Assembly (NCBI RefSeq): GCF_003058225.1
Contig: NZ_QBUG01000006.1
Location: forward strand, 372,001-436,000
Length of the DNA: 64,000 bases
Source of the DNA: Promicromonospora sp. AC04
GTDB taxonomy: Bacteria > Actinomycetota > Actinomycetes > Actinomycetales > Cellulomonadaceae
Direction of reading: 5' to 3'
In this document: positions 1 to 64,000 of the stretch, in pieces
Layout of the letters: each line of letters starts with the position of its first letter
Position numbering within the stretch: position 1 is the first letter of the stretch
Made by a program: the position numbers and the translations under genes
The notes under the pieces: generated by a model
What the model was told of the DNA's origin: nothing
What the model saw: the letters and a program-made list of their open reading frames with translations, nothing else
Database searches by the model: none

Positions 1-73
1 GCAGTCAGCGGATTTTCGCCGCGTTCCGTTCCAGCGCCGTGGTGCCGCCCGCCCGCTCGGCATACTTGCGCAG

Positions 74-853
74 ATGACCACCGCACCGCTGCACCCGGTC
101 CGCCACGTCGACGTCGGCCACACCGACACCCGCCGCGCCGACGGCGCACAGCTGCGCCTCGCCTATCGCGAGGCCGGCGACCCCGACGCACCCGTGCTGC
201 TCCTGCTGCATGCCCTCGGCGAGAGCTCCCTGTCCTGGGACCCCCTGCTGGACGACCTCGCAGCCCTCGGCTACCGCGCGCTCGCGCTCGACGCGCGCGG
301 CCACGGCGACAGCGACCGGCCCGGCGAGTACACCTACGAGCTGATGACGGCCGACACGCTCGCCTTCTGCGACGTGCTGGCGCCGACGCCGGGTGGCATC
401 GCGATCGTCGGGCACTCGATGGGGGCCGTCACGGCCGCACTGGTGACCACCGCCCTGACCGTTCCCCCGACCGGCGACCGGTCCGACACCTTCCCCGGAC
501 GTGTGACGCGGCTCGTCCTGGAGGACGCCACCCCGACCCGGCCGGGCGGGCCGCGGTTCGAGCCGTTCGACGAGCCGGACCACCCGGTCCCGTTCGACTG
601 GCCGCTCGTCAACGCCCTGCGGGCCCAGCGCAGCGACCCGCCCCCGGCCTGGTGGTCCGAGGCGCTCAAGATCGAGGCGCCGGTCCTCGTCGTCGCGGGC
701 GGGCCGACGAGCAACGTCGACCAGGCGGACCTCAAGGACTTCGCCGCGGGCGTCGCCGACGGCCGGCTCGTCGAGATCCCGGTGGGCCACATGGTGCACG
801 ACGAGGCACCCGCCGAGTTCCTCGCCGCGGTAGCCGAGTTCCTCCGCCCGTAG
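74..853 (+). CDS. alpha/beta-fold hydrolase
   Basis: This is a 259-residue soluble alpha/beta hydrolase whose substrate cannot be read from sequence. The oxyanion region HALGESSLSWDPLL lies near residues 46-59. The nucleophile elbow GHSMG places the catalytic Ser at about 115. The late VGHMVHDE segment supplies the probable catalytic His near 239. Length is normal for single-domain esterase, lactonase or haloperoxidase-like members. No signal peptide is visible, so it should be cytosolic. It ends 25 bp before the FUSC gene on the same strand and the two could be co-transcribed. The fold is secure; the reaction is not. Confidence 0.85.
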   Translation: MTTAPLHPVRHVDVGHTDTRRADGAQLRLAYREAGDPDAPVLLLLHALGESSLSWDPLLDDLAALGYRALALDARGHGDSDRPGEYTYELMTADTLAFCDVLAPTPGGIAIVGHSMGAVTAALVTTALTVPPTGDRSDTFPGRVTRLVLEDATPTRPGGPRFEPFDEPDHPVPFDWPLVNALRAQRSDPPPAWWSEALKIEAPVLVVAGGPTSNVDQADLKDFAAGVADGRLVEIPVGHMVHDEAPAEFLAAVAEFLRP

Positions 854-878
854 CCCCTCATGGGAGGATGCGGGGGAC

Positions 879-1985
879 ATGAACGCTCGGCCCCTGCTCC
901 CCCACCTGCGCCGGATGCTGCACGTGGGACCGTACGGCGGAGAGCTTCCCGTAGCCCTGCGCGCCGCCGCCTCGGTAGCCGTGCCGATGCTCGTGCTCTG
1001 GGCGACCGGCCATCTCGAATGGTCCCTCTACGCGACGTTCGGCGCCTTCACCAGCCTGTTCGGGCGCACGGTACCGATCCGGGCGCGCCTGCTCATGCAG
1101 GTCCAGGCCGGCGGCGTCCTGGTGGCGTCGGTGCTGCTCGGCACCCTGATCGCCGTCCTGAGCCCGACGGCGTCCGCCGCCGGCTGGGTGGTGGTCCCCG
1201 TCGCCGCGGTCTGGGCCACCGCCGTCGCGATCCTGTCCCATCGGCTGCGCTGGCATCCGCCCGGGCCGCTGTTCCCCGTGTTCGCGCTGGGCGCCTGCTC
1301 GTCCGTGCCGGTCGGGCCGGACCGGCTGCCGGTCGCGCTGGCCGTCACGGTCGTCGCCGCGCTGTTCGCGCTCGCGCTGACCGCCGCGATCGCCCGGTTC
1401 GAGAGCGGCGCAGCCGCCGCGCCGACGCCGGCTCGCCCGCCCGCCCCCGCGTCGGCGTCCGCCCCAGCGCAGGCTCCCGCCCCCGCGCATGCTCCCGCGG
1501 GCAGATCAGGACCAGCGCCCGAATGGACGCTGTCCCACTACCTCGTGCGGTACGCCATGGGGGTCGCCGTGGCCGGCGCGATCGCCACCGCCGTCGGGCA
1601 TCCCTACTGGGCGATGGTGGCCGCGGTGGTACCCATGTCGGCGCCCGACGCCGCCGGGCGGCTGACCCGGGCGGCCCAGCGCCTCGCCGGCACCCTGGTC
1701 GGCGTCGTCATCGCGTGGGTGCTGCTGACGGCGGCGCCACCACCGCTGGTCGTCATAACGATCGCCGCGCTGCTCCAGGCCGGCGCCGAACTGTACGTGG
1801 GGCGGAACTACGGCGTGGCCATGCTGTTCATCACGCCGCTCGCGCTGTCGATGGCCCAGCTCGCGAACCCCGTGCCCGTGGGCGAGCTCGTCGCGGACCG
1901 CGCCCTGGACACGCTGGTGGGCGTCGCCGTCGCCGTGGTGATCACGCTGCTCACCCACGAGCGCCGTCAGGACCCGGAGGGCTGA
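879..1985 (+). CDS. FUSC-family integral membrane protein
   Basis: This 368-residue membrane protein has two hydrophobic blocks (about residues 24-170 and 215-355) joined by an Ala/Pro-rich linker near 185-210 (repeats of APAQAPAPAHAP). This is the two-half layout of fusaric-acid-resistance/aromatic-acid-exporter-like (FUSC) proteins. The second half contains YAMGVAVAGAIATAVGHPYW and LTRAAQRLAGTLVGVV, typical of the conserved FUSC segment. A GGGAGG-like ribosome site precedes the ATG. The gene's last 35 bp overlap the end of the convergent SGNH hydrolase gene. It is probably an efflux component; the substrate is unknown. Confidence 0.8.
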   Translation: MNARPLLPHLRRMLHVGPYGGELPVALRAAASVAVPMLVLWATGHLEWSLYATFGAFTSLFGRTVPIRARLLMQVQAGGVLVASVLLGTLIAVLSPTASAAGWVVVPVAAVWATAVAILSHRLRWHPPGPLFPVFALGACSSVPVGPDRLPVALAVTVVAALFALALTAAIARFESGAAAAPTPARPPAPASASAPAQAPAPAHAPAGRSGPAPEWTLSHYLVRYAMGVAVAGAIATAVGHPYWAMVAAVVPMSAPDAAGRLTRAAQRLAGTLVGVVIAWVLLTAAPPPLVVITIAALLQAGAELYVGRNYGVAMLFITPLALSMAQLANPVPVGELVADRALDTLVGVAVAVVITLLTHERRQDPEG

Positions 1986-3009
1986 AGCCGGCGCGGGTTC
2001 GGGCCAGGAGCAGGTCCCGCACCGCCGGGGCGACCACCGACGCCATGTGCTCGTAGCCCGCGGGGCCCGGGTGCAGGCCGTCGTCGAGCAGGTGCGCGTG
2101 CTCCGGCCCGAGCACCGACCGGCCGTCGAGCAGGTGCAGGTCCGGGTCGCCGTGCGCGACCAGCAGCCCGACGGCGTCCGCCACCCGGTCGCGTACCTGC
2201 TCCAGGGTCAGGCCCGCGCGGCCGACAACAGCCTCCCGCCGGGGTGACGCCACGGGCGAGACGACCAGCACCGGCACGCCCGGATGCCCGTCCCGGACCG
2301 TGCTCAGGAACCCCAGCAGCGCCGGGAGCAACGAGCGCGCGCTGAACGTGCCCGCGCCGTACACGTTGATGCCGAGGCAGGCCACGACGACGTCGGCGGG
2401 CAGGTCCCGCACTACCCGCGCGACCATCGGGTCCAGCTGCGCCTCGCCCGCGAAGCCGAGGCACGTCAGGTCCAGGCCGAGCTCGCGCGCCACCAGCGCG
2501 GGCCACGTCCGCGCGGGCGACGCCGCCTGACGGCACTGCGTCAGCGAGCTCCCGTACGCCACGAACCGGGGCCGACGCCGAACCGGGTCGCCCGGCGCCG
2601 CGGCCCCCGCCCACACTCGCGCCCCGTCCTCGACCGCCACGCTCACCAGCCGGAACGTCCCGAACTGCGGCAGCCACAGCTCGACCCGCTTGTCCCCGGG
2701 CGGCAGGTCCAGGACAAAGCTCCCGCCCGGGCCGACCGGCGCGGAGGCGACGATCGCACCGTCGACCACGGCGTCAAGCGGCACCTCGACGCCCTGGACC
2801 GCTGCCCGCCCGGCGAGCACCCGGGCGTCGGTGCGCAGCACCACCCGCACCCCGGCGGGCATCGCCGCGCGCGTGCGCAGGGCGCCGCCGGGGAACAGCC
2901 CGATCCGGTCGTGCGGCAGCCGCCAGGCCCGCGACCAGCCCGGCGCATGCTCGACGGAGACGGCGCCTTCCCAAGCCAGGACGTCGTCGTCCGCCCGGAT
3001 CTCGCGCAT
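1951..3009 (-). CDS. SGNH/GDSL-family hydrolase (carbohydrate esterase-like)
   Basis: The protein is about 352 residues if translation starts at the ATG at 3009 (MREIRADD), which has a GAGGG site just upstream; a longer GC-rich extension is possible but less likely. An N-terminal beta-rich region is followed by the SGNH core. Block I is YGSSLTQ (nucleophile Ser), block II includes GFAGEA, block III is LGINVYG, and block V is DDGLHPGPAGY with the Asp/His pair. The YGSSLTQ variant is typical of GDSL-like esterases that often act on acylated sugars. It is divergent from the LacI gene and shares its control region, so it probably belongs to that regulon. Its 3' end overlaps the convergent FUSC gene. 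Confidence 0.8.
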   Translation of the reverse strand: MREIRADDDVLAWEGAVSVEHAPGWSRAWRLPHDRIGLFPGGALRTRAAMPAGVRVVLRTDARVLAGRAAVQGVEVPLDAVVDGAIVASAPVGPGGSFVLDLPPGDKRVELWLPQFGTFRLVSVAVEDGARVWAGAAAPGDPVRRRPRFVAYGSSLTQCRQAASPARTWPALVARELGLDLTCLGFAGEAQLDPMVARVVRDLPADVVVACLGINVYGAGTFSARSLLPALLGFLSTVRDGHPGVPVLVVSPVASPRREAVVGRAGLTLEQVRDRVADAVGLLVAHGDPDLHLLDGRSVLGPEHAHLLDDGLHPGPAGYEHMASVVAPAVRDLLLARTRAGFSPPGPDGARG

Positions 3010-3281
3010 CACACCCTCGTTCCGTCGAGCCAGACCCCCTGCCCGCCACCCCCCGCCCCCCAAGACCGACCCGCAAGTTCCTCACCCATACCGGCGTCGA
3101 GCCGGAAGTTGCGTGTTGATCCCGGCAGCGATCGACAGGTTACTTTCGGCTCGGCGGCGGCCGAGACCGGCCGGCCTCCGGCCGAGACGGCCAGCCATCG
3201 ATTCGCCGGGTGAATCACGCGAGATAGGGCCGCATTCTCTTGACGCCCCACATCCCGATCAATATTGTGACCGTCTCGGTG

Positions 3282-3299
3282 CTTTAATACGTATTAGAG
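3282..3299. promoter_or_regulatory. palindromic LacI-type operator between divergent genes
   Basis: TAATACGTATTA at 3285-3296 is a perfect 12-bp palindrome with a central CG, as in LacI-family operators, and it extends to CT..AG at 3282 and 3299 with one mismatched pair. It lies in an unusually AT-rich patch of the 330-bp gene-free region (3010-3339) between the SGNH and LacI genes. A TTGTGA element at 3265-3270 could be a -35 box. The rest of this region shows no gene. Confidence 0.65.
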
Positions 3300-3339
3300 A
3301 TTCTACCGGCGATGGCGCCGGTCACCCAAGGAGTCCGCG

Positions 3340-4404
3340 ATGAGCCAACGACGGCGCCCCACCCAGGTGGACATCGCGCGAGCCGCAGGCGTCTCGCAGG
3401 CGACCGTCTCCCTGGTGGTCAGCGGCGGCCCGGCGAGCGGCCAGGTCGCCGAGCAGACCCGCAGGGCGGTGCTCGACGCCGCCGCGGAGCTCGGCTACAC
3501 CGTCAACGCCGCGGCCCGCAGCCTCAAGGGCGGCCGCAACCGGATGCTCGGCCTGTACACGTTCGAGGCCGTCTTCCCGGTGGACCAGCGGGACTTCTAC
3601 TTCCCGTTCCTGCTCGGCGTCGAGGAGGCCACCGCAGAGTTCGGGTACGACCTGCTGCTGTTCAGCTCCGTCGGCACGGGCAAGCGCCGCATCTACTCCG
3701 GCGGCATCAACCGGCTCAAGGTCGCCGACGGCTGCGTCCTCCTGGGCCGGCATATCGACCACGCCGATCTCGCGGACCTGGTCCGCGAGGACTTCCCCTT
3801 CGTCTTCGTCGGACGGCGCGAGCTGCCCGGGACCGAGCTCTCCTACGTCGCCCCGGACTACGTGGGCGCGACACGTGACATGGTGCGCCGCCTGACCGGC
3901 GTCGGGCACCGGCGCCTCGCCTACCTGCGGCCCGCCGACCACCAGGAGCCCACGCGCGACCGCGAGGACGGGTTCCGCGCCGGCCTCGCCGACGCCGGCC
4001 TGCCGGACCAGCCGATCCACGAGATCCCTGACGACGCCGACCTCGCCGCCACCGACGCCCGCCTGGCCGCCCTGCTCGACGAATGGCTGGCCGACGACGT
4101 CACCGCGCTCCTGGTCGAGCCCAGCGAGGACGACCAGGCGATCGCCGCCCTGGAGCGGGTCGCCACCGAGGCCGGGGTGCGTATCCCCGATGACCTCTCC
4201 GTCGCCCTGCTCGGCGACCCCGCGCCCAGCGGCGCCGGGCGCGCGACCGGCCGGAACTGGACCCGCTTCACGCTCCCCCGCGAGGACATGGGCCGCGCGG
4301 CCGTCGGCCTCCTGCTCGAGCTCCTGGAGGCCGACGACGGCCCGCGCCGGCTCTCGGTGGCGTGCACCGCGGTCGACGGCGACTCGGTCGGCAGGCCGCG
4401 ATGA
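3340..4404 (+). CDS. LacI-family transcriptional regulator of the catabolic locus
   Basis: The 354-residue protein starts with a LacI helix-turn-helix (PTQVDIARAAGVSQATVSLV). The hinge helix region contains NAAARSLKGGRNRMLGL, and a periplasmic-binding-protein-like effector domain follows. The stop codon overlaps the start of the first permease gene (ATGA at 4401-4404), so it is translated as part of the transporter operon, which is unusual for a repressor of that operon. It probably binds the palindrome at 3282-3299 and responds to a sugar-like ligand imported by the system. Ligand identity is unknown. Confidence 0.9.
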   Translation: MSQRRRPTQVDIARAAGVSQATVSLVVSGGPASGQVAEQTRRAVLDAAAELGYTVNAAARSLKGGRNRMLGLYTFEAVFPVDQRDFYFPFLLGVEEATAEFGYDLLLFSSVGTGKRRIYSGGINRLKVADGCVLLGRHIDHADLADLVREDFPFVFVGRRELPGTELSYVAPDYVGATRDMVRRLTGVGHRRLAYLRPADHQEPTRDREDGFRAGLADAGLPDQPIHEIPDDADLAATDARLAALLDEWLADDVTALLVEPSEDDQAIAALERVATEAGVRIPDDLSVALLGDPAPSGAGRATGRNWTRFTLPREDMGRAAVGLLLELLEADDGPRRLSVACTAVDGDSVGRPR

Positions 4405-5333
4405 TGCTCTCCTTCCTGCTGCGGCGCCTCGCGGTCGGGCTGTTCACGATCTGGGGCGTCCTCACCGCCGTCTTCCTGATCGTGCGCCTCGCGCCGGGCG
4501 ACCAGGCCACCGTCGCCCTGGGGCCCGACGCCGCGCCCGAGCAGCTCGCCGAGCTGCGGCACACCCTGGGCCTGGACCGGCCGGTGCTCGTCCAGTACCT
4601 CTCGTTCCTCGGAGACGCGGTCCGCGGCGACTTCGGCGAGTCCTACCGGTACGGGCGCCCCGCCATGGACGCGGTGCTGGAACGGTTCCCCGCCACCGTC
4701 ACGCTCACGCTGGCGGCCACCGTCATCGCGATAGTCGTCGGGATAGTGCTCGGCGTGGTGGCCGGGCACCGGCCCGGCAGCCTGGTCGACCGCACGACGT
4801 CGGCGGCCACGCTGGGGCTGCAGGCCCTGCCGCCGTTCTGGGTCGGGATCATGCTGATCCTCGTCCTCGCGCTGTGGCTGCGGCTCCTGCCGAGCGCCGG
4901 CGGCGGAGACCTGGAGCACCTGATCCTGCCCGCGGTCACCCTCGCCATCCCGTTCACGGCGCTGGTCGGCCGGATCACGCGCAGCGGCGTCGCCGAGACC
5001 ATGTCCGAGGCGTTCGTGCGCACTGCGCGGTCCAAGGGCCTGACCGAGCGCGAGGTGCTGACCGGGCACGTCCTGAAGAACTCGCTGGTCCCGGTCGTCA
5101 CGGTCGTCGGGCTCCAGGTCGGCACGCTGCTCGGCGGCGCCGTCGTCATCGAGACGGTGTTCGCCTGGCCAGGGCTCGGCAACCTGCTCGTCGGTGCCGT
5201 GGGCAACCGCGACTACGCGGTGGTGCAGGCCGCGACCGTGCTGATCGCCCTCTGCGTCATCGTGCTCAACCTGGCCGCCGACCTCGCCTATGCCCGCCTC
5301 GACCCGCGCATCCGGCTGGAGGCGCGCCGATGA
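4401..5333 (+). CDS. Opp/Dpp-type ABC transporter permease (DppB-like)
   Basis: This is a 310-residue inner-membrane permease. The N-terminus MMLSFLLRRLAVGLFTIWGV and the segment VRLAPGDQATVALGPDAAPE are typical of the DppB/OppB subunit. A C-terminal binding-protein-dependent transport domain carries the EAA loop (FVRTARSKGLTEREVLTGHVLKN). The start is set by the ATGA overlap with the LacI stop; a second ATG follows directly. It ends in another ATGA overlap with the DppC-like gene. It forms the membrane channel with that protein. Family members carry peptides but also oligosaccharides and opines. Confidence 0.93.
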   Translation: MMLSFLLRRLAVGLFTIWGVLTAVFLIVRLAPGDQATVALGPDAAPEQLAELRHTLGLDRPVLVQYLSFLGDAVRGDFGESYRYGRPAMDAVLERFPATVTLTLAATVIAIVVGIVLGVVAGHRPGSLVDRTTSAATLGLQALPPFWVGIMLILVLALWLRLLPSAGGGDLEHLILPAVTLAIPFTALVGRITRSGVAETMSEAFVRTARSKGLTEREVLTGHVLKNSLVPVVTVVGLQVGTLLGGAVVIETVFAWPGLGNLLVGAVGNRDYAVVQAATVLIALCVIVLNLAADLAYARLDPRIRLEARR

Positions 5334-6211
5334 GACTCTCGCGCCAGGTGGGCGGCCCCGTTCGCGGCTCAGCAGGCGGCCCGGTCCGCGGCTCCGTCGG
5401 CAGCTCCGTCGGCGCCTACCTGATCTACGCGATCATCGGCGTCTACGTGCTCGCCGCGATCGCCGGCCCGTACCTCGTGCCGTACGACCCGGTGGCCACC
5501 GTGGTCACCGAGCGGCTCCTGCCGCCCGGCGCGCCCACGGCGGCCGGCACCGCCTGGCTGGGCACCGACGGCGTCGGCCGGGACGTGCTCGCGCAGGTGG
5601 TGCACGGGGCGCGCACCTCCCTGACGATCGGCGTCGTCGTGGTGCTGCTGTGCAGCCTGGTGGGCGTGGCCCTCGGCGCGGTCGCCGGCTACGCGGGCGG
5701 GTTCGCCGACGTCGCCGTGGCCCGCACCATCGACGTGCTCATGGCCTTCCCCGGCATCCTGCTCGCCATAGTGATCGCGGGCCTCCTCGACCGCGGCGTC
5801 GACGTCGTGATCATCGCCCTCTCGGTGGCGGGCTGGATCGGGTTCGCCCGGCTGTCCAGGAGCGTCGCCCTGTCCGTCCGCGAGCGCGACTGGGTCGACG
5901 CCGCCCGGATCATGGGCGTGCGCACGCCCGCCGTCCTCGGCCGGCACGTCGTCCCGTTCCTCGCGGGGCCCGTCGTCGCGCTCGCCACGATGGAGCTCGC
6001 CTCCGTCGTCCTCTCCGAGGCGGCCCTCAGCTTCCTCGGCCTCGGCCTGCCCCCGTACGTCGTGTCCTGGGGCCAGAGCATCGCGAGCGGCAAGGAGTAC
6101 CTCGCCACGGCGTGGTGGATCTCGGCCTTCCCAGGCATCGCGCTCACCGTCCTGGTCGTCTGCATCGGCCTGGTCGGGGACCGCCTCACCAAGCGCTTCG
6201 CCCAACGCTGA
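5330..6211 (+). CDS. Opp/Dpp-type ABC transporter permease (DppC-like)
   Basis: This 293-residue permease is translationally coupled to the preceding one. It has the short DppC-type domain after the first membrane segment (VPYDPVATVV), the conserved HWLGTDxxGRD-like motif seen here as WLGTDGVGRDVLAQVVHGAR, and an EAA loop (WVDAARIMGVRTPAVLGRHV). The first 25 residues are a low-complexity duplication (GGPVRGS repeated), encoded by direct repeats at about 5349-5405, and are not typical of the family. This part may be a recent tandem expansion or an upstream start overcall. Confidence 0.92.
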   Translation: MRLSRQVGGPVRGSAGGPVRGSVGSSVGAYLIYAIIGVYVLAAIAGPYLVPYDPVATVVTERLLPPGAPTAAGTAWLGTDGVGRDVLAQVVHGARTSLTIGVVVVLLCSLVGVALGAVAGYAGGFADVAVARTIDVLMAFPGILLAIVIAGLLDRGVDVVIIALSVAGWIGFARLSRSVALSVRERDWVDAARIMGVRTPAVLGRHVVPFLAGPVVALATMELASVVLSEAALSFLGLGLPPYVVSWGQSIASGKEYLATAWWISAFPGIALTVLVVCIGLVGDRLTKRFAQR

Positions 6212-6259
6212 CCGCAGCGCCGAACGCGCAGCACCCACCTCACCCGGAAGGAACGAGCG

Positions 6260-7777
6260 ATGAAGCTCAACACCCGGCGAGCGGTACCTGCCCTCGCCCT
6301 CACCTTCACCCTTCTGACCGCCGCGGCCTGTGGTAGCACCAGCCCCGGCAACGACGACGGCGACGACGCCGCGGGCGGCACCGTCACCGCGGCCGGTCCC
6401 ATCCCGATCGAGAACCTCGACCCGCACGGCCCGTCCAGCATGGACGCCGGGACGCAGCTCGCGGCCCGCGCCCTGTTCAGCCAGCTCGTGGTCAGCACCG
6501 GCCCGGGCGAGTTCACCGGCGACCTGGCCACCGGGTGGGAGCCGAACGACGACACCAGCCAGTGGACGTTCACGCTGCGCGACGGCGTGGAGTTCTCCGA
6601 CGGGGAGCCGGTCGACGCCGACGCCGTCGTCGCCTCCTTCGAGCGGGTCCAGGAGCTGCAGGGCCCGCTGGCCGGCAACTTCGTGGACTACCAGGTGGAG
6701 GCGCCGGACGCCACGACAGTGGTGTTCGACGCCGGCAAGCCGGACGCCTCGTTCGTCGCGAAGATCTCGTCGTTCTTCGTCACCCCGGCCGACGTCGACG
6801 ACGCGTTCTTCCAGGAGCCCGTGGGCTCCGGGCCGTTCGTCGTGGAGTCGTTCACGCCCGGCCAGGAGCTGCGGATGACGCCGAACCCGACGTACTGGGA
6901 CGGCGCCCCGGCGCTGCAGGAGCTGGTCTTCCAGTCGATCCCCGAGGTCTCGGCCCGCATGACGGCGCTGCAGACCGGCGAGGTCGACGTCACCTGGGCC
7001 ATGCCCGACGACCAGATCGCCGCCCTGCAGGGCGACACCTCGATCACGGTGGAGGACGTGGAGAGCCCCGGCGTCGTCACCATGTGGATGAACAGCGGCG
7101 AGGAGAGCCTCGAGGAGGCCGCCGTGCGCCGCGCCCTGTGGCAGGCGGTCGACTTCGACGAGATCACCGCGTCGCTGTTCCCCGAGACGGGCACCCCCGC
7201 GGACTCCGTCGTCAGCCCGGTGGTGCTGGGCTACGCGCCGCAGGAGCCGGTGGCCTACGACCCGGACGCCGCAAAGGCGGCCCTCGACGCGGCCGGGTTC
7301 GACTACGACACCAAGCTCCGGCTGCAGTTCTCGCAGCCGCAGTTCCGGCAGCTCGCGCAGGCCGTGGCCTCCGACCTGGCCGAGATCGGCGTCCAGGTCG
7401 AGCCGCTGGAGAAGGAGCAGGCGGTGTTCCTGGAGGACCTGCTGGCGCTGAAGTGGGACATCAACCTGCAGCAGGTCGGCTCGCAGGGGTACGACGCCGC
7501 CACGAACCTCGGGCGCCTGTACCCGTGCGCGGCGGGCCGCACCGGCTACTGCAACGAGGAGCTCGACACGCTGCTCGCCGACGCCGAGGCGACCAGCGAC
7601 ACCGCCGAGCGGGAGGACCTCTACGCGCAGGCCACGAAGATCATCTGGGACGACGCCGTGGGCATGTACCCGATGTTCGTCGGCATGCCGTACGCGTGGC
7701 GCACGAGCGTCCAGGGCTTCGAGCCGGCCGGGGACAGCCTGCCGTACTTCACGCACGTGACGAACTCCGAGGGCTGA
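6260..7777 (+). CDS. Opp/Dpp-type extracellular solute-binding lipoprotein
   Basis: This 505-residue binding protein has a lipoprotein signal (LLTAAACGS, lipid-attachment Cys near 24) and should be anchored outside the membrane. The family-5 binding fold is recognisable from IPIENLDPHGPSS, the LATGWEPNDDTSQWTFTLRDGVEFSDG segment and the C-terminal YAWRTSVQGFEP. A good ribosome site (GGAAGGAACGAG) precedes the ATG. It follows both permease genes, whereas many operons of this family put it first. It sets the substrate specificity of the locus, but ligand type cannot be read by eye. Confidence 0.93.
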   Translation: MKLNTRRAVPALALTFTLLTAAACGSTSPGNDDGDDAAGGTVTAAGPIPIENLDPHGPSSMDAGTQLAARALFSQLVVSTGPGEFTGDLATGWEPNDDTSQWTFTLRDGVEFSDGEPVDADAVVASFERVQELQGPLAGNFVDYQVEAPDATTVVFDAGKPDASFVAKISSFFVTPADVDDAFFQEPVGSGPFVVESFTPGQELRMTPNPTYWDGAPALQELVFQSIPEVSARMTALQTGEVDVTWAMPDDQIAALQGDTSITVEDVESPGVVTMWMNSGEESLEEAAVRRALWQAVDFDEITASLFPETGTPADSVVSPVVLGYAPQEPVAYDPDAAKAALDAAGFDYDTKLRLQFSQPQFRQLAQAVASDLAEIGVQVEPLEKEQAVFLEDLLALKWDINLQQVGSQGYDAATNLGRLYPCAAGRTGYCNEELDTLLADAEATSDTAEREDLYAQATKIIWDDAVGMYPMFVGMPYAWRTSVQGFEPAGDSLPYFTHVTNSEG

Positions 7778-7812
7778 CGACAACGGCTGACGACGAGGGC
7801 TCACCGAAGGAG

Positions 7813-8838
7813 ATGAACGTGGCCGACCACACCAGCGTCGCGGGTCCCGCCCTGGCGCCCGCGGACCAGCGCACCACCCCGATGCTCGAGGTGACCGGGC
7901 TCGAGGTCGGGCTGCCCGCGGGGGCAGTGGTCGACCGGGTCTCCTTCACCGTGCCGGCCGGGCGCACCACCGGCCTGATCGGCGAGTCCGGCAGCGGCAA
8001 GACAATGACGGCGATGGCCGTCGTCGGGCTGCTGCCGGAGGCCGCCGTCGCCTCCGGCGAGGTGCGGTGGAAGTCCCAGGACCTGCTCGCCGCGACCGAG
8101 CGGCGGCGGCGGCAGGTGCGCGGCCGGGAGATCGGCGTCGTGTTCCAGGACCCGTCCGCGGCGCTCAACCCGATCCAGACCGTGGAGCGCCAGGTGGGCG
8201 AGATCCTGCGGCGCGACGGCCTGCCGCGCGCCCAGGTCCGCGCCCGCGTGCTGGAGCTGCTGGCGCGCGTGGGCCTGCCCGAGCCGGAGCGGCAGGCCGG
8301 CTCGTACCCGCACGAGCTGTCGGGGGGCATGCGCCAGCGCGTCATGATCGCGATCGCCCTGGCCGGGCGGCCCGAGCTGATCATCGCCGACGAGCCGACC
8401 ACCGCGCTCGACGTCACCACCCAGGCGCGGATCCTGGCGCTGCTCGCGGACCTGCGGGAGCGCGAGGGCCTGGCCATGATCCTGGTCAGCCACGACCTGC
8501 GGGTCATGGCGCACGTCGCCGACGAGGTGGTGGTGATGTACGCGGGCCGGGTCTGCGAGCAGGGCCCGGCGCGCGCGGTGCTGGACCGCCCGTTCCACCC
8601 GTACACGCGCGCGCTCGCGGGCAACGTACCGGCCGTCACCAGCCGGACGGCGATCGCCGAACCGCTCCCGGGCGCGCCCGCCAGCCCGTTCGACCGGCCG
8701 TCCGGGTGCCCGTTCCACCCCCGCTGCCCGATGGCGCGGGACCGCTGCGCCGTCGAGGTCCCGGCCCTGCGCGAGATCACCGAGGAGGAGCCGGGCCGGC
8801 TCAGCGCCTGCCACTTCGCGAAGGAGGTCTCCCCATGA
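7813..8838 (+). CDS. Opp/Dpp-type ABC transporter ATPase (DppD-like)
   Basis: This 341-residue ATPase is complete. It has Walker A (GESGSGKT), Q-loop (FQDPSAALNP), signature LSGGMRQR, Walker B (LIIADEPTTALD) and switch His (LVSHDLRVMAH). The C-terminal oligopeptide-transporter extension contains the Cys-rich motif CPFHPRCPMARDRC. GAAGGAG precedes the chosen ATG. The stop overlaps the next ATPase gene by ATGA (8835-8838). Confidence 0.94.
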   Translation: MNVADHTSVAGPALAPADQRTTPMLEVTGLEVGLPAGAVVDRVSFTVPAGRTTGLIGESGSGKTMTAMAVVGLLPEAAVASGEVRWKSQDLLAATERRRRQVRGREIGVVFQDPSAALNPIQTVERQVGEILRRDGLPRAQVRARVLELLARVGLPEPERQAGSYPHELSGGMRQRVMIAIALAGRPELIIADEPTTALDVTTQARILALLADLREREGLAMILVSHDLRVMAHVADEVVVMYAGRVCEQGPARAVLDRPFHPYTRALAGNVPAVTSRTAIAEPLPGAPASPFDRPSGCPFHPRCPMARDRCAVEVPALREITEEEPGRLSACHFAKEVSP

Positions 8839-9629
8839 GCGTGCTCGAGATCCGCGGCCTGCGTGTCGCGTTCGCCGCGCCCCGCCGGTCGGTCCGCGAG
8901 CGCCGCACCACCGTGCAGGCGGTCGACGGCGTGGACCTCGACGTCGGCGCGCGCGAGACGGTGGCGCTGGTGGGCGAGTCGGGCTCGGGCAAGTCGACGG
9001 TGGCCCGGTGCGTGCTGGGGCTGGTGACGCCGCAGGGGGGCGGCATCAGCTTCGAGGGTCGGCCGCTGGGGCCGATCGGGAAGCGGTCGCCGGAGCTGCA
9101 CCGTGCGGTGCAGATGGTGTTCCAGGACCCGGGCTCGTCGCTGAACCCGCGGATGACCGTGGGGGCGATAGTGCGCGAGGCGTGGCGGGTGCACCCGTCG
9201 GTGGCGCCGGCCGGGGACCAGCGGGCGGCGCTGGCGCGGGTGCTGTCCGACGTCGGGCTGGACGCGGGGGTGGCCGACCGGCGGCCGTCGGCGCTGTCGG
9301 GCGGGCAGAAGCAGCGGGTGAGCATCGCGCGGGCGCTGGCGCTGCGGCCGCGCCTGCTGGTGTGCGACGAGGCGGTCTCGGCGCTGGACGTGTCGGTGCA
9401 GTCGCAGATCCTGCGGCTGCTGGTGGACCTGCGGGACGAGCACGACCTGTCGGTCCTGTTCATCACGCACGACCTCGCGGTGGTGCGGCAGATCGCCGAC
9501 CGGGTGGCCGTGATGCACCGCGGGGTGCTGGTCGAGGACACCTCGGCGGAGCAGCTCTTCACCGCGCCGCAGCACCCGTACACGCGGGGGCTGCTGCGGG
9601 CCGCACACGACCTGGAGGGGGTGGCGTGA
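8835..9629 (+). CDS. Opp/Dpp-type ABC transporter ATPase (DppF-like)
   Basis: This 264-residue second ATPase pairs with the DppD-like protein. It has Walker A (GESGSGKSTVARC), signature LSGGQKQRVSIARA, Walker B (LLVCDEAVSALDVS) and switch His (FITHDLAVVRQIAD). The C-terminal Cys-rich extension of long DppF proteins is absent; the protein stops shortly after APQHPYTRGLL. The stop overlaps the start of the FAD oxidoreductase gene (TGATG at 9627-9631), so import and metabolism genes are co-translated. Confidence 0.93.
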   Translation: MSVLEIRGLRVAFAAPRRSVRERRTTVQAVDGVDLDVGARETVALVGESGSGKSTVARCVLGLVTPQGGGISFEGRPLGPIGKRSPELHRAVQMVFQDPGSSLNPRMTVGAIVREAWRVHPSVAPAGDQRAALARVLSDVGLDAGVADRRPSALSGGQKQRVSIARALALRPRLLVCDEAVSALDVSVQSQILRLLVDLRDEHDLSVLFITHDLAVVRQIADRVAVMHRGVLVEDTSAEQLFTAPQHPYTRGLLRAAHDLEGVA

Positions 9630-11299
9630 TGGGCGCGCGGGGGCTGGGCGGGCAGGAGCTGGGCGTGCCTGCGGCGGGCGGGCGGGAGCTGGGCGCCGAG
9701 GTGCTGGTCGTGGGCGGCGGCGCGGGCGGGGTCGCCGCCGCTCTGGCCGCGCTGCGGCGGGGCCGCGCCGTGGTGCTCACCGAGGAGACGGACTGGCTGG
9801 GCGGGCAGCTCAGCGCGCAGGGTGTGCCGCCGGACGAGCACCCGTGGATCGAGCAGTTCGGCTGCACGCAGTCCTACCGGGCGTTCCGCGAGGGCGTGCG
9901 GCAGTACTACCGCACCTGGTATCCGCTGACGGCGGCGGCCCGCCAGGTAGTGGACCTGAACCCGGGCCTGGGCCGGGTCAGCCGCCTGTGCTACGAGCCC
10001 CGGGTCGCGGCGGCGGTGCTGGACGCGATGGTGGCCCCGTACCTGTCCTCGGGCCGGCTGCGGATCCTGTTCGAGCACCGCCCGGTGGCGGCGCGGACCG
10101 ATCGCGACCGGGTGGAGGCCGTCACCCTGGAGGGTCCGGACGGTGCCCTGGTGACGGTCGCCGCGCCGTACGTGCTGGACGCCACGGAGCTGGGCGACGT
10201 GCTGCCGCTGGCCGGCGTCGAGCACGTCACGGGGTTCGAGTCGGCGGCCGAGACCGGGGAGCCGAGCGCCCCCGACGTCGCGCAGCCGGGCAACCAGCAG
10301 GCGTTCTCGTGGGTGTTCGCGATCGAGCACCGCGAGGGCGAGGACCACACGATCGACCGGCCGGAGCAGTACGAGTTCTGGCACGACTTCCGGCCGGCCG
10401 GCTGGCCGGACCGCATGCTCAGCCTCACCGCGCCCGACCCGCGCACGCTGGAGCCGCTGGTCCGGACGTTCGTGCCGCACGCGCACGACGGCCCGGTCGT
10501 GGCCGACCAGAGCGCCGACCCCGGCGACCGGGACCTGTGGCTGTTCCGCCGCGTGGTGGCCCGCGAGCAGTTCGAGGCCGGGTTCGCCGCGAGCGACGTC
10601 ACGCTCGTCAACTGGCCCATGATCGACTACCTGCCCGGCCCGCTGGTGGGCCCGGCGTCCGACCCCGTGCCCGACGCCGAGCGCGAGAAGCATCTCGCGG
10701 GGGCCCGGCAGCAGTCGCTGAGCATGCTCTACTGGCTGCAGACCGAGGCGCCCCGGCCCGACGGGGGCACGGGCTGGCCGGGCCTGCGACTGCGGCCGGA
10801 CGTGCTGGGCAGCCCGGACGGGCTCGCCAAGGCGCCGTACGTGCGCGAGTCGCGGCGTATCCGGGCCCGCACCACGGTGCTGGAGCAGGACCTGTCGCTG
10901 ACGGTCCGCGGCGACGCCGGGGCCGTGGCCTACCCCGACTCGGTGGGCGTGGGCATGTACCGGATCGACCTGCACCCCAGCACCGGCGGGGACAACTACC
11001 TGGACGTCCCGTCCAGCCCGTTCCAGATCCCGCTCGGCGCGTTGCTGCCCGTCCGGGTGCGCAACCTGCTGGCTACGGGCAAGAACATCGGCACCACGCA
11101 CATCACCAACGGCTGCTACCGGCTGCACCCGGTCGAGTGGAACGCCGGGGAGGCGGCCGGGGCGCTGGCCGCGCACTGCCTGGCATGCGGCCTGGAGCCC
11201 GCGCAGGTGCACGGCGACGCCGGGCTGCTCGCAGCGTTCCAGGCCGAGCTGGTCGCCGACGGGTTCGAGCTCGCCTGGCCCGAGATCAGGGGGTACTGA
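9629..11299 (+). CDS. FAD-dependent oxidoreductase (FAD_oxidored type)
   Basis: The 556-residue protein has an N-terminal FAD-binding dinucleotide motif (LVVGGGAGGVAAALAALRRG, from about residue 28). Conserved blocks of the FAD_oxidored group follow: WLGGQLSAQGVPPDEH, LDATELGDVLPLAG, and a C-terminal ATGKNIGTTHITNGCYRLHP that closes the FAD site. Proteins of this group are often found beside glycan-degradation genes and are sometimes labelled xanthan-lyase-associated, but the reaction is generally unassigned. Here it sits between the importer and a DHDPS-family enzyme, so it may oxidise the imported sugar or its derivative. No signal peptide is seen; it should be cytosolic. Confidence 0.85.
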   Translation: MGARGLGGQELGVPAAGGRELGAEVLVVGGGAGGVAAALAALRRGRAVVLTEETDWLGGQLSAQGVPPDEHPWIEQFGCTQSYRAFREGVRQYYRTWYPLTAAARQVVDLNPGLGRVSRLCYEPRVAAAVLDAMVAPYLSSGRLRILFEHRPVAARTDRDRVEAVTLEGPDGALVTVAAPYVLDATELGDVLPLAGVEHVTGFESAAETGEPSAPDVAQPGNQQAFSWVFAIEHREGEDHTIDRPEQYEFWHDFRPAGWPDRMLSLTAPDPRTLEPLVRTFVPHAHDGPVVADQSADPGDRDLWLFRRVVAREQFEAGFAASDVTLVNWPMIDYLPGPLVGPASDPVPDAEREKHLAGARQQSLSMLYWLQTEAPRPDGGTGWPGLRLRPDVLGSPDGLAKAPYVRESRRIRARTTVLEQDLSLTVRGDAGAVAYPDSVGVGMYRIDLHPSTGGDNYLDVPSSPFQIPLGALLPVRVRNLLATGKNIGTTHITNGCYRLHPVEWNAGEAAGALAAHCLACGLEPAQVHGDAGLLAAFQAELVADGFELAWPEIRGY

Positions 11300-12249
11300 T
11301 GCTGACCGGGACCCCGCTCCTGACCGGCGTGACCGTGCCGCTGGTGACCCCCATGGAGCCGGGCGGACGCCCGTCGGCCGAGCGCTCCACCCGCCTCCTG
11401 GACGCCCTGTACGCGCACGGCGTGCGCACCCTCATGCTGCTCGGCAGCAACGGCGAGGGCCCGCTGGTGCCGGCGTCCGACGTCGGCCCGTTCACCGCGG
11501 GAGTGATCGCCCGCTGGCGGGAGCTGGGCGTGGCCGCCGGGCCGGAGCCCGGGCGAGAGCACGGGCGGCAGTCCGCGGGCATCGTCACGGTGAACGTCAC
11601 CGCCGCGGGCACGCTCGACGTCCTCGCGCGGGCCGACGCCGCCGCCGCGGCGGGCGCGGACGCGCTGGTGCTCAGCCCGCCGATCTACTTCCACCACCGC
11701 GCCGACGAGGTGGTGGCGCACTACGCGGCCCTGGCCGCCGTCGGCCTGCCCGTCGTGGCCTACAACGCGCCCCGGTACAGCAACCCGATCACGCCGGGGC
11801 TCGCCGACGCGCTGGCGGACCTGGACCACGTGGTCGGCATCAAGGACAGCTCCGGCGACCTGGCGCTGCTGGAGCACCTGGTGGGGATCTCGGCGCGCCG
11901 GCCGGGCTTCGCCGTCGGGCAAGGGGCCGAGACCCAGCTCGCCGCCGCCCTGGACCTCGGCGCGCACGGCATAGTGCCCGGCGTCGGCAACATCGCGCCC
12001 GGGCCCGCGCTCGCGCTGGTGGCCGCGCACCGCGCGGGCGAGACCGCCGAGGTCGCCCGCCTGCAGCAGGTGCTGACCGACCTGACGGGCCTGCACAAGG
12101 TGCGCCCGGGGACGCCGTCGATCAAGACGGTGCTCGCCCGGCGCGGGCTGTGCCCGCCGCACGTGGCGCCGCCCCTGCTCGCCTGCGACCCGGGCGAGCG
12201 GGCGGCGCTGCGCGCCTTCGTCACGCCGTTCGAGGAGCACCTCATCTGA
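11299..12249 (+). CDS. DHDPS/NAL-superfamily aldolase or dehydratase
   Basis: This 316-residue TIM-barrel enzyme belongs to the dihydrodipicolinate synthase/N-acetylneuraminate lyase superfamily. The Schiff-base Lys is in VVGIKDSSGD (about residue 182), the Tyr in VAYNAPRYSNP, and the pyruvate-binding loop is LGSNGEGPL. A short Pro/Gly/Arg-rich insertion near residues 76-90 (AAGPEPGREHGRQSAG) is unusual. The start overlaps the previous stop (TGATG). The location suggests a 2-keto-3-deoxy-sugar-acid aldolase or dehydratase; lysine biosynthesis is unlikely. Product assignment is inference. Confidence 0.88.
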   Translation: MLTGTPLLTGVTVPLVTPMEPGGRPSAERSTRLLDALYAHGVRTLMLLGSNGEGPLVPASDVGPFTAGVIARWRELGVAAGPEPGREHGRQSAGIVTVNVTAAGTLDVLARADAAAAAGADALVLSPPIYFHHRADEVVAHYAALAAVGLPVVAYNAPRYSNPITPGLADALADLDHVVGIKDSSGDLALLEHLVGISARRPGFAVGQGAETQLAAALDLGAHGIVPGVGNIAPGPALALVAAHRAGETAEVARLQQVLTDLTGLHKVRPGTPSIKTVLARRGLCPPHVAPPLLACDPGERAALRAFVTPFEEHLI

Positions 12250-12273
12250 GTCGCCCTCACGAGCTCCGTCCGT

Positions 12274-12338
12274 ACCCGCTCTGCCGGTACCCGCTCTCTT
12301 ACCCGCTCTTTCTTGCCCGCTCTGCCCGTACCCGCTCT
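12274..12338. repeat. five degenerate copies of ACCCGCTCT
   Basis: The 9-mer ACCCGCTCT occurs at 12274, 12289, 12301, 12330 and, as GCCCGCTCT, at 12315, with start spacings of 12-15 bp. The array fills the gap between the DHDPS-family gene and the beta-helix gene. It could be a slipped-strand expansion or a phased binding region; function is unknown. Confidence 0.75.
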
Positions 12339-12405
12339 CCCCGAAGCACGATGTCCGAACCCTCGCGGCTCGACCAGCTCTCCCGTCAACGGAAGGAAAG
12401 CAACG

Positions 12406-14328
12406 ATGCCCCAGCCCGTGACCCGACGGAACATGCTCTGGACCGCCGGTCTGGCCGGCCTGGCGACCGCCGCCGGTGCCGTGTCCACCCCCCTGTCCCC
12501 CGCCTCCGCCGCACCCCTCACCACCGCCCCCGCCGACGACCCGCCGGAGCTCTCCGACCCCTCGCTCGCCACGCTGGACATCTCCGGCGCCACCACCCCG
12601 CAGGAGTTCGGCGCCCTGGCCGACGGCGTCAACGACGACACCGTCGCCATCCAGGCCGCCATCGACGCGCAGTTCGAGCGGCTGAGCAAGATCGTCTGGT
12701 TCCCGCCGGGGACCTACCGCATCACCGCGCCGCTGGTGGTCCGCGACACCGAGTTCACCGAGCCGATGAACCTCAACCGCATAGTCCTGGCCGGCCAGGG
12801 CACGATGGGCGTGCGCACGTCGCTGATCCTGGTCGACTTCGACGGCACGGGCGTGGAGATGCACGCCCCGCTGTGCGGCATCCGGGGGCTGTCGTTCATC
12901 ACGCGCACCCGCACGCCGAACTCGGTAGCAGTGCGCACGGCGCGGACCAACAACACCGACGACATGGACGCGACGATCACCGAGTGCACGTTCGTCTCGT
13001 TCAACCAGGCGGTGGTGCACATCGGGCGCGGGCTGGTCTTCACCAACAACCTGGTGGCGATCTCCGGGACGGCGCTGACGGTCCAGTGGCCCACGGACGG
13101 CACCGGCGGCGGCGACCTGCACCTGCTGCCCTACGGCATGCGCAAGTGGCTCATCGAGGGCAACCACTTCCACAGCATGAACCAGTGCATAGCGACCACC
13201 GGCGCGGAGAACGCCAACTTCCGCGGCGCGGTGATCTCCAACAACCTGGTCGACATCGGCCGGCGGTTCTTCACCGGCGGCATCATCAACTCCACGATCG
13301 TCGGCAACGTCGTCGAGCACGCCTCCGGGCCGGCCATCGACATCACCGCGGGCGGCACCAACCTGACCATCGCGGGCAACGTGATCGGCGGTGGCGGGGT
13401 GGAGCCGGGCGGGAACCGGCCGCCGAACGCGATCCTGTTCCGCGGCGTGGACGCGCACAACGTCACCATCAGCGGAAACACGTTCAACTGGATCAACCTC
13501 GACCCCGTGGCGTTCGAGCAGTCGGCCTCCGAGATCACGATCTCGGCCAACTCGTTCGACAACTGGAACCTCGAGCACAGCCTCATCCGGGCGGCGGTGC
13601 GGGTCGCCGGCAACGCAGCGGGCATCTCCGTGATGGGCAACGCGTTCGGCAGCAACACCGTGGCCGGGAACCCGCCCGTGAGGGTCACGGGCACCATGAC
13701 CGGCTCCACGATCAGCGGCAACATCCTGGACCCGGGCGCGCCCGTGGTCGTGGCGGGCACCGTGGGCGAGGGCTGCTACATCCAGCGCCGCGGCGCCGGC
13801 GCCAACGAGCACGAGGTCACCTCGGTCAAGAACGGGGCGTCGGTCATCCGGGCCACCGCCCCCGACGGGTACGCCGCGGGCGACGCCTACGGCAGCTTCC
13901 TCGCGGCGTCCGCGCAGCTCGCGGGGGCCGGGCCCGGCGTAAAGGGCGGGGTGCGGGTGGTGCCGGCGGACGACACGGGCGGCGCCGTCGTCGAGCTGGT
14001 GGCAGCCACGCCCGAGGCCAACGCGGTGGCCACCGTCCGGGTCGGGGCCGACGGCGTGGTGCCCACCACGGACAACGAGCGCGACCTCGGTTCGGCGGAG
14101 CACAAGATGCGGACCGTGTACGCCCACGGCCTCCAGCTCGCCCCGAACCCGGTGGCCGAACTGCCCGAACCCGTCGCCGGTGGCATCGTGATGGTGCCGG
14201 ACGCGCTGGGGCCGTTCCCGACGCTTGCCGTCTCCGACGGCAGCCGCTGGTTCCGGGTGATCGTCGCCGGGTACCTCACCCCGGACGGCGCGACGGTCGA
14301 GGTGCCGGGGGCCGAGGAGCAGTCGTGA
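12406..14328 (+). CDS. Tat-exported right-handed beta-helix protein (pectate-lyase-3-like)
   Basis: This 640-residue protein starts at an ATG with an excellent ribosome site (GGAAGGAAAG). A twin-arginine signal (TRRNMLWTAGLAGLATAAGA) ends near an Ala-X-Ala site at about residue 35. The EFGALADGVNDDTVAIQAAI and VWFPPGTYRITAPL segments are hallmarks of pectate-lyase-superfamily beta-helices. A long run of helix coils follows with repeated NxFxxxN/GN-type turns (GNVIGGG, ISGNTFNWINL, ISANSFDN). The C-terminal 200 residues resemble phage-tail-like or appendage sheets. It should be secreted and may bind or cleave a polysaccharide; a lyase mechanism cannot be confirmed. Confidence 0.82.
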   Translation: MPQPVTRRNMLWTAGLAGLATAAGAVSTPLSPASAAPLTTAPADDPPELSDPSLATLDISGATTPQEFGALADGVNDDTVAIQAAIDAQFERLSKIVWFPPGTYRITAPLVVRDTEFTEPMNLNRIVLAGQGTMGVRTSLILVDFDGTGVEMHAPLCGIRGLSFITRTRTPNSVAVRTARTNNTDDMDATITECTFVSFNQAVVHIGRGLVFTNNLVAISGTALTVQWPTDGTGGGDLHLLPYGMRKWLIEGNHFHSMNQCIATTGAENANFRGAVISNNLVDIGRRFFTGGIINSTIVGNVVEHASGPAIDITAGGTNLTIAGNVIGGGGVEPGGNRPPNAILFRGVDAHNVTISGNTFNWINLDPVAFEQSASEITISANSFDNWNLEHSLIRAAVRVAGNAAGISVMGNAFGSNTVAGNPPVRVTGTMTGSTISGNILDPGAPVVVAGTVGEGCYIQRRGAGANEHEVTSVKNGASVIRATAPDGYAAGDAYGSFLAASAQLAGAGPGVKGGVRVVPADDTGGAVVELVAATPEANAVATVRVGADGVVPTTDNERDLGSAEHKMRTVYAHGLQLAPNPVAELPEPVAGGIVMVPDALGPFPTLAVSDGSRWFRVIVAGYLTPDGATVEVPGAEEQS

Positions 14329-14399
14329 GCAGGGGCATCGTGAGCAGGGGCATCGCGAGCAGGGGCACCATGATCAGAGGCACCGTGGGCGGGGACGCC
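14325..14399. repeat. 15-bp tandem repeat between two coding sequences
   Basis: Two exact copies of GTGAGCAGGGGCATC (14325-14354) are followed by three progressively diverged 15-bp units ending at 14399. The first unit overlaps the stop codon of the beta-helix gene. Decay in one direction suggests stepwise duplication from the 5' side. Confidence 0.85.
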
Positions 14400-14417
14400 G
14401 AGGGAGGAGACCCGTGA
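14325..14417 (+). CDS. possible 30-codon coupled repeat peptide
   Basis: A GTG at 14325 overlaps the stop of the beta-helix gene (GTGA) and opens a 30-codon frame. Its own stop (14415-14417) overlaps the GTG start of the FAH-family gene (GTGA at 14414). The peptide would read as repeated SRGI/SRGT pentads followed by GGDAEGGDP. Overlaps at both ends are what translational coupling would give, but the sequence is repeat-derived and no independent ribosome site is evident. It could be a bridge that carries ribosomes to the next gene rather than a functional peptide. Confidence 0.35.
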   Translation: MSRGIVSRGIASRGTMIRGTVGGDAEGGDP

Positions 14418-16573
14418 GACTGGCCAGCTTCCTGGTCCAGGGCACCGAGCGCTGGGGCGTCGTCGTGCGGGATCCCGGCGTCGGGCAGCGGCCTGACGCC
14501 GGGCTCGGGCCCGGCGTCGCGCCCGGCCCCGGCCCTGGCCCGGGCCGCCGGGAGTGGCTCGTCGAGCCCGCCCTGGCCGAGGCCGCGCTGGCGGCCCACG
14601 CGGCCATCCCGTCCTCGGGCCCGGCCACGGCCCCGCGATTCCTCGCGGGGCGGTGGCCGGACACCCTGGTCGGCTTCCTCGCCCTGGACGACGCCGGGCT
14701 GGTCGCCCTGTCCCGGCTCGTCGCCGCGGTCGAACGGTTCGCCGCGCAGACCGACGCGACGATCCTGCCGCGCTCGGGCCACCCTGTCGGCGACCGGACC
14801 GAGGGGCCGGGCGACGACCGGGCTGGCAGACCCGGCTACGACTGGGCCGACGGACCCGCCGACAGCTTCGAGCTGCTCGCCCCGATCCCCCGGCCGCGCC
14901 TGTGCTGGGGCCTGGTGACGAACTCGCCGTCGTTCCTGCGCAACAGGCCCGGCGTACCGCTGATGAACCTGTTCCCGCTGGGGCACCAGCGGCCGCAGGG
15001 GGCGGTGGTGGGCCAGGGCGCGCCAGTGGTCATGCGGCACGACAACCACCTGCCGAGCATGGCCTACAACGTGGAGCTGGCGGTCGTGATCGGCCGGACG
15101 GGGCGCGACATCCCGGTCGAGCGGGCGATGGAGCACGTGGCGGGCTACACCGTGGTGAACGACGTCTCCGGCACCCACTACTACTCCGCCGTCCCCGGCA
15201 ACACCGGACGCGGCTACTCGCTGCCGCCCGGCTACCAGGACTGGCTGTACCAGGCCACCGCCTCGTGGGGCGGCAAGAAGGCCGACACCCTGTGCCCCAT
15301 GGGCCCCTACCTCGTCACCAAGGACGAGGTAGGCGACCCGTACAACCTGCTGATGTGGACGCGGCAGTCGGGCCGGACGCGCGACCGCGCGCACACCGGG
15401 GCAACCCTGCTGGGCATCGAGCGGGTCATCGCCTGGTACTCCTCGTTCGCGTCCCTGCACGTGGGCGACGTGATCCACTTCGGCACCATGGGCGTCGACG
15501 GCCTGCCCGTCACACCCGCCGAGATCGCCGCGGGCACGCGCCTGGAGGTCGAGATCGAGTCCGTGGGCGCGCTGGCCAACCCGGTCGTGGTGCCCGACGT
15601 CGGGCACGACGCGGCCGGGTCCACCAGGACCGACCTCACCCGGCACTCCTCGTGGGCCGTGCGGGAGCTCGCGCTGCACGAGCGCAACCGGCCCGGCGTG
15701 ACGGCGATCGAAGCGCCCGAGGACTGGTCGGTCGCGGGGGCGCGGCACTTCTGGACGTCCTTCGGCAACGGCGCCCCGGTGAACACGCCCGACCCCGACG
15801 GCCTGCCACGGCTGGCCGTGCCGCGCTTCCTGAACGGCCCCGCCTCATCCCTGTCCGCGGGCAGCCCCGTGCGCGTCCCGGCGCGCGCCACCGACCTCGT
15901 CATCGCGGTCGAGCTCGCGCTGGTGGTGCGCCGCCTGACCTCCGACGCCGCCGACGTGCCAGACCAACAGGTCGCCCGGACGACCCGCTCGCCCGACCGG
16001 TCGGAGACCGACGAGCTCGTCCTCGGTTACACGCCCCTGGTGTCGGTCTGCGACCAGTCCTTCCGCGACGCCGTCGTCGAGCCCGCCCGCGCCGGCGAGC
16101 GCGGCATCGGCGCGATGTACGGGCGGTGGGCGGACGGCTTCAACGTCGTGCTGCCCGCGCCGCAGCCGCTGGCGCCAGTCGACGGGCTGCCCGACCCGGA
16201 CGGCTGGTCCGGGCGCGAGATGTGGCTGCGGGTGACGGGAGTCGGGACGCCGGATGCGGCCCTTGCAGGGGCCGGTGCCGGTGCCAGTACCGCGGCTGGG
16301 GCCGGAGCCAGTGCAGGGGCCGATGCCGGACTGCCGGCCGAGGTGCACGGCTCGACCGCCGCCTACGCTGCCGGGCCCACCGAGCTGCTGGCCGCGATCT
16401 CCCGCATGATCACCCTGTTCCCCGGCGACGTGGTGACGCTCGGCGCGACATCAGCCCGGGTGCGCGTCACGCGCGAGCAGTACGCGGCCGGGCTGGACGT
16501 CACCGCCGGCATCGAGGGCCTGGGCACCGTGCGCGCCCGGATCACGCCAGACGGCGGCCAGGAGACGACATGA
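14414..16573 (+). CDS. double-domain fumarylacetoacetate-hydrolase (FAH) family protein
   Basis: At 719 residues this is about twice the usual FAH-family length. Domain 1 (about residues 160-400) has PRLCWGLVTNSPSF, YNVELAVVIGRTGRDIP with the metal-ligand-type Glu, VAGYTVVNDVSG and HVGDVIHFGTMGVDG. Domain 2 (about 490-719) repeats the order: LVIAVELALVVRRLT, VLGYTPLVSVCDQSF and FPGDVVTLGATSARV. The two halves are joined by a region containing EDWSVAGARHFW. FAH-fold enzymes hydrolyse diketo acids or dehydrate 2-keto-3-deoxy sugar acids, which fits the neighbouring DHDPS-family enzyme. Start GTG has an upstream GGAGG. The Gly/Ala-rich tract near 620-640 is low complexity. Reaction is inferred. 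Confidence 0.82.
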   Translation: MRLASFLVQGTERWGVVVRDPGVGQRPDAGLGPGVAPGPGPGPGRREWLVEPALAEAALAAHAAIPSSGPATAPRFLAGRWPDTLVGFLALDDAGLVALSRLVAAVERFAAQTDATILPRSGHPVGDRTEGPGDDRAGRPGYDWADGPADSFELLAPIPRPRLCWGLVTNSPSFLRNRPGVPLMNLFPLGHQRPQGAVVGQGAPVVMRHDNHLPSMAYNVELAVVIGRTGRDIPVERAMEHVAGYTVVNDVSGTHYYSAVPGNTGRGYSLPPGYQDWLYQATASWGGKKADTLCPMGPYLVTKDEVGDPYNLLMWTRQSGRTRDRAHTGATLLGIERVIAWYSSFASLHVGDVIHFGTMGVDGLPVTPAEIAAGTRLEVEIESVGALANPVVVPDVGHDAAGSTRTDLTRHSSWAVRELALHERNRPGVTAIEAPEDWSVAGARHFWTSFGNGAPVNTPDPDGLPRLAVPRFLNGPASSLSAGSPVRVPARATDLVIAVELALVVRRLTSDAADVPDQQVARTTRSPDRSETDELVLGYTPLVSVCDQSFRDAVVEPARAGERGIGAMYGRWADGFNVVLPAPQPLAPVDGLPDPDGWSGREMWLRVTGVGTPDAALAGAGAGASTAAGAGASAGADAGLPAEVHGSTAAYAAGPTELLAAISRMITLFPGDVVTLGATSARVRVTREQYAAGLDVTAGIEGLGTVRARITPDGGQETT

Positions 16574-18132
16574 CCCGCAGCCCCGACGTGCTGGTCGTCC
16601 TCGCCGACGACCTCGGCTACTCCGACGTCGGCGTGTTCGGCGGCGAGATCGACACCCCCGCCCTGGACCGGCTGGCGCGCCGCGGCGTACGGATGAGCTC
16701 CTTCTACGTCACACCCCGCTGCAGCCCGTCCCGCGCGGCCCTCCTCACGGGGCGGCACTCGCACGACGTCGGCGTCGGCGTGCTCACCAGCGACGACCGC
16801 CCGTACGGGTACCGCGGCTCCCCGGACCCCACTGCGCCGACGCTCGCCGAGCGGCTCCGCTCCATCGGCTACACGACGGCGCTCGCGGGCAAGTGGCACC
16901 TGTCGGCGCAGACGGCCGAGCCCGACGAGACCTGGCCCACCCGCCGCGGGTTCGACGAGTTCTACGGCGTGCTGCCCGGCGCCGTCAGCTACTACGGCCC
17001 GCCGCTGGTCGACGGCGAGGAACGGCTGCCGCCGTCGGCCACCGCCGGGGACTACTACCTGACGGACGACCTGACCCGGTACGCGCGCGACTTTGTCGAG
17101 CGCGCGCACAAGGGCGGGCGGCCGTGGTTCCTGTACCTCGCCTACACGGCGCCGCACTGGCCGCTGCACGCCCGGGAGGCCGACGTCGCGAAGTACCGCG
17201 AGCGCTACCTCGCCGGCTGGGACCGGCTGCGCGAGCGCCGGCTCGCGGAGCAGCACCGCCTCGGCCTGGAGACCGCTGCCGACCTGCCGGCGCGCGACCT
17301 GCGGGTGCCTGCGTGGGCGGAGACCTCCGAACCGGAGTGGGAGGCCGAGCGCATGGCCGTCTACGCGGCGCAGGTCGAGGCCATGGACCGGGGCGTCGGC
17401 GCGCTGCTCGACCAGCTGGAGGCGCAGGGCACGCTGGACGACACGCTGGTGGTGTTCTGCTCGGACAACGGGGCGTGCGCGGAGGAGCTGCCGACGCCGT
17501 CGGGCCGCCTGCCGGTGGACGTGTCCCCGCCGACGACGCGCGACGGGCGGGCCGTCCGGGTGGGCAACTCCCCCGACGTCGTCCCGGGGCCCGAGGACTC
17601 CTACGCGAGCTACGGCCGGTCGTGGGCGCACCTGTCGAACACGCCGTTCCGGCTGTACAAGCGGTGGGTGCACGAGGGCGGCATCGCGTCACCGCTCATC
17701 GCGTCGTGGCCGGCGGGCGGCGTCCTGGGCGGTGGCCGGACGGCGGGACCGGGCCACGTCGTCGACATCGCGCCCACCGTGCTGCGCGCCGTGGGCGGCG
17801 ACACCAGCGGGATGGCGGGCGCGAGCATGCTCGACCAGTGGCGGGGCGAGGCGGCGGTCGAGCGGCCGCTGTTCTGGGAGCACCTCGGGAACGCCGCCGT
17901 GCGGTACGGCCAGTGGAAGCTGGTCCGCGAGGCGGGGCGGCCGTGGGAGCTGTACGACATCCTGGCGGACCGCGGCGAGACGCACGACCTCGCCGCCGAG
18001 CACGCCGACGTCGTCACGCGGCTGGAGCACTGCTGGGAGGTGTGGGCGCGGTCGACCGGGGTGATCGAGTGGGACCGGCTGCTGGAGTACTACCGGATGC
18101 GGGGCCTGGAGCAGTCGGTGCTGCCGGACTGA
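16570..18132 (+). CDS. type I sulfatase, apparently cytosolic
   Basis: This 520-residue alkaline-phosphatase-fold sulfatase begins with the metal site VLVVLADDLGYSDVG. It has the canonical Cys-type sulfatase signature CSPSRAALLTGR, with the Cys (about residue 51) to be converted to formylglycine. Further conserved parts are AGKWHLS, FCSDNGA and LFWEHLGNAAVR. No signal peptide is present, so the substrate must be imported first. The start overlaps the FAH stop (ATGA at 16570-16573), and this is the last gene of the locus. No formylglycine-generating enzyme gene lies in the window. Confidence 0.92.
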   Translation: MTRSPDVLVVLADDLGYSDVGVFGGEIDTPALDRLARRGVRMSSFYVTPRCSPSRAALLTGRHSHDVGVGVLTSDDRPYGYRGSPDPTAPTLAERLRSIGYTTALAGKWHLSAQTAEPDETWPTRRGFDEFYGVLPGAVSYYGPPLVDGEERLPPSATAGDYYLTDDLTRYARDFVERAHKGGRPWFLYLAYTAPHWPLHAREADVAKYRERYLAGWDRLRERRLAEQHRLGLETAADLPARDLRVPAWAETSEPEWEAERMAVYAAQVEAMDRGVGALLDQLEAQGTLDDTLVVFCSDNGACAEELPTPSGRLPVDVSPPTTRDGRAVRVGNSPDVVPGPEDSYASYGRSWAHLSNTPFRLYKRWVHEGGIASPLIASWPAGGVLGGGRTAGPGHVVDIAPTVLRAVGGDTSGMAGASMLDQWRGEAAVERPLFWEHLGNAAVRYGQWKLVREAGRPWELYDILADRGETHDLAAEHADVVTRLEHCWEVWARSTGVIEWDRLLEYYRMRGLEQSVLPD

Positions 18133-18208
18133 CGCGGGAGGCAGAGACGGCCTTACGCGGTCGCGAACGCCCGACCCGTCCCGGGAGGCAGAGTGCGAGA
18201 CTGCCCGC

Positions 18209-18631
18209 ATGAGTGATGGGGAGTGGAGCCGGCAGCGGGCCGAAGCGGTCCGCGTGCAGGCGGAGCGCCTGGCGGCGCGGCAGGACGCCGAGCACACCCG
18301 GGCCGAGGCGATGCTCCGCGACTTCGTGGCCGCCGCGAAGACCGCCGGGCTCGCTCCCGAGGACCTTCAGGTCCAGGGGTACGGCGGGCGGGGCACGGCG
18401 CGCACCGGGCTGAAGGGCTGGTACCTGCGCGTGGACCGAACCGCCGGCGTCAGCACGGACGGCGACTTCTACGTGCTCACCGCGCCGGTCAGCCTCCTGG
18501 ACCGCGTCCGCGGCATCCGGCCCGACGCGCGCCGTCCGCCGCTGATCCTCGGCGCGGGCGGCAAGGACGGCGAGTCCGTCCCTCTGGCCGACGCCCTGGA
18601 CCGCCTGCTCCCGGGCTGGCGCCCGCGCTGA
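18209..18631 (+). CDS. conserved hypothetical protein
   Basis: This 140-residue protein has a charged N-terminal helix (residues 1-50, heptad-like EAVRVQAERLAARQDAE) followed by a beta-rich domain with KGWYLRVDR and GDFYVLTAP. No catalytic motif or membrane segment is visible. It lies alone between the sulfatase gene and the convergent SDR gene. I do not recognise the family beyond noting that such small proteins are common in actinobacteria. Confidence 0.75.
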   Translation: MSDGEWSRQRAEAVRVQAERLAARQDAEHTRAEAMLRDFVAAAKTAGLAPEDLQVQGYGGRGTARTGLKGWYLRVDRTAGVSTDGDFYVLTAPVSLLDRVRGIRPDARRPPLILGAGGKDGESVPLADALDRLLPGWRPR

Positions 18632-18663
18632 CCCGCCCCGCGACCCGCGACCCGCGGCAGCCG

Positions 18664-19467
18664 TCAGCCCGGCGACCGGCCCAGGTCCTCCCAGCGACGC
18701 CATGCGGCGATCCGCTCCTCGGTGATCGGCAGGACGGCGTCCGCGGCGAGGTCTCCCACGAGGATCCGCAGCGGCGGCTCGTCCGCGTCGACGATCGCGA
18801 GGACCACGCGGGCGACGTCGGCCGGGGACGAGGAGCCGGGCGGGTGCCACGCGGCCGCCCGCAGCGCGTCGTAGGCCGGGAGCTGCGCGGCGTGCACCGC
18901 CGACTCCCCGCGCCACGCGGTGTCCACGGGCCCGGGCTCGACGAGCGTGACGTGGATGCCGAACCCCGCGACCTCCTGGGCGAGCGACTCGGTCAGCCCT
19001 TCGAGCGCCCACTTGGACGCGCTGTAGCCGCCGAGCCCCGGCCACGCGGCGACGCCGCTGGAGCTGGACACCTGCACCACGTGGCCCGACCCCTGCGCGC
19101 GCAGTACCGGGAGTGCCGCCTGGGTCACGTGCAGCACGCCCAAGAGGTTGACCTCGAGCTGCTCGCGCAGCTGCTCCGGCGTGATCTCCTCGACGTAGCC
19201 GAACAGCCCGTAGCCCGCGTTGTTGACCACCACGTCGATGCGTCCGAGCCGCTCGACCGCCGCCCGCACCGCGGCACCGGCCTGGTCCGGGTCGGTCACG
19301 TCCAGCCGCAGCGGCACGACGGCGTCGCCGTGCTCGGCCACCAGGTCGTCCAGCGAGGCGAGGTCCCGCGCCGTCGCCGCGACGCGGTCGCCGCGCTGCA
19401 GGGCCGCCTCCGCGATCGCCCGGCCGAGGCCGCGGCTCGCTCCGGTCACGAACCAGACCCGGCTCAC
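18664..19467 (-). CDS. short-chain dehydrogenase/reductase (classical SDR)
   Basis: This 267-residue NAD(P)-dependent oxidoreductase has the glycine-rich cofactor motif GASRGLGRAIA, the NNAG motif (VVNNAGYGLFG), catalytic Ser region VSSSSGV and the YxxxK pair in YSASKWALEGL. The GTG start at 19467 overlaps the stop of the DUF418 gene (GTGA), so the pair is translationally coupled. Substrate is unknown. Confidence 0.9.
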   Translation of the reverse strand: MSRVWFVTGASRGLGRAIAEAALQRGDRVAATARDLASLDDLVAEHGDAVVPLRLDVTDPDQAGAAVRAAVERLGRIDVVVNNAGYGLFGYVEEITPEQLREQLEVNLLGVLHVTQAALPVLRAQGSGHVVQVSSSSGVAAWPGLGGYSASKWALEGLTESLAQEVAGFGIHVTLVEPGPVDTAWRGESAVHAAQLPAYDALRAAAWHPPGSSSPADVARVVLAIVDADEPPLRILVGDLAADAVLPITEERIAAWRRWEDLGRSPG

Positions 19468-20696
19468 AGCGCACTGCCCGGCGCTGAGCTGCCCGGCGCC
19501 GAGCTGCCGGGTGCCGAATCGCCCGGCGCAGCGCTGACCGGCCGCACCGCGTACGTGAAGCGCCGGGTCAGCGTCTCGAACGGGCCGCGCCGGCCGGTGC
19601 GCCGCATCCACTCGGCCAGGCCGACCGACGCGGCCCACACCCCGATCGCGAGCAGCGCCGTCGTCGTCACCGTGAGTGTGTCGGCGAGGTCGAGCAGGAA
19701 CGGCGTGAACGCCACGAACCACACCGGCGACTGCAGCAGGTAGCACGTCATCGACCGCTGCCCCACGGCGGCGACCGCCGCCACCAGGCCGCGGTTCCGC
19801 AGCCGCGTGGCGACCAGGCAGATCAGCGCCGCGTACCCGAACCCACCCAGCACACCGGTCGCGTCGTGCAGCGGGCCGACCCACTCCAGCACATCGTCGG
19901 CCGGGCGCTCGTACGCGCCCGTGACCAGGAGCGCCGCCGGCTGGGCGCCGAGCACCGCGGCGGAGATCCCCACAGCAGCGACGATCCGCAGCAGCACGCG
20001 GTGCTCGGCGGGCCGCTCGAGGATCCGCCGCCGTCCGGCCCACAGACCGATCGCGAACGGGCAGACGAACCCGATGGGCCCGACGAGCGCGACGATCGTG
20101 GCGATCGCTGCCCGCTCGGAGAACATGGTCGCGAGGTCGGGCGGCAGGGCCTCAGGGCCCGGCCCCGCCGTGCTGATCGACAGGGAGTCCACGCTCGGCA
20201 GCGCGCCCAGCACGAAGAACACTGCCGCAACGGCGAGCACAGCGGCATCGGACCGCCGCACCAGCAGGATCCCGACGAACAGCAGCACCCCGTACATCGC
20301 CAGGATGTCGCCCGCGTAGAACAGGAGGGCGTCGAGCACCCCGATGACGATCAGGACCAGGGAGCGACGGAACAGGATCTGGTCCACGACGCTCGACCCG
20401 AACCCGGCGTTGCGCCGCACGATGTGCGCCACGCCGTAGCCGAACAGCAGCCCGAACATCGGGAACGCCCGGCCGTCCACGAACGTGGAGACCAGCCACG
20501 CGACGGCGTCGTCCACCCGAGAGCCGCCCGCCGGAAAGCCGCCGACGTACCGCTCGCCGAGCAGAAAGTAGTGCGAGTTCGCCAGCGCGATGAACAGCAG
20601 CATCACGCCGCGCGCGAGATCGGGCCCGAGCGCCCGCTCGGACAGCCCGGTGGCCGACGCCGTCGCGGGCAGGGGTTCAGCCGTCATGGGCGCCAT
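19464..20696 (-). CDS. DUF418-family membrane protein
   Basis: This 410-residue integral membrane protein has about nine to ten hydrophobic segments. The conserved motifs DLARGVMLLFIALANSH, RAFPMFGLLFGYG and QRSMTCYLLQSPVW mark the YeiB/DUF418 family, whose members are found with diverse transport or lipid genes. The C-terminus is a SAPG tandem repeat (APGDSAPGSSAPGSSAPG) encoded by 12-bp direct repeats near 19470-19530. The start may be ATG at 20696 or 20687; neither has a strong ribosome site. Confidence 0.85.
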   Translation of the reverse strand: MAPMTAEPLPATASATGLSERALGPDLARGVMLLFIALANSHYFLLGERYVGGFPAGGSRVDDAVAWLVSTFVDGRAFPMFGLLFGYGVAHIVRRNAGFGSSVVDQILFRRSLVLIVIGVLDALLFYAGDILAMYGVLLFVGILLVRRSDAAVLAVAAVFFVLGALPSVDSLSISTAGPGPEALPPDLATMFSERAAIATIVALVGPIGFVCPFAIGLWAGRRRILERPAEHRVLLRIVAAVGISAAVLGAQPAALLVTGAYERPADDVLEWVGPLHDATGVLGGFGYAALICLVATRLRNRGLVAAVAAVGQRSMTCYLLQSPVWFVAFTPFLLDLADTLTVTTTALLAIGVWAASVGLAEWMRRTGRRGPFETLTRRFTYAVRPVSAAPGDSAPGSSAPGSSAPGSAL

Positions 20697-20867
20697 CGTG
20701 CCAGGTGGGCCCGGGACGCGCCGCCAAGTGCACCCTGCGCCGCCACCATTCGGGCACGTCCGAATGTCAGCGCTTGTGGCAGCCCGAACGGCGATCCTGG
20801 TCTCGGTCAGTCACGCACCCACGGCGGACGCGACGGCGCGTCCCGCCCCGCACCGGCGAGGAGAGCC

Positions 20868-23390
20868 ATGGCAACGGGAGCACTGAAGAACTCGCGACAC
20901 CTCCGGCGTCTGACGGTGCTCGTCACCGTCGCGGGCGTCGCACTGTCGACGTCGGCCACGAGCGTGGCCGGCGCGGACGAGCCCGGGCCGGCGGCCGACC
21001 CGCCCGCGAGCGCCGGCGACGCGCCTCCCGGCTGGCGGACGTTCGGCTCGTACGAGGAGGCCGTTGCCGCCGGGCCGAGCCGCACCCTCGAGGAGGCGGC
21101 GGCGGTGCAGCAGAACTCGATGAACGTCGCGGAGCCGACCGTGCTGCCCGAGGGCCTGGAGGACACCGCCGCACGGCCGAGGACCAAGGCTGCCGACGAG
21201 GAATGGTGGTGGGACGACGAGGACACCTACGACGTCGCACCGGGAGAGCTGCCCGAGCCGGGAGAGTTCACGCTCGACTCCTGCGAGGAGGAGTTTCCGG
21301 ACGGCCGCACCACCCCGCTCTACAAGAACCGCTACTCGATGTGCTTCGAGCCGAAGATCGGCTTCCGGCACATGAACGGGAGCGGGGTGTTCGCGATCAT
21401 GTGGTTCGACCTGACGCTGGTCGGCTGGGGCAGCCGCGACACCCTCTGGAACAGGTTCCAGTGGCGGATCTCGAACCCGGTACCGGAGGGCCCGGTCGAC
21501 CCGACCGCGCCCATGACCCTCGACATGGTGTGCGACGGGCAGGGACAGGCCTCCTGTGAGAACGACGAGGCGCAGGGCCCCGTGACGAAGTCCCTCGCGG
21601 AATGGTCGAGCCTGGAGTGGGTGTACAACGAGAACTTCTTCATGGGTGACTCCTTCCCCAGCGGCAACACGCCCCCCTTCCACCCGGACGACCTCGTCAG
21701 CTTCCTGTCCGCCCGGTTCATCGCATCCGGCCCGGACTACACCGACGACCTCGACCTCACCTACCGCTGCGACAGCGCGTCGTACCTGCCGGCGAACGAG
21801 AGCGGCGGCTGCATCTTCGACGACGTCCGTCCGGTCCACTACATCGACATGGAGGACACGGCGATCACGCAGGAGGCCTTCCACATCTTCGAGGCGTTCA
21901 CCAAGCCGCACCTCATCAATCCGGATCCGGCCGGCAAGATCATCCCGGGCAATGCCAACTCCAGGCCCCGCGAGAGCCTGAGCCGCCTGCGACCCGAGTA
22001 CGAGCCGACCAGGTACCGCAGGAACCACGACATCGCCGTGGCGACGTGCCTGGGAGTGGACCCGGACTACGCGAGCAAACGGATGGACTGCGACGAGTTC
22101 CCGTACCGGAGCACGTTCCAGGGTGCGGCTCTGGGAACCGAGGACCCGGATACCGAGTACAGCTACTCGGCCCGGGCGCTCAACCGGAGCCACAACCGGT
22201 CGGCGGGCGCGAAGCTCGGCGTCTGGTACTCGTTCGACCGGATCCTGCACGGTGACCGGTTCTGGGTCCAGGTCGGCTGCGGGCCGCAGGCGTTGCCCTG
22301 CGGCGGGGACATCCCGGACATGCCCGGCACGGGCAACACACCGCCCACCGTCGACGCCGGCCCCGACGTCACCGGCGCCGAGGGCTCGCCGGTCGCGCTC
22401 GCGGGCACCGTCACCGACCCGGACGACACCCCGACCATCGCCTGGTCGGCCGCGCCCGGGCCGGGCGTGGACCCCGGAGCGACCTGCACCTTCGCGAACG
22501 CCGCGGCCCCGAATACCACCATCACCTGCACCGACGACGGGCCGTTCACCGTCACCCTGACGGCGGACGACGGCCACGGCGAACCCTCGCCCGTGAGCGA
22601 CCGCGCGACGGTGACGCTGGCCAACGTCAACCCGGCCGCCCAGATCACGGCCCCGACGTCGGGCCAGATGATCAACGCGCGCCGGCCCGCTCCGGTGAGC
22701 GTCACCTTCACCGACCAGGGCACCAACGACACGCACACGTGCCAGGTCGACTACGGCGACGGCGACGGGCCGGTCCAAGGGACCGTCACACAGCAGCCCG
22801 GCGGCGGGACCTGCGCGGCGGAGCACGTCTACGGCTTCGACGGACTCGGGCCGCGCACGATCACGGCGACGATCACGGACGACGACGGCGGGGCCGACAG
22901 CAAGACCGTCGACGTGGTGGTCTACGTGCCGGGCGCCGGGTTCGCGATCTCGGCCGACGGCCTGCTCGACGTCGAGCGGACCCCCGACGTCCGCTGCCCG
23001 CCCGACGACGAGCAGTCGACGGCAACCCTGGACACCCTGGTGGGCCGCGTTGGCGCGCTGAACGTGAGCTGCACCGTCAGCACGACGACCGGCCGTACCG
23101 AGGTCGAGACCAGCGTCGCCGACGTGACCCTGCTGAACGGGCTCGTCCGGATCACCGACATCCAGAGCAGCTGCACGGCCGACGCCTCCGGGATCGAGCG
23201 CAGCTCGCTCGTCGGGACGATCAACGGCATCCCGATCGGCGCGGGCTCGGGCTCGCTGTCGGTGCTGGGCGTGGTCGAGGTGGCCTACAACGAGAGCACC
23301 ACCGACACGGAGGGCCGCCTGGTGCAGAACGCGATCCGGGTGCGCGCGGCGGGCCAGGAGGTGGTGGTCGGCAGCTGCCGCCTCGGCTAG
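20868..23390 (+). CDS. secreted NucA/NucB-like nuclease with PKD-type domains
   Basis: The 840-residue protein has a Sec signal (LTVLVTVAGVALSTSATSVAGA, about residues 14-36). A large N-terminal region is of unknown fold. A NucA/NucB deoxyribonuclease-like segment starts near residue 406 (MDCDEFPYRSTFQGAALG, then SHNRSAGAKLGVWYSFDRIL and GDRFWVQVG). Two PKD/Ig-like domains follow (from NTPPTVDAGPDVTGAEGSPV at about 485, and from NVNPAAQITAPTSGQ at about 585). The C-terminal 150 residues resemble a surface-exposed domain with paired Cys. It should be extracellular. The similarity to NucA/NucB is by eye. It is much longer than the secreted nucleases of that family. Confidence 0.72.
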   Translation: MATGALKNSRHLRRLTVLVTVAGVALSTSATSVAGADEPGPAADPPASAGDAPPGWRTFGSYEEAVAAGPSRTLEEAAAVQQNSMNVAEPTVLPEGLEDTAARPRTKAADEEWWWDDEDTYDVAPGELPEPGEFTLDSCEEEFPDGRTTPLYKNRYSMCFEPKIGFRHMNGSGVFAIMWFDLTLVGWGSRDTLWNRFQWRISNPVPEGPVDPTAPMTLDMVCDGQGQASCENDEAQGPVTKSLAEWSSLEWVYNENFFMGDSFPSGNTPPFHPDDLVSFLSARFIASGPDYTDDLDLTYRCDSASYLPANESGGCIFDDVRPVHYIDMEDTAITQEAFHIFEAFTKPHLINPDPAGKIIPGNANSRPRESLSRLRPEYEPTRYRRNHDIAVATCLGVDPDYASKRMDCDEFPYRSTFQGAALGTEDPDTEYSYSARALNRSHNRSAGAKLGVWYSFDRILHGDRFWVQVGCGPQALPCGGDIPDMPGTGNTPPTVDAGPDVTGAEGSPVALAGTVTDPDDTPTIAWSAAPGPGVDPGATCTFANAAAPNTTITCTDDGPFTVTLTADDGHGEPSPVSDRATVTLANVNPAAQITAPTSGQMINARRPAPVSVTFTDQGTNDTHTCQVDYGDGDGPVQGTVTQQPGGGTCAAEHVYGFDGLGPRTITATITDDDGGADSKTVDVVVYVPGAGFAISADGLLDVERTPDVRCPPDDEQSTATLDTLVGRVGALNVSCTVSTTTGRTEVETSVADVTLLNGLVRITDIQSSCTADASGIERSSLVGTINGIPIGAGSGSLSVLGVVEVAYNESTTDTEGRLVQNAIRVRAAGQEVVVGSCRLG

Positions 23391-23428
23391 GGCCGGTAGG
23401 CTCCGCGGCCTGGAGCTAGGCTCGCGGC

Positions 23429-24205
23429 ATGCCCGTGGACGACGACGACACCCGGCCGCTGACGCGCCGCGAACGGGTCAGGCGGCAGACCGTCGACGAG
23501 ATCGTCGAGCGGGCGCTGGAGCTGGTCGACGCCGGCGGCGCGCACAGCCTGTCGCTCGCTTCGGTCGGCAAGGCGATGGGCATGACGTCGCCCGCGCTGT
23601 ACCACTACTTCGCGTCGCGCGAGGCGCTGCTCGACGCCCTGGTCGTGGCCGGGTACACCGACCTCGGCACCGCCGTCGAGGGCGCCGCGCACGAGGCGGC
23701 CGACCGGCCCGCACCGGACCGGTTGGCCGCCGTCGCGCACGCCTGGCGCCGCTGGGCGCTGGACCATCCGCGCCGCTACTCGATGCTCTTCACGGGCAGC
23801 AGGCGCGAGACGGTGGACCCGCTGGAGAGCGTCGGCCCCATCAGCCGGAGCATGCTCGCCCTGGTCACGACGCTCCAGGAGATAGCGCCCGACGGCGGCG
23901 CGGGTGGCGCGTCGGCTGACGGCGCGGGTGACGCAGCTGCATTCGCGGCGTCCGGCACGGGCGCCGGCGGTTCCGGCCCCGCCCGGGCTGCCGGCCTCGA
24001 CGAGAAGCTGTCGCACTGGGGCAGGTCCCTCGGGGCCCCGGCGGGGACCGGGCATCCGGCGCTCCGGCTCGCGCTGTCCACCTGGTACCGCGTGCACGGC
24101 CTCGTTTCCCTGGAGATCGTGGGCGCCTTCGACACCATGGGGCTCGACGGCGGCAGCCTCCTGACAGCGGAGATCAACAGCCTGGTCAGCGAGGCCGGCC
24201 GCTAG
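23429..24205 (+). CDS. TetR-family regulator
   Basis: This 258-residue regulator has an N-terminal TetR helix-turn-helix (SLASVGKAMGMTSPALYHYF, residues about 40-60). A ligand-binding domain containing HAWRRWALDHPRRYSMLFTG follows. A Gly/Ala/Asp-rich insertion (about residues 155-185) makes it longer than most TetR proteins. It starts 38 bp after the nuclease gene and ends just before a long inverted repeat. Target and ligand are unknown. Confidence 0.87.
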   Translation: MPVDDDDTRPLTRRERVRRQTVDEIVERALELVDAGGAHSLSLASVGKAMGMTSPALYHYFASREALLDALVVAGYTDLGTAVEGAAHEAADRPAPDRLAAVAHAWRRWALDHPRRYSMLFTGSRRETVDPLESVGPISRSMLALVTTLQEIAPDGGAGGASADGAGDAAAFAASGTGAGGSGPARAAGLDEKLSHWGRSLGAPAGTGHPALRLALSTWYRVHGLVSLEIVGAFDTMGLDGGSLLTAEINSLVSEAGR

Positions 24206-24212
24206 CTTCCTG

Positions 24213-24291
24213 CTGACTTTGGTTCAGCAGGCTCCAGGCGTCCACACACCGCGGGTTCATGGACGCCCAAAGCCTGCTGAACCAAAGTCAG
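24213..24291. terminator. long perfect inverted repeat between convergent TetR genes
   Basis: The 21-nt arm 24213-24233 (CTGACTTTGGTTCAGCAGGC plus T) is exactly complementary to 24271-24291. A second 8-bp stem GGCGTCCA/TGGACGCC lies inside at 24237-24244 and 24260-24267. It sits between the 3' ends of two convergent genes, where it could stop transcription in both directions. There is no T tract. At 21 bp the stem is longer than an ordinary intrinsic terminator. Confidence 0.75.
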
Positions 24292-24319
24292 GACGCGGAC
24301 CGGCTGGCCGGCGCGGCGC

Positions 24320-24958
24320 TCAGGTCGCCCGCATCGCCGCCGCTACCTGCTCGGCGGTCATCGCCGGCGCGGAGAGCGGGTGGGCACCCTCCGCGCGTAG
24401 ACCGTCGAGCTGCAGGTCGAGGAAGCGTCGCCACGCATCGGGCGCGACGTCGACGGTCGCGGAGATGATCCGGGAGATCGACCAGACCAGGGACGCCAGG
24501 TCCTCCATCTGGAAGTCATCACGGAGGGCGCCCGACTCCTGCGCTCGCTCGACGAGCAAGCCGGCGGAGGCGAATCCCTCGTCGCACGCCGCGGCGAGCG
24601 CCGTCGCGTCCGGGTAGCGCAGGGTCATCGCGTCGTTCATGCCGCGGTCGGTCGCCTGCAGCTCGAAGACCTGGACCAGAAAGGTCCTAAAGCCGCGCCA
24701 CGCGTCGTCGTCGGCGAGCGCGGTCCGTGCCGTGCCCGCCAGCGCCGCGATCCGCGGGGGGTACACGGCGTCGAGCAGGGACCCGCGGCTCGGGAAGTGG
24801 TTGTAGAGGGTCCCGATGCTCACTTCCGCGCGCCGCGCGATCTCCTCCAGCGAAGCGGACACCCCGCTCTCGGCGAACACCGCTTCGGCGGCGGCCACGA
24901 GCTTCTCCCGGTTGGCGACGGCGTCGCGGCGACGCGGTCGACTGCTGACGCTCGGCAT
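24320..24958 (-). CDS. TetR-family regulator, divergent to SDR-like gene
   Basis: This 212-residue repressor has the TetR HTH (SLEEIARRAEVSIGTLYNHF) and a C-terminal SBD/TetR_C-type domain containing LVWSISRIISATVDVAPDAW. It is transcribed away from the SDR-like gene at 25062. Two palindromes lie in the 103-bp gap, so it very likely controls both genes. Confidence 0.9.
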   Translation of the reverse strand: MPSVSSRPRRRDAVANREKLVAAAEAVFAESGVSASLEEIARRAEVSIGTLYNHFPSRGSLLDAVYPPRIAALAGTARTALADDDAWRGFRTFLVQVFELQATDRGMNDAMTLRYPDATALAAACDEGFASAGLLVERAQESGALRDDFQMEDLASLVWSISRIISATVDVAPDAWRRFLDLQLDGLRAEGAHPLSAPAMTAEQVAAAMRAT

Positions 24959-24973
24959 GGGCCCACTCTACAT

Positions 24974-25035
24974 AGTTGAGGGCGCCCTCAACTTTGGGCT
25001 ATGGTCTCCACGAACTTGAGGCACCCCTCATGTTC
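24974..25035. promoter_or_regulatory. paired TetR operator palindromes
   Basis: AGTTGAGGGCGCCCTCAACT at 24974-24993 is a perfect 20-bp palindrome. A second site at 25012-25035 has arms GAACTTGAGG and CCTCATGTTC around CACC (9 of 10 positions complementary). Both share TTGAGG half-sites and lie between the divergent TetR and SDR-like genes. Confidence 0.7.
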
Positions 25036-25061
25036 CCGAGGTTCGACGAGGAGAAGAAGCT

Positions 25062-25844
25062 GTGACGACAGACCACGCTGGAGAAACGAACGAGGAACGT
25101 CCGGGCGCCGCGGTGGTGCTGGGGGTCGGCCCTGGCCTCGGCCTGGCGATGGCGAGCAGGTTCGGCAGGGCCGGGCACCCGGTCGCCGTCGTCTCCCGCT
25201 CCGCGGACCGGCACCCCGCGTACCTCGAGCGCCTCCGCAGCGAGGGCACGACGGCGATCGCCGAGGTCGCCGACGTCCTGGACCCCGGCGCGCAGGCGGA
25301 GGTACTGGCACGGATCACCGAACGGCTCGGCCCGATCGAGGTGCTCTACTTCGGCCCGGCCGCCATGGACCCCGACAGCTTCCCGGTACCGATCGAGCAG
25401 GTCACCGGCGAGTCGGCGCTCCGTGCGCTCACCACGCTCGTGCCGCCAGCGGTCGATGCCGTCACCGCCGTCCTCCCTGCGATGCGCGCCCGGGGACGAG
25501 GCGTGGTCCTGCTGCCCACCGGCCTCAGCGCCGTCCGCCCGATGCCGCCGCTCGGCAACCTGGCACTCGCCTCCGCCGCGCTGCACACCTACGCGGTGAC
25601 CCTCCACGCCGCGCTCGCGGGCAGCGGCGTCTTCGTCGGTTCCCTGGTGATCGGCGGCGGCGTACGCGGGGGTGACATCTACACCGCGATGTCGGCCCAG
25701 GCCGTGGACGGCCTCGCCGAGTCCGGGCTGGACGCCGACCAGCTCGCCACGATGTCGCTCGACCCCGACGAGATCGCCGACGCCGCCTGGCAGCTGGCGA
25801 CGCGGCGCGAGAGCGCGGAGGAGGTCTTCTCGGTGATCGGCTGA
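25062..25844 (+). CDS. SDR-fold protein lacking the YxxxK pair
   Basis: This 260-residue protein starts at GTG with GAGGAGAAGAAG upstream. The Rossmann start VVLGVGPGLGLAMASRFGRAG and a following arginine (VVSRSADR) fit an NADP-binding SDR. Where classical SDRs have YxxxK, this protein reads NLALASAALHTYAVTLHAAL, so the catalytic Tyr and Lys appear absent. It may be an atypical reductase or a binding protein. It is divergent from a TetR gene with matching operators, so it is probably induced by that repressor's ligand. Confidence 0.82.
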   Translation: MTTDHAGETNEERPGAAVVLGVGPGLGLAMASRFGRAGHPVAVVSRSADRHPAYLERLRSEGTTAIAEVADVLDPGAQAEVLARITERLGPIEVLYFGPAAMDPDSFPVPIEQVTGESALRALTTLVPPAVDAVTAVLPAMRARGRGVVLLPTGLSAVRPMPPLGNLALASAALHTYAVTLHAALAGSGVFVGSLVIGGGVRGGDIYTAMSAQAVDGLAESGLDADQLATMSLDPDEIADAAWQLATRRESAEEVFSVIG

Positions 25845-26104
25845 CGCCGAGCCGGCGCGGGGCCGGCCGGCGAGTCCGGAGGCTCGGCCTGTCGGCACCG
25901 GACCACGCCCGAAAGCGGTACTCGTCACCGGAACGGGACCGAGGACCAGCCAGCCTCCGTCGCTTAGGAATCGAGGTCGCTAATTCACCCACTATTTGCC
26001 ACGACAGAGTCGATACGCGAACGCTACTTTTGCGGTGTTTCCTTGCATCGCGGATGGAAACGCAACAATTGCGAGTATCGTGATCCCCTGACAAAGGAGC
26101 TAGC

Positions 26105-26161
26105 GTGCACGTTTCACTCGGATACGTCGGTTCGGCAAGGGTATGGACACAGCCATCGTGA
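26105..26161 (+). CDS. possible 18-codon leader ORF
   Basis: A strong ribosome site (AAAGGAG, then CTAGC) precedes a GTG at 26105 that opens an 18-codon frame (VHVSLGYVGSARVWTQPS). Its stop at 26159-26161 overlaps an in-frame GTG (26158) of the lipoprotein gene as GTGA. The layout suggests a leader whose translation feeds the downstream gene. The 298-bp region upstream (25845-26142) shows no other gene and is noticeably AT-richer from about 25975. Confidence 0.4.
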   Translation: MHVSLGYVGSARVWTQPS

Positions 26162-26724
26162 ACGGTCAAATACTCGTGTGGCCACTGGCAGGTATCGCGG
26201 TGCTGGCGACCACACTATGTGGCTGTGGACCTGCCCAAGGCACGCAGGAAGCTCGTGTGAGAATGCCCGGCGAAGATGCTGCGAGTTCAGTCATGGTCGG
26301 TAGCAGAAACGTGGCTCCTGGTGAGCATCATTCGTTCGGCACAGTGATGCTGTGCGTCGACAATGCAGCGTCTGGTCAGATCACAGGGGTAGCAGCACGC
26401 GAAGGTTCAGGTGTCATCGTGACCTCGTACACCGTCCAGAACAATCTCACAGGGATCGGCCACGAGCCGAAGACACTCAAGGACCTTGGCCTAGATTCCG
26501 CAGACAAGGCCGTGCGTAGTAGTTGTGATTCGAGTTCCGATGTCACAGAACTACTCGTGGAGGTCGCCGCCCAGGACGATCGATCCGTGCTCACGGACGA
26601 GTTGGACATCTCCTTCGATGCAGCGGGCGAGGTGGGAGAGTTCACGGTTCCTTGGGGGATCACTCTGTGCACAACTGTCGACCAGGACCAGACAGACTTC
26701 TGTCTCGACAACGGTACAGACTGA
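26143..26724 (+). CDS. hypothetical lipoprotein of lower GC content
   Basis: The protein has up to 193 residues. A hydrophobic N-terminus ends in a lipobox-like LCGC (TTLCGCGPAQ), so it is probably a membrane-anchored surface protein. No domain is recognised. Codon use is clearly less GC-rich than in neighbouring genes (many TCA, ACA, AAT, GTA codons), which suggests recent acquisition. The start may be ATG 26143 (AAGGGT upstream) or GTG 26158, which overlaps the leader stop. A 10-bp stem GGCCGCGATG/CATCGCGGCC (26739-26768) follows and could terminate it. Confidence 0.65.
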   Translation: MDTAIVNGQILVWPLAGIAVLATTLCGCGPAQGTQEARVRMPGEDAASSVMVGSRNVAPGEHHSFGTVMLCVDNAASGQITGVAAREGSGVIVTSYTVQNNLTGIGHEPKTLKDLGLDSADKAVRSSCDSSSDVTELLVEVAAQDDRSVLTDELDISFDAAGEVGEFTVPWGITLCTTVDQDQTDFCLDNGTD

Positions 26725-26738
26725 TTGCCGCCAGAGCT

Positions 26739-26768
26739 GGCCGCGATGTCCTCACGGGCATCGCGGCC
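26739..26768. terminator. hairpin downstream of the lipoprotein gene
   Basis: GGCCGCGATG (26739-26748) and CATCGCGGCC (26759-26768) form a perfect 10-bp stem with a 10-nt loop, 14 bp after the lipoprotein stop. No T tract is present. Confidence 0.5.
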
Positions 26769-26844
26769 GGCCCCGGTCGCTTGTCCCGCGAAAAGACGGG
26801 CAACCTTCGAATCCCGCAAGCACCTCGACGGGGTCAGGCCTGGT

Positions 26845-27084
26845 TCAATTAGCCGGCGGTCCGTCGAGGACGGTGAAGTCGCCCGCCGCTTGGAGCCCAG
26901 CCACCGCGGCGGCGGTGTCGGCGCCGTGCACCACGACGTGCCCCGCGTAGTTTGCCGAACGGCGAACCATGTGGATGGCGGTCTGCTGGTCCTCCGTGGT
27001 CATGATCGTCTCCTCCCAGCCGGCCTCACCGTCGTCCAGCTCGAGCGGCACCACCTCAGGCACCCAGTTCTCTTCCTGACTCAT
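26845..27084 (-). CDS. small acidic protein coupled to a TetR gene
   Basis: This 79-residue protein begins MSQEENWVPEVVPLELDDGE. Its ATG (27084) overlaps the stop of the upstream TetR gene (ATGA), so it is translated with the regulator. The N-terminal half is acidic with VPEVVPLELD. The C-terminal half looks like a small alpha/beta fold (AIHMVRRSANYAGHVVVHGADTAAAVAGL). No family is recognised. It could be a co-regulator or a small binding partner. Confidence 0.65.
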   Translation of the reverse strand: MSQEENWVPEVVPLELDDGEAGWEETIMTTEDQQTAIHMVRRSANYAGHVVVHGADTAAAVAGLQAAGDFTVLDGPPAN

Positions 27085-27749
27085 CGGGGGTGGGCGGCGA
27101 GCATCCCGGCAGTGACGAACGCGACGAGCCGCTCCCGGTCGGCGTCGTCCGAGCGGCCGGTGCCGGATGCGGGACCACGCAGCTGGGGCCACTCCACCGT
27201 GGCGAAGGCCCCGGACTGATGGAGGCTGAGCAGGCCCAGCATGCTGGTGTAGGCGAACCGGATGCCGTCGTCGTCGACCTCGGGCAGCGCGCGGCTCAGC
27301 GCGGCGAGGTAGCGGCCCTCCACGGGGTCCACCTGGTCGGCGAAGAGCTGGCGGACCCGCGGATCCGGCTCGCTGATCATGCGGCCGATGAAGCGCGCGA
27401 CGTCGGGCCCGTGCCCCTCCAGGAGGTCGGCGCCCGGTTCGACGAACGCGCGCACCAGAGCCGCCACCGTGGGCGGCTCCGGTGCCGACTCGAGCTCGTC
27501 GAGCCGGCGGCTCCGCTCGTTGTTGGCGAGCCGCATCGTCCGGTCGACGACGGCGCGCAGCAGCCCTTCCTTGGACCCGAAGTGGTAGTTCACCGCGGCG
27601 ATGTTGCTCCGGGCCGCCTCGGTCAGGGCCCGCAACGAGGTGGCCTCGATCCCGCGCTCGCCGAACAAGCGCACCGCCGCCTCGATCAGCCGCTCCCGGG
27701 TCCCCTGCGCCGCACGCCGCTTGCCAGGGACGTCGTCCCGTCCGCTCAC
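27081..27749 (-). CDS. TetR-family regulator, divergent to FAD monooxygenase
   Basis: This 222-residue repressor has the HTH SLRALTEAARSNIAAVNYHF and a C-terminal domain with HGPDVARFIGRMISEPDPRVRQLF, common in CerR/CecR-like members. It faces the FAD monooxygenase gene across 96 bp that hold a palindrome, so it probably represses that gene and itself. It is followed by a coupled 79-aa gene. Confidence 0.9.
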   Translation of the reverse strand: MSGRDDVPGKRRAAQGTRERLIEAAVRLFGERGIEATSLRALTEAARSNIAAVNYHFGSKEGLLRAVVDRTMRLANNERSRRLDELESAPEPPTVAALVRAFVEPGADLLEGHGPDVARFIGRMISEPDPRVRQLFADQVDPVEGRYLAALSRALPEVDDDGIRFAYTSMLGLLSLHQSGAFATVEWPQLRGPASGTGRSDDADRERLVAFVTAGMLAAHPR

Positions 27750-27798
27750 CGCACCTCCCAGCCCTGTCGTGCCGTCGCCGACATGCTATAACATCCGT

Positions 27799-27816
27799 TT
27801 CAATCGATCGTTTGAA
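27799..27816. promoter_or_regulatory. candidate TetR operator
   Basis: TTCAATCGATCGTTTGAA is an 18-bp palindrome with one mismatched pair around the perfect core CGATCG. It lies in a locally AT-rich stretch between the divergent TetR and FAD monooxygenase genes, 30 bp before the latter's ATG. Confidence 0.6.
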
Positions 27817-27845
27817 TCGGTTGTTTCGGAAATGAGGGGACTCGA

Positions 27846-29039
27846 ATGAGCAACAGCACGGCCATCGTCGTCGGAGCGGGGATCGGCGGTCTTACGGCCG
27901 CCTACGCCCTGCAGCGCAACGGCTGGCAGGTGCGCCTGTACGAGCAGGCCCCCGCCATCGCACCGGTCGGCGCCGCCATCGGGATCGCACCCAACGCCGT
28001 CAAGGCGCTCGACCACCTCGGCCTCGGCGCCGCCCTGCGCGACCGCGGACTGCGCCAGGAGGCACTGGAGATCCGTCTCCGGCGAGGCGCCCGCGTCGGG
28101 CGGCTGCCCGCCTCTGGCCTCGAGCACCGCTACGGCGCCTCGTTCTATGCCCTGCACCGGGCAGAGCTGCACGGTCTGCTCATGGACGGGCTCGACCGGG
28201 ACATCCTGCACACCGGGCATCGCGCCGAGGCGATCGGCGGCGGGCCAGGCGCGGCCACGGTCACCCTGCGCACGGCGCACGGCACGACGACGGAGACGGC
28301 CGACCTGGTCGTGGCCGCGGACGGCGTCGGAAGCCGCCTTCGCGCGGCGCTGCTGCCCGACTACCCCGGCCCGACCTACGCGGGATACACGGTGTGGCGC
28401 GGCATCGTCCCGGCCGAGCGCGCCGAGCCGCTGGGGGTCCCGCCCGTGCTGTCGGAGACGTGGGGCAGCGGCGCACGGTTCGGCGTCGCTCCGATCAACG
28501 ACGGCCAGGTCTACTGGTTCGCCTGCGAGAGCGCCCCCGAGCACACCAGGTTCGAGCACGACCTCGGCGCGCTCGCCGCGCGGTTCCAGGGGTGGCACGA
28601 CCCCGTCCCCGGGCTGCTCGCGGCCACCCCGGCCGAGACGCTGCTGCGCCACGACGTGTACTACCTGAAGGAACGCCTGCCGGGATTCGTGCGCGGCCAC
28701 GTGGCGCTGCTCGGCGATGCCGCCCACGCCGTCACGCCCGACATCGGGCAGGGCGCCTGCCTGGCGATCGAGGACGCGGTGACCCTCGCCGCCGCGATCG
28801 AGGACTCGGGGATCGACGCCGGCCTGCGCGCGTACGACACGCTCCGCCGCCCCCGCACCGAAGGGATGGCGCGCGCCTCCGGCCGGATCGGGCGCGTCCT
28901 GCAGACCCGCAACCCCGCCGCGGCCTGGCTGCGGAACGCGATCGCCTCGGCCGCGCCCACCGCGCTGCTGATGCGGTCGGCGGGAGCCGCCCTGACCTGG
29001 GACCCGCCGCTGGGCGCCCGCGCAACGAGGGTCAGGTGA
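27846..29039 (+). CDS. FAD-dependent aromatic-ring-type monooxygenase
   Basis: This 397-residue group A flavoprotein monooxygenase has the GxGxxG motif VVGAGIGGLTAAYALQRNGW, the DG motif VVAADGVGSRLR, and the GD motif LLGDAAHAVTPDIGQGACLA. Overall it resembles salicylate, hydroxybenzoate or urate hydroxylases. The start follows GAGGGGACTCGA. Divergence from a TetR gene with an operator suggests induction by the substrate. The aromatic substrate cannot be named. Confidence 0.9.
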   Translation: MSNSTAIVVGAGIGGLTAAYALQRNGWQVRLYEQAPAIAPVGAAIGIAPNAVKALDHLGLGAALRDRGLRQEALEIRLRRGARVGRLPASGLEHRYGASFYALHRAELHGLLMDGLDRDILHTGHRAEAIGGGPGAATVTLRTAHGTTTETADLVVAADGVGSRLRAALLPDYPGPTYAGYTVWRGIVPAERAEPLGVPPVLSETWGSGARFGVAPINDGQVYWFACESAPEHTRFEHDLGALAARFQGWHDPVPGLLAATPAETLLRHDVYYLKERLPGFVRGHVALLGDAAHAVTPDIGQGACLAIEDAVTLAAAIEDSGIDAGLRAYDTLRRPRTEGMARASGRIGRVLQTRNPAAAWLRNAIASAAPTALLMRSAGAALTWDPPLGARATRVR

Positions 29040-29054
29040 GCCCGGCGGGGGCCC

Positions 29055-29951
29055 TCACGGGACGAGGACCACCTTGCCGCCCGAGCGCCCGTCGTCGACC
29101 AGGCCCTGCCCCCGTGCGGCCTCCGCCAGCGGCAGCACCTTGGCGACCGGGACCGACACCTCGCCGCGGACGACGAGGTCGACCAGCTCGGTCAGCTCCT
29201 CGGCCGAGGGTTTGGACCGCTCGTTGAACTCGACGCCCAGCCCGTGGGCGGCCGGGTCGGTGAGGGTCAGAACCCGGTCGGTACCGCCCCGCAGCTCGAT
29301 GCTGTCCGGGAGGACACCCCTGCCCGAGGTGTCGAGCACGGCGTCGACGGTCGGCGCGAGCGCACGGACCCGGTCGACGAGCCCCGCACCGTAGGTCGTG
29401 GCGGTCGCCCCGTACGCGGCTACCCGCTCCTGGTTCGCCGCCGACGCCGTACCGATGACGGTCACGCCCGCCGCGACCGCGAGCTGGGTCACCAGCCCGC
29501 CGATGCCGCCGCTGGCGCCGTGCACCAGCAGGGTCTCCCCCGGCTTCGGGTCGAGGATGCGCAGCGCGCGCCGGGCGGCCTCGCCCACCACGGGCAGCGC
29601 GGCGGCCTGGACGACGTCGAGGCCGTCGGGCACCGGCGCCCACAGCTTCAGGACGGCGAGCTCCGCGGCGCCCCGGCTGGTCCAGCCGGTGATCCGGTCA
29701 CCCTCGGCGACCCCGACGACGTCGGCCCCCACCTGGTCCACGACGCCCGCGACCTCCAGCCCGGGAACCGCCGGGAGCCGCGTCCGGAACACGGCCTCCA
29801 TGGCGCCGGACCGGACCTTCCCGTCGAACGCGTTCAGGCCAACGGCCTCGACCCGCACGCGGACCCGCCCGGGGCCCGCCTCCGGCTCCGGGACCTCCCC
29901 GAGGTGCAGCACCTCCGGGCCGCCGAACCGGTCGAAAACTACTGCGCGCAT
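29055..29951 (-). CDS. quinone-oxidoreductase-like MDR family protein
   Basis: This 298-residue NADPH-dependent oxidoreductase starts MRAVVFDRFGGPEVLHLGEV, which is typical of zinc-free medium-chain dehydrogenases. The nucleotide-binding motif is LLVHGASGGIGGLVTQLAVAAG. No catalytic or structural zinc Cys cluster is present. The ATG at 29951 has GGAAAGGAAAG upstream. The gene converges on the FAD monooxygenase with 15 bp between stops. Confidence 0.9.
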   Translation of the reverse strand: MRAVVFDRFGGPEVLHLGEVPEPEAGPGRVRVRVEAVGLNAFDGKVRSGAMEAVFRTRLPAVPGLEVAGVVDQVGADVVGVAEGDRITGWTSRGAAELAVLKLWAPVPDGLDVVQAAALPVVGEAARRALRILDPKPGETLLVHGASGGIGGLVTQLAVAAGVTVIGTASAANQERVAAYGATATTYGAGLVDRVRALAPTVDAVLDTSGRGVLPDSIELRGGTDRVLTLTDPAAHGLGVEFNERSKPSAEELTELVDLVVRGEVSVPVAKVLPLAEAARGQGLVDDGRSGGKVVLVP

Positions 29952-30047
29952 CGGTCTTTCCTTTCCGCTCCGAGACAGCATCCACCGCCCCGCACAGGTA
30001 ACCACCCCCGACGGCAAAACATGCCGGGTGAGACCGCCACGCCCGCT

Positions 30048-30099
30048 ATGTCGCTGACCCATGTCGCTGACCCATGTCGCTGACCCATGTCGCTGACCC
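30048..30099. repeat. 13-bp tandem repeat, four exact copies
   Basis: ATGTCGCTGACCC is repeated four times without change from 30048 to 30099 and then decays (ATGTCGCCACCC). It lies in the gap between the MDR and YibE/F genes, both on the minus strand, where the MDR promoter would be expected. Confidence 0.85.
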
Positions 30100-30134
30100 C
30101 ATGTCGCCACCCGCCATGTCACCACTTCCTGCCC

Positions 30135-31403
30135 CTACGTCCCCGACGCCCCGCCCCCGGATGCCCGCGCCTCAGCGGCCCAGGCCTCCGACACCGGCGC
30201 CATCAGCTCCGGGTCCGAGGCCGGGTCCGACGTCGTGGCGCCCGACGCCAGGTCCGTCGCCGGCCCCGGGACCGTGAGCGTCGCGATCCAGGTGGTGATC
30301 GGGATGGCGAGCACGAGCCCGATCGATCCGACGAGGGTGCGCACCACCTCCTCGGCGATCTCACCGGAGGTCAGGGCGGCGGTCGGCGGCTGGTCCACGA
30401 GCCAGACCATCATCAGCAGCGGCAGGGCGGCGCCGACGTAGGCGAAGGCGATCGTGTAGACGGTCGAGGCGATGTGGTCGCGCCCGATCCGCATGGCGCT
30501 CGTGAACAGCTCGGCGCGCGTCGCCGTCGGCGCGACCCCCCGAAGCTCCCACACGGCCGAGGCCTGGGTGATCGTCACGTCGTTCAGCACGCCCATGCCG
30601 GCCAGGACGATGCCGCACAGCGCGATCCCGCGCAGGTCGGCGCCGGGCGCGCTGGACGGCAGGAACGCGGACGCCTCGTCGGTGGTGCCGGTGATCTGCG
30701 CCGCCCCAGATGCCCAGGCGGCGATCCCAGCCGTCAGCGCGAGCCCGACCAGCGTGCCGAGCAGCGCCGTCGACGTCCGTGCGGACAGCCCGTGCGCCAG
30801 GTACAGCGTCACGAACATGACCAGGGACGACGTCACCAGCGCCACGCCGATCGCGGACTCCCCCGCCAGGAGGGCGGGCATCGTGAAGCTCAGGAGCACG
30901 GCGAACGCGAGCCCGAGCCCGGCCATGGCGGCCAGCCCGCGCCAGCGCGCGACCAGCAGCACGACGGCGGCGTAGGCGATCGCGAGCAGCCCGATCGGCA
31001 GCTCGCGCTGAAAGTCCATGAACACGAGCGGGTCGACGCCGGCCTGGGAGACCCGGGAGATGTCGACGGCGGTGATGTGGTCGCCCTCGGCGAGCGGGAC
31101 CGACGGGCCGGGCGACTGCATCCGGGACTCCTCGCCGCTCGGGAGCTCGACCGGGATGCTCCCGGTGACCGGGTCGGCCGGGCCGGAGACCGTGACGTCG
31201 ACGAACGACGTGCCCTCCGCCCGGGCCGGCACCCGGTCGGGCACGTCGCTGCTGCTGGGCCACAGCAGCCACAGCCCGACCAGGGTCAGGAGGAGAGCGG
31301 AGACAAGGCTGACGACCAGGAGAAACGTCGTGCGGGGAGTGGTGGGCGCGGGCTGGGGAGGGGACGACGGCGACACGGCGCCGTGCGAGTGAGCGTGCAC
31401 CAT
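30135..31403 (-). CDS. YibE/F-family multipass membrane protein
   Basis: This 422-residue membrane protein has one N-terminal transmembrane helix (FLLVVSLVSALLLTLVGLWL), an extracytoplasmic beta-rich region of about 100 residues, and then about seven helices. Segments such as VLNDVTITQASAVWELRG and MRIGRDHIASTVYTIAFAYVGA are typical of the YibE/F family. The N-terminus is His/Pro-rich (MVHAHSHGAV). Function of the family is poorly known; transport is often proposed. Confidence 0.85.
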   Translation of the reverse strand: MVHAHSHGAVSPSSPPQPAPTTPRTTFLLVVSLVSALLLTLVGLWLLWPSSSDVPDRVPARAEGTSFVDVTVSGPADPVTGSIPVELPSGEESRMQSPGPSVPLAEGDHITAVDISRVSQAGVDPLVFMDFQRELPIGLLAIAYAAVVLLVARWRGLAAMAGLGLAFAVLLSFTMPALLAGESAIGVALVTSSLVMFVTLYLAHGLSARTSTALLGTLVGLALTAGIAAWASGAAQITGTTDEASAFLPSSAPGADLRGIALCGIVLAGMGVLNDVTITQASAVWELRGVAPTATRAELFTSAMRIGRDHIASTVYTIAFAYVGAALPLLMMVWLVDQPPTAALTSGEIAEEVVRTLVGSIGLVLAIPITTWIATLTVPGPATDLASGATTSDPASDPELMAPVSEAWAAEARASGGGASGT

Positions 31404-31491
31404 GCGGTCATCCTGACCCAGTGCGGCCCGTCGGGCGCGGCGAGAACGGCGAGCCGGTGGAAGTCCTCGCCAACCGCCCGAGGGCCGTCCG

Positions 31492-32277
31492 TCAGGGGGC
31501 CTCGGGCTCGTGCTTCAGGGCGGGCCCGAGCAGCAGGCCGCCGTCGAGCACGAACTCCGAACCCGTGGCGTACGACGCGTCGTCGGAGGCCACGAACAGG
31601 ACCAGGCGAGTCACGTCCTCGGGCTGCCCGACGCGCGGGATCGCGAACGGCTCGGGCGAGTACGAGTCGGTGATCGGGTCGAGGCCGGGCGCCGCCGGCT
31701 CGGTGATGAACGGGGTCGAGACCGCGCCCGGGTGAATCGAGTTGACCCGGATGCCGTCCCGGCCGAGCTCCAGGGCTGCCGTGCGAGTCAGGCCGCGCAG
31801 CGCCCACTTGCTCGTCGTGTAGGCGGCGAAGTACGGGGTGGCGGTGTTGCCCATCGACGAGGCGATGTTCACGATCGCACCACCTCCGCCGCGCCGCATC
31901 GACGGCGTGACCGCCCGGATCCCGAGGAACTGCCCGGTCACGTTGATATCCATCAGGCGCCGCCAGGCGGCAACGCCGGTCTGCTCGACAGTGGCCGCCG
32001 CCTGGGGCACACCCGCGTTGTTGACCAGCACGGACACCGGCCCGAAGCGCTCCTCGGCTGATGCCACCGCGGCCGCCCACTGCTCCTCGTCGGTCACGTC
32101 CAGCGGGACCACCAGTGCCCGCTCGCCCAGCTCGGCGGCGAGCCGTGCACCGCGCTCGACGTTCCGGTCGCCGATCACCACGGCGGCCCCCTCCGCGTGG
32201 AAGGCGCGCACGTGGCTGACGCCCATGCCCCCGCCCGCGCCGGTGACCAGGACTGTCTCGTTCTCAAATCGCCGCAC
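31492..32277 (-). CDS. short-chain dehydrogenase/reductase
   Basis: This 261-residue classical SDR has cofactor motif VLVTGAGGGMGVSHV, NNAG (VLVNNAGVPQAA), and YxxxK in YTTSKWALRGL. The GTG start at 32277 has GGAAGGGAA upstream. It is divergent from a TetR gene and the gap carries two copies of one operator. The C-terminal ATGSEFVLDGGLLLG is normal for the family. Substrate is unknown. Confidence 0.9.
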   Translation of the reverse strand: MRRFENETVLVTGAGGGMGVSHVRAFHAEGAAVVIGDRNVERGARLAAELGERALVVPLDVTDEEQWAAAVASAEERFGPVSVLVNNAGVPQAAATVEQTGVAAWRRLMDINVTGQFLGIRAVTPSMRRGGGGAIVNIASSMGNTATPYFAAYTTSKWALRGLTRTAALELGRDGIRVNSIHPGAVSTPFITEPAAPGLDPITDSYSPEPFAIPRVGQPEDVTRLVLFVASDDASYATGSEFVLDGGLLLGPALKHEPEAP

Positions 32278-32300
32278 GGCGCTTCCCTTCCTCAGGTTCC

Positions 32301-32365
32301 GAGTCGGGTGACTCACAACAGGGCGCACAGTAGGCATGCGACGAGTTGCGAGTCAAGTGACTCGC
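32301..32365. promoter_or_regulatory. two copies of a TetR operator, GAGTC(N2)GTGACTC
   Basis: GAGTCGGGTGACTC (32301-32314) and GAGTCAAGTGACTC (32350-32363, within the palindrome GCGAGTCAAGTGACTCGC at 32348-32365) share half-sites and spacing. They lie between the divergent SDR and TetR genes and fit autoregulation plus control of the SDR. Confidence 0.75.
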
Positions 32366-32391
32366 CTCAGAGGGTCGGGCATGATTGACGC

Positions 32392-33015
32392 ATGGCGACA
32401 GGGACCGGCGTTTACCACCAGCAGCTCGCGGAGCAGAAGCGCTCGGCGATCATCGACGCCGCGACCGCGCTGTTCATGGGCAACGGCTACGCCGGCACGT
32501 CACTGGCCCGGGTGGCCGAGGACGCCGGCGTCTCCAAGGCGACCCTGTTCAAGCAGTTCCCCACCAAGGCGAGCCTGTTCGAGGCGATAGTCACGGAGCA
32601 GTGGAGCACCGCCGACGAGCTCCGTCCCGCACCCGCACCGGGCGACCTCGAACGCGGCCTGCGCGAGTACGGGCGCCGCTACGCGGCGCTCATGTCCCGA
32701 CCCGAGATGGTGGGCCTGTACCGCATGGTCATCGCGGAGATGCCGCGGTTCCCCAAGATCGCCGAGACCCAGTTCGAGACGGGCAAGATGCCGTTCTTCA
32801 ACGAGGTCCAGCACTACCTCGAGGCGGAGCACGACGCCGGGACGGCCCACATCGACGACCCGCTGATGGCGGCCGCGAACTTCCTCGGCATGATCGGCAA
32901 CTACGTGTTCTGGCCCCGGCTCATGGTGGTCGGCTGGGACCCGACGCCGGCCCAGATCGAGCACGCCGTCACCGAGGCGGTCCTGACCACGCTCGCCCGG
33001 TACCGCGCCGGCTGA
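32392..33015 (+). CDS. TetR-family regulator (AefR-like)
   Basis: This 207-residue protein has HTH SLARVAEDAGVSKATLFKQF and a C-terminal TetR_C-type domain (YRMVIAEMPRFPKIAETQFETG) seen in AefR-like regulators. It is divergent from an SDR gene with duplicated operators between them. It ends 1 bp from the stop of the convergent S33 hydrolase. Confidence 0.9.
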   Translation: MATGTGVYHQQLAEQKRSAIIDAATALFMGNGYAGTSLARVAEDAGVSKATLFKQFPTKASLFEAIVTEQWSTADELRPAPAPGDLERGLREYGRRYAALMSRPEMVGLYRMVIAEMPRFPKIAETQFETGKMPFFNEVQHYLEAEHDAGTAHIDDPLMAAANFLGMIGNYVFWPRLMVVGWDPTPAQIEHAVTEAVLTTLARYRAG

Positions 33016-33016
33016 C

Positions 33017-33949
33017 TCACGCGGCCGGTCGCAGGACCTCCCGCAGCGCGGCGCCAGTCTCCGCCGGCCGTTCGACCCACGGCAGGTGGCCCGCGCCCGC
33101 GATGATCCGCACCCGCGCCCGGGGCAGGTGGGCCGCCAGCGCCACGACGTTGGCGGCCGGCCGGGGGTCGGCGGCGCCGTGCACCAGCGCGACGGGGCAG
33201 GTGACGGCCCGGGCCCACGGGAGCACGTCGTCGTCGGAGAACCTGAGCGTGGCGTTGACCGACCAGCTGATCGGGAGCCGCGTCTCGGCCATGGGGCGTG
33301 CCAGTTCGAGACCCGCTGCCGGGTCGGCGTAGTCGGAGGCCCAGGTGAGGCGGCGCCACTCGACCTCTTCGTCCCAGGTCCGGTCCTTCGCGGAGAGCTC
33401 GTCCAGCCGCGCGGCGTAGGGCGCCTGGATGCGGGCCAGCGCCGCCCGGTTCGGCGTGCGCCAGTCGCCGATGCCGACGCCGCCGAGGTAGACGACGACT
33501 GCCGCCCGCCCGGGATGGGTCCCGGCGTAGGCCAGCGCGAGGGTCGCGCCGAACGAGTGGCCGACCAGGGCCAGGCGGTCGGCGCCCCAGTGGGCGCGGA
33601 GCTCCTCCAGGTCCTGGACGCTGCGCGCCATGGACTGGCCCGCCCGCTCGGGCCCGTCCGCCGGGAGCGACCGGCCGCAGTCGCGCTGGTCGTACCGGTA
33701 CACCGTCCGGCCGGCGCCGATCAGGTCGCCCAGCGGCTCCAGGTAGTCCCACAGCCCGGGCCCGCCGTGCAGCAGCACGACGGGATCCCCCGGCCCGCCG
33801 ACGGCGTCCGCAGCGTCCGCTGCGCCCGCAGCGTCCCCGGCGCCCGCAGCGCCCGCAGCGTCTGCGGCGACCGCGGCGACCGCGGCGTCCGCGGCGTCCG
33901 TCCGCCAGGTCGCGAGCCGGGCGCCGTCGCTCAACCGAACCAGTTCCAT
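33017..33949 (-). CDS. S33-type alpha/beta hydrolase (proline iminopeptidase-like)
   Basis: This 310-residue hydrolase has the HGGPG oxyanion motif (VVLLHGGPGLWDYL) and the RYDQRDCGRS strand typical of proline iminopeptidases. The nucleophile is in GHSFGATLALAYAG and the late His in GAGHLPWVERP. Residues about 17-52 are an Ala/Asp/Gly low-complexity tract (AADAAGAAGAGDAAGAADAA) not found in the family, encoded by GC-rich triplet repeats at about 33795-33905. It may be a slippage expansion. Confidence 0.85.
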   Translation of the reverse strand: MELVRLSDGARLATWRTDAADAAVAAVAADAAGAAGAGDAAGAADAADAVGGPGDPVVLLHGGPGLWDYLEPLGDLIGAGRTVYRYDQRDCGRSLPADGPERAGQSMARSVQDLEELRAHWGADRLALVGHSFGATLALAYAGTHPGRAAVVVYLGGVGIGDWRTPNRAALARIQAPYAARLDELSAKDRTWDEEVEWRRLTWASDYADPAAGLELARPMAETRLPISWSVNATLRFSDDDVLPWARAVTCPVALVHGAADPRPAANVVALAAHLPRARVRIIAGAGHLPWVERPAETGAALREVLRPAA

Positions 33950-34030
33950 CCGGGCAGGCTAGTCGTCGCCGGCCGAGGGTCGCCGGCGGGCGTCCGAAAC
34001 CCAGGGGGAAACTGCCACCCCGCGGACGTT

Positions 34031-34065
34031 GTTGCTCTCCGTAGACGTTGTCGACGGAGAGCAAC
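34031..34065. repeat. 35-nt hairpin repeat, copy 1
   Basis: The stem has arms GTTGCTCTCCGT and ACGGAGAGCAAC and the apex GTAGACGTTGTCGAC. It shares length, outer pairs and the 13-nt central part CGTAGACGTTGTC with the element at 47774-47808. Stem changes between the copies are compensatory. It lies between divergent genes (hydrolase at 33949) and the HAD gene end. Confidence 0.8.
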
Positions 34066-34154
34066 ACAGCCCCAGCGCGCGGCCTCTCCCCGGAGGGCCC
34101 GACACCGCGGTCCAACCGATCTCCGCGCGGCCCGGAGCGGAGTGTTCGGGCGGG

Positions 34155-34991
34155 TCAGGCCGTCGGCAGGAGGAGCGCGTCGAAGAGCGCGCCGGCGGCG
34201 CCGTCCTCGTCGATGGTGCCGGTGACCCGGTCCGCGGCGGCGCGGACGGCGTCGGGCGCCTGGCCCATGGCGATCGACACGGCCGCCCAGGCGAGCATCT
34301 CGAGGTCGCTCTCGCCGTCGCCGATGGCCACAGTGCGGGACGACGCGACTCCCAGCTCGACGCGGATGCTCTCCAGCGCGGTCGCCTTGCTGACGCCGGG
34401 GGCGGTGACGTCCACCCAGTCGACGCGGGCGGGGATCGCCGTGACCCCAGACGCGCGCAGCGCGGGCGCGAGCCGCTGGGCCCACTGCCCGTACACGACC
34501 AGGCGCGGGGTGGGCCGCGCCCAGATGTCCGCGATCTCGCGCAGCACCTCCTGCTGCCCGTTGAGCTGCCGCTCGGGGAACCGCCTGGTGACGCGGTACC
34601 CGGCGCCGACCACCTCGGCGGCGAGCCGCAGGTCCGGTCGCGTCCTGGTCACCAGCCGGCACACGGGCTCGGCATCCACCGGCCTCACCTCGACGATGGA
34701 GTACCCGTTGGCGTCCAGGCGCGCGGTCACCGCGCCGTTCGCCGCGACCACCCAGCCGTCGCGGATCCCCAGCTGCCGGACGACCTGCACCGCGCCGGCC
34801 AGGGACCGGCCCGTCGCGATCACCAGGTGGTGCCCGGCGGCGTGGACGGCCGCGAGGGCGTCGAGCACCGCGGGCGTGGCCCGGCGACCGGCACGGACGA
34901 GCGTTCCCTCGACATCGCATGCGACGAGCGCGGGCGTGGACGTGGGTACGTCGGACAGTGCTGCGGTGGCCCCGGAGGCGGTCGCGGTCAC
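34155..34991 (-). CDS. HAD-superfamily phosphatase (Cof-like) with DxE motif
   Basis: This 278-residue HAD hydrolase of the IIB/Cof type has motif II VIATGRSLAGA, the cap region, a Lys in VSKATALESI, and motif IV AIGDGESDLEML. Motif I reads ACDVEGTLV, with Glu where most members have the second Asp of DxDGT. The start is taken as GTG 34991 with AGGGG six bases upstream; ATGs at 35024 and 35027 are alternatives with poorer spacing. Sugar-phosphate or nucleotide substrates are usual for the group. Confidence 0.82.
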   Translation of the reverse strand: MTATASGATAALSDVPTSTPALVACDVEGTLVRAGRRATPAVLDALAAVHAAGHHLVIATGRSLAGAVQVVRQLGIRDGWVVAANGAVTARLDANGYSIVEVRPVDAEPVCRLVTRTRPDLRLAAEVVGAGYRVTRRFPERQLNGQQEVLREIADIWARPTPRLVVYGQWAQRLAPALRASGVTAIPARVDWVDVTAPGVSKATALESIRVELGVASSRTVAIGDGESDLEMLAWAAVSIAMGQAPDAVRAAADRVTGTIDEDGAAGALFDALLLPTA

Positions 34992-35133
34992 GATATTCCC
35001 CTGGTGATAGGCGGCTGGACCCATCATCCCCCATAATGGGACATTTTGGAACTCTCCATCTGGCGGGTGCGGAGCCTCTTGTCGCAGGTCAGAGGCTTGC
35101 GACGGAGTCCGACCACCTCCCGCGCGGCGCAGA

Positions 35134-35221
35134 CTACAGGGTGAAACCGCCCGAGACCTCGGCGTCCTGCCCGCTGATCCAGCACGCACCGTCGGACAGC
35201 CCCACCCGCGATCCGTTGACA
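35134..35221 (-). pseudogene. C-terminal remnant of an SDR gene
   Basis: On the minus strand the codons ending at a TAG (35134-35136) read GLSDGACWISGQDAEVSGGF then TL. This is the characteristic SDR C-terminus (SDxAxWITGQxxxVDGGF). No start or upstream SDR sequence exists; the homology stops where the repeat at 35222 begins. It is a 5'-truncated fossil of about 28 codons in the 277-bp gap between the HAD and TetR genes. Confidence 0.7.
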
Positions 35222-35271
35222 ATGCGGTTGCTGCGGCACGGGGGGCTCTCTCCGCAACAACCGCGTGGTCA
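35222..35271. repeat. intergenic repeat family 2, copy A
   Basis: Imperfect stem GCGGTTGCTGCGG (35224-35236) / CCGCAACAACCGC (35252-35264), followed by CGTGGTCA-type sequence. The segment 35255-35271 matches 44283-44299 at 16 of 17 positions, and the left ends also align. On the minus strand the TetR stop TGA is the first triplet of TGACCAC in this element. Confidence 0.7.
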
Positions 35272-35787
35272 GCCGGCGGTCGGGACCAGGCGGCGGAGGA
35301 CCGGGTCGGCGGCCGCCTCGACGTCCGGGCCCGTGATGGCGCCCGAGAGCCACAGGCTGGCGAAGCCGTGGGCCACCGACCAGGCGGCGCGGGCCGCGTC
35401 GGCGTCGGGCGTCAGTCCCGCGAGCGCCTCGGAGGCCGCCTGCTCGGCCGCGCGCAGATCGACGTCGTCCCCGTGCAGGAGGCTGCGGTCGAACATGACG
35501 GCGAAGTGCCCGGGGTGGTCGACGGCGAACCGCACGTAGGCGATGCCGGAGGCGAGCAGGTCGTCCCCCGCTTTGCCCAGGGCGGCCGCGAGCAGCGTGA
35601 AGCCCTCGGTCGCCACCGCCGTGAGCACGCCCGCCTTGTCGCCGAAGTGGTGGGCCGGCGCCGCATGGGACACCCCCGCGAGCCGGGCGAGCTCGCGCAG
35701 GCTCAGGCCGGCCGGACCCTGCTCGGCGACCGCCGTCGCGGCGGCCGCGGTCATCGCCCGGCGTAGGTCCCCGTGGTGGTAGCTCAT
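35269..35787 (-). CDS. TetR-family regulator
   Basis: This 172-residue regulator begins MSYHHGDLRRAM, a common TetR start, with GGAG upstream of the ATG at 35787. The HTH is SLRELARLAGVSHAAPAHHF. The C-terminal domain contains YVRFAVDHPGHFAVMFDRS (TetR_C WHG-like). It is divergent from the DoxX-like gene. The gap holds TGTCCATTGACA (35817-35828), a weak palindrome that may be its operator. Confidence 0.87.
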   Translation of the reverse strand: MSYHHGDLRRAMTAAAATAVAEQGPAGLSLRELARLAGVSHAAPAHHFGDKAGVLTAVATEGFTLLAAALGKAGDDLLASGIAYVRFAVDHPGHFAVMFDRSLLHGDDVDLRAAEQAASEALAGLTPDADAARAAWSVAHGFASLWLSGAITGPDVEAAADPVLRRLVPTAG

Positions 35788-35887
35788 GCCGCTCCAGATC
35801 CTCTCGACCAATCTGTCCATTGACAAGATAGCACCGCGGATGATGGAGTTTCGTTTCAAACTTGTCGCCGTCAAGATCGGATCCGCC

Positions 35888-36343
35888 ATGCCCGTCCCGC
35901 TTCCCGTCCTCCTGCTCGGGGTCACCGCCGTCGCGCGCCTGCTCGGCTTCCTCGCGGTCCCGGCCCTCGACTCCTGGCACGACGCCGCCCGGGTCGGCAT
36001 CGCCGCCGTATACCTCCTGGCCGCCTCCGGCCGCCTGATCCCCCGCGTGCGCCAGGACCTCGAACGCATGGTGCCGCCGCGGCTACCCCGGCCCGACCTT
36101 CTCGTTGCGGGCACCGGGATCCTCGAGCTCGCCGGCGCGATCGGCCTGCTCGTCCCCGCGACCGCCCCGGCCGCGGCGGTCTGCCTGGGCCTGCTCACGC
36201 TCGCCCTGACGCCGGCCAACATCTCGGCCGCGCGGCGCGGCGTCCCGTTCGGCGGCGAGCCCCCCACGCCGATCGGACGCCGCCTCGTGGAACAGGCCCT
36301 CTACCTGGGCGCACTCGCGGTCGTCGTCTGGCTGCCGTACTGA
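35888..36343 (+). CDS. DoxX-like small membrane protein
   Basis: This 151-residue protein has four hydrophobic segments with ILELAGAIGLLVPATAPAAA and a C-terminal VEQALYLGALAVVVWLPY, typical of DoxX-like proteins. It is divergent from a TetR regulator, a frequent arrangement for this family. The ATG at 35888 was chosen because the sequence before it is not DoxX-like; an earlier ATG at 35786 is possible. The last 43 bp overlap the convergent MerR-family gene. Confidence 0.82.
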   Translation: MPVPLPVLLLGVTAVARLLGFLAVPALDSWHDAARVGIAAVYLLAASGRLIPRVRQDLERMVPPRLPRPDLLVAGTGILELAGAIGLLVPATAPAAAVCLGLLTLALTPANISAARRGVPFGGEPPTPIGRRLVEQALYLGALAVVVWLPY

Positions 36344-37116
36344 CGCCCCGGCTCCCGGCCGACCCGCTGCTGCCGGGTCCAGCCCGACCAACCACGCTCC
36401 TCGAGCAGCGACTCCAGGCGGCGGCCCGCGGGTATGGAGTCGAGGGCTATCGAGTCGAACAGCTCGACGAGCCCCGCCTCCATCTCGCCCGCTGCGCCGT
36501 CGCCCCACTCGGCGTGGTGGTCGAGCACGGCCGCCACCCGGTCCGCCAGGCCGGCCACCCGCGGGTCGTCGGGCCCCCAGCCGACCGCCTCGCTGAGCGA
36601 TCGGAGGAGGTCGACGAACTGCGGATCGTCGAGCAGCCGGCCCTTCAGCGCCATCGCCTCGGCGACCTGCTCCGGCGACAGCACCGCGAGGGTGAGGATC
36701 CAGCTGTCCCGCTCGATCTGGACGATCCGCTCGGGGACGCCGAGCTCACGCCAACGATCGAGGTAGGCCGCGCCCTCCGGCGGCAGGGCCAGGCTGTCGC
36801 CCGCGGCGAGCCGGGCGATGCGCTCGCGATGCCGCTCCCGCTCCGCGATCTCGGCCCGGAGCCTGGTGTCGATCTCGGCGACGGCCGCCGCGAACTCCTC
36901 CTCGTCGGCACGCAGGAGCTCGTGGACCCGCGCCAGGGGCACACCGGCGTCGGCCAGGATCCTGATCCGGATCAGGTCCACGACGGCCTGCGCGTCGTAC
37001 CGCCGGTAGCCCGAGTGGTCGCGTCCGGGTTCCGGCAGCAGGCCCTTGGCGTGGTAGTGCCGGACGGCGCGCGCCGTCACCCCCGCGTAGGACGCGAGCT
37101 GCCCGATCGTCAGCAT
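36301..37116 (-). CDS. MerR-family regulator
   Basis: This 271-residue regulator starts MLTIGQLASYAGVTARAVRHYHAKGLLPEPGRDHSGYRRY in two parts: the MerR helix-turn-helix and wing. A coiled-coil dimerisation helix follows (IDTRLRAEIAERERHRERIA) and a C-terminal effector domain of about 150 residues. It lies downstream of the DrrA/DrrB-like exporter genes on the same strand and probably controls them. Confidence 0.88.
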   Translation of the reverse strand: MLTIGQLASYAGVTARAVRHYHAKGLLPEPGRDHSGYRRYDAQAVVDLIRIRILADAGVPLARVHELLRADEEEFAAAVAEIDTRLRAEIAERERHRERIARLAAGDSLALPPEGAAYLDRWRELGVPERIVQIERDSWILTLAVLSPEQVAEAMALKGRLLDDPQFVDLLRSLSEAVGWGPDDPRVAGLADRVAAVLDHHAEWGDGAAGEMEAGLVELFDSIALDSIPAGRRLESLLEERGWSGWTRQQRVGREPGRQYGSQTTTASAPR

Positions 37117-37139
37117 GGCCCAAGTCTCCCTTCTCTTGT

Positions 37140-37213
37140 CCGTGAGATCTGGTTCTCGGCCGCGAGATCTGGTGGAGCGCCGCCAGGTCTCGGCGCTCCA
37201 CCAGATCTCACGG
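37140..37213. terminator. inverted repeat with two alternative stems
   Basis: GAGATCTGGTGGAGCGCCG (37164-37182) pairs perfectly with 37191-37209 (19 bp). The 13-mer CCGTGAGATCTGG at 37140-37152 can also pair with 37201-37213. Because both use the same right arm, the structures exclude each other. The element lies between the exporter permease stop and the MerR gene. Confidence 0.65.
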
Positions 37214-37220
37214 AGCCGGC

Positions 37221-38012
37221 CTATCGGGCCGGGACCTTGGCGAGCTCGCGCCGGGACCAGAGGTACCCGGCCACGCCGATCACCACGCACCAGCCGATCG
37301 CCAGCCAGCCCTCGGACCCGACCGGCGCGCCCGAGGTCAGCGCGCGGAGCGTCTCGATGATCGGCGTGAACGGCTGGTGCTCGGCGAAGTGCCGCAGCCC
37401 GGCGGGCATCTGCTCCGTGGGGACGAACCCGCTGCTCACGACCGGCAACACCATCAGGACCAGCGGGGTGTTGCTCGCCGTCTCGATGCTGCCCGCCGCC
37501 AGCCCCATCGCGACGGTCAGCCAGGTGAACGAGAACGCCAGGAGCAGCGCCAGCCCGGCGGCGCCGAGCCAGCCGGCGACCGAAGCGCCGGACCGGAACC
37601 CGAGCAGGACCGCGAAGACGATCATGACCGACAGCGCGAGCACGGTCCGGATCACCGCGCCGAGCACGTGCCCGGTCAGCACCGAGACGCGGGCGACGTC
37701 CATGGTCCGGAACCGGGCGAACATCCCGCCGGTCTGGTCGATGGCGACGGCGACGGCGGTCCCGTTCGCCACGCTGGACACGGTCATGATCCAGATGCCG
37801 GGCACCAGGTAGTTGAGGTAGTCGGCGCGGCTGCCCCCGCCGTCGACCGGGAGGCCCGCGCCGAGGGTGCCGCCGAACACGTAGACGAAGAGCAGCAGCG
37901 ACCCGATCGGGATCGCGATCAGCATCAGGGCCAGCGACGGGTACCGGCTCAGGTGCCGCAGGTTGCGGCGGAGCATGGTCATCGAGTCGCGGACGACGTA
38001 CGTGGCGCTCAT
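37221..38012 (-). CDS. ABC-2-type exporter permease (DrrB-like)
   Basis: This 263-residue membrane protein has six hydrophobic segments. It contains an N-terminal VVRDSMTMLRRNLRHLSRYP stretch and a central YLVPGIWIMTVSSVANGTAV segment typical of DrrB-like drug or lipid exporters. The start overlaps the ATPase stop (ATGA). It works with the ATPase encoded just upstream. Confidence 0.9.
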   Translation of the reverse strand: MSATYVVRDSMTMLRRNLRHLSRYPSLALMLIAIPIGSLLLFVYVFGGTLGAGLPVDGGGSRADYLNYLVPGIWIMTVSSVANGTAVAVAIDQTGGMFARFRTMDVARVSVLTGHVLGAVIRTVLALSVMIVFAVLLGFRSGASVAGWLGAAGLALLLAFSFTWLTVAMGLAAGSIETASNTPLVLMVLPVVSSGFVPTEQMPAGLRHFAEHQPFTPIIETLRALTSGAPVGSEGWLAIGWCVVIGVAGYLWSRRELAKVPAR

Positions 38013-38800
38013 CGTGCGGTCACCTCCGGGGTGGTGGCATCGGTATCGACGGCGGCGTCGGCGGGGTGGCCGGTGAGGGCCAGGAACACGTCGTCGAGGC
38101 TGGTGCTGTCGCCGGGGACCTGCGCCTTGAGCTCGGCCGGCGTCCCCTCCGCGACGAGCTTTCCGGCGTCGAGCACGCCTACCCGGTCGGCCAGGGCGTC
38201 GGCCTCCTCCAGGTACTGGGTGGTCAGGAGGACGGTGACGCCGTCGGCCACCTGCTCCCGGACCACCTGCCAGACCTCGCGGCGGCTCCGCGGGTCGAGC
38301 CCGGTGGTCGGCTCGTCGAGGAAGATCAGCCGCGGCCGGGTGATCAGTGTCATCGCCAGGTCCAGCCGGCGCTGCATGCCGCCGGACCAGGTCAGGGTGC
38401 GCCGGTCGGCGGCGTCGGCCAGGTCGAACCGGTCGAGCAGGGCCGCGACGTCCCGGGCGGCGCTCGCCCGGTCGAGGTGGGCCAGGTCGGCCATGAGCCG
38501 CAGGTTCTCCCGGCCGGTGAGGAACAGGTCGATCGCCGAGAACTGGCCGGTGACGCCGATCGCCGCCCGGACCCGGGACGGCGCGCGGCGCACGTCATGG
38601 CCCGCGACGCGCAGCCGGCCGGCGTCGGCCGTCAGGAGCGTGGACAGGATGTTCACCATGGTGGTCTTGCCCGCGCCGTTGGGCCCGAGGAGGGCGTACA
38701 CGGAGCCGGCGGGGACGGCGAGATCGACGCCGTCGAGCACGTGGTGGTCGCCGAAGGCCTTGTGCAGCCCCACGACCTCGATCGCTGTGTCTGTGGTCAT
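38009..38800 (-). CDS. ABC exporter ATPase (DrrA-like)
   Basis: This ATPase of about 263 residues has Walker A (LLGPNGAGKTTMVNIL), signature WSGGMQRRLDLAMTL, Walker B (LIFLDEPTTGLD) and the C-terminal SLDDVFLALTG tail of DrrA-type exporters. ATG 38800 is preferred; an in-frame TTG at 38815 is possible. Upstream, ACCTTG, 9 bp, then CAACCT (minus strand, about 38810-38832) resembles a MerR dyad after a TTGACC -35 element. Confidence 0.9.
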   Translation of the reverse strand: MTTDTAIEVVGLHKAFGDHHVLDGVDLAVPAGSVYALLGPNGAGKTTMVNILSTLLTADAGRLRVAGHDVRRAPSRVRAAIGVTGQFSAIDLFLTGRENLRLMADLAHLDRASAARDVAALLDRFDLADAADRRTLTWSGGMQRRLDLAMTLITRPRLIFLDEPTTGLDPRSRREVWQVVREQVADGVTVLLTTQYLEEADALADRVGVLDAGKLVAEGTPAELKAQVPGDSTSLDDVFLALTGHPADAAVDTDATTPEVTAR

Positions 38801-38877
38801 GACCGCAGCGTGCAAGGTTGCCGCAGGGACAAGGTCAAGCCCTGACGTCGCCGCCGCGAACCCGGGCCGCGCGGGGG

Positions 38878-39723
38878 TCAGCGCACGTATCCCCCGCCGG
38901 GGACGTCGAAGACCTCCTCGAGCGTCGTGGCGCCCGTGTCGCGCATGTACTTCGCCAGGTCACGGCCCACCCAGCGCAGGTGCCAGGCCTCGGGTCCGTA
39001 GCCGGTGACGACGGCATTCCCGGGCGTGTACCTGACGAGGAAGCCGAACGCCTCGGCGTGCTCGGTGACCCACCGGCCCTCCACCGTCTCGCCGAAGCAG
39101 GGGTCGAAGTCGCACTCCGGCCGGGTGGTGCTGCCGACGTCCACCGCGAGGCCCGTCTGGTGCTCGCTGTACCCCGGACGGGCCGACACCTCGTCCGCCT
39201 CCGCGGCGCCGAGCTGCGCAACCCATCCGGCGTAGACCTCCGCCTGCTTCGGGTAACCGCGGTAGGCGCTGCGTAACGTCAGGTGCACGCCGTCGGCGTC
39301 GGCCGCCTCGAGGAAGGCCGTGAGGTCCGGGGCCGCGTCGGGGCGGACGAGGTAGCCGCGCACCGTGGTGAGCTCCGGCTCGTGGTCGACCGGATCGATC
39401 GGCGCGTGCTTGTTGACGACCACCCACGGGCTCGCGGGGTCGGTGGCCGAGTGCTTCGTCAGGTCGATGCTCGGCGGCGCGGCGGGCTCGGCGGCGCTCT
39501 CTGCGTCCGGATCCTCGCCCGGCCCCTCGCCTGGCTCCTCGGCACCTGGCTCCTCGGCGTCCCGCCCTGCGGTGCCGGGCTGCTCCGCGCGCGCCTCCGG
39601 CGTCGTCCCCGCCGCGGGCGACCCCTCGTAGGCGGCACCGGAGACGCATCCGGTGAGGAGCAGTGTGGCGAGGACGAGCGCGGCCGGTCCCGGCAGCGTC
39701 GGGCGGGCGAAGTAGGTGGTCAC
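38878..39723 (-). CDS. VanY-type D-Ala-D-Ala carboxypeptidase lipoprotein
   Basis: This protein of about 281 residues has a lipoprotein signal (LVLATLLLTGCVSG), a low-complexity Glu/Pro/Gly/Ala linker (EEPGAEEPGEGPGEDP), and an M15B peptidase domain. The metal-binding motifs are SEHQTGLAVDVG (His and Asp) and EAWHLRWVG (Glu and His), with SAYRGYPKQ before them. It should trim peptidoglycan stem peptides outside the membrane. The GTG start at 39723 is uncertain, and it is divergent from an ECF sigma gene. Confidence 0.87.
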   Translation of the reverse strand: MTTYFARPTLPGPAALVLATLLLTGCVSGAAYEGSPAAGTTPEARAEQPGTAGRDAEEPGAEEPGEGPGEDPDAESAAEPAAPPSIDLTKHSATDPASPWVVVNKHAPIDPVDHEPELTTVRGYLVRPDAAPDLTAFLEAADADGVHLTLRSAYRGYPKQAEVYAGWVAQLGAAEADEVSARPGYSEHQTGLAVDVGSTTRPECDFDPCFGETVEGRWVTEHAEAFGFLVRYTPGNAVVTGYGPEAWHLRWVGRDLAKYMRDTGATTLEEVFDVPGGGYVR

Positions 39724-39798
39724 ACCAGCATTCGTGTGCGCCGGCCGGACGCCGATGACAGCGGCCGGATGTGACGTGGACAACACCCCGGACGTGTA

Positions 39799-40395
39799 AT
39801 GGGCGGGCCGCTGCCGGACACACTGTGTCGAAAGCATGTCTCTTCGCCCCCGGAGTACACCCTGGCCACGAACACCGAGTCGCACCGCGTCGTACCGGGT
39901 CCGCTCACGCCCGCGCACACGGAGGAGCTCTTCGCGGCGCACGCGCGCGGCGTCTACCGCTACGCCCGCTCCCGGCTCCCGGCTGCCGAGGCGGAGGACG
40001 TCGTGGCCGAGGTCTTCGCGACCGCCTGGCGCAAGGGCGAGCTGCCGGACAACCCCCGCGCCTGGCTCCTGGGCGTCGCGCGCCGGGTGATGGCCAACCA
40101 GGTGCGCGCGCAGCACCGGCGGACGGCGCTCGCCGAGCGGGTGCGCACGCACCCTGCGCCGTCGAGCAACGACGACGTGCGCCTGATCGGCGAGCTCGAC
40201 GAGCTCCGCCGCGCGCTGGACCTGCTCCGCCCCGCGGACCGCGAGGTGATCGCCCTCCTCGCGGCGGCCGAGCTGTCCACTGCCGAGGTGGCCCAGGTCC
40301 TGGGCTGCCCGACGGCGGTGGCGGCCACCAGGGTGCACCGAGCACGACGTCGGCTGCGCGCGGCCTACGAACAGCTGACCAAGGAAGGAGCCTGA
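39799..40395 (+). CDS. ECF-type RNA polymerase sigma factor
   Basis: This protein of up to 198 residues has region 2 (ELFAAHARGVYRYARSRLPA, EDVVAEVFATAWRKGEL) and region 4 (LRPADREVIALLAAAELSTAEVAQVLGCPTAVAATRVHRARRRL). The first 21 residues are atypical and the true start may lie later. A membrane-protein gene follows 1 bp after its stop, as expected for a sigma factor and its regulator. The promoter target is not evident. Confidence 0.9.
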   Translation: MGGPLPDTLCRKHVSSPPEYTLATNTESHRVVPGPLTPAHTEELFAAHARGVYRYARSRLPAAEAEDVVAEVFATAWRKGELPDNPRAWLLGVARRVMANQVRAQHRRTALAERVRTHPAPSSNDDVRLIGELDELRRALDLLRPADREVIALLAAAELSTAEVAQVLGCPTAVAATRVHRARRRLRAAYEQLTKEGA

Positions 40396-40396
40396 C

Positions 40397-41284
40397 GTGC
40401 ACGACGACGAGCTGACCCGCGCCCGCCGCGCCCTGCACGGGGTTGATCCCGAGATCGACCTGGCACGGGTGTACGCCGAGTCGCGGGCCCGCGCCCGAGG
40501 CCCGGCGACGGGTGACGCCCAGGACGGCTGGGCGGAGGCCGAGGGCGTCGAGATCCTGCTGCACGAAGCCGGGTCCGAGGCCCGGCCCGTCCCGTCCGCC
40601 TCACGCCGCAGGCCCGCTCTCGCCTGGGGTCTGGCGGCCGCCGCGGCCGGCGTCCTCGCGGTGAGCCTGGCGGGCCCGCCCGTGCTCCGCGCCCTACCGG
40701 GCTCGGAGCCGAGTACGAGCACGTCACCCTCCGCCGCGTCGCCGTCCCCGACCCTCGGACTGACGCCGTCCGACGTGGTCGCCCGCGCGGCGCAGGCGAT
40801 AGCGGGCGAGACCTGCAGCGTGGAGACCCGCTCGACGCTGGGTGACCAGTCGGCGCTCCGCTTCGACCACGAGCCGTCGGCCGTGGACGTCCCGAAGACC
40901 ACGCTCGACCAGAAGCCCCTGTCCGTGCTGCAGGCGGCCGCGGTCGGCGCGGTCTCCGACCTGTCCACGCTCAACGGCACGGACCGGCAGCTGGACGAGG
41001 ACCTCGGCATCGAGGAGCTGGACGGGAACACGGTCGCACGGATCCGGATCACCCCCGCCGACGCCGTGGTGGTGGGCGGCGACGTGACGCGGATCGATCT
41101 GCTCGTCGACCTGACCACCTGGCTGCCGCTGGCCGAGGAGATGTGGGCCGAGTCGGACCAGGGCGAGCAGTACCTCCTGCGCAGCGAGCTCCGCTGGAAG
41201 GCGTGCGGCGAGCCGACGGCGGCGCCGTCAGCGGGCGGCATCGACGGGCCGAGCCCGACTCCGTCGGTGAACACCGATCAGTGA
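40397..41284 (+). CDS. membrane-anchored sigma-factor partner (CU044_5270-like)
   Basis: This 295-residue protein starts at GTG with AAGGAAGGAG upstream. It has an N-terminal cytosolic stretch of about 70 residues, one transmembrane segment (ALAWGLAAAAAGVLAVSLAG), a Ser/Pro/Thr linker, and an extracytoplasmic domain with LQAAAVGAVSDLSTLNG. The organisation suits an anti-sigma or sensor protein paired with the ECF factor. No zinc-binding anti-sigma motif is seen. Confidence 0.75.
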   Translation: MHDDELTRARRALHGVDPEIDLARVYAESRARARGPATGDAQDGWAEAEGVEILLHEAGSEARPVPSASRRRPALAWGLAAAAAGVLAVSLAGPPVLRALPGSEPSTSTSPSAASPSPTLGLTPSDVVARAAQAIAGETCSVETRSTLGDQSALRFDHEPSAVDVPKTTLDQKPLSVLQAAAVGAVSDLSTLNGTDRQLDEDLGIEELDGNTVARIRITPADAVVVGGDVTRIDLLVDLTTWLPLAEEMWAESDQGEQYLLRSELRWKACGEPTAAPSAGGIDGPSPTPSVNTDQ

Positions 41285-41329
41285 ACGGACAACCGCCGCA
41301 GCGCGGCGCAGTAAAGGCGCAAGCACCTG

Positions 41330-41923
41330 TCAGGACTCGTCCTCGTCGAACTCCTTGTGATATGCGCTGAGAATGTCGATGGCAGCGCGGCGCACGGACT
41401 CGGAACTGTCACTTTCGGCCAGCTGAGAAAGCAGCGGGATGAACTGCGGCCATACGACGTAGGACGTTGCCCATGCGGCGGCCTTCCGCACCTCGTCGTG
41501 CGAGTTCCGCGCGGCCTTCCCGATGCGGGAGCAGAACCGCTCGTCAAAGGATTCAGGTGCACCAAGACCGAGCCTGAGAACCGCTAGCACGTAGTCATGC
41601 GGGATGTCTTGCACCGCATCCGCGGCATCCAGAATTTCCTCGACAGTCGCTGGTCGGAGCTGCGCCTCGAGAAATCGAGCGGCGGTCGCCACCTGGCGTT
41701 CGTCTACCCCGGTGACGAACGCGCAGGGGCTCTTCGAGAGCACGTCCTCCATGTAATGCAGAACCAGATCCTCGCTCTTCCCCCAGAAGAACTGGCGCGG
41801 GGTCAGGCTGGCTACATCCTCTGGGAGCGTCCCGAGGAGCGGCCAGCCGAGCTTCTCTGCCACCACCGAGACTTCATCCTCGTAGCTCTGAGGCGACAGC
41901 AGGTACTTACGGGAGCCAAACAT
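41330..41923 (-). CDS. HEAT-like repeat protein, copy 1
   Basis: This 197-residue cytosolic protein has an N-terminal alpha/beta part (DLVLHYMEDVLSKSPCAFVTG) and C-terminal helical repeats (FCSRIGKAARNSHDEVRKAA, QFIPLLSQLAESDSSESVRR). ATG 41923 has AGGTGA five bases upstream. It is homologous to the protein at 44432-45019: ATSYVVWPQFIPLLSQLAES here aligns with ATGYLPWPELVELVRELSEN there. No enzyme motif is present. Such proteins can be immunity or scaffold proteins, but no toxin is seen. Confidence 0.75.
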   Translation of the reverse strand: MFGSRKYLLSPQSYEDEVSVVAEKLGWPLLGTLPEDVASLTPRQFFWGKSEDLVLHYMEDVLSKSPCAFVTGVDERQVATAARFLEAQLRPATVEEILDAADAVQDIPHDYVLAVLRLGLGAPESFDERFCSRIGKAARNSHDEVRKAAAWATSYVVWPQFIPLLSQLAESDSSESVRRAAIDILSAYHKEFDEDES

Positions 41924-42145
41924 CTCGGTCGTCACCTGTCGTTGTCCTCGCTCTGGTCGCTCTGCCGGAGGTATCCCCCGGCATCGCGCGCCAGGGGGCC
42001 GCAAGCGTGGCACGTCGAATCCACACGGCATAATCGACGCCGGTCGAGCGGACCCGCCTCATTGTGGCCCGCTGTTGACATCAAGACGGGCGCCGGAGAC
42101 AGCCGCCCGCGCTTTCTCTGCGAAACCACGGGTAGGCTCCCGGGC

Positions 42146-42616
42146 GTGCTCAGTCCTGCCGCCTCCAACGACCTCGCCGACCTGGCCGCATTCCTCCGCA
42201 CGGCCGACCTGACGGTCGCCGCCCTCGCCGAGCCCGCCGTCCGCCTGTGGCTGGAGCGGGACGACGCCGGGGCGGTCTCCGCGACCACGGGGTTCGAGCT
42301 CGGCGAGGACGGCGAGCACGCGCTGGTCCGCAGCGTCGCCGTCCGGCCGGACCTGCGGGGCACCGGGGACGGCCTCCGCCTGGCCCGCTTCGCCCTCGAC
42401 CGGGCCGCCGACGCCGGGGCGCGCCAGGCCTGGCTGTTCTCCCGCCGGTCGGGCGGCTTCTGGCAGAAGCTCGGCTTCGAGCCGACGACGACGGACGCGC
42501 TCGCCGCGGCCCTGCCCGACGCCCACCAGGTGCAGCTGTTCCGCTCCACGGGACAGCTCGACCGCGAGGTCGCGTGGCGGCGTCCGCTGCCGGTGCGTGC
42601 TACCTTCGCCGCGTGA
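42146..42616 (+). CDS. GNAT-family N-acetyltransferase (ArsN2-like)
   Basis: This 156-residue GNAT protein starts at GTG (VLSPAASNDLADLAAF). The acetyl-CoA motif A region is ALVRSVAVRPDLRGTGDGLRL, with the usual RGxG loop changed to RGTGDG. The C-terminal ARQAWLFSRRSGGFWQKLGFEP matches the pattern of ArsN2-type acetyltransferases. No arsenic gene is nearby, so the substrate is uncertain. Confidence 0.8.
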   Translation: MLSPAASNDLADLAAFLRTADLTVAALAEPAVRLWLERDDAGAVSATTGFELGEDGEHALVRSVAVRPDLRGTGDGLRLARFALDRAADAGARQAWLFSRRSGGFWQKLGFEPTTTDALAAALPDAHQVQLFRSTGQLDREVAWRRPLPVRATFAA

Positions 42617-42638
42617 GGTCTCCAGAAGCATCCAGGTT

Positions 42639-42700
42639 CGGGCTGCCGGTACTCCGGTAGCCCGAGATGCACCCGTAGAGACCGCCGAGGTCCGACCTCG
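42639..42700 (+). promoter_or_regulatory. structured leader upstream of the exporter gene
   Basis: Two hairpins lie between the GNAT and exporter genes: arms CGGGCTGCCGG/CCGGTAGCCCG (42639-42664, one G-T pair) and CGAGGT/ACCTCG (42686-42700). The first may terminate the GNAT transcript or act in attenuation of the exporter gene 145 bp downstream. No leader peptide was identified. Confidence 0.45.
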
Positions 42701-42808
42701 TCCCCCCGCTCCCCGTGACTTGCCGGTGAGCGGGCGCCGTCCGCGCATCCGAAGGGCCCGTAGTGCCGCCCAGGCCTACCCGTTCCCTTTCTCCCTTCGG
42801 AGTTGCTC

Positions 42809-44011
42809 ATGCCTGTCCTGCTCTACGTGCTCGCAGTCGCGGTCTTCGCGCAAGGCACGTCTGAATTCGTTCTCGCCGGGCTCGTCCCGGGAATCTCCAC
42901 CGGCCTCGGCGTCTCCCTCGCCCAGGCCAGCTACCTGACCTCGGGCTTCGCGGTCGGCATGGTCGTCGGCGCACCGCTGACGGCAGCTGTCGGACGCCGG
43001 CTACCGCCGCGCTCGACCCTGTCCGCGTGCCTGCTGGTCTTCGTCGCCGCGCACGTGGTCGGCGCGCTCGCTGACCAGTTCGCGGTCCTGCTCGTCACGC
43101 GGTTCGTGGCGGCGGTGGCGAACGCCGGGTTCCTCGCCGTGGCCCTCTCCACCGTGACGATAGTCGTCCCGGCGGGCAGGCAGGCCCGCGCGCTGGCCGC
43201 GGTCCTCGGCGGCACGACGCTCGCCCTGATCGCCGGCGTCCCGGCCGGGGCGCTGCTGGGTGAGGTCTGGGGCTGGCGCTCCGCGCTGTGGGCCATCGCC
43301 GGGGTGTCGGCCGTCGCCCTGGTCGCCGTCGTCTGTCTGACGCCGGGACGGCTCGGCCCTCGTTCGCCCGAGGCCAGGGTCGAACCGCCCGCCGGCACGG
43401 AACTACGCGCCACCGCAGAACCACGCGCTCGGGTGGACCTCCGGTCCGAGCTTAGCGCGCTCCGCTCCCCCGACCTGCAGCGTTACCTCGTGCTCGGAGT
43501 GCTGGTGAACGCCGCGACGTTCTGCGCGTTCACCTTCCTGGCGGCGATCGTCACGGACGGCGCCGGGCTCGACCCGGCGCTGGTGCCGCTGGTGCTCGCG
43601 CTGTTCGGGCTGGGCGCCTTCGCCGGCGTCTCGGCCGCGGGCCGCCTCGCCGACGCGCACGGGCGCCTGGTCCTCGGGGTCGGCGCCCCGCTTCTCGTCG
43701 CGGGCTGGGCCCTGTGGGCCGCGTTCGCGGCGAGCCCCCAGGCCGCATGGGTGTTCGCCCCGGTGCTGGGCGCGCTGTCGTTCGCGGTAGGCGGCACGCT
43801 GATCGCGCGCACCATGGCTGCCGCCCACAGCGCCCCGACGATGGGCGGGGCGTACTCGACGGTGGCGCTCAACCTGGGCGCCCTGACCGGACCGGTGCTC
43901 GGCGGCCTGGCGATCACCGCCCTGGGCCCCACAGCCCCGCTCGTCATCAGCGCAACCCTCGCCGCCACCGCCACCGCGGTCGCCCTCACCCCCGCCCCCC
44001 GGGCACGTTGA
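42809..44011 (+). CDS. MFS drug exporter, Cmx/CmrA-like
   Basis: This 400-residue, 12-helix major-facilitator protein closely follows the Cmx/CmrA chloramphenicol-exporter pattern: AVFAQGTSEFVLAGLVPGIS, LTSGFAVGMVVGAPLTAAVG, and NAGFLAVALSTVTIVVPAGR. ATG 42809 has GGAG upstream. Chloramphenicol or a related compound is a likely substrate by family. Its stop TGA lies inside the left arm of the inverted repeat that follows. Confidence 0.87.
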   Translation: MPVLLYVLAVAVFAQGTSEFVLAGLVPGISTGLGVSLAQASYLTSGFAVGMVVGAPLTAAVGRRLPPRSTLSACLLVFVAAHVVGALADQFAVLLVTRFVAAVANAGFLAVALSTVTIVVPAGRQARALAAVLGGTTLALIAGVPAGALLGEVWGWRSALWAIAGVSAVALVAVVCLTPGRLGPRSPEARVEPPAGTELRATAEPRARVDLRSELSALRSPDLQRYLVLGVLVNAATFCAFTFLAAIVTDGAGLDPALVPLVLALFGLGAFAGVSAAGRLADAHGRLVLGVGAPLLVAGWALWAAFAASPQAAWVFAPVLGALSFAVGGTLIARTMAAAHSAPTMGGAYSTVALNLGALTGPVLGGLAITALGPTAPLVISATLAATATAVALTPAPRAR

Positions 44012-44067
44012 CCACAGCAGCTGCTGCCAGGCCGGGGCCCGGTCTGGCAGCAGCTGCTGTGGTCAAC
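44007..44067. terminator. 24-bp perfect inverted repeat at the exporter stop
   Basis: Arm 44007-44030 is exactly complementary to 44044-44067, with CCGG/CCGG continuing the stem in the loop. The outer sequence GTTGACCAC contains the exporter stop codon. The outer GTGGTCAACTC of the right arm recurs at 44293-44303. It is a probable terminator, though much longer than usual and without a T tract. Confidence 0.75.
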
Positions 44068-44104
44068 TCGCGGGTATTCGGTCGCCGTCCGGCGTCGGCC
44101 GGGC

Positions 44105-44251
44105 TCAGCCCTGCCGGGTGGGCCGCACGACGATCTCGCCGATCTCGACGTCCTGTGGCTGCTCGATGGCGAACGCGATGGTCCGGGCCACGGCCCCCGG
44201 GTCGATGCCGAGCTCCGCCATGTTGCGCCGGACCCCCTCCCGAACTGCCAT
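44105..44251 (-). pseudogene. C-terminal remnant of another SDR gene
   Basis: The minus strand ends in TGA at 44105-44107 and encodes VRRNMAELGIDPGAVARTIA, then FAIEQPQDVEIGEIVVRPTR. This is the typical C-terminus of an SDR oxidoreductase (EQPxDVxIxEIxVRPTxQ). Homology ends at about 44251 where the repeat at 44251-44301 starts, and no Rossmann part is found. It is a 5'-truncated pseudogene of about 48 codons within the 420-bp gap between the exporter and the HEAT-like gene. Confidence 0.85.
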
Positions 44252-44303
44252 GCGATTACTGCCGGATCCGGGCCTCTTCCGGCAACAACCACGTGGTCAA
44301 CTC
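44251..44303. repeat. intergenic repeat family 2, copy B
   Basis: Degenerate stem GCGATTACTGCCGG (44252-44265) / CCGGCAACAACC (44279-44290), followed by ACGTGGTCAACTC. It aligns with copy A at 35222-35271 over its whole length. It abuts the broken end of an SDR remnant, as copy A does. Confidence 0.7.
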
Positions 44304-44431
44304 ATCGGCATCGGTCTGCGGCGGCGTTGGGCTTGGCACACTTTTGTTGGCTCGGCGGCGGCGATAGGCTCGGCCGGGAAATTTCACCCGGGCAGCGTCG
44401 CCCGGGGCAGCCGACGCAGCAAGGAGGCACA

Positions 44432-45019
44432 GTGGCCGGATTCAAGGAACGACTCGTCCTGACGCAGCAACCGCCGACCCGGACGGTGCTGAGCCGGGTC
44501 GCCTGGGACCTGGACTGGGACCTGGACGGCGTCGGCAATGTCAACGAGGACCCGTACGTCGACATCTGGCTCGCGGAGGACGAGTCCGTCGAGGTCCACT
44601 ACGTCGAGGACGGCCTGGTCGGCCTGAGCTACGTCACCCTGTACGGGGACGACGTCGCCGCCGTCCGCGACGAGATCGCCGCGCGGTGCGACCTGTGGTC
44701 CCCGGAGAGTGCGCTGACGGCGCTGCGGGCGGCGACGGATCGCGACGACCGGCTCAGGGCGCTCTACGCCGCGGCCCTGTCGGCAGCCGGTTCGGACCCG
44801 ACCCTGGTCGACGACTTCCGCGCCATCGCCCGGCACGACGAGGACCCCGGGCTCCGCCAGGCCGTAGTGGTAGCCACGGGCTATCTCCCGTGGCCCGAGC
44901 TCGTCGAGCTGGTCCGGGAGCTGAGCGAGAACGACGACGTCGACCACGTGCGCCACAACGCTCAGGTCCTGCTCGATGGGCTCGAGCTGTACCCGCCGGA
45001 CGCCGCGGTCTCGCCCTGA
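44432..45019 (+). CDS. HEAT-like repeat protein, copy 2
   Basis: This 195-residue protein starts at GTG with AAGGAGG upstream. The N-terminal half has beta strands (WDLDWDLDGVGNVNEDPYVD, VEVHYVEDGLVGLSYVTLYG). The C-terminal half has helical repeats (SALTALRAATDRDDRLRALY, PWPELVELVRELSENDDVDH). It is paralogous to the product of 41330-41923. No catalytic motif is seen. Confidence 0.78.
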   Translation: MAGFKERLVLTQQPPTRTVLSRVAWDLDWDLDGVGNVNEDPYVDIWLAEDESVEVHYVEDGLVGLSYVTLYGDDVAAVRDEIAARCDLWSPESALTALRAATDRDDRLRALYAAALSAAGSDPTLVDDFRAIARHDEDPGLRQAVVVATGYLPWPELVELVRELSENDDVDHVRHNAQVLLDGLELYPPDAAVSP

Positions 45020-45095
45020 GCAACAAGCGGTTCCACCAGGCGTCTTGAGGGGTGGACGGTTCTCCGACCACATGCCGGGCATGCCTACGATCCAG

Positions 45096-45200
45096 TCTCA
45101 TCATCCAGAGCGGTCGAGAGTCCTGGCTCCACGACACCGCAGCAACCTACCTCCGAGGCGCCAATCTCGGGGCAAGGTGCTAACGCCAGGTCCGATGGAG
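45096..45200 (+). promoter_or_regulatory. SAM-type riboswitch upstream of metE
   Basis: The leader contains the SAM-box landmarks in order: GAG-rich P1/P2 entry (CCAGAGCGGTCGAGAG), GCAGCAACC (45139-45147), a P3 stem CCTCCGAG/CTCGGGG around GCGCCAAT, and AAGGTGCTAA (45174-45183). It ends next to the metE ribosome site, so control is probably at translation. The match to the SAM-I clan is by eye. Confidence 0.7.
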
Positions 45201-45209
45201 CTGATACGC

Positions 45210-47669
45210 ATGGCAGTCAAGTTCACGCACCTTCCCCAGGCCACGATCCTGGGCTACCCGCGCATCGGCCGACGTCGCGAGCTCAAGCGCGCCGTCGAGG
45301 CCTTCTGGGCCGGACGCACCACCACCGACGACCTGGAGGCGATCGCCCGCGACCTGCGGCTCAGCACCGCGCGACACCTGGTCGACCTGGGCCTGGACGC
45401 CGGTTCCGCCGCCGTCCCCGGCTCGTTCTCGTACTACGACCAGGTGCTCGACGCCGTCGCCCTGCTCGGCGCCGTGCCGGAACGGTTCCGGGACCTGGCC
45501 CCGGCAACCGGCGGCCCGCTCTCCCTGGAGGCCTACTTCACGCTGGCCCGTGGCGAGGGCGACAAGCCGCCGCTCGAGATGACCAAGTGGTTCGACACGA
45601 ACTACCACTACCTGGTCCCGGAGATCGGGCCGGACACCCCGATCGGGTTCGTCGACGACCGCGCGGTGCGCGAGTTCATCGAGCTGGCCCGCCCGGCCGA
45701 CGGCGGCCAGGCCGTCGTGACCCGGCCCGTGCTGGTGGGACCGGTGACGTTCCTGCTGCTCAGCAAGGCGGCCGACGGCGCACCCGACGGCTTCCGCCCG
45801 CTCGACCGGCTGGACGACGTCGTCGCCGCGTACGCCGAGCTGCTCCGCGCCCTGGCTGCCGCCGGCGCGCCGTGGGTGCAGCTCGACGAGCCCGCGCTGG
45901 TCACCGACCTGCTCGACGTCCCGTTCTCCGACGTGGCCGACGCCGTCCGCCGGGCCTACACGCGGCTCGCGACCGACCTCTCCCCCGCGCCGGGGCCGGA
46001 CGGCGCACCCGGCACGAACAGCGCTGACGCCCCGGCGGAACGTCCCGCGATCCTGGTGACCGCACCGTACGGCGACCTGCGCAGCGAGGCCGGCGACGGG
46101 CTCGCGCTGCTGGCCGGCACCGACGTCGAGGCGATAGCGATCGACCTGGTCCGCGGCGCGGTCCCCGGCAGCTCGGTCCCCGGCGCAGCTCCCGGCTCCG
46201 CACTCGACGTGGTCCCTGGCCTGGAGACCAAGACGCTGGTCGCGGGCGTGATCGACGGGCACAACATCTGGCGCGCCGACCTCGGCGCTCGCCTGACCAT
46301 CCTGGAGGGCCTGGCAGCATCGGGCACCGGGCTCGGCGCGGGGGCGGTCGCCGTCGGCACGTCGACGTCGCTGCTGCACGTCCCGCACGACGTCGACGAC
46401 GAGCCCCGCCTCGACGCCGGCCTGAAGTCGTGGCTCGCGTTCGCTGACCAGAAGGTCCGGGAGGTCGCGACGCTGGCGACCGGCCTGGCCGAGGGCCGAG
46501 CGGCGGTCGCCGACCAGCTGGCCGAGTCGACGGCGGCGGTGCGCTCCCGCGCCGCGGCACCCGGCGTCGTCGTACCCGGTGTCCGGGAGCGGACCGCCGC
46601 GCTGACCGCCGCCGACGTCGAGCGCGCGCCGTACGCGGAGCGGGCCGCCGCCCAGCAGGCGCGGCTGAACCTGCCGCCGCTGCCGACCACCACCATCGGC
46701 TCGTTCCCGCAGACGCCCGAGATCCGGACCACACGCGCCGCGTGGGTCCGGGGCGAGCTGTCCGACGCCGACTACACGGCAGCGATGCGCGCCGAGATCG
46801 CGAGCACCGTCGCGCTCCAGGAGGAGCTGGGCCTGGACGTGCTGGTGCACGGCGAGCCCGAGCGCAACGACATGGTGCAGTACTTCGCCGAGCAGCTCGA
46901 CGGCTTCGCGACCACGGTGCACGGCTGGGTGCAGTCGTACGGATCGCGCTGCGTGCGGCCGCCGATCCTGTGGGGCGACGTGTCCCGGCCTGCTCCCCTG
47001 ACCGTGGACTGGACCGCGTACGCGGCGTCGCTCACCAGCAAGCCCGTCAAGGGCATGCTCACGGGTCCGGTCACGATCCTGGCCTGGTCGTTCGTCCGCG
47101 ACGACCTGCCGCTGGGCGACACCGCCGACCAGGTGGCCCTGGCCCTCCGGGACGAGGTGACGGACCTGGAGGAGGCGGGGATCGGCGTCGTGCAGGTGGA
47201 CGAGCCCGCGCTGCGCGAGCTGCTGCCGCTGCGCCGGTCCGCGCACGCGGGCTACCTGGACTGGTCGGTACGCTCGTTCCGGCTCTCGACGGCGGGGGCC
47301 GGCCCGGCGACCCAGGTGCACACGCACCTGTGCTACTCGGAGTTCGGGCAGGTCATCGGCGCGATCGACGGCCTCGACGCCGACGTGACCTCGGTGGAGG
47401 CGGCCCGGTCCCGCATGGAGATCGTGCCGGAGCTGGCCGACGCCGGATACGCCCGCGGCATCGGGCCGGGCGTCTACGACATCCACAGCCCGCGCGTGCC
47501 GTCGGTCGAGGAGGTGACCGACCTGGTGTCGCTGGCCGCCAAGTCGATCGACCCGCGGCTGGTCTGGGTCAACCCCGACTGCGGCCTGAAGACCCGCGGC
47601 TACGCCGAGACCACCGAGTCCCTGCGCCACCTGGTGGCCGCGGCCCGTGGGGTGCGCGCGACTCTCTGA
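45210..47669 (+). CDS. metE: cobalamin-independent methionine synthase
   Basis: This 819-residue enzyme transfers the methyl group of methyl-tetrahydrofolate-polyglutamate to homocysteine. The N-terminal half begins ATILGYPRIGRRRELKRAVE. The catalytic half contains TTTIGSFPQTPEIRTTRAAW, LVHGEPERNDMVQYFAEQ, and the zinc-ligand segments VHTHLCYSEFG and NPDCGLKTRGY. The protein is some 50 residues longer than usual because of linker insertions, e.g. VPGSSVPGAAPGSALDVVPG. A SAM-type riboswitch precedes it. Confidence 0.96.
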   Translation: MAVKFTHLPQATILGYPRIGRRRELKRAVEAFWAGRTTTDDLEAIARDLRLSTARHLVDLGLDAGSAAVPGSFSYYDQVLDAVALLGAVPERFRDLAPATGGPLSLEAYFTLARGEGDKPPLEMTKWFDTNYHYLVPEIGPDTPIGFVDDRAVREFIELARPADGGQAVVTRPVLVGPVTFLLLSKAADGAPDGFRPLDRLDDVVAAYAELLRALAAAGAPWVQLDEPALVTDLLDVPFSDVADAVRRAYTRLATDLSPAPGPDGAPGTNSADAPAERPAILVTAPYGDLRSEAGDGLALLAGTDVEAIAIDLVRGAVPGSSVPGAAPGSALDVVPGLETKTLVAGVIDGHNIWRADLGARLTILEGLAASGTGLGAGAVAVGTSTSLLHVPHDVDDEPRLDAGLKSWLAFADQKVREVATLATGLAEGRAAVADQLAESTAAVRSRAAAPGVVVPGVRERTAALTAADVERAPYAERAAAQQARLNLPPLPTTTIGSFPQTPEIRTTRAAWVRGELSDADYTAAMRAEIASTVALQEELGLDVLVHGEPERNDMVQYFAEQLDGFATTVHGWVQSYGSRCVRPPILWGDVSRPAPLTVDWTAYAASLTSKPVKGMLTGPVTILAWSFVRDDLPLGDTADQVALALRDEVTDLEEAGIGVVQVDEPALRELLPLRRSAHAGYLDWSVRSFRLSTAGAGPATQVHTHLCYSEFGQVIGAIDGLDADVTSVEAARSRMEIVPELADAGYARGIGPGVYDIHSPRVPSVEEVTDLVSLAAKSIDPRLVWVNPDCGLKTRGYAETTESLRHLVAAARGVRATL

Positions 47670-47718
47670 TGGGGCGCTGCCGCACCAGGCCACGAGGACG
47701 CGCCGGGCCCGGTGCGGC

Positions 47719-47744
47719 GGCGCGTCTCCCCTGGGAGACGCGCC
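47719..47744 (+). terminator. hairpin downstream of metE
   Basis: GGCGCGTCTCCC (47719-47730) and GGGAGACGCGCC (47733-47744) form a perfect 12-bp stem with a 2-nt CT spacer, 50 bp after the metE stop. Confidence 0.6.
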
Positions 47745-47760
47745 CTCGGGGAGACATCGT

Positions 47761-47821
47761 GCGAGCGGGGTGGGTTGCGCTGCGTAGACGTTGTCTACGC
47801 AGCGCAACCCACCCCGCTCGC
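47761..47821. terminator. 29-bp perfect hairpin containing 35-nt repeat copy 2
   Basis: The sequence 47761-47789 pairs perfectly with 47793-47821 around a GTT loop. The inner 47774-47808 is the second copy of the 35-nt hairpin repeat (see 34031-34065). It lies between the convergent metE and serine-protease genes and could be a bidirectional terminator. Confidence 0.8.
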
Positions 47822-47909
47822 TGAGTCTTTCTCCTGAGTCCTTCTCCTGAGTCTTTCTCCGGCCCGGCTACGGACCGCCCACCGGGCTACGGACCGCTCT
47901 CCGCTGCCG

Positions 47910-49493
47910 TCAGCCGACGTGCCACTTCTGGGCCGACGTGCCGTTGCAGGTCCAGATCTGCAGCTGCGTGCCGTCCGCGGTGTTGCCGTTCGGGGCGTCC
48001 ACGCACTTGTTCGCGAGGATGGAGACCAGGTCGCCGGCCCCGCTGAGCGTGAACTGCTGGGCCGGGTTGCCGCTGCAGTTCGCGAGCTGCACCGCCGTGC
48101 CGTCCGCGGTGTTCGCCCAGGCGACGTCCATGCACAGGCCCCCGGCCCGCAGGGTGCCGTCGGACTGGAACGTCCAGCGCTGGGCGGACGTGCCGTTACA
48201 GGTCCAGAGCTGGAGGCGCTTACCGTCCGAGAAGTCGGAGTTCGGCACGTCGATGCACTTGCCGCCCGGCCCGACGAGCGCGCTGCCCCCGCCCCCGCCC
48301 GTGGTCGTGAGCTGCAGCCCGTAGTTGCTCAGGATCGGGTTGACCGGCTGGTAGATGAACCGGCCGTTCGTGGAGCAGTCGCCGATGCGGCCCGAGGTGA
48401 CACCCTGCGCCTGGTTGCCCGAGATCACCGAGCCGCCGGAGTCGCCGCCCTCGGCGCACGCCGAGCCGGTCGCCATGCCGGGGATGTCGCCGTCGCCGTA
48501 GTTGATGGTGACGTTCTTCTCCTGGATGACGCCGCAGCGCCAGCCGGTCGTACGGCCCGAGCGGCACACCGACGCGCCGATGCCCTGCTCGGCGGACCCC
48601 GCGACCGACACCGTGCCGCCCGCGTAGTTGTTCACCGTGGGGGTGGGCGTCCAGTTGCTGTTGGTCCCGACCCAGGCCCAGTCGTGACCCGGGAACGTCG
48701 AGCCCCGGTAGGTGCCGAGCGCTGCGCCGTCGGGCGCGTTGACCGCATTGCCCGTCGAGCCGCAGTGCCCCGCGGTGACGAACCCGCCCGACACGGCGAA
48801 CCCGATCGAGCACAGCGTGACCCACCCGTCGCCGGTCGGGCGGTGGAACTCGTCGCCGCCGCGGATGTCGCGCGCGATCTTCGGAGCGACCGCGGACTTC
48901 TCCACCCGCACGGCGCCGGCGGGCGCGCCGGCCTCGGCGATCATCGCCTTGGCCGCCTGGACGTCGGCGGCCTCGACGATCACCTCGTTGGTGACCGGGT
49001 CCGCGTACCAGGCGTGCACCGAGGCGGGGGCGCCCACCTCGTCGAGGGCCTCCTTCCACGCGGTGAGGTCGTCCAGGCTGTGCTCGACGACGACGGCGTC
49101 GGCGCCCGCGCGCTCCGCCACCTTGGCCGCTGCGGTGCTGGTGACGGCCACGCGCGGGGCGTCGGCGCCGTCGGGCAGCCAGGCGCCCGCGTACGCGTCG
49201 CCGAGCTTGGCGGTGAGGTGCTTCTCGAGGATGGCTGCCTCGGCGTCGAGCGCCAGGCGGCCGGGGATCTCGGCCCGCGTGAGCCCCAGGTCGCGCTCCA
49301 TCGCGCGGACCTGGGCGTCGGGAAGAGCGTCGGCCTGGGCGTTGGGGACGGCGTCGGGCTGGGCGAGGCGCTGGGTGCTCTCGGGCGCCGGGGCGGCGCC
49401 CGCCGCACTGGCGCCGGTGAGCGCTGTACCGACCGCGAGTGCGGCGGCTGACAGCGCTATCAAGGATCGGGACGCGCGCAAGGATCGTGACAT
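47910..49493 (-). CDS. secreted alpha-lytic-type serine protease with ricin-type lectin domain
   Basis: The 527-residue precursor has a Sec signal (SLIALSAAALAVGTALTGAS) and an alpha-lytic-type pro-region (about residues 45-210). The S1 catalytic domain has His in FVTAGHCGS (about 242), Asp in HDWAWVG, and Ser in AEGGDSGGSVISG (about 352). A C-terminal beta-trefoil carries three QxW units (LQLWTCNGTSAQRW, AQQFTL, LQIWTCNGTSAQKW), probably binding polysaccharide. ATG 49493 follows GAGGAGCACACG. Streptogrisin-like enzymes with lectin domains are common in cell-wall-degrading actinobacteria. Confidence 0.93.
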   Translation of the reverse strand: MSRSLRASRSLIALSAAALAVGTALTGASAAGAAPAPESTQRLAQPDAVPNAQADALPDAQVRAMERDLGLTRAEIPGRLALDAEAAILEKHLTAKLGDAYAGAWLPDGADAPRVAVTSTAAAKVAERAGADAVVVEHSLDDLTAWKEALDEVGAPASVHAWYADPVTNEVIVEAADVQAAKAMIAEAGAPAGAVRVEKSAVAPKIARDIRGGDEFHRPTGDGWVTLCSIGFAVSGGFVTAGHCGSTGNAVNAPDGAALGTYRGSTFPGHDWAWVGTNSNWTPTPTVNNYAGGTVSVAGSAEQGIGASVCRSGRTTGWRCGVIQEKNVTINYGDGDIPGMATGSACAEGGDSGGSVISGNQAQGVTSGRIGDCSTNGRFIYQPVNPILSNYGLQLTTTGGGGGSALVGPGGKCIDVPNSDFSDGKRLQLWTCNGTSAQRWTFQSDGTLRAGGLCMDVAWANTADGTAVQLANCSGNPAQQFTLSGAGDLVSILANKCVDAPNGNTADGTQLQIWTCNGTSAQKWHVG

Positions 49494-49593
49494 CGTGTGC
49501 TCCTCGTCAGGCCTGGGGAACCTCGGACGCCTGGGAGCGTATTGACGCCAGGCCGCCACCAGAACGGTTGGACGGGCGTCGTGTGGAAAGTAC

Positions 49594-49622
49594 CTATATA
49601 ACCCTTATGCCCAAACAGCTAA
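49594..49622 (-). promoter_or_regulatory. AT-rich promoter candidate for the serine protease
   Basis: In a GC-rich surrounding, the minus strand carries TTAGCT, 16-17 bp, then TATATA (49595-49600), about 100 bp upstream of the protease ATG. Spacing fits a -35/-10 pair; the -35 match is weak. Confidence 0.4.
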
Positions 49623-49689
49623 GTAGCTCCAGCCGAGGCACGGCTCTGCCGAGGTACCGGCTCCGCGCCTGTCGCTCCGCCCGAACGCG

Positions 49690-49900
49690 GTCGAATGCAG
49701 CACCACACACCATGAGTTCGGTCGGCTGCTGCGCCACACCCATGAATTCGGTCCGCTGCTGCGCCACACACCGTCAGTTCGGTCGGTTGCCTTGAGATCG
49801 GTCCATTAATTGACCGATCTCAAGGCAACCGACCGAACCCACCAGGCTCACCCAGGCAACCGACCGAACCCACCAGGCTCACCCAGGCAACCGACCGAAC
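49690..49900. repeat. complex direct and inverted repeat region
   Basis: The gap between the protease and GH92 genes (49494-49917) has no gene. It holds diverged units of about 32 bp containing AGTTCGGTCGGCTGCTGCGC (from 49710). A perfect 27-bp inverted repeat follows (49777-49803 with 49812-49838). Two exact 31-bp direct repeats (49824-49854, 49855-49885, starting GGCAACCGACCGAACCCACC) and a partial third copy to 49900 complete it. The inverted-repeat stem and both repeat sets share the CGGTCGGTTGCC motif. Confidence 0.85.
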
Positions 49901-49917
49901 TCGCCGGTCAGGTCAGG

Positions 49918-52900
49918 TCAGCCGCAGGCGGCCGCCTGGTACGGCACCGTCACCGTGCTGGTCGCCTTCTGGCCGTCGACCGTCGCCGTGACGACGGCGG
50001 TCACCGCGCCGGCGCCAACCTGAGCGGAGCCCGCGTCGAACGTGAACCCGCCCGGACCCCGCAGCGTCTTGCTGCCGAAGTCCGAAGTGATCCGGACCGA
50101 AGCGCCCTCGGCACCGTCCACCAGCACCCGCAGCGCGGAGTCGCCGCCGTCGCAGACCGGGGCGGCCCACACCGTGACCCCCGTCGCCGTGTCCTCGGCC
50201 TCGGCGGAGGCCCTCGTCTCGGCCCGGGTCTCCGCGTCCGGCGTGACCTCGGCGAGCGGCAGCTCGTCGTCGCCCGCGCCCTGCTCGGCGAGCAGCTCGA
50301 GCTCGGCCAGCGAGAGGTCACCCTCGCCCGCGGACTCGGTGACGACCAGCCGCAGCCGCCCGAACGCCTGCGGGTCCTCGACCTGGAACGTCCGGGTCTG
50401 CAGCGCCCAGCGGAACTCCTGGCCGGTCCGCTCGTCGAGCACGGTCCAGCTCTCTCCGTCGTCGGAGGACCCCTCGAGCCGCCAGGCGGACGGCGCAGCC
50501 GTGCCCGCGACACCCGAGGTGAGCGTGTAGGTGCCGACCGTCGCGGCGGTACCGGCACCGTCCCAGGTCACGACCGGAGCACGGGTCGCGAACGTGGTGC
50601 GCGAGCCCGACGTGTTGTCGACCAGCGCGCCGCTCCCCGTGTCGGCGTCGCCGTCCGAGACCGTCACGGAACCCGTCCCGGTCGCGTCCCGCGCCGGGCT
50701 GGGCGGCTCGTCACCCTCGGTGAGCGACGGCGGCGCGTCGTCCTCCCCGGTGCCCCAGGCCGACGGCTCCGGGCCCATCACGAAGTCCAGCCGGGCGCCG
50801 CCCGACAGGTCCTCCTGGGACAGCGACGTCGACGTGCGCGACCGCCCGTCCACCCGCAGCGACTGCACGTAGACGTTCTCCACGGAGTTGTTCCGCGCGT
50901 TGATCACGAGGTCGCCGTCGGGCAGGTGCACCGTCGCCCTGTCGAAGAGCGGGGAGCCGATCGCGTACTCCGCCGAACCCACCTGCAGCGGGTAGAACCC
51001 GAGCGCGGCGAAGATCCACCACGACGACATCTCGCCGTTGTCCTCGTCGCCCGGGTAGCCCTGGCCGATCTCGCTGCCCACGAACAGGCGCCGCGTGACC
51101 TCGCGCACGATCGCCTGCGTCTTGTGCGGCGCGCCCGCGGCGTCGTACAGCCACGGGATGTGGTGGGAGACCTGGTTGCTCATGCCCCACTGGCCCAGCC
51201 GGATGTCCCGCGCCTCGCGCATCTCGTGGATGACGCCGCCGTAGCCGCCGGTGTGCGTGGCGTCCTCGGGCGTGGCGAAGAACTCGTCGAGCTTGGCCTC
51301 CAGACCGTCCTGGCCGCCGTACAGGTTGCCGAGACCGCGCGGGTCCTGTGGCGCGTGGAACGAGAAGTTCCAGCCGCTGGTCTCGGTGTAGCCGCCGCCC
51401 CAGGTCAGCGGGTCGTAATCCTCAGGTGCGTTGAGGAACGAGCCGTCGGCGTGCCGGGGCTGGAAGAAGTCGATGGCCGGGTCGAAGAGCTCGCCGTAGT
51501 GCGTGGACCGCTGAAGGAAGTAGGCCGACTCGTCGCGCAGCGTCTCGCGACGCTCGTCCGGCGTGCCCGGGTCCTCGGCGAGGGCGGCGGCCATGTTGCC
51601 GACGCCGAAGTCGTTGATCAGGCCCTCCAGACCCCACGAGACGGACTCGTGCGTGGTCTCCGGCGTGAAGCCGAGGAACGGCGACGTCTCCAGGCCCTTG
51701 CGACCCACGGCGTCGTTCGGCGGCGCGACCGTCCCGTTACGCAGCGCGGCATCGTAGGCGTCCAGCGCCTTGTCGGTGGCCAGCGAGCCCTTGAGGTAGG
51801 CGTCGGCGAAGGCGACGTCGGACGACGTGCCGGTCATCAGGTCCGCGTAGCCCGGCGACGACCAGCGAGCGACCCAGCCGCCGTCGCGGTACTGCTGCAC
51901 GAACCCGTCCACCAGCCCGGCCGCGACGTCCGGGTACAGCAGGGAGTACGCCGGCCAGGCCGTGCGGTAGGTGTCCCAGAACCCGTTGTTCACGTAGATC
52001 TTGCCGTCCACGATCGCGGCGTTGGTCCTGGTGTCGGTCGCATCGCCCGACGGCGCGGTGACCGGGCTCGCGTACCGGTACACGGGTCGCTCGGCCGTGC
52101 CCGTGTTCTCGAACTGCGAGTTCGGGTACAGGTTCAGCCGGTACAGGTTCGAGTAGAGGGTGACGAGCTCGTCCTCGCTGCCGCCCTCTGTCTCGATCAC
52201 ACCGAGCCGGTCGTCCCACTGGCCCTGCGCGGCGCGCTGAACCGAGGCGAACGAGCGGCCCGTGACCTCCAGGTCGAGGTTCGCCCGTGCCTGGTCCAGC
52301 CCGATGAACGACGTCGCCACGCGCAGCTCGACCGTGCGGTCGCGGCCGGTGTCGAACGTGGCGTAGCGCGCGCCGTCGCGGTCGCCCGCGGCCGTGCCGA
52401 CGGACGACGGCGCCCGGTCGAACGTGCCCGCCACGTACATGCGGGTGCGGCCTACGGACAGGCCGCTGCCGTTCTCGACCCAGCCGGTCAGCTCGCCGGT
52501 CGCCTCGTCGAACGCCAGCTTCGACGCGCCCGCGACCCGGTCGACGAGCACGTGACCGGCGTCGCCCGGGTTCTCCCGCGGGAAGCTGAACCGCAGCACC
52601 GCCGCGTGGTCCGTGGGCGCCACCTCGGCCTTGATCCCGTCCGTGAAGGTCACGCCGTAGTAGTCGGGGCGGGCCGTCTCGTCCGCGTGGCTGAACGACA
52701 GGCCGCGCGCGTCGAGCCCGGCGTCGGGCACACCGGAGCCGGTGGCGGGCTGGAAGGCGAGCTGGTTGCGGTCGCCCATCCAGGGGCTGGGCTCGTGCGA
52801 GATGCCGATGCCCTGCAGCACCGGGCGGTTCTCGTCGTCGTTCGCGGCCTGGTACTCGTACAGCCAGCTCTGCGACGAGGCGTTCGTCAGCGGCGTCCAG

Positions 52901-54336
52901 AAGTTGAAGCCGTTCGGCACGGCCGTGGCCGGCACGTTGTTGCCGCGCGAGAACGACCCGCTGGACAGGGTGCCGCGGCGCGTGTCGACGTAGTTGGTGA
53001 GGCTGGAGCCGTCGATCTTGCCGGGCTTCGCCTCCAGCGCGACGTCGTCGAGCCAGCCCGCGAACCGGGTGCCCGCGGCTCTACCGTCGCTGCCACCGTC
53101 GCTGCCACCGTCGCTGCCGCCGTCGTTGTCGTAGCCGATGAGGACCTGGTCGACCTTCTTGCCCCGGGCGACCGAGCCGAGGTCGACGCGCACGGAGTTC
53201 CACTGGTCCGCGTACAGGATCTTGCCCGCGCCCTGGCCGGCCGGCGTCGCGGCGGTGCCGTGGGCGTCACGCGCGCCGAGGTCGGACAGGTAGGTGCCGT
53301 CGGTGAACCTCAGGTCCACGGCGGCGAAGGTCGAGGGGTACTCGAGGTCGCCGAGCAGCTCGGGGAAGATCTTCCAGCTCAGCCGGGTGCGGGAGCCCAC
53401 GAGGACGTTCACGTCGTCGTACAGGACGTTCGTCGCGTGCGCCGCGCCGTCGGCCAGGTGGCCGCCCTCGTACCGCAGGGACGCGGTGCCCGTGAACCCG
53501 ACGCCCTTCTTGTTGGTGTAGTCCACGGTAGTGGGCCCGGAGCCGACGGCGGTGACCATCGGCTGCCTGGCGGGCTGCTCGTCCAGGTCGGCGGACAGGT
53601 CCCAGTCGGCGAGCTGCACGATGCCCGCGCCGCCGTTCTGCGTCACGTCGAGCCGGAAGTGGGTGTAGGCCGCCGTCGGCTCCGCCAGCTCGAAAACCTG
53701 CTGCTCGAACCGCTCGGCGAACTCGGCGCCGTTGCGCTCGTCGAGCGTCTCCCAGGTCTCGCCGTCGGTCGAGCCCTGCAGCGTCCAGGCCCGCGGGTCG
53801 CGGTCGGCGAAGTCGTTCGCGGACGTCAGGGCGTAGGCCGTGACCGAGACGGGCTCGGTCATCTCGTAGGTGGCCCAGCCCGTCTCGGCGAACGTCAGCC
53901 ACTTGGTGGCGGACGACGCGTCGGCGAGGTTCGACACGCCCTCGTTCGGCAGGTTCTCCCCGCTCGCCGCCACCTCACCGACCCGGTCCAGCACGCTGCC
54001 CGGCAGCCCGACGACGAACTCGCCGACGTTCTCCTGCCACGGCGCGCCGTCACGCTCGGCGGGCGTGGACTCCAGCGGCGCCGGGTCGTCGGCCTCGAAC
54101 GAGGTGGCGAAGTCGCCCCTGGCGGCTCCGCCCGACGCCGTCGCGGCGGGCGCGGCCTCGGCGGGAGCGGTCCCCGCGGGCGCCGTCTCGGCCGGTGCCG
54201 CGAGCGCGACGCCGGACGGCATCGCGAGCAGCAGGGCGAGAGCCCCGGAGAGAGCGGCGGCCGCCTGCCGGGATCTGGCTCGGCCGCTGCCTGTGCCGGT
54301 GCCTATGCCGGTGCCTATGCCGGTGACTCTGGACAT
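49918..54336 (-). CDS. secreted GH92 alpha-mannosidase with extra binding domains
   Basis: This 1472-residue exported enzyme has a signal peptide (ALSGALALLLAMPSGVALAA). A discoidin-like F5/8 type C domain covers about residues 95-210 and a lectin-like region about 270-420. The GH92 catalytic module starts near 440 (LTNYVDTRRGTLSSGSFSRG) and contains PETTHESVSWGLEG and the hallmark GDEDNGEMSSWWIFAALGFY (near 1096) with catalytic acids. A second discoidin-like domain (about 1230-1350) and an Ig-like tail follow. GH92 enzymes are calcium-dependent exo-alpha-mannosidases. The N-terminus carries an IGTG/GTG tandem repeat. A LacI-type operator lies just upstream. Confidence 0.92.
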   Translation of the reverse strand: MSRVTGIGTGIGTGTGSGRARSRQAAAALSGALALLLAMPSGVALAAPAETAPAGTAPAEAAPAATASGGAARGDFATSFEADDPAPLESTPAERDGAPWQENVGEFVVGLPGSVLDRVGEVAASGENLPNEGVSNLADASSATKWLTFAETGWATYEMTEPVSVTAYALTSANDFADRDPRAWTLQGSTDGETWETLDERNGAEFAERFEQQVFELAEPTAAYTHFRLDVTQNGGAGIVQLADWDLSADLDEQPARQPMVTAVGSGPTTVDYTNKKGVGFTGTASLRYEGGHLADGAAHATNVLYDDVNVLVGSRTRLSWKIFPELLGDLEYPSTFAAVDLRFTDGTYLSDLGARDAHGTAATPAGQGAGKILYADQWNSVRVDLGSVARGKKVDQVLIGYDNDGGSDGGSDGGSDGRAAGTRFAGWLDDVALEAKPGKIDGSSLTNYVDTRRGTLSSGSFSRGNNVPATAVPNGFNFWTPLTNASSQSWLYEYQAANDDENRPVLQGIGISHEPSPWMGDRNQLAFQPATGSGVPDAGLDARGLSFSHADETARPDYYGVTFTDGIKAEVAPTDHAAVLRFSFPRENPGDAGHVLVDRVAGASKLAFDEATGELTGWVENGSGLSVGRTRMYVAGTFDRAPSSVGTAAGDRDGARYATFDTGRDRTVELRVATSFIGLDQARANLDLEVTGRSFASVQRAAQGQWDDRLGVIETEGGSEDELVTLYSNLYRLNLYPNSQFENTGTAERPVYRYASPVTAPSGDATDTRTNAAIVDGKIYVNNGFWDTYRTAWPAYSLLYPDVAAGLVDGFVQQYRDGGWVARWSSPGYADLMTGTSSDVAFADAYLKGSLATDKALDAYDAALRNGTVAPPNDAVGRKGLETSPFLGFTPETTHESVSWGLEGLINDFGVGNMAAALAEDPGTPDERRETLRDESAYFLQRSTHYGELFDPAIDFFQPRHADGSFLNAPEDYDPLTWGGGYTETSGWNFSFHAPQDPRGLGNLYGGQDGLEAKLDEFFATPEDATHTGGYGGVIHEMREARDIRLGQWGMSNQVSHHIPWLYDAAGAPHKTQAIVREVTRRLFVGSEIGQGYPGDEDNGEMSSWWIFAALGFYPLQVGSAEYAIGSPLFDRATVHLPDGDLVINARNNSVENVYVQSLRVDGRSRTSTSLSQEDLSGGARLDFVMGPEPSAWGTGEDDAPPSLTEGDEPPSPARDATGTGSVTVSDGDADTGSGALVDNTSGSRTTFATRAPVVTWDGAGTAATVGTYTLTSGVAGTAAPSAWRLEGSSDDGESWTVLDERTGQEFRWALQTRTFQVEDPQAFGRLRLVVTESAGEGDLSLAELELLAEQGAGDDELPLAEVTPDAETRAETRASAEAEDTATGVTVWAAPVCDGGDSALRVLVDGAEGASVRITSDFGSKTLRGPGGFTFDAGSAQVGAGAVTAVVTATVDGQKATSTVTVPYQAAACG

Positions 54337-54354
54337 GGTGGTCTCCCTCGTCGG

Positions 54355-54370
54355 CTGACAACGCTGTCAG
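54355..54370. promoter_or_regulatory. LacI-type operator upstream of the GH92 gene
   Basis: CTGACAACGCTGTCAG has perfect 6-bp arms (CTGACA/TGTCAG) around ACGC, close to the LacI-family form TGACAnCGnTGTCA. It lies 19 bp before the GH92 start and 31 bp after the LacI stop. Confidence 0.7.
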
Positions 54371-54401
54371 TGGGGAACGTAGGTCCAGGCCAGGCCCGGT
54401 G

Positions 54402-55436
54402 TCAACGGGGTCTGCGCTCCCCGCTGCCCCGGGTGACCACCCGGGTCGGCACGACCACGAGCTCAACGGTCCGGTCAGGGTCCGCGGACCGCGCGACGGC
54501 CAGCTCGGCGGCACGCCGGCCCATCTCGACGGCGTCGTAGGCCACCACCGTGATGCCCAGCAGGTCGGCCAGCTCGAAGTCGTCGAAGCCCACCACGGCG
54601 ATGTCGTTACGGCCCCCCGCGCCCCCCGCGCCCCCCGCGCCGCCCGGAGCGTCCCGCAGCGCCTGGAGCGTGCCGACAGTTGCCCGGTTGTTCGCGGCCA
54701 GCACCGCCGTGGGGGGATCCGGCACCGCGAGCAGCTCGACCATCAGGTCCCGGGCGGCGGCGGCCGAGTGGGCGCCGGACCGGACCAGCCGCTGCGCGTC
54801 GGACACACCGGCGTCGCGCATGGTGGCAAGGAACTCGTCGCTGCGCTCCTGGTAGGTCCACAGGTGGGGCTCGTCGCCGACGAACGCGATGCGGCGGTGC
54901 CCGTGGGCGAGCAGGTGCCGGGTGGCGGCCCGCGTGCCGCCGCGGTTGTCGATGACCACCGTGTCGACGTCCATCCCGGCCGCCGGGCGGTCCACGACGA
55001 CCACCGGCAGCCCGGCGGCGATCTCGCCCCGCAGCGCCGAGTGGTCCGCCCCGGCCGGGGTGACGATCAGGGCGCCGACCCGGCGCTCGAGCAGCTCGCC
55101 CGTGAGCGACCCCTCGCGCTCGGGGTCCTCGTCGGACGACGCCGTCAGCAGCTGCAGCCCGTGCTCCCGCAGCTCCCGCTCGATGCCGCTGGCCAGCGCG
55201 GAGTAGAACTGGTTGGCCAGGTCGCCCGTGATGAACCCGACCAGCCTGGAGAAGCCGCCCCGCGCGAGGTCGGCCGCCACCGCGTTGCGCCGGAAGCCGA
55301 GCGAGGCGGCCGCGTCCTGCACCCGCTCGCGGGTGGCCGTCGCCACGTTGGGCTCACCGTTGAGCACCCGGGACGCCGTCTTCAGGCTCACCCCGGCGGC
55401 CTGGGCGACCACCGCCAGCGTCGGACGACGCATCAC
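54402..55436 (-). CDS. LacI-family regulator of the mannosidase operon
   Basis: This 344-residue regulator has HTH TLAVVAQAAGVSLKTASRVL, hinge NAVAADLARGGFSRLVGFI, and a sugar-binding-type effector domain. The start is GTG 55436, one base after the permease stop, or ATG 55433. It is placed between the transporter genes and the GH92 gene and probably binds the operator at 54355-54370. Residues about 262-270 are a short Gly/Ala repeat (GGAGGAGGAGG). Confidence 0.92.
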   Translation of the reverse strand: MMRRPTLAVVAQAAGVSLKTASRVLNGEPNVATATRERVQDAAASLGFRRNAVAADLARGGFSRLVGFITGDLANQFYSALASGIERELREHGLQLLTASSDEDPEREGSLTGELLERRVGALIVTPAGADHSALRGEIAAGLPVVVVDRPAAGMDVDTVVIDNRGGTRAATRHLLAHGHRRIAFVGDEPHLWTYQERSDEFLATMRDAGVSDAQRLVRSGAHSAAAARDLMVELLAVPDPPTAVLAANNRATVGTLQALRDAPGGAGGAGGAGGRNDIAVVGFDDFELADLLGITVVAYDAVEMGRRAAELAVARSADPDRTVELVVVPTRVVTRGSGERRPR

Positions 55437-55437
55437 G

Positions 55438-56652
55438 TCAGGCCTCCCTTCGCTTGCGCACCAGCATGTCGATGATGATGGCCAGCAGCAGGACCGCCCC
55501 GGTCACCATGTACCGCGCCGCCTGGTCCACGTTCATCAGCGTGAGCCCGTTGGCGATGGACTGGATGACCAGCACCCCGAGCACCGCCGACCACGCGCTG
55601 CCGCGGCCGCCGAACAGGCTGGTTCCGCCGATGACGGCCGCGGCGATCGCCACGAGGTAGGTGTCGGCTCCGCCGGTCCCCTGGTTCGCGGCGCCGAGCC
55701 GACCCGCCGCGAGCACGCCGCCGAGCGCGGCCAGGGTCGAGCACGCGACGAAGCAGAGCACCACCGTGCGCTGCACGGGCACCCCGGCGAGCATCGCCGC
55801 CCGCCGGTCGCCGCCCACGGCGCGCACCGACCGCCCCCACCGCGTGCGGCGCAGCAGCACGTCCGTGACCACGACGAGCAGCGCGAAGAGCACCACCGAG
55901 TACCCGATCCCGCGCGCCGTGCCCAGGTAGGCCACTATCGCGGACAGCACCGCGGCCAGGACGAGCGTCCGCACCACGATCTGCGGCACGCTCGCGGAGG
56001 CGAGGTCCGCCCGACGGCGTCGGGCCCGGGCCGCCACCCGCACGGCCGCGGTGGCGACCACGACGACGGCGACCAGCGCCCAGGCGACGCCCGTCGGCAG
56101 GAAGCCCTGCTGGACCGAGAGCACGAACCAGGACTCGAACGGCAGGTTGATCGACCCCAGCGGGCCGAGCACGCGCAGCTGCACTCCCGCCAGGAACAGC
56201 AGCCCGGCCAGGGTGAACACGAAGCTGGGCAGCCCGAGCCGCGTCGAGAGCGCGCCGTACCCCAGCCCGACCACCACCCCGCAGGCCAGCGCGGCGAGGA
56301 TCGCCAGCGCCACCGGCCACCCGAGGGTCACCGAGCCGACGGCGACGACGGCGGCCGCGAGCCCGCTGACCGATCCCACGGAGAGGTCGATCTGGCCGAC
56401 CAGGAGCACCAGCACCACGCCGAGCGCGATGACGCCGACGGGCGCGCTCTGCAGCGTGAGGTTGACGAGGTTCTCGGGGGCCAGGAACGCGGGGTTGACC
56501 GCGCCGAGCACGATCCAGATGCCGACGAGCGCGACGACGATCGGGAGCAGGCTGTTGCCGCCGCGCACCCGCTGCCAGACGGCGCCGGGCAGGCCCGCGC
56601 CCGAGAGCCCGGCGCCGGGGGCGCCGGCCTGTGCGTTCGCCGGGGCGGTCAT
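55438..56652 (-). CDS. CUT2-type sugar ABC permease (XylH/RbsC-like)
   Basis: This 404-residue permease with about ten membrane segments has LVGQIDLSVGSVSGLAAAVVAV and GAADTYLVAIAAAVIGGTSL-like sequence (GGADTYLVAIAAAVIGGTSL), diagnostic of ribose/xylose-type permeases. The start overlaps the ATPase stop (ATGA at 56649-56652). Confidence 0.93.
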   Translation of the reverse strand: MTAPANAQAGAPGAGLSGAGLPGAVWQRVRGGNSLLPIVVALVGIWIVLGAVNPAFLAPENLVNLTLQSAPVGVIALGVVLVLLVGQIDLSVGSVSGLAAAVVAVGSVTLGWPVALAILAALACGVVVGLGYGALSTRLGLPSFVFTLAGLLFLAGVQLRVLGPLGSINLPFESWFVLSVQQGFLPTGVAWALVAVVVVATAAVRVAARARRRRADLASASVPQIVVRTLVLAAVLSAIVAYLGTARGIGYSVVLFALLVVVTDVLLRRTRWGRSVRAVGGDRRAAMLAGVPVQRTVVLCFVACSTLAALGGVLAAGRLGAANQGTGGADTYLVAIAAAVIGGTSLFGGRGSAWSAVLGVLVIQSIANGLTLMNVDQAARYMVTGAVLLLAIIIDMLVRKRREA

Positions 56653-57491
56653 CGGCGCACCGCCCGGGTCGGGCCGGGCTGACCGCTGGGCCGCTCGGTG
56701 CCGGGCTGCTGCGTGCCGGGCTGTTGCCCGCCGGACTTCTGCGCGCCGGCGGGCTTGGCCCCCGGCCGCACGGCGCCCGTCATGGCGGCGAGCAGGTCCT
56801 CGTAGGACGCGTCGCCGTCGAACACGTCGTGCACGCGGCCGAGCCGCAGCACGAGGATGCGGTCGGCGACGGCCTGCAGGTCGCCGGCCTGGTGGCTGAC
56901 CAGGACGACGGCGTGCCCGCGCTCGCGCAGCCGGACGATGAGGTTGAGCACCTCGGCGGTCTGGCGCACGCCGAGGGACGCCGTCGGCTCGTCGAGGATC
57001 ACCACGCGCGGCGAGCCGAGCAGCGCCCGGGCCACGGCGACGACCTGGCGCTGCCCGCCGGACAGGGTGCGGACCGGGTCGCGCACGGTGGGCACGCTGG
57101 CCGCGAGCTGGTCGAGCAGGCGCCACGCCTCGCGCTCCATGGCCACCTCGTCGAGCAGTGGCCCGCGCACCGTCTCGTGCCCGAGGAACAGGTTCTCGAC
57201 GACGTCCAGGTCGTCCACGAGCGCCAGCTCCTGGAACACGGCGGCGATACCGAGGGCCCGCGCCGCGGCGGGCGAGTCCAGCACCACGGGGCGCCCGTCG
57301 AGCAGGACCTGGCCGGCGTCGGGCCGATGGGCTCCGGCAAGGACGCCCGCGAGCGTGGACTTGCCCGCCCCGTTGTCGCCGACGACGGCGAGCACCTCGT
57401 GCTCGTGCACGTCGGCGTCCACGTCGACCAGGGCGCGCACGCCGCCGAACCGCTTGGAGACACCCCGCAGGGACAGCACCGGGTCGCTCAT
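56649..57491 (-). CDS. CUT2-type sugar ABC ATPase, single nucleotide-binding domain
   Basis: This 280-residue ATPase has Walker A (VVGDNGAGKSTLAGVL), signature LSGGQRQVVAVARAL, Walker B (VVILDEPTASLG) and switch His (LVSHQAGDL). Most CUT2 importers use a fused two-domain ATPase of about 500 residues; this one has a single domain followed by a Gln/Gly/Pro/Thr tail (QQPGTQQPGTERPSGQPG). It overlaps both neighbours by ATGA. Confidence 0.92.
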   Translation of the reverse strand: MSDPVLSLRGVSKRFGGVRALVDVDADVHEHEVLAVVGDNGAGKSTLAGVLAGAHRPDAGQVLLDGRPVVLDSPAAARALGIAAVFQELALVDDLDVVENLFLGHETVRGPLLDEVAMEREAWRLLDQLAASVPTVRDPVRTLSGGQRQVVAVARALLGSPRVVILDEPTASLGVRQTAEVLNLIVRLRERGHAVVLVSHQAGDLQAVADRILVLRLGRVHDVFDGDASYEDLLAAMTGAVRPGAKPAGAQKSGGQQPGTQQPGTERPSGQPGPTRAVRR

Positions 57492-58699
57492 CGAACCGCC
57501 TCCCCCAGGGTCGCGGGCGCGGCGCCGGACAGGTTGCCGGACAAGTTGCCGGACAGGTTGCCGGACAAGTTGCCCGGCGCGGCGTCGGCGTCCGGCCCGA
57601 TCAGCCCCGCGCGCTCGCACGCGGCCTCGTAGGCGGGCACGCAGATCTCGTCCGTGGAGTACACGCGCCCGTCCACGATCACGTGCTCGACGTCGGCGGC
57701 GCCCACGGCGCGCGGCGCCAGGAGCTGGGTGGGGACGCCGCCGATGACGGCGGTGGTGCGCGGCTCCTCGCCGCGCAGGACGCGCACGGCGAGCTCCGCG
57801 GCCGTCTGGGCCTGCTGGTCGGTCGCCTTGTAGACGGTCATGTACTGGTCGCCCGCGAGGATCCGCTGTACCGCGGAGAGCTCGCCGTCCTGGCCGGTGG
57901 TGATCGGCACGGGGTCGAGGCCCGCGGCCTTCGCCGCGGCGATCGCACCGCCTGCTATGCCGTCGTTGGCGGCGAGCATGCCGTCGACCTGCCCCGGGAA
58001 CCGGGTGAGCATGGCCTCGACCCACTCGGTCGCCTTGTCCGGGCTCCAGTCGGGTGTGTAGTACTCGGCGAGCACGTCGATGTCCTCTCCCTCGAGGGCG
58101 CGGCGGGTGCCGGCCGCGATCGCGAGCGCGTTGGGCTCGGTCGCGGAACCGTGCACCAGCAGTACCCCGGGTCGCCCGCCGTCGGCACTTTCTTCTGCTC
58201 TTTCCATGACGGCGCCGACCAGGGCGGAGCCCAGGAGGAAGCCGATGAACTCGAAGTCGTACGAGACGTAGTAGTCCGCACCCTCCAAGAACCGATCGTA
58301 GGCGATCACCTTGGCTCCCAGCCGCTCGGCCTGCACGACGATCCCGGCGGCGGCGATGGTGTCGACGGCGTCGAGCACCAGGACGTCGGCGCCCTGGGCG
58401 AGCATCGACTCCGCCTGCTGGAGCTGGGCGGCGGCGTCCTGCCCCGCGTTGGCGTACAGCACGGTGCAGCCCGGGCACCGGCGGTCCACGACGGACACGA
58501 ACGTGGGGCGGTCCGACGCCTCGTAGCGCGCGGTCTGCGCCTCGGGCAGCAGCAGCCCTATCGTCCCCTCGTGGGCGGCCCCCTCAGCCCCCGCCGGCCC
58601 GTCCGGGTCCACGGGGCTGCAGGCGGCGAGCCCGAGCACGAGCGCGAGCCCGGCTGCCGCCACCGCCCGCCTCCCCCGCCATCGAGCACGTGTGGTCAT
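57488..58699 (-). CDS. CUT2-type sugar-binding lipoprotein (XylF-like)
   Basis: This 403-residue lipoprotein has a lipobox (LALVLGLAACSPV). The type I binding-protein fold shows GTIGLLLPEAQTARYEASDR, VIAYDRFLEGADYYVSYD and LAANDGIAGGAIAAAKAAGL, close to xylose-binding proteins. Near the C-terminus is NLSG repeated four times, encoded by a 12-bp tandem repeat at 57525-57572. The start overlaps the ROK stop. Confidence 0.92.
   Translation of the reverse strand: MTTRARWRGRRAVAAAGLALVLGLAACSPVDPDGPAGAEGAAHEGTIGLLLPEAQTARYEASDRPTFVSVVDRRCPGCTVLYANAGQDAAAQLQQAESMLAQGADVLVLDAVDTIAAAGIVVQAERLGAKVIAYDRFLEGADYYVSYDFEFIGFLLGSALVGAVMERAEESADGGRPGVLLVHGSATEPNALAIAAGTRRALEGEDIDVLAEYYTPDWSPDKATEWVEAMLTRFPGQVDGMLAANDGIAGGAIAAAKAAGLDPVPITTGQDGELSAVQRILAGDQYMTVYKATDQQAQTAAELAVRVLRGEEPRTTAVIGGVPTQLLAPRAVGAADVEHVIVDGRVYSTDEICVPAYEAACERAGLIGPDADAAPGNLSGNLSGNLSGNLSGAAPATLGEAVR
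57525..57572. repeat. 12-bp tandem repeat encoding (NLSG)4
   Basis: CCGGACAGGTTG and CCGGACAAGTTG alternate four times in the 3' part of the sugar-binding gene. The alternation of the two variants suggests duplication of a 24-bp unit. Confidence 0.85.
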
Positions 58700-59880
58700 G
58701 AGCCCACTCCCAGGGAGCCGAACATCCGCGCCTGGTCCAGGGCCGCGGCCAGGGCGCCGCGGACGCCGGCGTCGGCTCCCAGGGCGGAGGGCACCACGTC
58801 GACCGGACCGCGCGACGTCGCGACGATGCGCTGGCCGAGCGAGGTGCGCAGCGGTTCGAGGAGCAGGTCCCCGGCCTCGGCGAGCTGACCGCCGATCACA
58901 ACGACGTCGGGGTCGACGAGGTTGCACAGGTTGGCCAGCGCCACGCCGAGGTGCCGTCCGGCGTCGAACACGACGCGGCGGGACCCGGCGTCGCCGTCGC
59001 GCGCCCGGGCCACCAGGTCCGCGAGGGTGAGGTGCCCCGCCTCGGGCGGGAGCATGGCGAGCAGGCTGGACGCGCCGACCAGCATCTCCAGGCAGCCGCG
59101 GTTGCCGCAGCGGCAGACGGGACCGTACTCGTCGACGGACACGTGCCCGATCTCGCCGGCCACCCCGGACCGGCCGTGCACGGCCCGGCCGCCGAGGACG
59201 AGCCCGCCGCCCACACCGTGGGAGACGCGGATGTAGGCGACCGAGTCGTGGCCTGCGCCCGCGCCGAACCGGGCCTCCGCGATCGCGGCGAGCGTCGAGT
59301 CGTTGTCCGCGGTCACGGGGACGTCGAGCTCGGCCCCGAGGATCTCGTCGACGTGCACGCCGTCCCAGCCGCGCATCATCCCGACGGTGACGACCTGACC
59401 GGTGCGGATGTCGACGGGTGCAGGCACCCCGACGCCGACGGCGAGCAGCTCGGACGGGTCGGCGTCCACCGACTCCATCATCTCCCTGACCAGCATCGCC
59501 GTGCGCTGCAGGCCGGCGTCGGCCCGGTGGTCGGGGGCGAGCGGCATGTGCTGCTCGGCCAGGACCCGCATCGACGCGTCGGCGAGCGCGACGCTGAGCG
59601 AGCGCATGCCGAACCGGATGCCCGCGACCACGCCGAGGTTGCGCGCGAGGGTGACCTGCAGCGCCCGGCGGCCGTTGCGCGTGGACTGTGCGGTGTGCAG
59701 CACGCCCGCGACAGTGAGCTCCTTGACGATGTTCGAGATGGTGGCCGGGGACAGCCCTGTGACGCCGGCCAGCTCGATCTGCGTGAGCGACCCACGCTGC
59801 TGGACGGCGCTCACGATCCGGGCTCGGTTGGCCTCACGCAGTGAGGTCTGCGAACCCGGTGTTACCCGATCCGCGCGCAC
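58696..59880 (-). CDS. ROK-family transcriptional regulator
   Basis: This protein of about 394 residues has an N-terminal winged HTH (LTQIELAGVTGLSPATISNI) and a ROK domain. ROK sequences include the zinc motif GPVCRCGNRGCLE preceded by GEIGHVSVD, and the sugar-binding GVGVPAPVD. The GTG at 59880 is chosen; an upstream GTG at 59940 would add 20 residues without a better ribosome site. It is the first gene of the minus-strand sugar operon and faces the CUT1 operon. Confidence 0.88.
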   Translation of the reverse strand: MRADRVTPGSQTSLREANRARIVSAVQQRGSLTQIELAGVTGLSPATISNIVKELTVAGVLHTAQSTRNGRRALQVTLARNLGVVAGIRFGMRSLSVALADASMRVLAEQHMPLAPDHRADAGLQRTAMLVREMMESVDADPSELLAVGVGVPAPVDIRTGQVVTVGMMRGWDGVHVDEILGAELDVPVTADNDSTLAAIAEARFGAGAGHDSVAYIRVSHGVGGGLVLGGRAVHGRSGVAGEIGHVSVDEYGPVCRCGNRGCLEMLVGASSLLAMLPPEAGHLTLADLVARARDGDAGSRRVVFDAGRHLGVALANLCNLVDPDVVVIGGQLAEAGDLLLEPLRTSLGQRIVATSRGPVDVVPSALGADAGVRGALAAALDQARMFGSLGVGS

Positions 59881-59943
59881 AGCGCCCAGGGTAACCGCCT
59901 TCCGGCGTGCTCCGGCCTGGAATGACGGGTTTGGATACACAAA

Positions 59944-59955
59944 CTGAACGTTCAG
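59944..59955. promoter_or_regulatory. ROK operator candidate
   Basis: CTGAACGTTCAG is a perfect 12-bp palindrome in the region between the ROK gene and the divergent CUT1 operon, where a ROK repressor would be expected to bind. Confidence 0.55.
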
Positions 59956-59986
59956 GTCACGATCGAGCGACGCTTGCGTTCATTTC

Positions 59987-60018
59987 TTGACACCAAGGAC
60001 CTCGGGCCGTTCGATAGG
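59987..60018 (+). promoter_or_regulatory. promoter candidate for the CUT1 operon
   Basis: TTGACA at 59987-59992 matches the -35 consensus. A GATAGG-like element follows at 60013-60018, with spacing (20 bp) longer than ideal. It lies about 145 bp upstream of the binding-protein ATG. Confidence 0.35.
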
Positions 60019-60160
60019 ACCCGGGTTCACGGGCGTACAGGCGCGCCCGGCCGGTCACAGGAACGACGTCGTCCTGAGCGCGAAGAGACTTAGCCTTCGC
60101 CGCGTACGACGACTTCCCGGGTCGGTGCTCCAGCGACCGAGGAAGGTTGAGGGACCCCAG

Positions 60161-61447
60161 ATGCGAGTGAACCGGAGGATGACCGCGACGGTGGCGACAG
60201 CCGCTGTGCTCGGTCTCACGCTTGCCGCGTGCGGCGGCGGCGACACGAGCGGTGACGACGGCGGCGAGGGCGGCGGCGAGCAGGTCGAGGTGTTCACCTG
60301 GTGGGCCGCGGGTTCCGAGAAGGCCGGTCTCGACGCGATGGTCGGCGTGTTCGACGAGCAGCACCCCGACATCGAGTTCGTCAACGGCGCCGTCGCCGGT
60401 GGCGCGGGCTCCGCTGCCAAGGACCTGCTGCAGACCCGTCTGCAGGCGCAGGACCCGCCGGACACGTTCCAGGCCCACGCCGGCCTCGAGCTGCAGGACT
60501 ATATCGACGCCGCACAGATCGAGGACGTCTCCGACCTCTACGACGAGTTCGGCCTGACGGACGTCTTCCCGGCCGACCTGGTCGACCGGCTCTCCACCGA
60601 GGACGGCGCGATCTACTCGATCCCGTCGAACATCCACCGCGCGAACGTCGTCTGGGCCAACCCGACGGTGCTCGAGGACAACGGCATCGACCCCGAGGCC
60701 GAGTACGCGGACCTCGACGCGTGGATGGCCGACCTCGACAAGCTCGACAAGGCCGGCGTCACGGCGCTGTCCGTCGGCACCACCTGGACGCAGGTCCACC
60801 TGCTCGAGACGGTGCTGCTCGCCAGCCTGGGCGCGGACGCGTACAGCGGCCTGTGGGACGGCACCACCGACTGGGAGAGCGCGGAGGTCACGAGCGCGCT
60901 CGAGAACTTCGAGACGCTCATCGGCTACACCAACGAGGACCGCGACGGTCTCGACTGGCCCGAGGCGACCCAGATGGTCATCGACGGCGGCGCGGCCTTC
61001 AACGTCATGGGCGACTGGGCTGTCGCGGCGTTCGAGGAGCAGGACAAGGTGCTCGGCACGGACTTCACGGCGGCCCCGGTTGCGGGCACCGACGGGACGT
61101 TCGACTTCCTGGCCGACTCGTTCACCCTGCCGGTAGGCGCCCCCGACCCCGACGGCGCGAAGGCATGGCTGGAGACCGTCGGCTCGCTGGAGGGCCAGGT
61201 CGCGTTCAACAAGGCGAAGGGCTCCATCCCGGCCCGGACCGACGCCGACCCTGCTGACTTCTCGGAGTACCAGCAGACCGCCATCGACTCGTTCGCGAAC
61301 GACACGATCGTGTCCTCGCTGGCGCACGGTGCGGCGACCCCGGTCGCCACGCTGAACGCCATCTCGGACGCCACGAGCAAGTTCACCACCGGCGCGTCCG
61401 ACCTCGCCGGGTTCCAGTCCGAGCTGGCTGCTGCCGCGCAGGGCTGA
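60161..61447 (+). CDS. CUT1-type sugar-binding lipoprotein
   Basis: This 428-residue lipoprotein has signal and lipobox VLGLTLAACGGG followed by a Gly/Asp-rich linker. The family-1 extracellular binding fold shows VEVFTWWAAGSEKAGLDAMV, GAIYSIPSNIHRANVVWANP and a C-terminal FVGxxx-type helix region. GAGGGACCCC precedes ATG 60161; a second in-frame ATG at 60179 also has GGAGG. The two permease genes follow. Confidence 0.93.
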   Translation: MRVNRRMTATVATAAVLGLTLAACGGGDTSGDDGGEGGGEQVEVFTWWAAGSEKAGLDAMVGVFDEQHPDIEFVNGAVAGGAGSAAKDLLQTRLQAQDPPDTFQAHAGLELQDYIDAAQIEDVSDLYDEFGLTDVFPADLVDRLSTEDGAIYSIPSNIHRANVVWANPTVLEDNGIDPEAEYADLDAWMADLDKLDKAGVTALSVGTTWTQVHLLETVLLASLGADAYSGLWDGTTDWESAEVTSALENFETLIGYTNEDRDGLDWPEATQMVIDGGAAFNVMGDWAVAAFEEQDKVLGTDFTAAPVAGTDGTFDFLADSFTLPVGAPDPDGAKAWLETVGSLEGQVAFNKAKGSIPARTDADPADFSEYQQTAIDSFANDTIVSSLAHGAATPVATLNAISDATSKFTTGASDLAGFQSELAAAAQG

Positions 61448-61581
61448 CCACCCGTGCCGACCGCTCCGGCGTGACGCACACCGCCGTACGTCGCGCGCCG
61501 TCGGGCCAACCCCGACGGCGCGCGGCTGCGCCCACCGCCTGCCCACCACAAGCCGGCCACCGGCCCACCTGAGGTACCCAC

Positions 61582-62484
61582 ATGCTCAAGAAACTGCGGC
61601 GAGTCGGACCACCGCTCCTGATGCTCGCCCCGTCCCTGATCCTCGTCGGCGTCTTCGTCTACGGGCTGATCGTCGCCAACTTCACCACGTCCCTGACGGA
61701 CAACCACACGGCCGCGCAGGCCACCGGACAGAAGCCGGCCGTCGTCGTGTGGTTCACGAACTACATCGACCTGCTGGCGAGCGAGGACTTCCAGCACTCG
61801 CTGATGAACCTCGTCCTGTACACGGTCGTGTTCCTCGCCGGGACCATGGTCATGGGCTTCCTGTGGGCCTGGATGCTCGAGAAGCCCATGAAGGGCGAGG
61901 GGATCTTCCGCTCGGTCTACCTCTTCCCGATGGCGGTCTCGTTCGTCGCCTCGGGTGTGGTGTGGCGCTGGCTGCTCAACTCCAACCAGGACGAGCAGGC
62001 GTCCGGCCTCAACCGGCTGTTCCAGATGGTCGGGCTCGACGCCCTGCAGAACAACTGGTGGAACAACGTCACCTTCGGCATCATCGCCATCGCCATCCCC
62101 GCGATCTGGCAGCTCTCCGGCTACGTGATGGCGCTGTTCCTCGCCGGGTTCCGCGGCATCCCCGACGAGCTGCGCGAGGCCGCCCGGATGGACGGCGCCT
62201 CCGAGTGGAAGCTGTACCGGCACGTCCTGTTCCCGCAGCTGTCGCCGGTCGCGCTCTCCGCGCTGATCATCATCGGCCACATGTCGCTCAAGGCGTTCGA
62301 CCTCATCATGTCGATCTCCAAGCCGGCGAACTACCAGACCAAGGTTCCGGCCGTCGACATGTTCGTGTTCAAGTCGAGCTTCGACTACGCGAACGCCGCC
62401 GCCGTCGGCTCGATCCTGCTGATCATCGTCGCGATCGTCATCGTGCCGTACCTGATCCGCACGAACCGCGAGGAGAAGCAATGA
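61582..62484 (+). CDS. CUT1-type sugar ABC permease (MalF-like)
   Basis: This 300-residue, six-helix permease starts MLKKLRRVGPPLLMLAPSLI and has the EAA loop GIPDELREAARMDGASEWKL and the YLFPMAVSFVASGVVWRWLL helix typical of UgpA/MalF subunits. The gene follows GAGGTACCCAC. It overlaps the second permease by ATGA (62481-62484). Confidence 0.94.
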   Translation: MLKKLRRVGPPLLMLAPSLILVGVFVYGLIVANFTTSLTDNHTAAQATGQKPAVVVWFTNYIDLLASEDFQHSLMNLVLYTVVFLAGTMVMGFLWAWMLEKPMKGEGIFRSVYLFPMAVSFVASGVVWRWLLNSNQDEQASGLNRLFQMVGLDALQNNWWNNVTFGIIAIAIPAIWQLSGYVMALFLAGFRGIPDELREAARMDGASEWKLYRHVLFPQLSPVALSALIIIGHMSLKAFDLIMSISKPANYQTKVPAVDMFVFKSSFDYANAAAVGSILLIIVAIVIVPYLIRTNREEKQ

Positions 62485-63368
62485 CCGCCGCCGCCGAACA
62501 GCTCACCGCGCACCGCCCGGCGGCCGTCCCGCCGACCCTGCGGACGGGCCGGTACTCCATGGCCCGCACCCTGAAGTACCTGGCGCTGATCTTCTTCCTG
62601 ATCGTCGTCCTGATCCCGGTGTACGTGCTGCTGGTGACCAGCTTCAAGGGCACTGGCGACGCCGACCCGAGCCGCGCCTGGGCCCTGCCCCAGCTCTGGA
62701 CCCTCGAGAACTGGCAGACGGCGTGGACCGCCCTGTCGCCCTCGATCCTGCGCACCATCGCGGTGGTGGTGCCCAGCTCGATCATCTCGGCGTTCCTCGG
62801 GTCGCTGAACGGGTTCGTGCTGGCCCGGTGGAGCTTCCGCGGCGCGGACATCGTCTTCACCGTGATCCTGTTCGGGATGTTCATCCCCTACCAGGCAGTG
62901 ATGATCCCGCTCACCCAGCTCGTCCTGAACCTGGGCCTGCCGAGCGGCGTGCCGACGCTGATCCTGCTGCACGTGGTCTACGGCATACCGATCACGACGC
63001 TGATCTTCCGCAACTACTACACGACGGTGCCGCACGAGCTGATCGAGGCCGGGCGCGTCGACGGCGCGGGCATGCTGCGGACCTACTGGTCGATCGTGCT
63101 GCCGCTCTCGATCCCGAGCTTCGTCGTGGTGCTCATCTGGCAGTTCACCTCGGCCTGGAACGACTTCCTGTTCGCCGTGTTCTTCTCGTCGTCCCAGAAC
63201 GGCCCCGTCACCGTGGCGCTGAACAACCTCGCCAACGGCGCGCTGCTGCAGAACTACGGCGTCTCCATGGCGGGTGCCTTGTTCGCGTCGCTGCCGACGC
63301 TGATCGTGTACATCATCCTCGGCAAGTACTTCGTGGGCGGCCTGATGTCGGGCTCGGTCAAGGGCTGA
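62481..63368 (+). CDS. CUT1-type sugar ABC permease (MalG-like)
   Basis: This 295-residue permease has the N-terminal helix LIFFLIVVLIPVYVLLVTSF and the EAA loop VPHELIEAGRVDGAGMLRTY. Loop ending LYGVPITTL-like sequence reads VVYGIPITTLIFRNYY. No ATPase gene accompanies the operon, so a shared MsiK-type ATPase encoded elsewhere is probably used. Confidence 0.94.
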   Translation: MTAAAEQLTAHRPAAVPPTLRTGRYSMARTLKYLALIFFLIVVLIPVYVLLVTSFKGTGDADPSRAWALPQLWTLENWQTAWTALSPSILRTIAVVVPSSIISAFLGSLNGFVLARWSFRGADIVFTVILFGMFIPYQAVMIPLTQLVLNLGLPSGVPTLILLHVVYGIPITTLIFRNYYTTVPHELIEAGRVDGAGMLRTYWSIVLPLSIPSFVVVLIWQFTSAWNDFLFAVFFSSSQNGPVTVALNNLANGALLQNYGVSMAGALFASLPTLIVYIILGKYFVGGLMSGSVKG

Positions 63369-63380
63369 CCCGGAGCCCGT

Positions 63381-63470
63381 CCCTTGGTCGTGGGCGCCAC
63401 CGTCGCGCCTGCGTGTCCGTCGCACCTGTGACGGACGCGTAGGCGCGACGGTGGCGCCCACGACCAAGGG
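63381..63470. terminator. 30-bp perfect inverted repeat between convergent genes
   Basis: Arm 63381-63410 is exactly complementary to 63441-63470, and the next ten bases on each side (63411-63420 with 63431-63440) also pair if G-T is allowed. The stem reaches 40 bp in total with a 10-nt loop. It separates the CUT1 permease from the convergent membrane protein gene. Confidence 0.8.
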
Positions 63471-63484
63471 GCCGGTCACGCGAC

Positions 63485-64000
63485 TCACTCGACTCGTCTG
63501 GCGGCGGGCAGGTCGAACTCGTCGTTGGTCATCCGCAGGAGGGCGACGCCGACGCCGGTGAACCCGGCCGCGGCGACGAGTAGGCCGATGCCCTGGCCAA
63601 CGTGGTGGGGAATGAAGGGATGCGTGACACCGCCGACCAGGACGGCGATCCCCACCCAGGCAGGGACGTACCGGCCCCGCTGCAACGCGACGCCGAGCAG
63701 CCCCAGCCCGAAGACGATGCCGACGACGAACATCAGCGAGGCGACGCCGAGCAGGGGCTCCTGGTGCAGCGCGTCGTCCAGGGCGGCCATCGAGGTCACG
63801 TCGAGGTCGTGCTGGACGGTGACCAGGGCCGGGGTCTCCACCCCGCCGAGCAGTGCGATGCCGACCAGGAAGCCGGACAGGGCGACGGCGGCGCCGACAG
63901 CGGTCAGCCGCGGGGCGCCGCGCCGGGCGACCCAGGCGACCGCGATGGTGGCGGGGATGAGCGTGACCACGAACACCGCGTCCAGCCACTTCAGGGTCTC
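63485..64000 (-). CDS. multipass membrane protein, partial at window end
   Basis: The open frame runs off the window edge; the visible 171 residues begin ETLKWLDAVFVVTLIPATIA. Five hydrophobic segments are visible (FVVTLIPATIAVAWV, AVGAAVALSGFLVGIALLGG, LGVASLMFVVGIVFGLGLLG, WVGIAVLVGGVTHPFIPH, GIGLLVAAAGFTGVGVAL). No family is recognised; similar small membrane proteins in actinobacteria are unassigned. Its start lies beyond position 64000. Confidence 0.7.
   Translation of the reverse strand, partial: ETLKWLDAVFVVTLIPATIAVAWVARRGAPRLTAVGAAVALSGFLVGIALLGGVETPALVTVQHDLDVTSMAALDDALHQEPLLGVASLMFVVGIVFGLGLLGVALQRGRYVPAWVGIAVLVGGVTHPFIPHHVGQGIGLLVAAAGFTGVGVALLRMTNDEFDLPAARRVE

Follow-up and report, generated by a model that had tools for sequence, protein, structure and literature searches.

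A candidate LacI-controlled operon of Promicromonospora combining a FAD_oxidored flavoenzyme, a double FAH-domain protein and a sulfatase

Introduction

Palindromic operators with a central CG are typical of the LacI family. The diketo-hydrolase pathways for L-rhamnose and L-fucose have an FAH-family enzyme at their last step, and E-x-E together with an aspartate forms the metal motif of the FAH diketo-acid hydrolases. LacI-regulated local sugar operons, as presented in the main text of PMC4052901, place catabolic genes and an ABC importer in a single operon under an autoregulated local repressor with a palindromic operator. The CAZyme clusters and sulfated-glycan loci of Bacteroides, in the sections of PMC10154612 dealing with them, hold a regulator, an importer, an S1 sulfatase and an exported protein together. 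The locus described here, from the soil actinobacterium Promicromonospora sp. AC04, has these features in common with both. With nan clusters it shares a DHDPS-superfamily enzyme, an Opp-like importer and an esterase, and its relatives hold sialidase-like genes. We consider, at slightly better than an even chance, that it is a LacI-repressed operon for the uptake and catabolism of a sugar compound, either a glycoside or a piece of a glycan, that is sulfated and probably O-acylated.

Results

Organisation of the locus

The window, a stretch of 64,000 nucleotides, had been proposed in an initial annotation to carry twelve genes of named families at 1951-18132. ORF calls and family matches bear this out: profile searches on ten of the twelve products gave the families claimed, and the gene frames agree with the GC-by-codon-position signal. 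An SGNH/GDSL esterase with an SsfX3_N domain (1951-3012, minus strand; Pfam; alternative start 3063; no signal peptide by eye) is divergent from a LacI-family repressor (3340-4404, plus strand, as are all the following genes; Pfam). The importer consists of an Opp/Nik-type, DppB-like ABC permease (4404-5333; NCBIfam and synteny; alternative ATG 4401), an Opp-type, DppC-like permease (5330-6211), an SBP_bac_5 substrate-binding protein (6260-7777; Pfam), a DppD/OppD-like ABC ATPase (7813-8838; NCBIfam) and an OppF-like ATPase (8835-9629); the second permease and the second ATPase were placed by reading frame, start and synteny, and we infer their families from position and sequence. Then come a FAD_oxidored (PF12831) flavoenzyme (9629-11299; Pfam, alignments and tree; alternative GTG 9626), a DHDPS-superfamily class I aldolase/dehydratase (11299-12249; Pfam, NCBIfam and alignment), a right-handed beta-helix protein with a twin-arginine export signal by eye (12406-14328; Pfam), a double FAH-domain protein (14414-16573; Pfam and alignment) and an S1 sulfatase (16570-18132; Pfam). 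Most of these genes had been said to be joined by 4-base overlaps, which was overstated: three of the ten plus-strand operon junctions are of this kind, three overlap by one base with the chosen starts (two turn into 4-base overlaps with the alternative starts) and four are gaps of 48, 35, 156 and 85 bases.

LacI and its candidate operator

The repressor matches PF00356 (43.6 bits, cut-off 27) and PF13377 (82 bits, cut-off 26.5), and its close plasmid relatives adjoin FAD_oxidored genes. Ahead of lacI we observed by eye a promoter-like TTGACG-17 bases-TATTGT (3240-3268, plus strand) and, 43 bases upstream of the gene, the perfect palindrome TAATACGTATTA (3285-3296). This candidate LacI operator is found once in the genome when up to one mismatch is allowed, and was absent from shuffles of the window sequence; such a single operator-like palindrome at the operon head supports the LacI control proposed at the outset.

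Operator-like sites also stand at the heads of the loci in 13 of 13 relative genomes, ten of them perfect over the ten central bases and three with one mismatch (site positions were matched to loci by eye). In a wider set covering three phyla, 35 sites lie ahead of 24 of 28 LacI loci where the background rate of these loci predicts 0.16, a count that is partly circular since the pattern was broadened after the rhizobial sites had been seen, and that includes related loci within Jiangella and within rhizobia. The pattern is missing at the remaining four loci (L033, L060, L076 and L082); the LacI tested at L033 is a second copy, with no flavoenzyme downstream. At the P. soli locus, also among the 28, the site is present and the flavoenzyme absent. 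In nine plasmid records, which represent 9 of 14 plasmid loci selected for this search, sites were found solely at the LacI head in eight and none in the ninth. One-mismatch sites are not commoner than controls in several genomes (5 versus 5 in G217, 5 versus 4 in G303), and P. panici has one extra perfect site, unexplained, inside a predicted gene.

Conservation of the gene set

The comparison set comprised the 14 genomes found with a double-FAH gene, from two genera (Promicromonospora and Jiangella) and one MAG. Importer, FAD_oxidored, beta-helix protein, double FAH protein and at least one sulfatase are kept together in 13 of them; Promicromonospora soli retained LacI and the double FAH protein alone. 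The initial annotation had named absence of synteny in relatives as grounds for refutation; the synteny observed is strong. Judging from this conserved order and the dedicated candidate operator, the clustering exceeds chance. That the genes should be accidental neighbours with no common function deserves almost no credence and is already contradicted: the DHDPS and SGNH genes do come and go and P. soli lost most genes, but the order is conserved over two genera and the MAG, genes overlap and one dedicated operator heads them.

The view of the twelve genes as one logical unit stands as regards a conserved set behind a single operator. The unit is looser than claimed because the SGNH and DHDPS genes are optional (DHDPS is present in 6 and absent from 8 of the 14 loci) and the sulfatases differ between genera, the window sulfatase being replaced by others in relatives. 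From gene content, what stays constant under putative LacI control is the importer, FAD_oxidored, the beta-helix and double FAH proteins and a sulfatase of some kind.

The SGNH gene adjoins lacI in four of five Promicromonospora loci (orthologues at L040, L042 and L126). It is absent from all eight Jiangella operon heads tested (heads only) and, among the loci compared, was seen in Promicromonospora alone; we therefore no longer regard it as a fixed part of the unit. A different SGNH protein lies beside LacI in three rhizobia; the one compared aligns over 27 residues (E 1e-4) and was rejected as an orthologue.

Enzymes encoded by the locus

The flavoenzyme matches PF12831 with 346.6 bits (cut-off 27) over residues 24-541 and profile positions 1-416 of 416, and is likely a sugar dehydrogenase. 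Searching solved structures with this sequence gave none at E <= 0.01; its profile matched general flavoproteins over only the first hundred or so positions (best 60 of 358).

The DHDPS protein matches its Pfam family with 112.8 bits (cut-off 22.1). K182 and Y155, which we take to be the Schiff-base lysine and its partner tyrosine, are invariant in the six sequences aligned, and a GSNGE motif is present. It scores below the NCBIfam equivalog cut-offs for DapA (88.5 versus 206.15 bits) and NanA (52 versus 281 and 42.8 versus 382), and below those for the 5-dehydro-4-deoxyglucarate dehydratase KdgD (65.6 versus 278 and 33.3 versus 373.95); none of these names was retained.

The double FAH protein has N-x-E with D250 in its first domain and A/S-x-E with D547 in its second, in seven of seven sequences, the first motif glutamate being absent from both; the three solved relatives among the matches listed show E-x-E. 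Since each domain is without one motif glutamate, a hydrolytic FAH reaction is uncertain, and with this altered motif we rejected a diketo-hydrolase pathway as a name for the locus. For the same reason the breakdown of a diketo or ketodeoxy acid, suggested from the families, is weaker than first stated.

The beta-helix protein matches PF12708 over profile positions 6-62 of 213, the N-terminal part, and PF13229. Its matches to solved structures are short and N-terminal only, so we claim no activity for it.

The sulfatase is of the S1 family with a C-S-P-S-R motif; it had been described as cytosolic, in agreement with the lack of a signal peptide by eye. C-x-P-x-R is present in all twelve locus sulfatases of relatives inspected, and elsewhere in the genome there are two strong matches to FGE (281.5 and 276.2 bits) and a third of 68.5 bits.

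Operator-linked genes in Jiangella

In Jiangella we observed seven further perfect operator sites, each ahead of fitting genes. They precede exported BNR/sialidase-like proteins in four genomes, a beta-helix paralogue, an alpha/beta hydrolase, and a second operon encoding an MGH1-like glycoside hydrolase (Pfam), FAD_oxidored, DHDPS and a BNR protein. An alpha/beta hydrolase unrelated to SGNH lies beside the Jiangella LacI, near full length in four of eight genomes, as fragments in two and missing in two. These operator-linked exported enzymes fit a surface attack on the substrate better than does the beta-helix protein, which shows no catalytic signature.

The arginine of R-I-P is a motif residue of sialidases (GH33). 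It is retained in L031 and L033, and replaced by histidine in all five operator-linked BNR proteins, which we accordingly did not classify as GH33 sialidases.

The LacI-FAD_oxidored pair in other phyla

The pair occurs in Actinomycetota, Alphaproteobacteria and Deinococcota with quite different partner genes. On plasmids, all 30 LacI matches listed (of 31 records) have a FAD_oxidored match no more than 4 kb away, by coordinates compared by eye; for seven of the 37 plasmid records that carry FAD_oxidored, LacI is not among the matches listed. Over 25 loci, LacI and flavoenzyme distances run parallel (r = 0.93; 0 of 2000 permutations as high). On these comparisons LacI, its putative operator and FAD_oxidored are the older core of the locus. 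FAD_oxidored relatives sit in highly varied gene contexts and may accordingly differ in substrate.

Discussion

In the LacI-repressed operon that we favour, LacI would sit on 3285-3296, shortly after the likely transcription start, and block the operon and its own gene, perhaps also the divergent esterase, until released by the imported sugar or its oxidation product. Outside the cell the exported beta-helix protein would bind or cut the compound, which would then enter through the Opp-type importer. Deacylation by the SGNH esterase and desulfation by the formylglycine sulfatase would follow in the cytosol. The flavoenzyme would next oxidise a sugar carbon to a ketone, the committing step common to the module members, and the beta-dicarbonyl so formed would be the substrate of the double-FAH protein. 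In loci that have it, the DHDPS-type enzyme would split or dehydrate a keto-deoxy acid towards central metabolism. We infer the substrate and the chemistry of this proposed route, and likewise its electron acceptor.

Three sets of genes support a substrate of glycan type that bears ester and sulfate groups, as already suggested from the families. The sialidase-like, MGH1-like, beta-helix and alpha/beta hydrolase genes linked to the operator in Jiangella point to a glycan; the SGNH of Promicromonospora, the unrelated alpha/beta hydrolase of Jiangella and the different SGNH of the three rhizobia, all beside LacI, to an ester; and the C-x-P-x-R locus sulfatases with the two strong FGE genes to sulfate. 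Against this reading, Pfam detects neither a classical glycoside hydrolase nor a classical polysaccharide lyase in the Promicromonospora operon itself, where the beta-helix protein is the one candidate for a catalytic domain of either kind.

A broader proposal, plausible though short of an even chance, is that LacI, the operator TAATRCGYATTA and FAD_oxidored form a portable module in three phyla, with the flavoenzyme as entry reaction of an undescribed sugar catabolism, which Promicromonospora and Jiangella would have expanded into a regulon for a sulfated, esterified glycan that includes an altered FAH protein and, among the exported enzymes, sialidase-like and tannase-like ones.

In a more specific form of the favoured explanation, the flavoenzyme would be a glycoside 3-dehydrogenase, and the 3-keto sugar would be opened by elimination, its 1,3-dicarbonyl form passing to the double FAH protein. 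Several neighbourhoods suit this idea: FAD_oxidored lies near GH43, PL8, GHL10 and MGH1-like genes (Pfam) and near GH1, GH13, GH38 and GH65 genes (by eye), and in rhizobia, Deinococcus, Meiothermus and Thalassospira the importer has no other obvious catabolic enzyme next to it. In Jiangella anatolica two Gfo/Idh/MocA genes lie directly 3' of it, the first scoring best as inositol 2-dehydrogenase (113.9 bits, cut-off 355) and weakly as glycoside 3-dehydrogenase (29.4 and 27.5). However, none of the locus genes was recognised as encoding a 3-keto eliminase, and the open-licence literature gave no paper ascribing glycoside 3-dehydrogenase activity to a FAD_oxidored member, nor any assigning a reaction to the family; we hold this form as tentative and rather unlikely.

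It is improbable that sialidase-like enzymes release a modified sialic-acid-like (nonulosonic) keto-acid sugar, trimmed by esterase and sulfatase and cleaved by the DHDPS protein as lyase. Such a pathway would fit a GH33-like protein (E 1e-25 to a bacterial sialidase) that one Jiangella encodes next to a second LacI, a BNR_2 protein within the J. anatolica operon and the NanE genes that adjoin FAD_oxidored in four further genomes (L068 and L072 by Pfam, L079 by annotation, L073 by eye). It would also fit the Opp-like importer, of a type resembling known sialate importers. We have marked down the plain form of this pathway for the lost R-I-P arginine in all five BNR proteins linked to perfect operator sites and for the lack of NanE and NanK among the locus genes; the DHDPS protein, moreover, is far under the NanA cut-offs and missing from 8 of the 14 loci.

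The importer family also transports peptides, opines and metals, which speaks against the glycan reading, and the best NCBIfam matches of the permease and binding protein are Nik/Opp models, under curated cut-offs; in other systems, opines are known to undergo FAD-dependent oxidation. That the importer takes up a compound resembling a peptide, an opine or a metal chelate, which the enzymes then trim, is nevertheless very improbable, given the sulfatase, the exported beta-helix protein, the operator-linked glycan-type enzymes of Jiangella and the occurrence of the LacI-FAD_oxidored pair with sugar-type importers in other phyla.

The recurring regulator and operator mark many operons of a widespread flavoenzyme family. 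The operator is searchable, the small gene set testable, and the exported enzymes linked to it in Jiangella point at the substrate. If true, our proposal would add an oxidative route by which sugars enter catabolism, and would provide functions for the flavoenzyme, the double FAH protein and the tannase-like domain DUF6351.

The initial view that no described pathway has such a gene set is supported as far as the open-licence literature goes, in which we found none. For nan clusters we know of no counterpart of the flavoenzyme and the double FAH protein; unlike them, the locus has neither NanE nor NanK, and its DHDPS protein stays under the NanA cut-offs. The double FAH protein has as best NCBIfam score the 2,4-didehydro-3-deoxy-L-rhamnonate hydrolase of the diketo-hydrolase pathways (NF053535; 102.8 bits, cut-off 500), but has two domains, with N-x-E and A/S-x-E for E-x-E, and no sugar-acid dehydratase or dehydrogenase of these pathways is among the locus genes. 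The best matches of the window sulfatase include 7all (1.8e-95) and AtsA (1hdh; 5.2e-74), a likeness of sequence from which specificity is not transferable, and one Jiangella locus has other sulfatase types. The main text of PMC4052901 has no word starting with "FAD" or "oxidoreductase", whereas here the candidate operator is tied to FAD_oxidored. The operon has the regulator and transporter by which a CAZyme cluster is recognised; compared with the Bacteroides loci, as those sections of PMC10154612 present them, it lacks SusCD and, by Pfam, any classical GH or PL, its sulfatase is without a signal peptide, its importer is of Opp type, and the flavoenzyme is the common enzyme.

Gene content of the locus

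The initial annotation had described twelve adjacent genes as one unit, and this observation was right. In this actinobacterial genome of 6.85 Mb, positions 1951-18132 hold twelve genes; we applied Pfam and NCBIfam to ten of them and assigned the second permease and the second ATPase from frame, start and synteny. The families are an SGNH/GDSL esterase with an SsfX3_N domain, on the minus strand, followed by LacI, an Opp/Nik-type permease, a family 5 substrate-binding protein, an ABC ATPase, FAD_oxidored (PF12831), the DHDPS superfamily, a beta-helix protein, a double FAA_hydrolase (double FAH) and a sulfatase. Inspection by eye shows a twin-arginine signal at the start of the beta-helix protein and no signal in the SGNH, FAH and sulfatase proteins. 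With the starts as chosen, genes overlap at six of the ten plus-strand operon junctions, three times by four bases and three times by one.

Just behind the locus lies a gene for 140 amino acids (18209-18631), for which Pfam gave no family at an E-value of 0.01 or below. All four genus relatives with the double FAH keep this gene, including P. soli, which has lost most of the locus. The G+C content of the window dips to 0.655 at 26001-28000 and to 0.68-0.69 at 60001-64000, against about 0.73 around.

Conservation of the locus in relatives

Counting the genome itself, the double-FAH protein is found in 10 of 296 genomes of the class and in 5 of 13 of the genus; it is also present in 8 of 12 Jiangella genomes. 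Synteny was inspected in all 14 distinct genomes with double-FAH matches from the class and genus sets, one of them a MAG for which L021 was used as well. The idea that these genes belong together held up across relatives: the importer, FAD_oxidored, the beta-helix protein and the double FAH are grouped with one or more sulfatases in 13 of the 14, contigs L039 and L126 being combined to count P. panici. In the fourteenth, P. soli (L041), LacI beside the double FAH, with the operator core before LacI, are the sole remnants; the importer-to-beta-helix genes, SGNH and the sulfatase have been lost.

The DHDPS gene is present in 6 of the 14 double-FAH loci, and a sulfatase orthologue of 86-88% identity in P. 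panici and two more genus genomes. Jiangella-type loci carry one or two different sulfatases, with about 26-42% identity over the aligned parts; in one of them, L038, the best solved match is an S1_8A sulfatase for one enzyme and N-acetylgalactosamine-6-sulfatase, with arylsulfatase A a close second, for the other. In Jiangella anatolica, FAD_oxidored is separated from the beta-helix gene by two Gfo/Idh genes and a BNR_2 protein.

In two Jiangella genomes (L108 and L127) fragments of an alpha/beta hydrolase stand before LacI; four other genomes carry the gene almost at full length. Close to where the locus ends with the sulfatase, L030 (263-3391) encodes a protein that combines a GH31 C-terminal domain with a golvesin domain; similar large genes occur in L033 and L038, the L030 copy being the one scanned.

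A candidate operator and its sites in relatives

Between SGNH and LacI, at 3285-3296, the sequence pattern TAATACGTATTA is a candidate LacI operator, preceded, by eye, by a promoter-like TTGACG-17-TATTGT. With one mismatch allowed, WAATACGTATTW occurs at a single place in the whole genome, and shuffles of the window yield no site of this type. The operator core is kept before LacI in Promicromonospora and Jiangella, with different flanks.

When the core was searched in thirteen relative genomes, a site at the locus head was found in every one, perfect in ten and with one mismatch in three (G301, G303 and G090). Perfect AATACGTATT occurs at 18 places in these genomes, 8 of them away from the locus head. 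Of the eight, four in Jiangella stand ahead of a large protein that begins with a BNR domain and, by eye, carries an export signal; in the scanned copy, Laminin-G, golvesin C-terminal and fn3 domains and a C-terminal tannase-like DUF6351 were found as well. Another Jiangella site heads an MGH1-like glycoside hydrolase, paralogues of FAD_oxidored (74% identity) and DHDPS (52%) and an exported BNR protein. Of the other two in Jiangella, one precedes a beta-helix paralogue (43%) and one lies about 320 bases before the alpha/beta hydrolase adjoining the locus; for the eighth site, in P. panici, we found no explanation. The five operator-linked BNR proteins have His at the position of the R-I-P arginine of sialidases; BNR proteins in two other Jiangella loci retain the Arg.

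A BNR sialidase-like domain fused to a tannase-like DUF6351 lies behind a perfect operator in L118 (9096-14138). In L033 (767-3447), a second LacI (63% identity), with GATACGTATC before it, is followed by a GH33-like protein.

An older core of LacI, operator and FAD_oxidored

LacI, the operator and FAD_oxidored are also found beyond the twelve-gene locus. FAD_oxidored relatives are carried by 37 plasmid records and LacI relatives, with E-values of 1e-30 or lower, by 31; among the 30 of these listed, every LacI match lies within 4 kb of a FAD_oxidored match (coordinates compared by eye). These 30 records belong to rhizobia, Agrobacterium, Streptomyces, Nonomuraea, Deinococcus, Allomeiothermus and Thalassospira. 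Seven of the 37 are without a listed LacI match, including Parabacteroides, where FAD_oxidored is found with SusC/SusD-type genes, Mesobacillus and Rhodococcus. The annotated plasmid loci fetched hold few genes beyond LacI, FAD_oxidored and a sugar-type ABC importer; an SGNH gene is also present in those of three rhizobia, and the D. aetherius locus has a weaker LacI. In the rhizobia and Meiothermus the flavoenzyme is the one evident enzyme of the locus.

A WATNCGNATW site stands at the head of 24 of 28 LacI loci, with 35 sites against 0.16 expected from the background rate of the same loci; for two loci whose operon opens with the binding-protein gene, the head was set there. The 28 include P. 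soli, which has lost the flavoenzyme, and the second LacI copy of L033, the main LacI of that genome (L127) having the site. TAATACGTATTA is the most frequent form, and the eighth base, when not T, is chiefly C. In eight of nine plasmid records searched, sites were found solely before this LacI.

LacI and FAD_oxidored distances correlate over 25 loci (r 0.93; none of 2000 permutations as high), partly due to shared ancestry. In the FAD_oxidored tree, under a root of our choice, the locus copies and a Jiangella paralogue cluster with a support of 0.948.

The genome itself has further FAD_oxidored modules on contig 1, near 593.7 kb (L060) and 507.3 kb (L061), with 65 and 60% identity and, by eye, sugar-type importers; in L060 the LacI falls in the same subfamily, a GH43 lies nearby and no operator match was found. 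Distant FAD_oxidored relatives adjoin a NanE-type epimerase and sugar kinases (L068, L072, L073 and L079); in some cases an Opp importer or, by eye, GH38 is also present.

Enzymes and proposed route

Across six sequences, Lys182, Tyr155 and an invariant GSNGE are retained in the DHDPS protein, which falls below every listed NCBIfam curated cut-off. The first domain of the double FAH has N-V-E, versus E-x-E in the solved relatives compared; the second has A/S-x-E, and the aspartate is retained in both. In sequence, the window sulfatase most resembles 7all and the Pseudomonas-type AtsA. FGE genes are present in the genome, along with four sulfatase-family matches, of which one is partial. The review PMC10154612 describes O3-galactose endo-desulfation for one S1_4 enzyme, an activity that we do not transfer to the window sulfatase.

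The operator pattern, the synteny and the gene families are established in this analysis. We propose a route whose substrate, step order and chemistry we infer. LacI would keep the operon off; exported proteins would attack a sulfated, acylated sugar compound outside the cell, and the Opp-type ABC system would import it. In the cytosol the compound would be de-esterified and desulfated, and the flavoenzyme would then oxidise it, with the FAH and DHDPS proteins probably handling the keto products. Since the older core has one flavoenzyme and a sugar importer, we take oxidation to be the step that commits the route. The most specific identity that seems plausible for the flavoenzyme is that of a glycoside 3-dehydrogenase.

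Comparison with known systems

In our search of the open-licence literature, one paper names PF12831, within a listing, and no paper unites the families of this locus; print elsewhere may differ. The operator string occurs in one open-licence paper, on haloarchaeal vectors by its title. The main text of the LacI regulon paper PMC4052901 contains neither a word beginning with 'FAD' nor 'oxidoreductase'. The unit belongs with the LacI sugar operons, as a modular variant that has a FAD_oxidored flavoenzyme at its centre.
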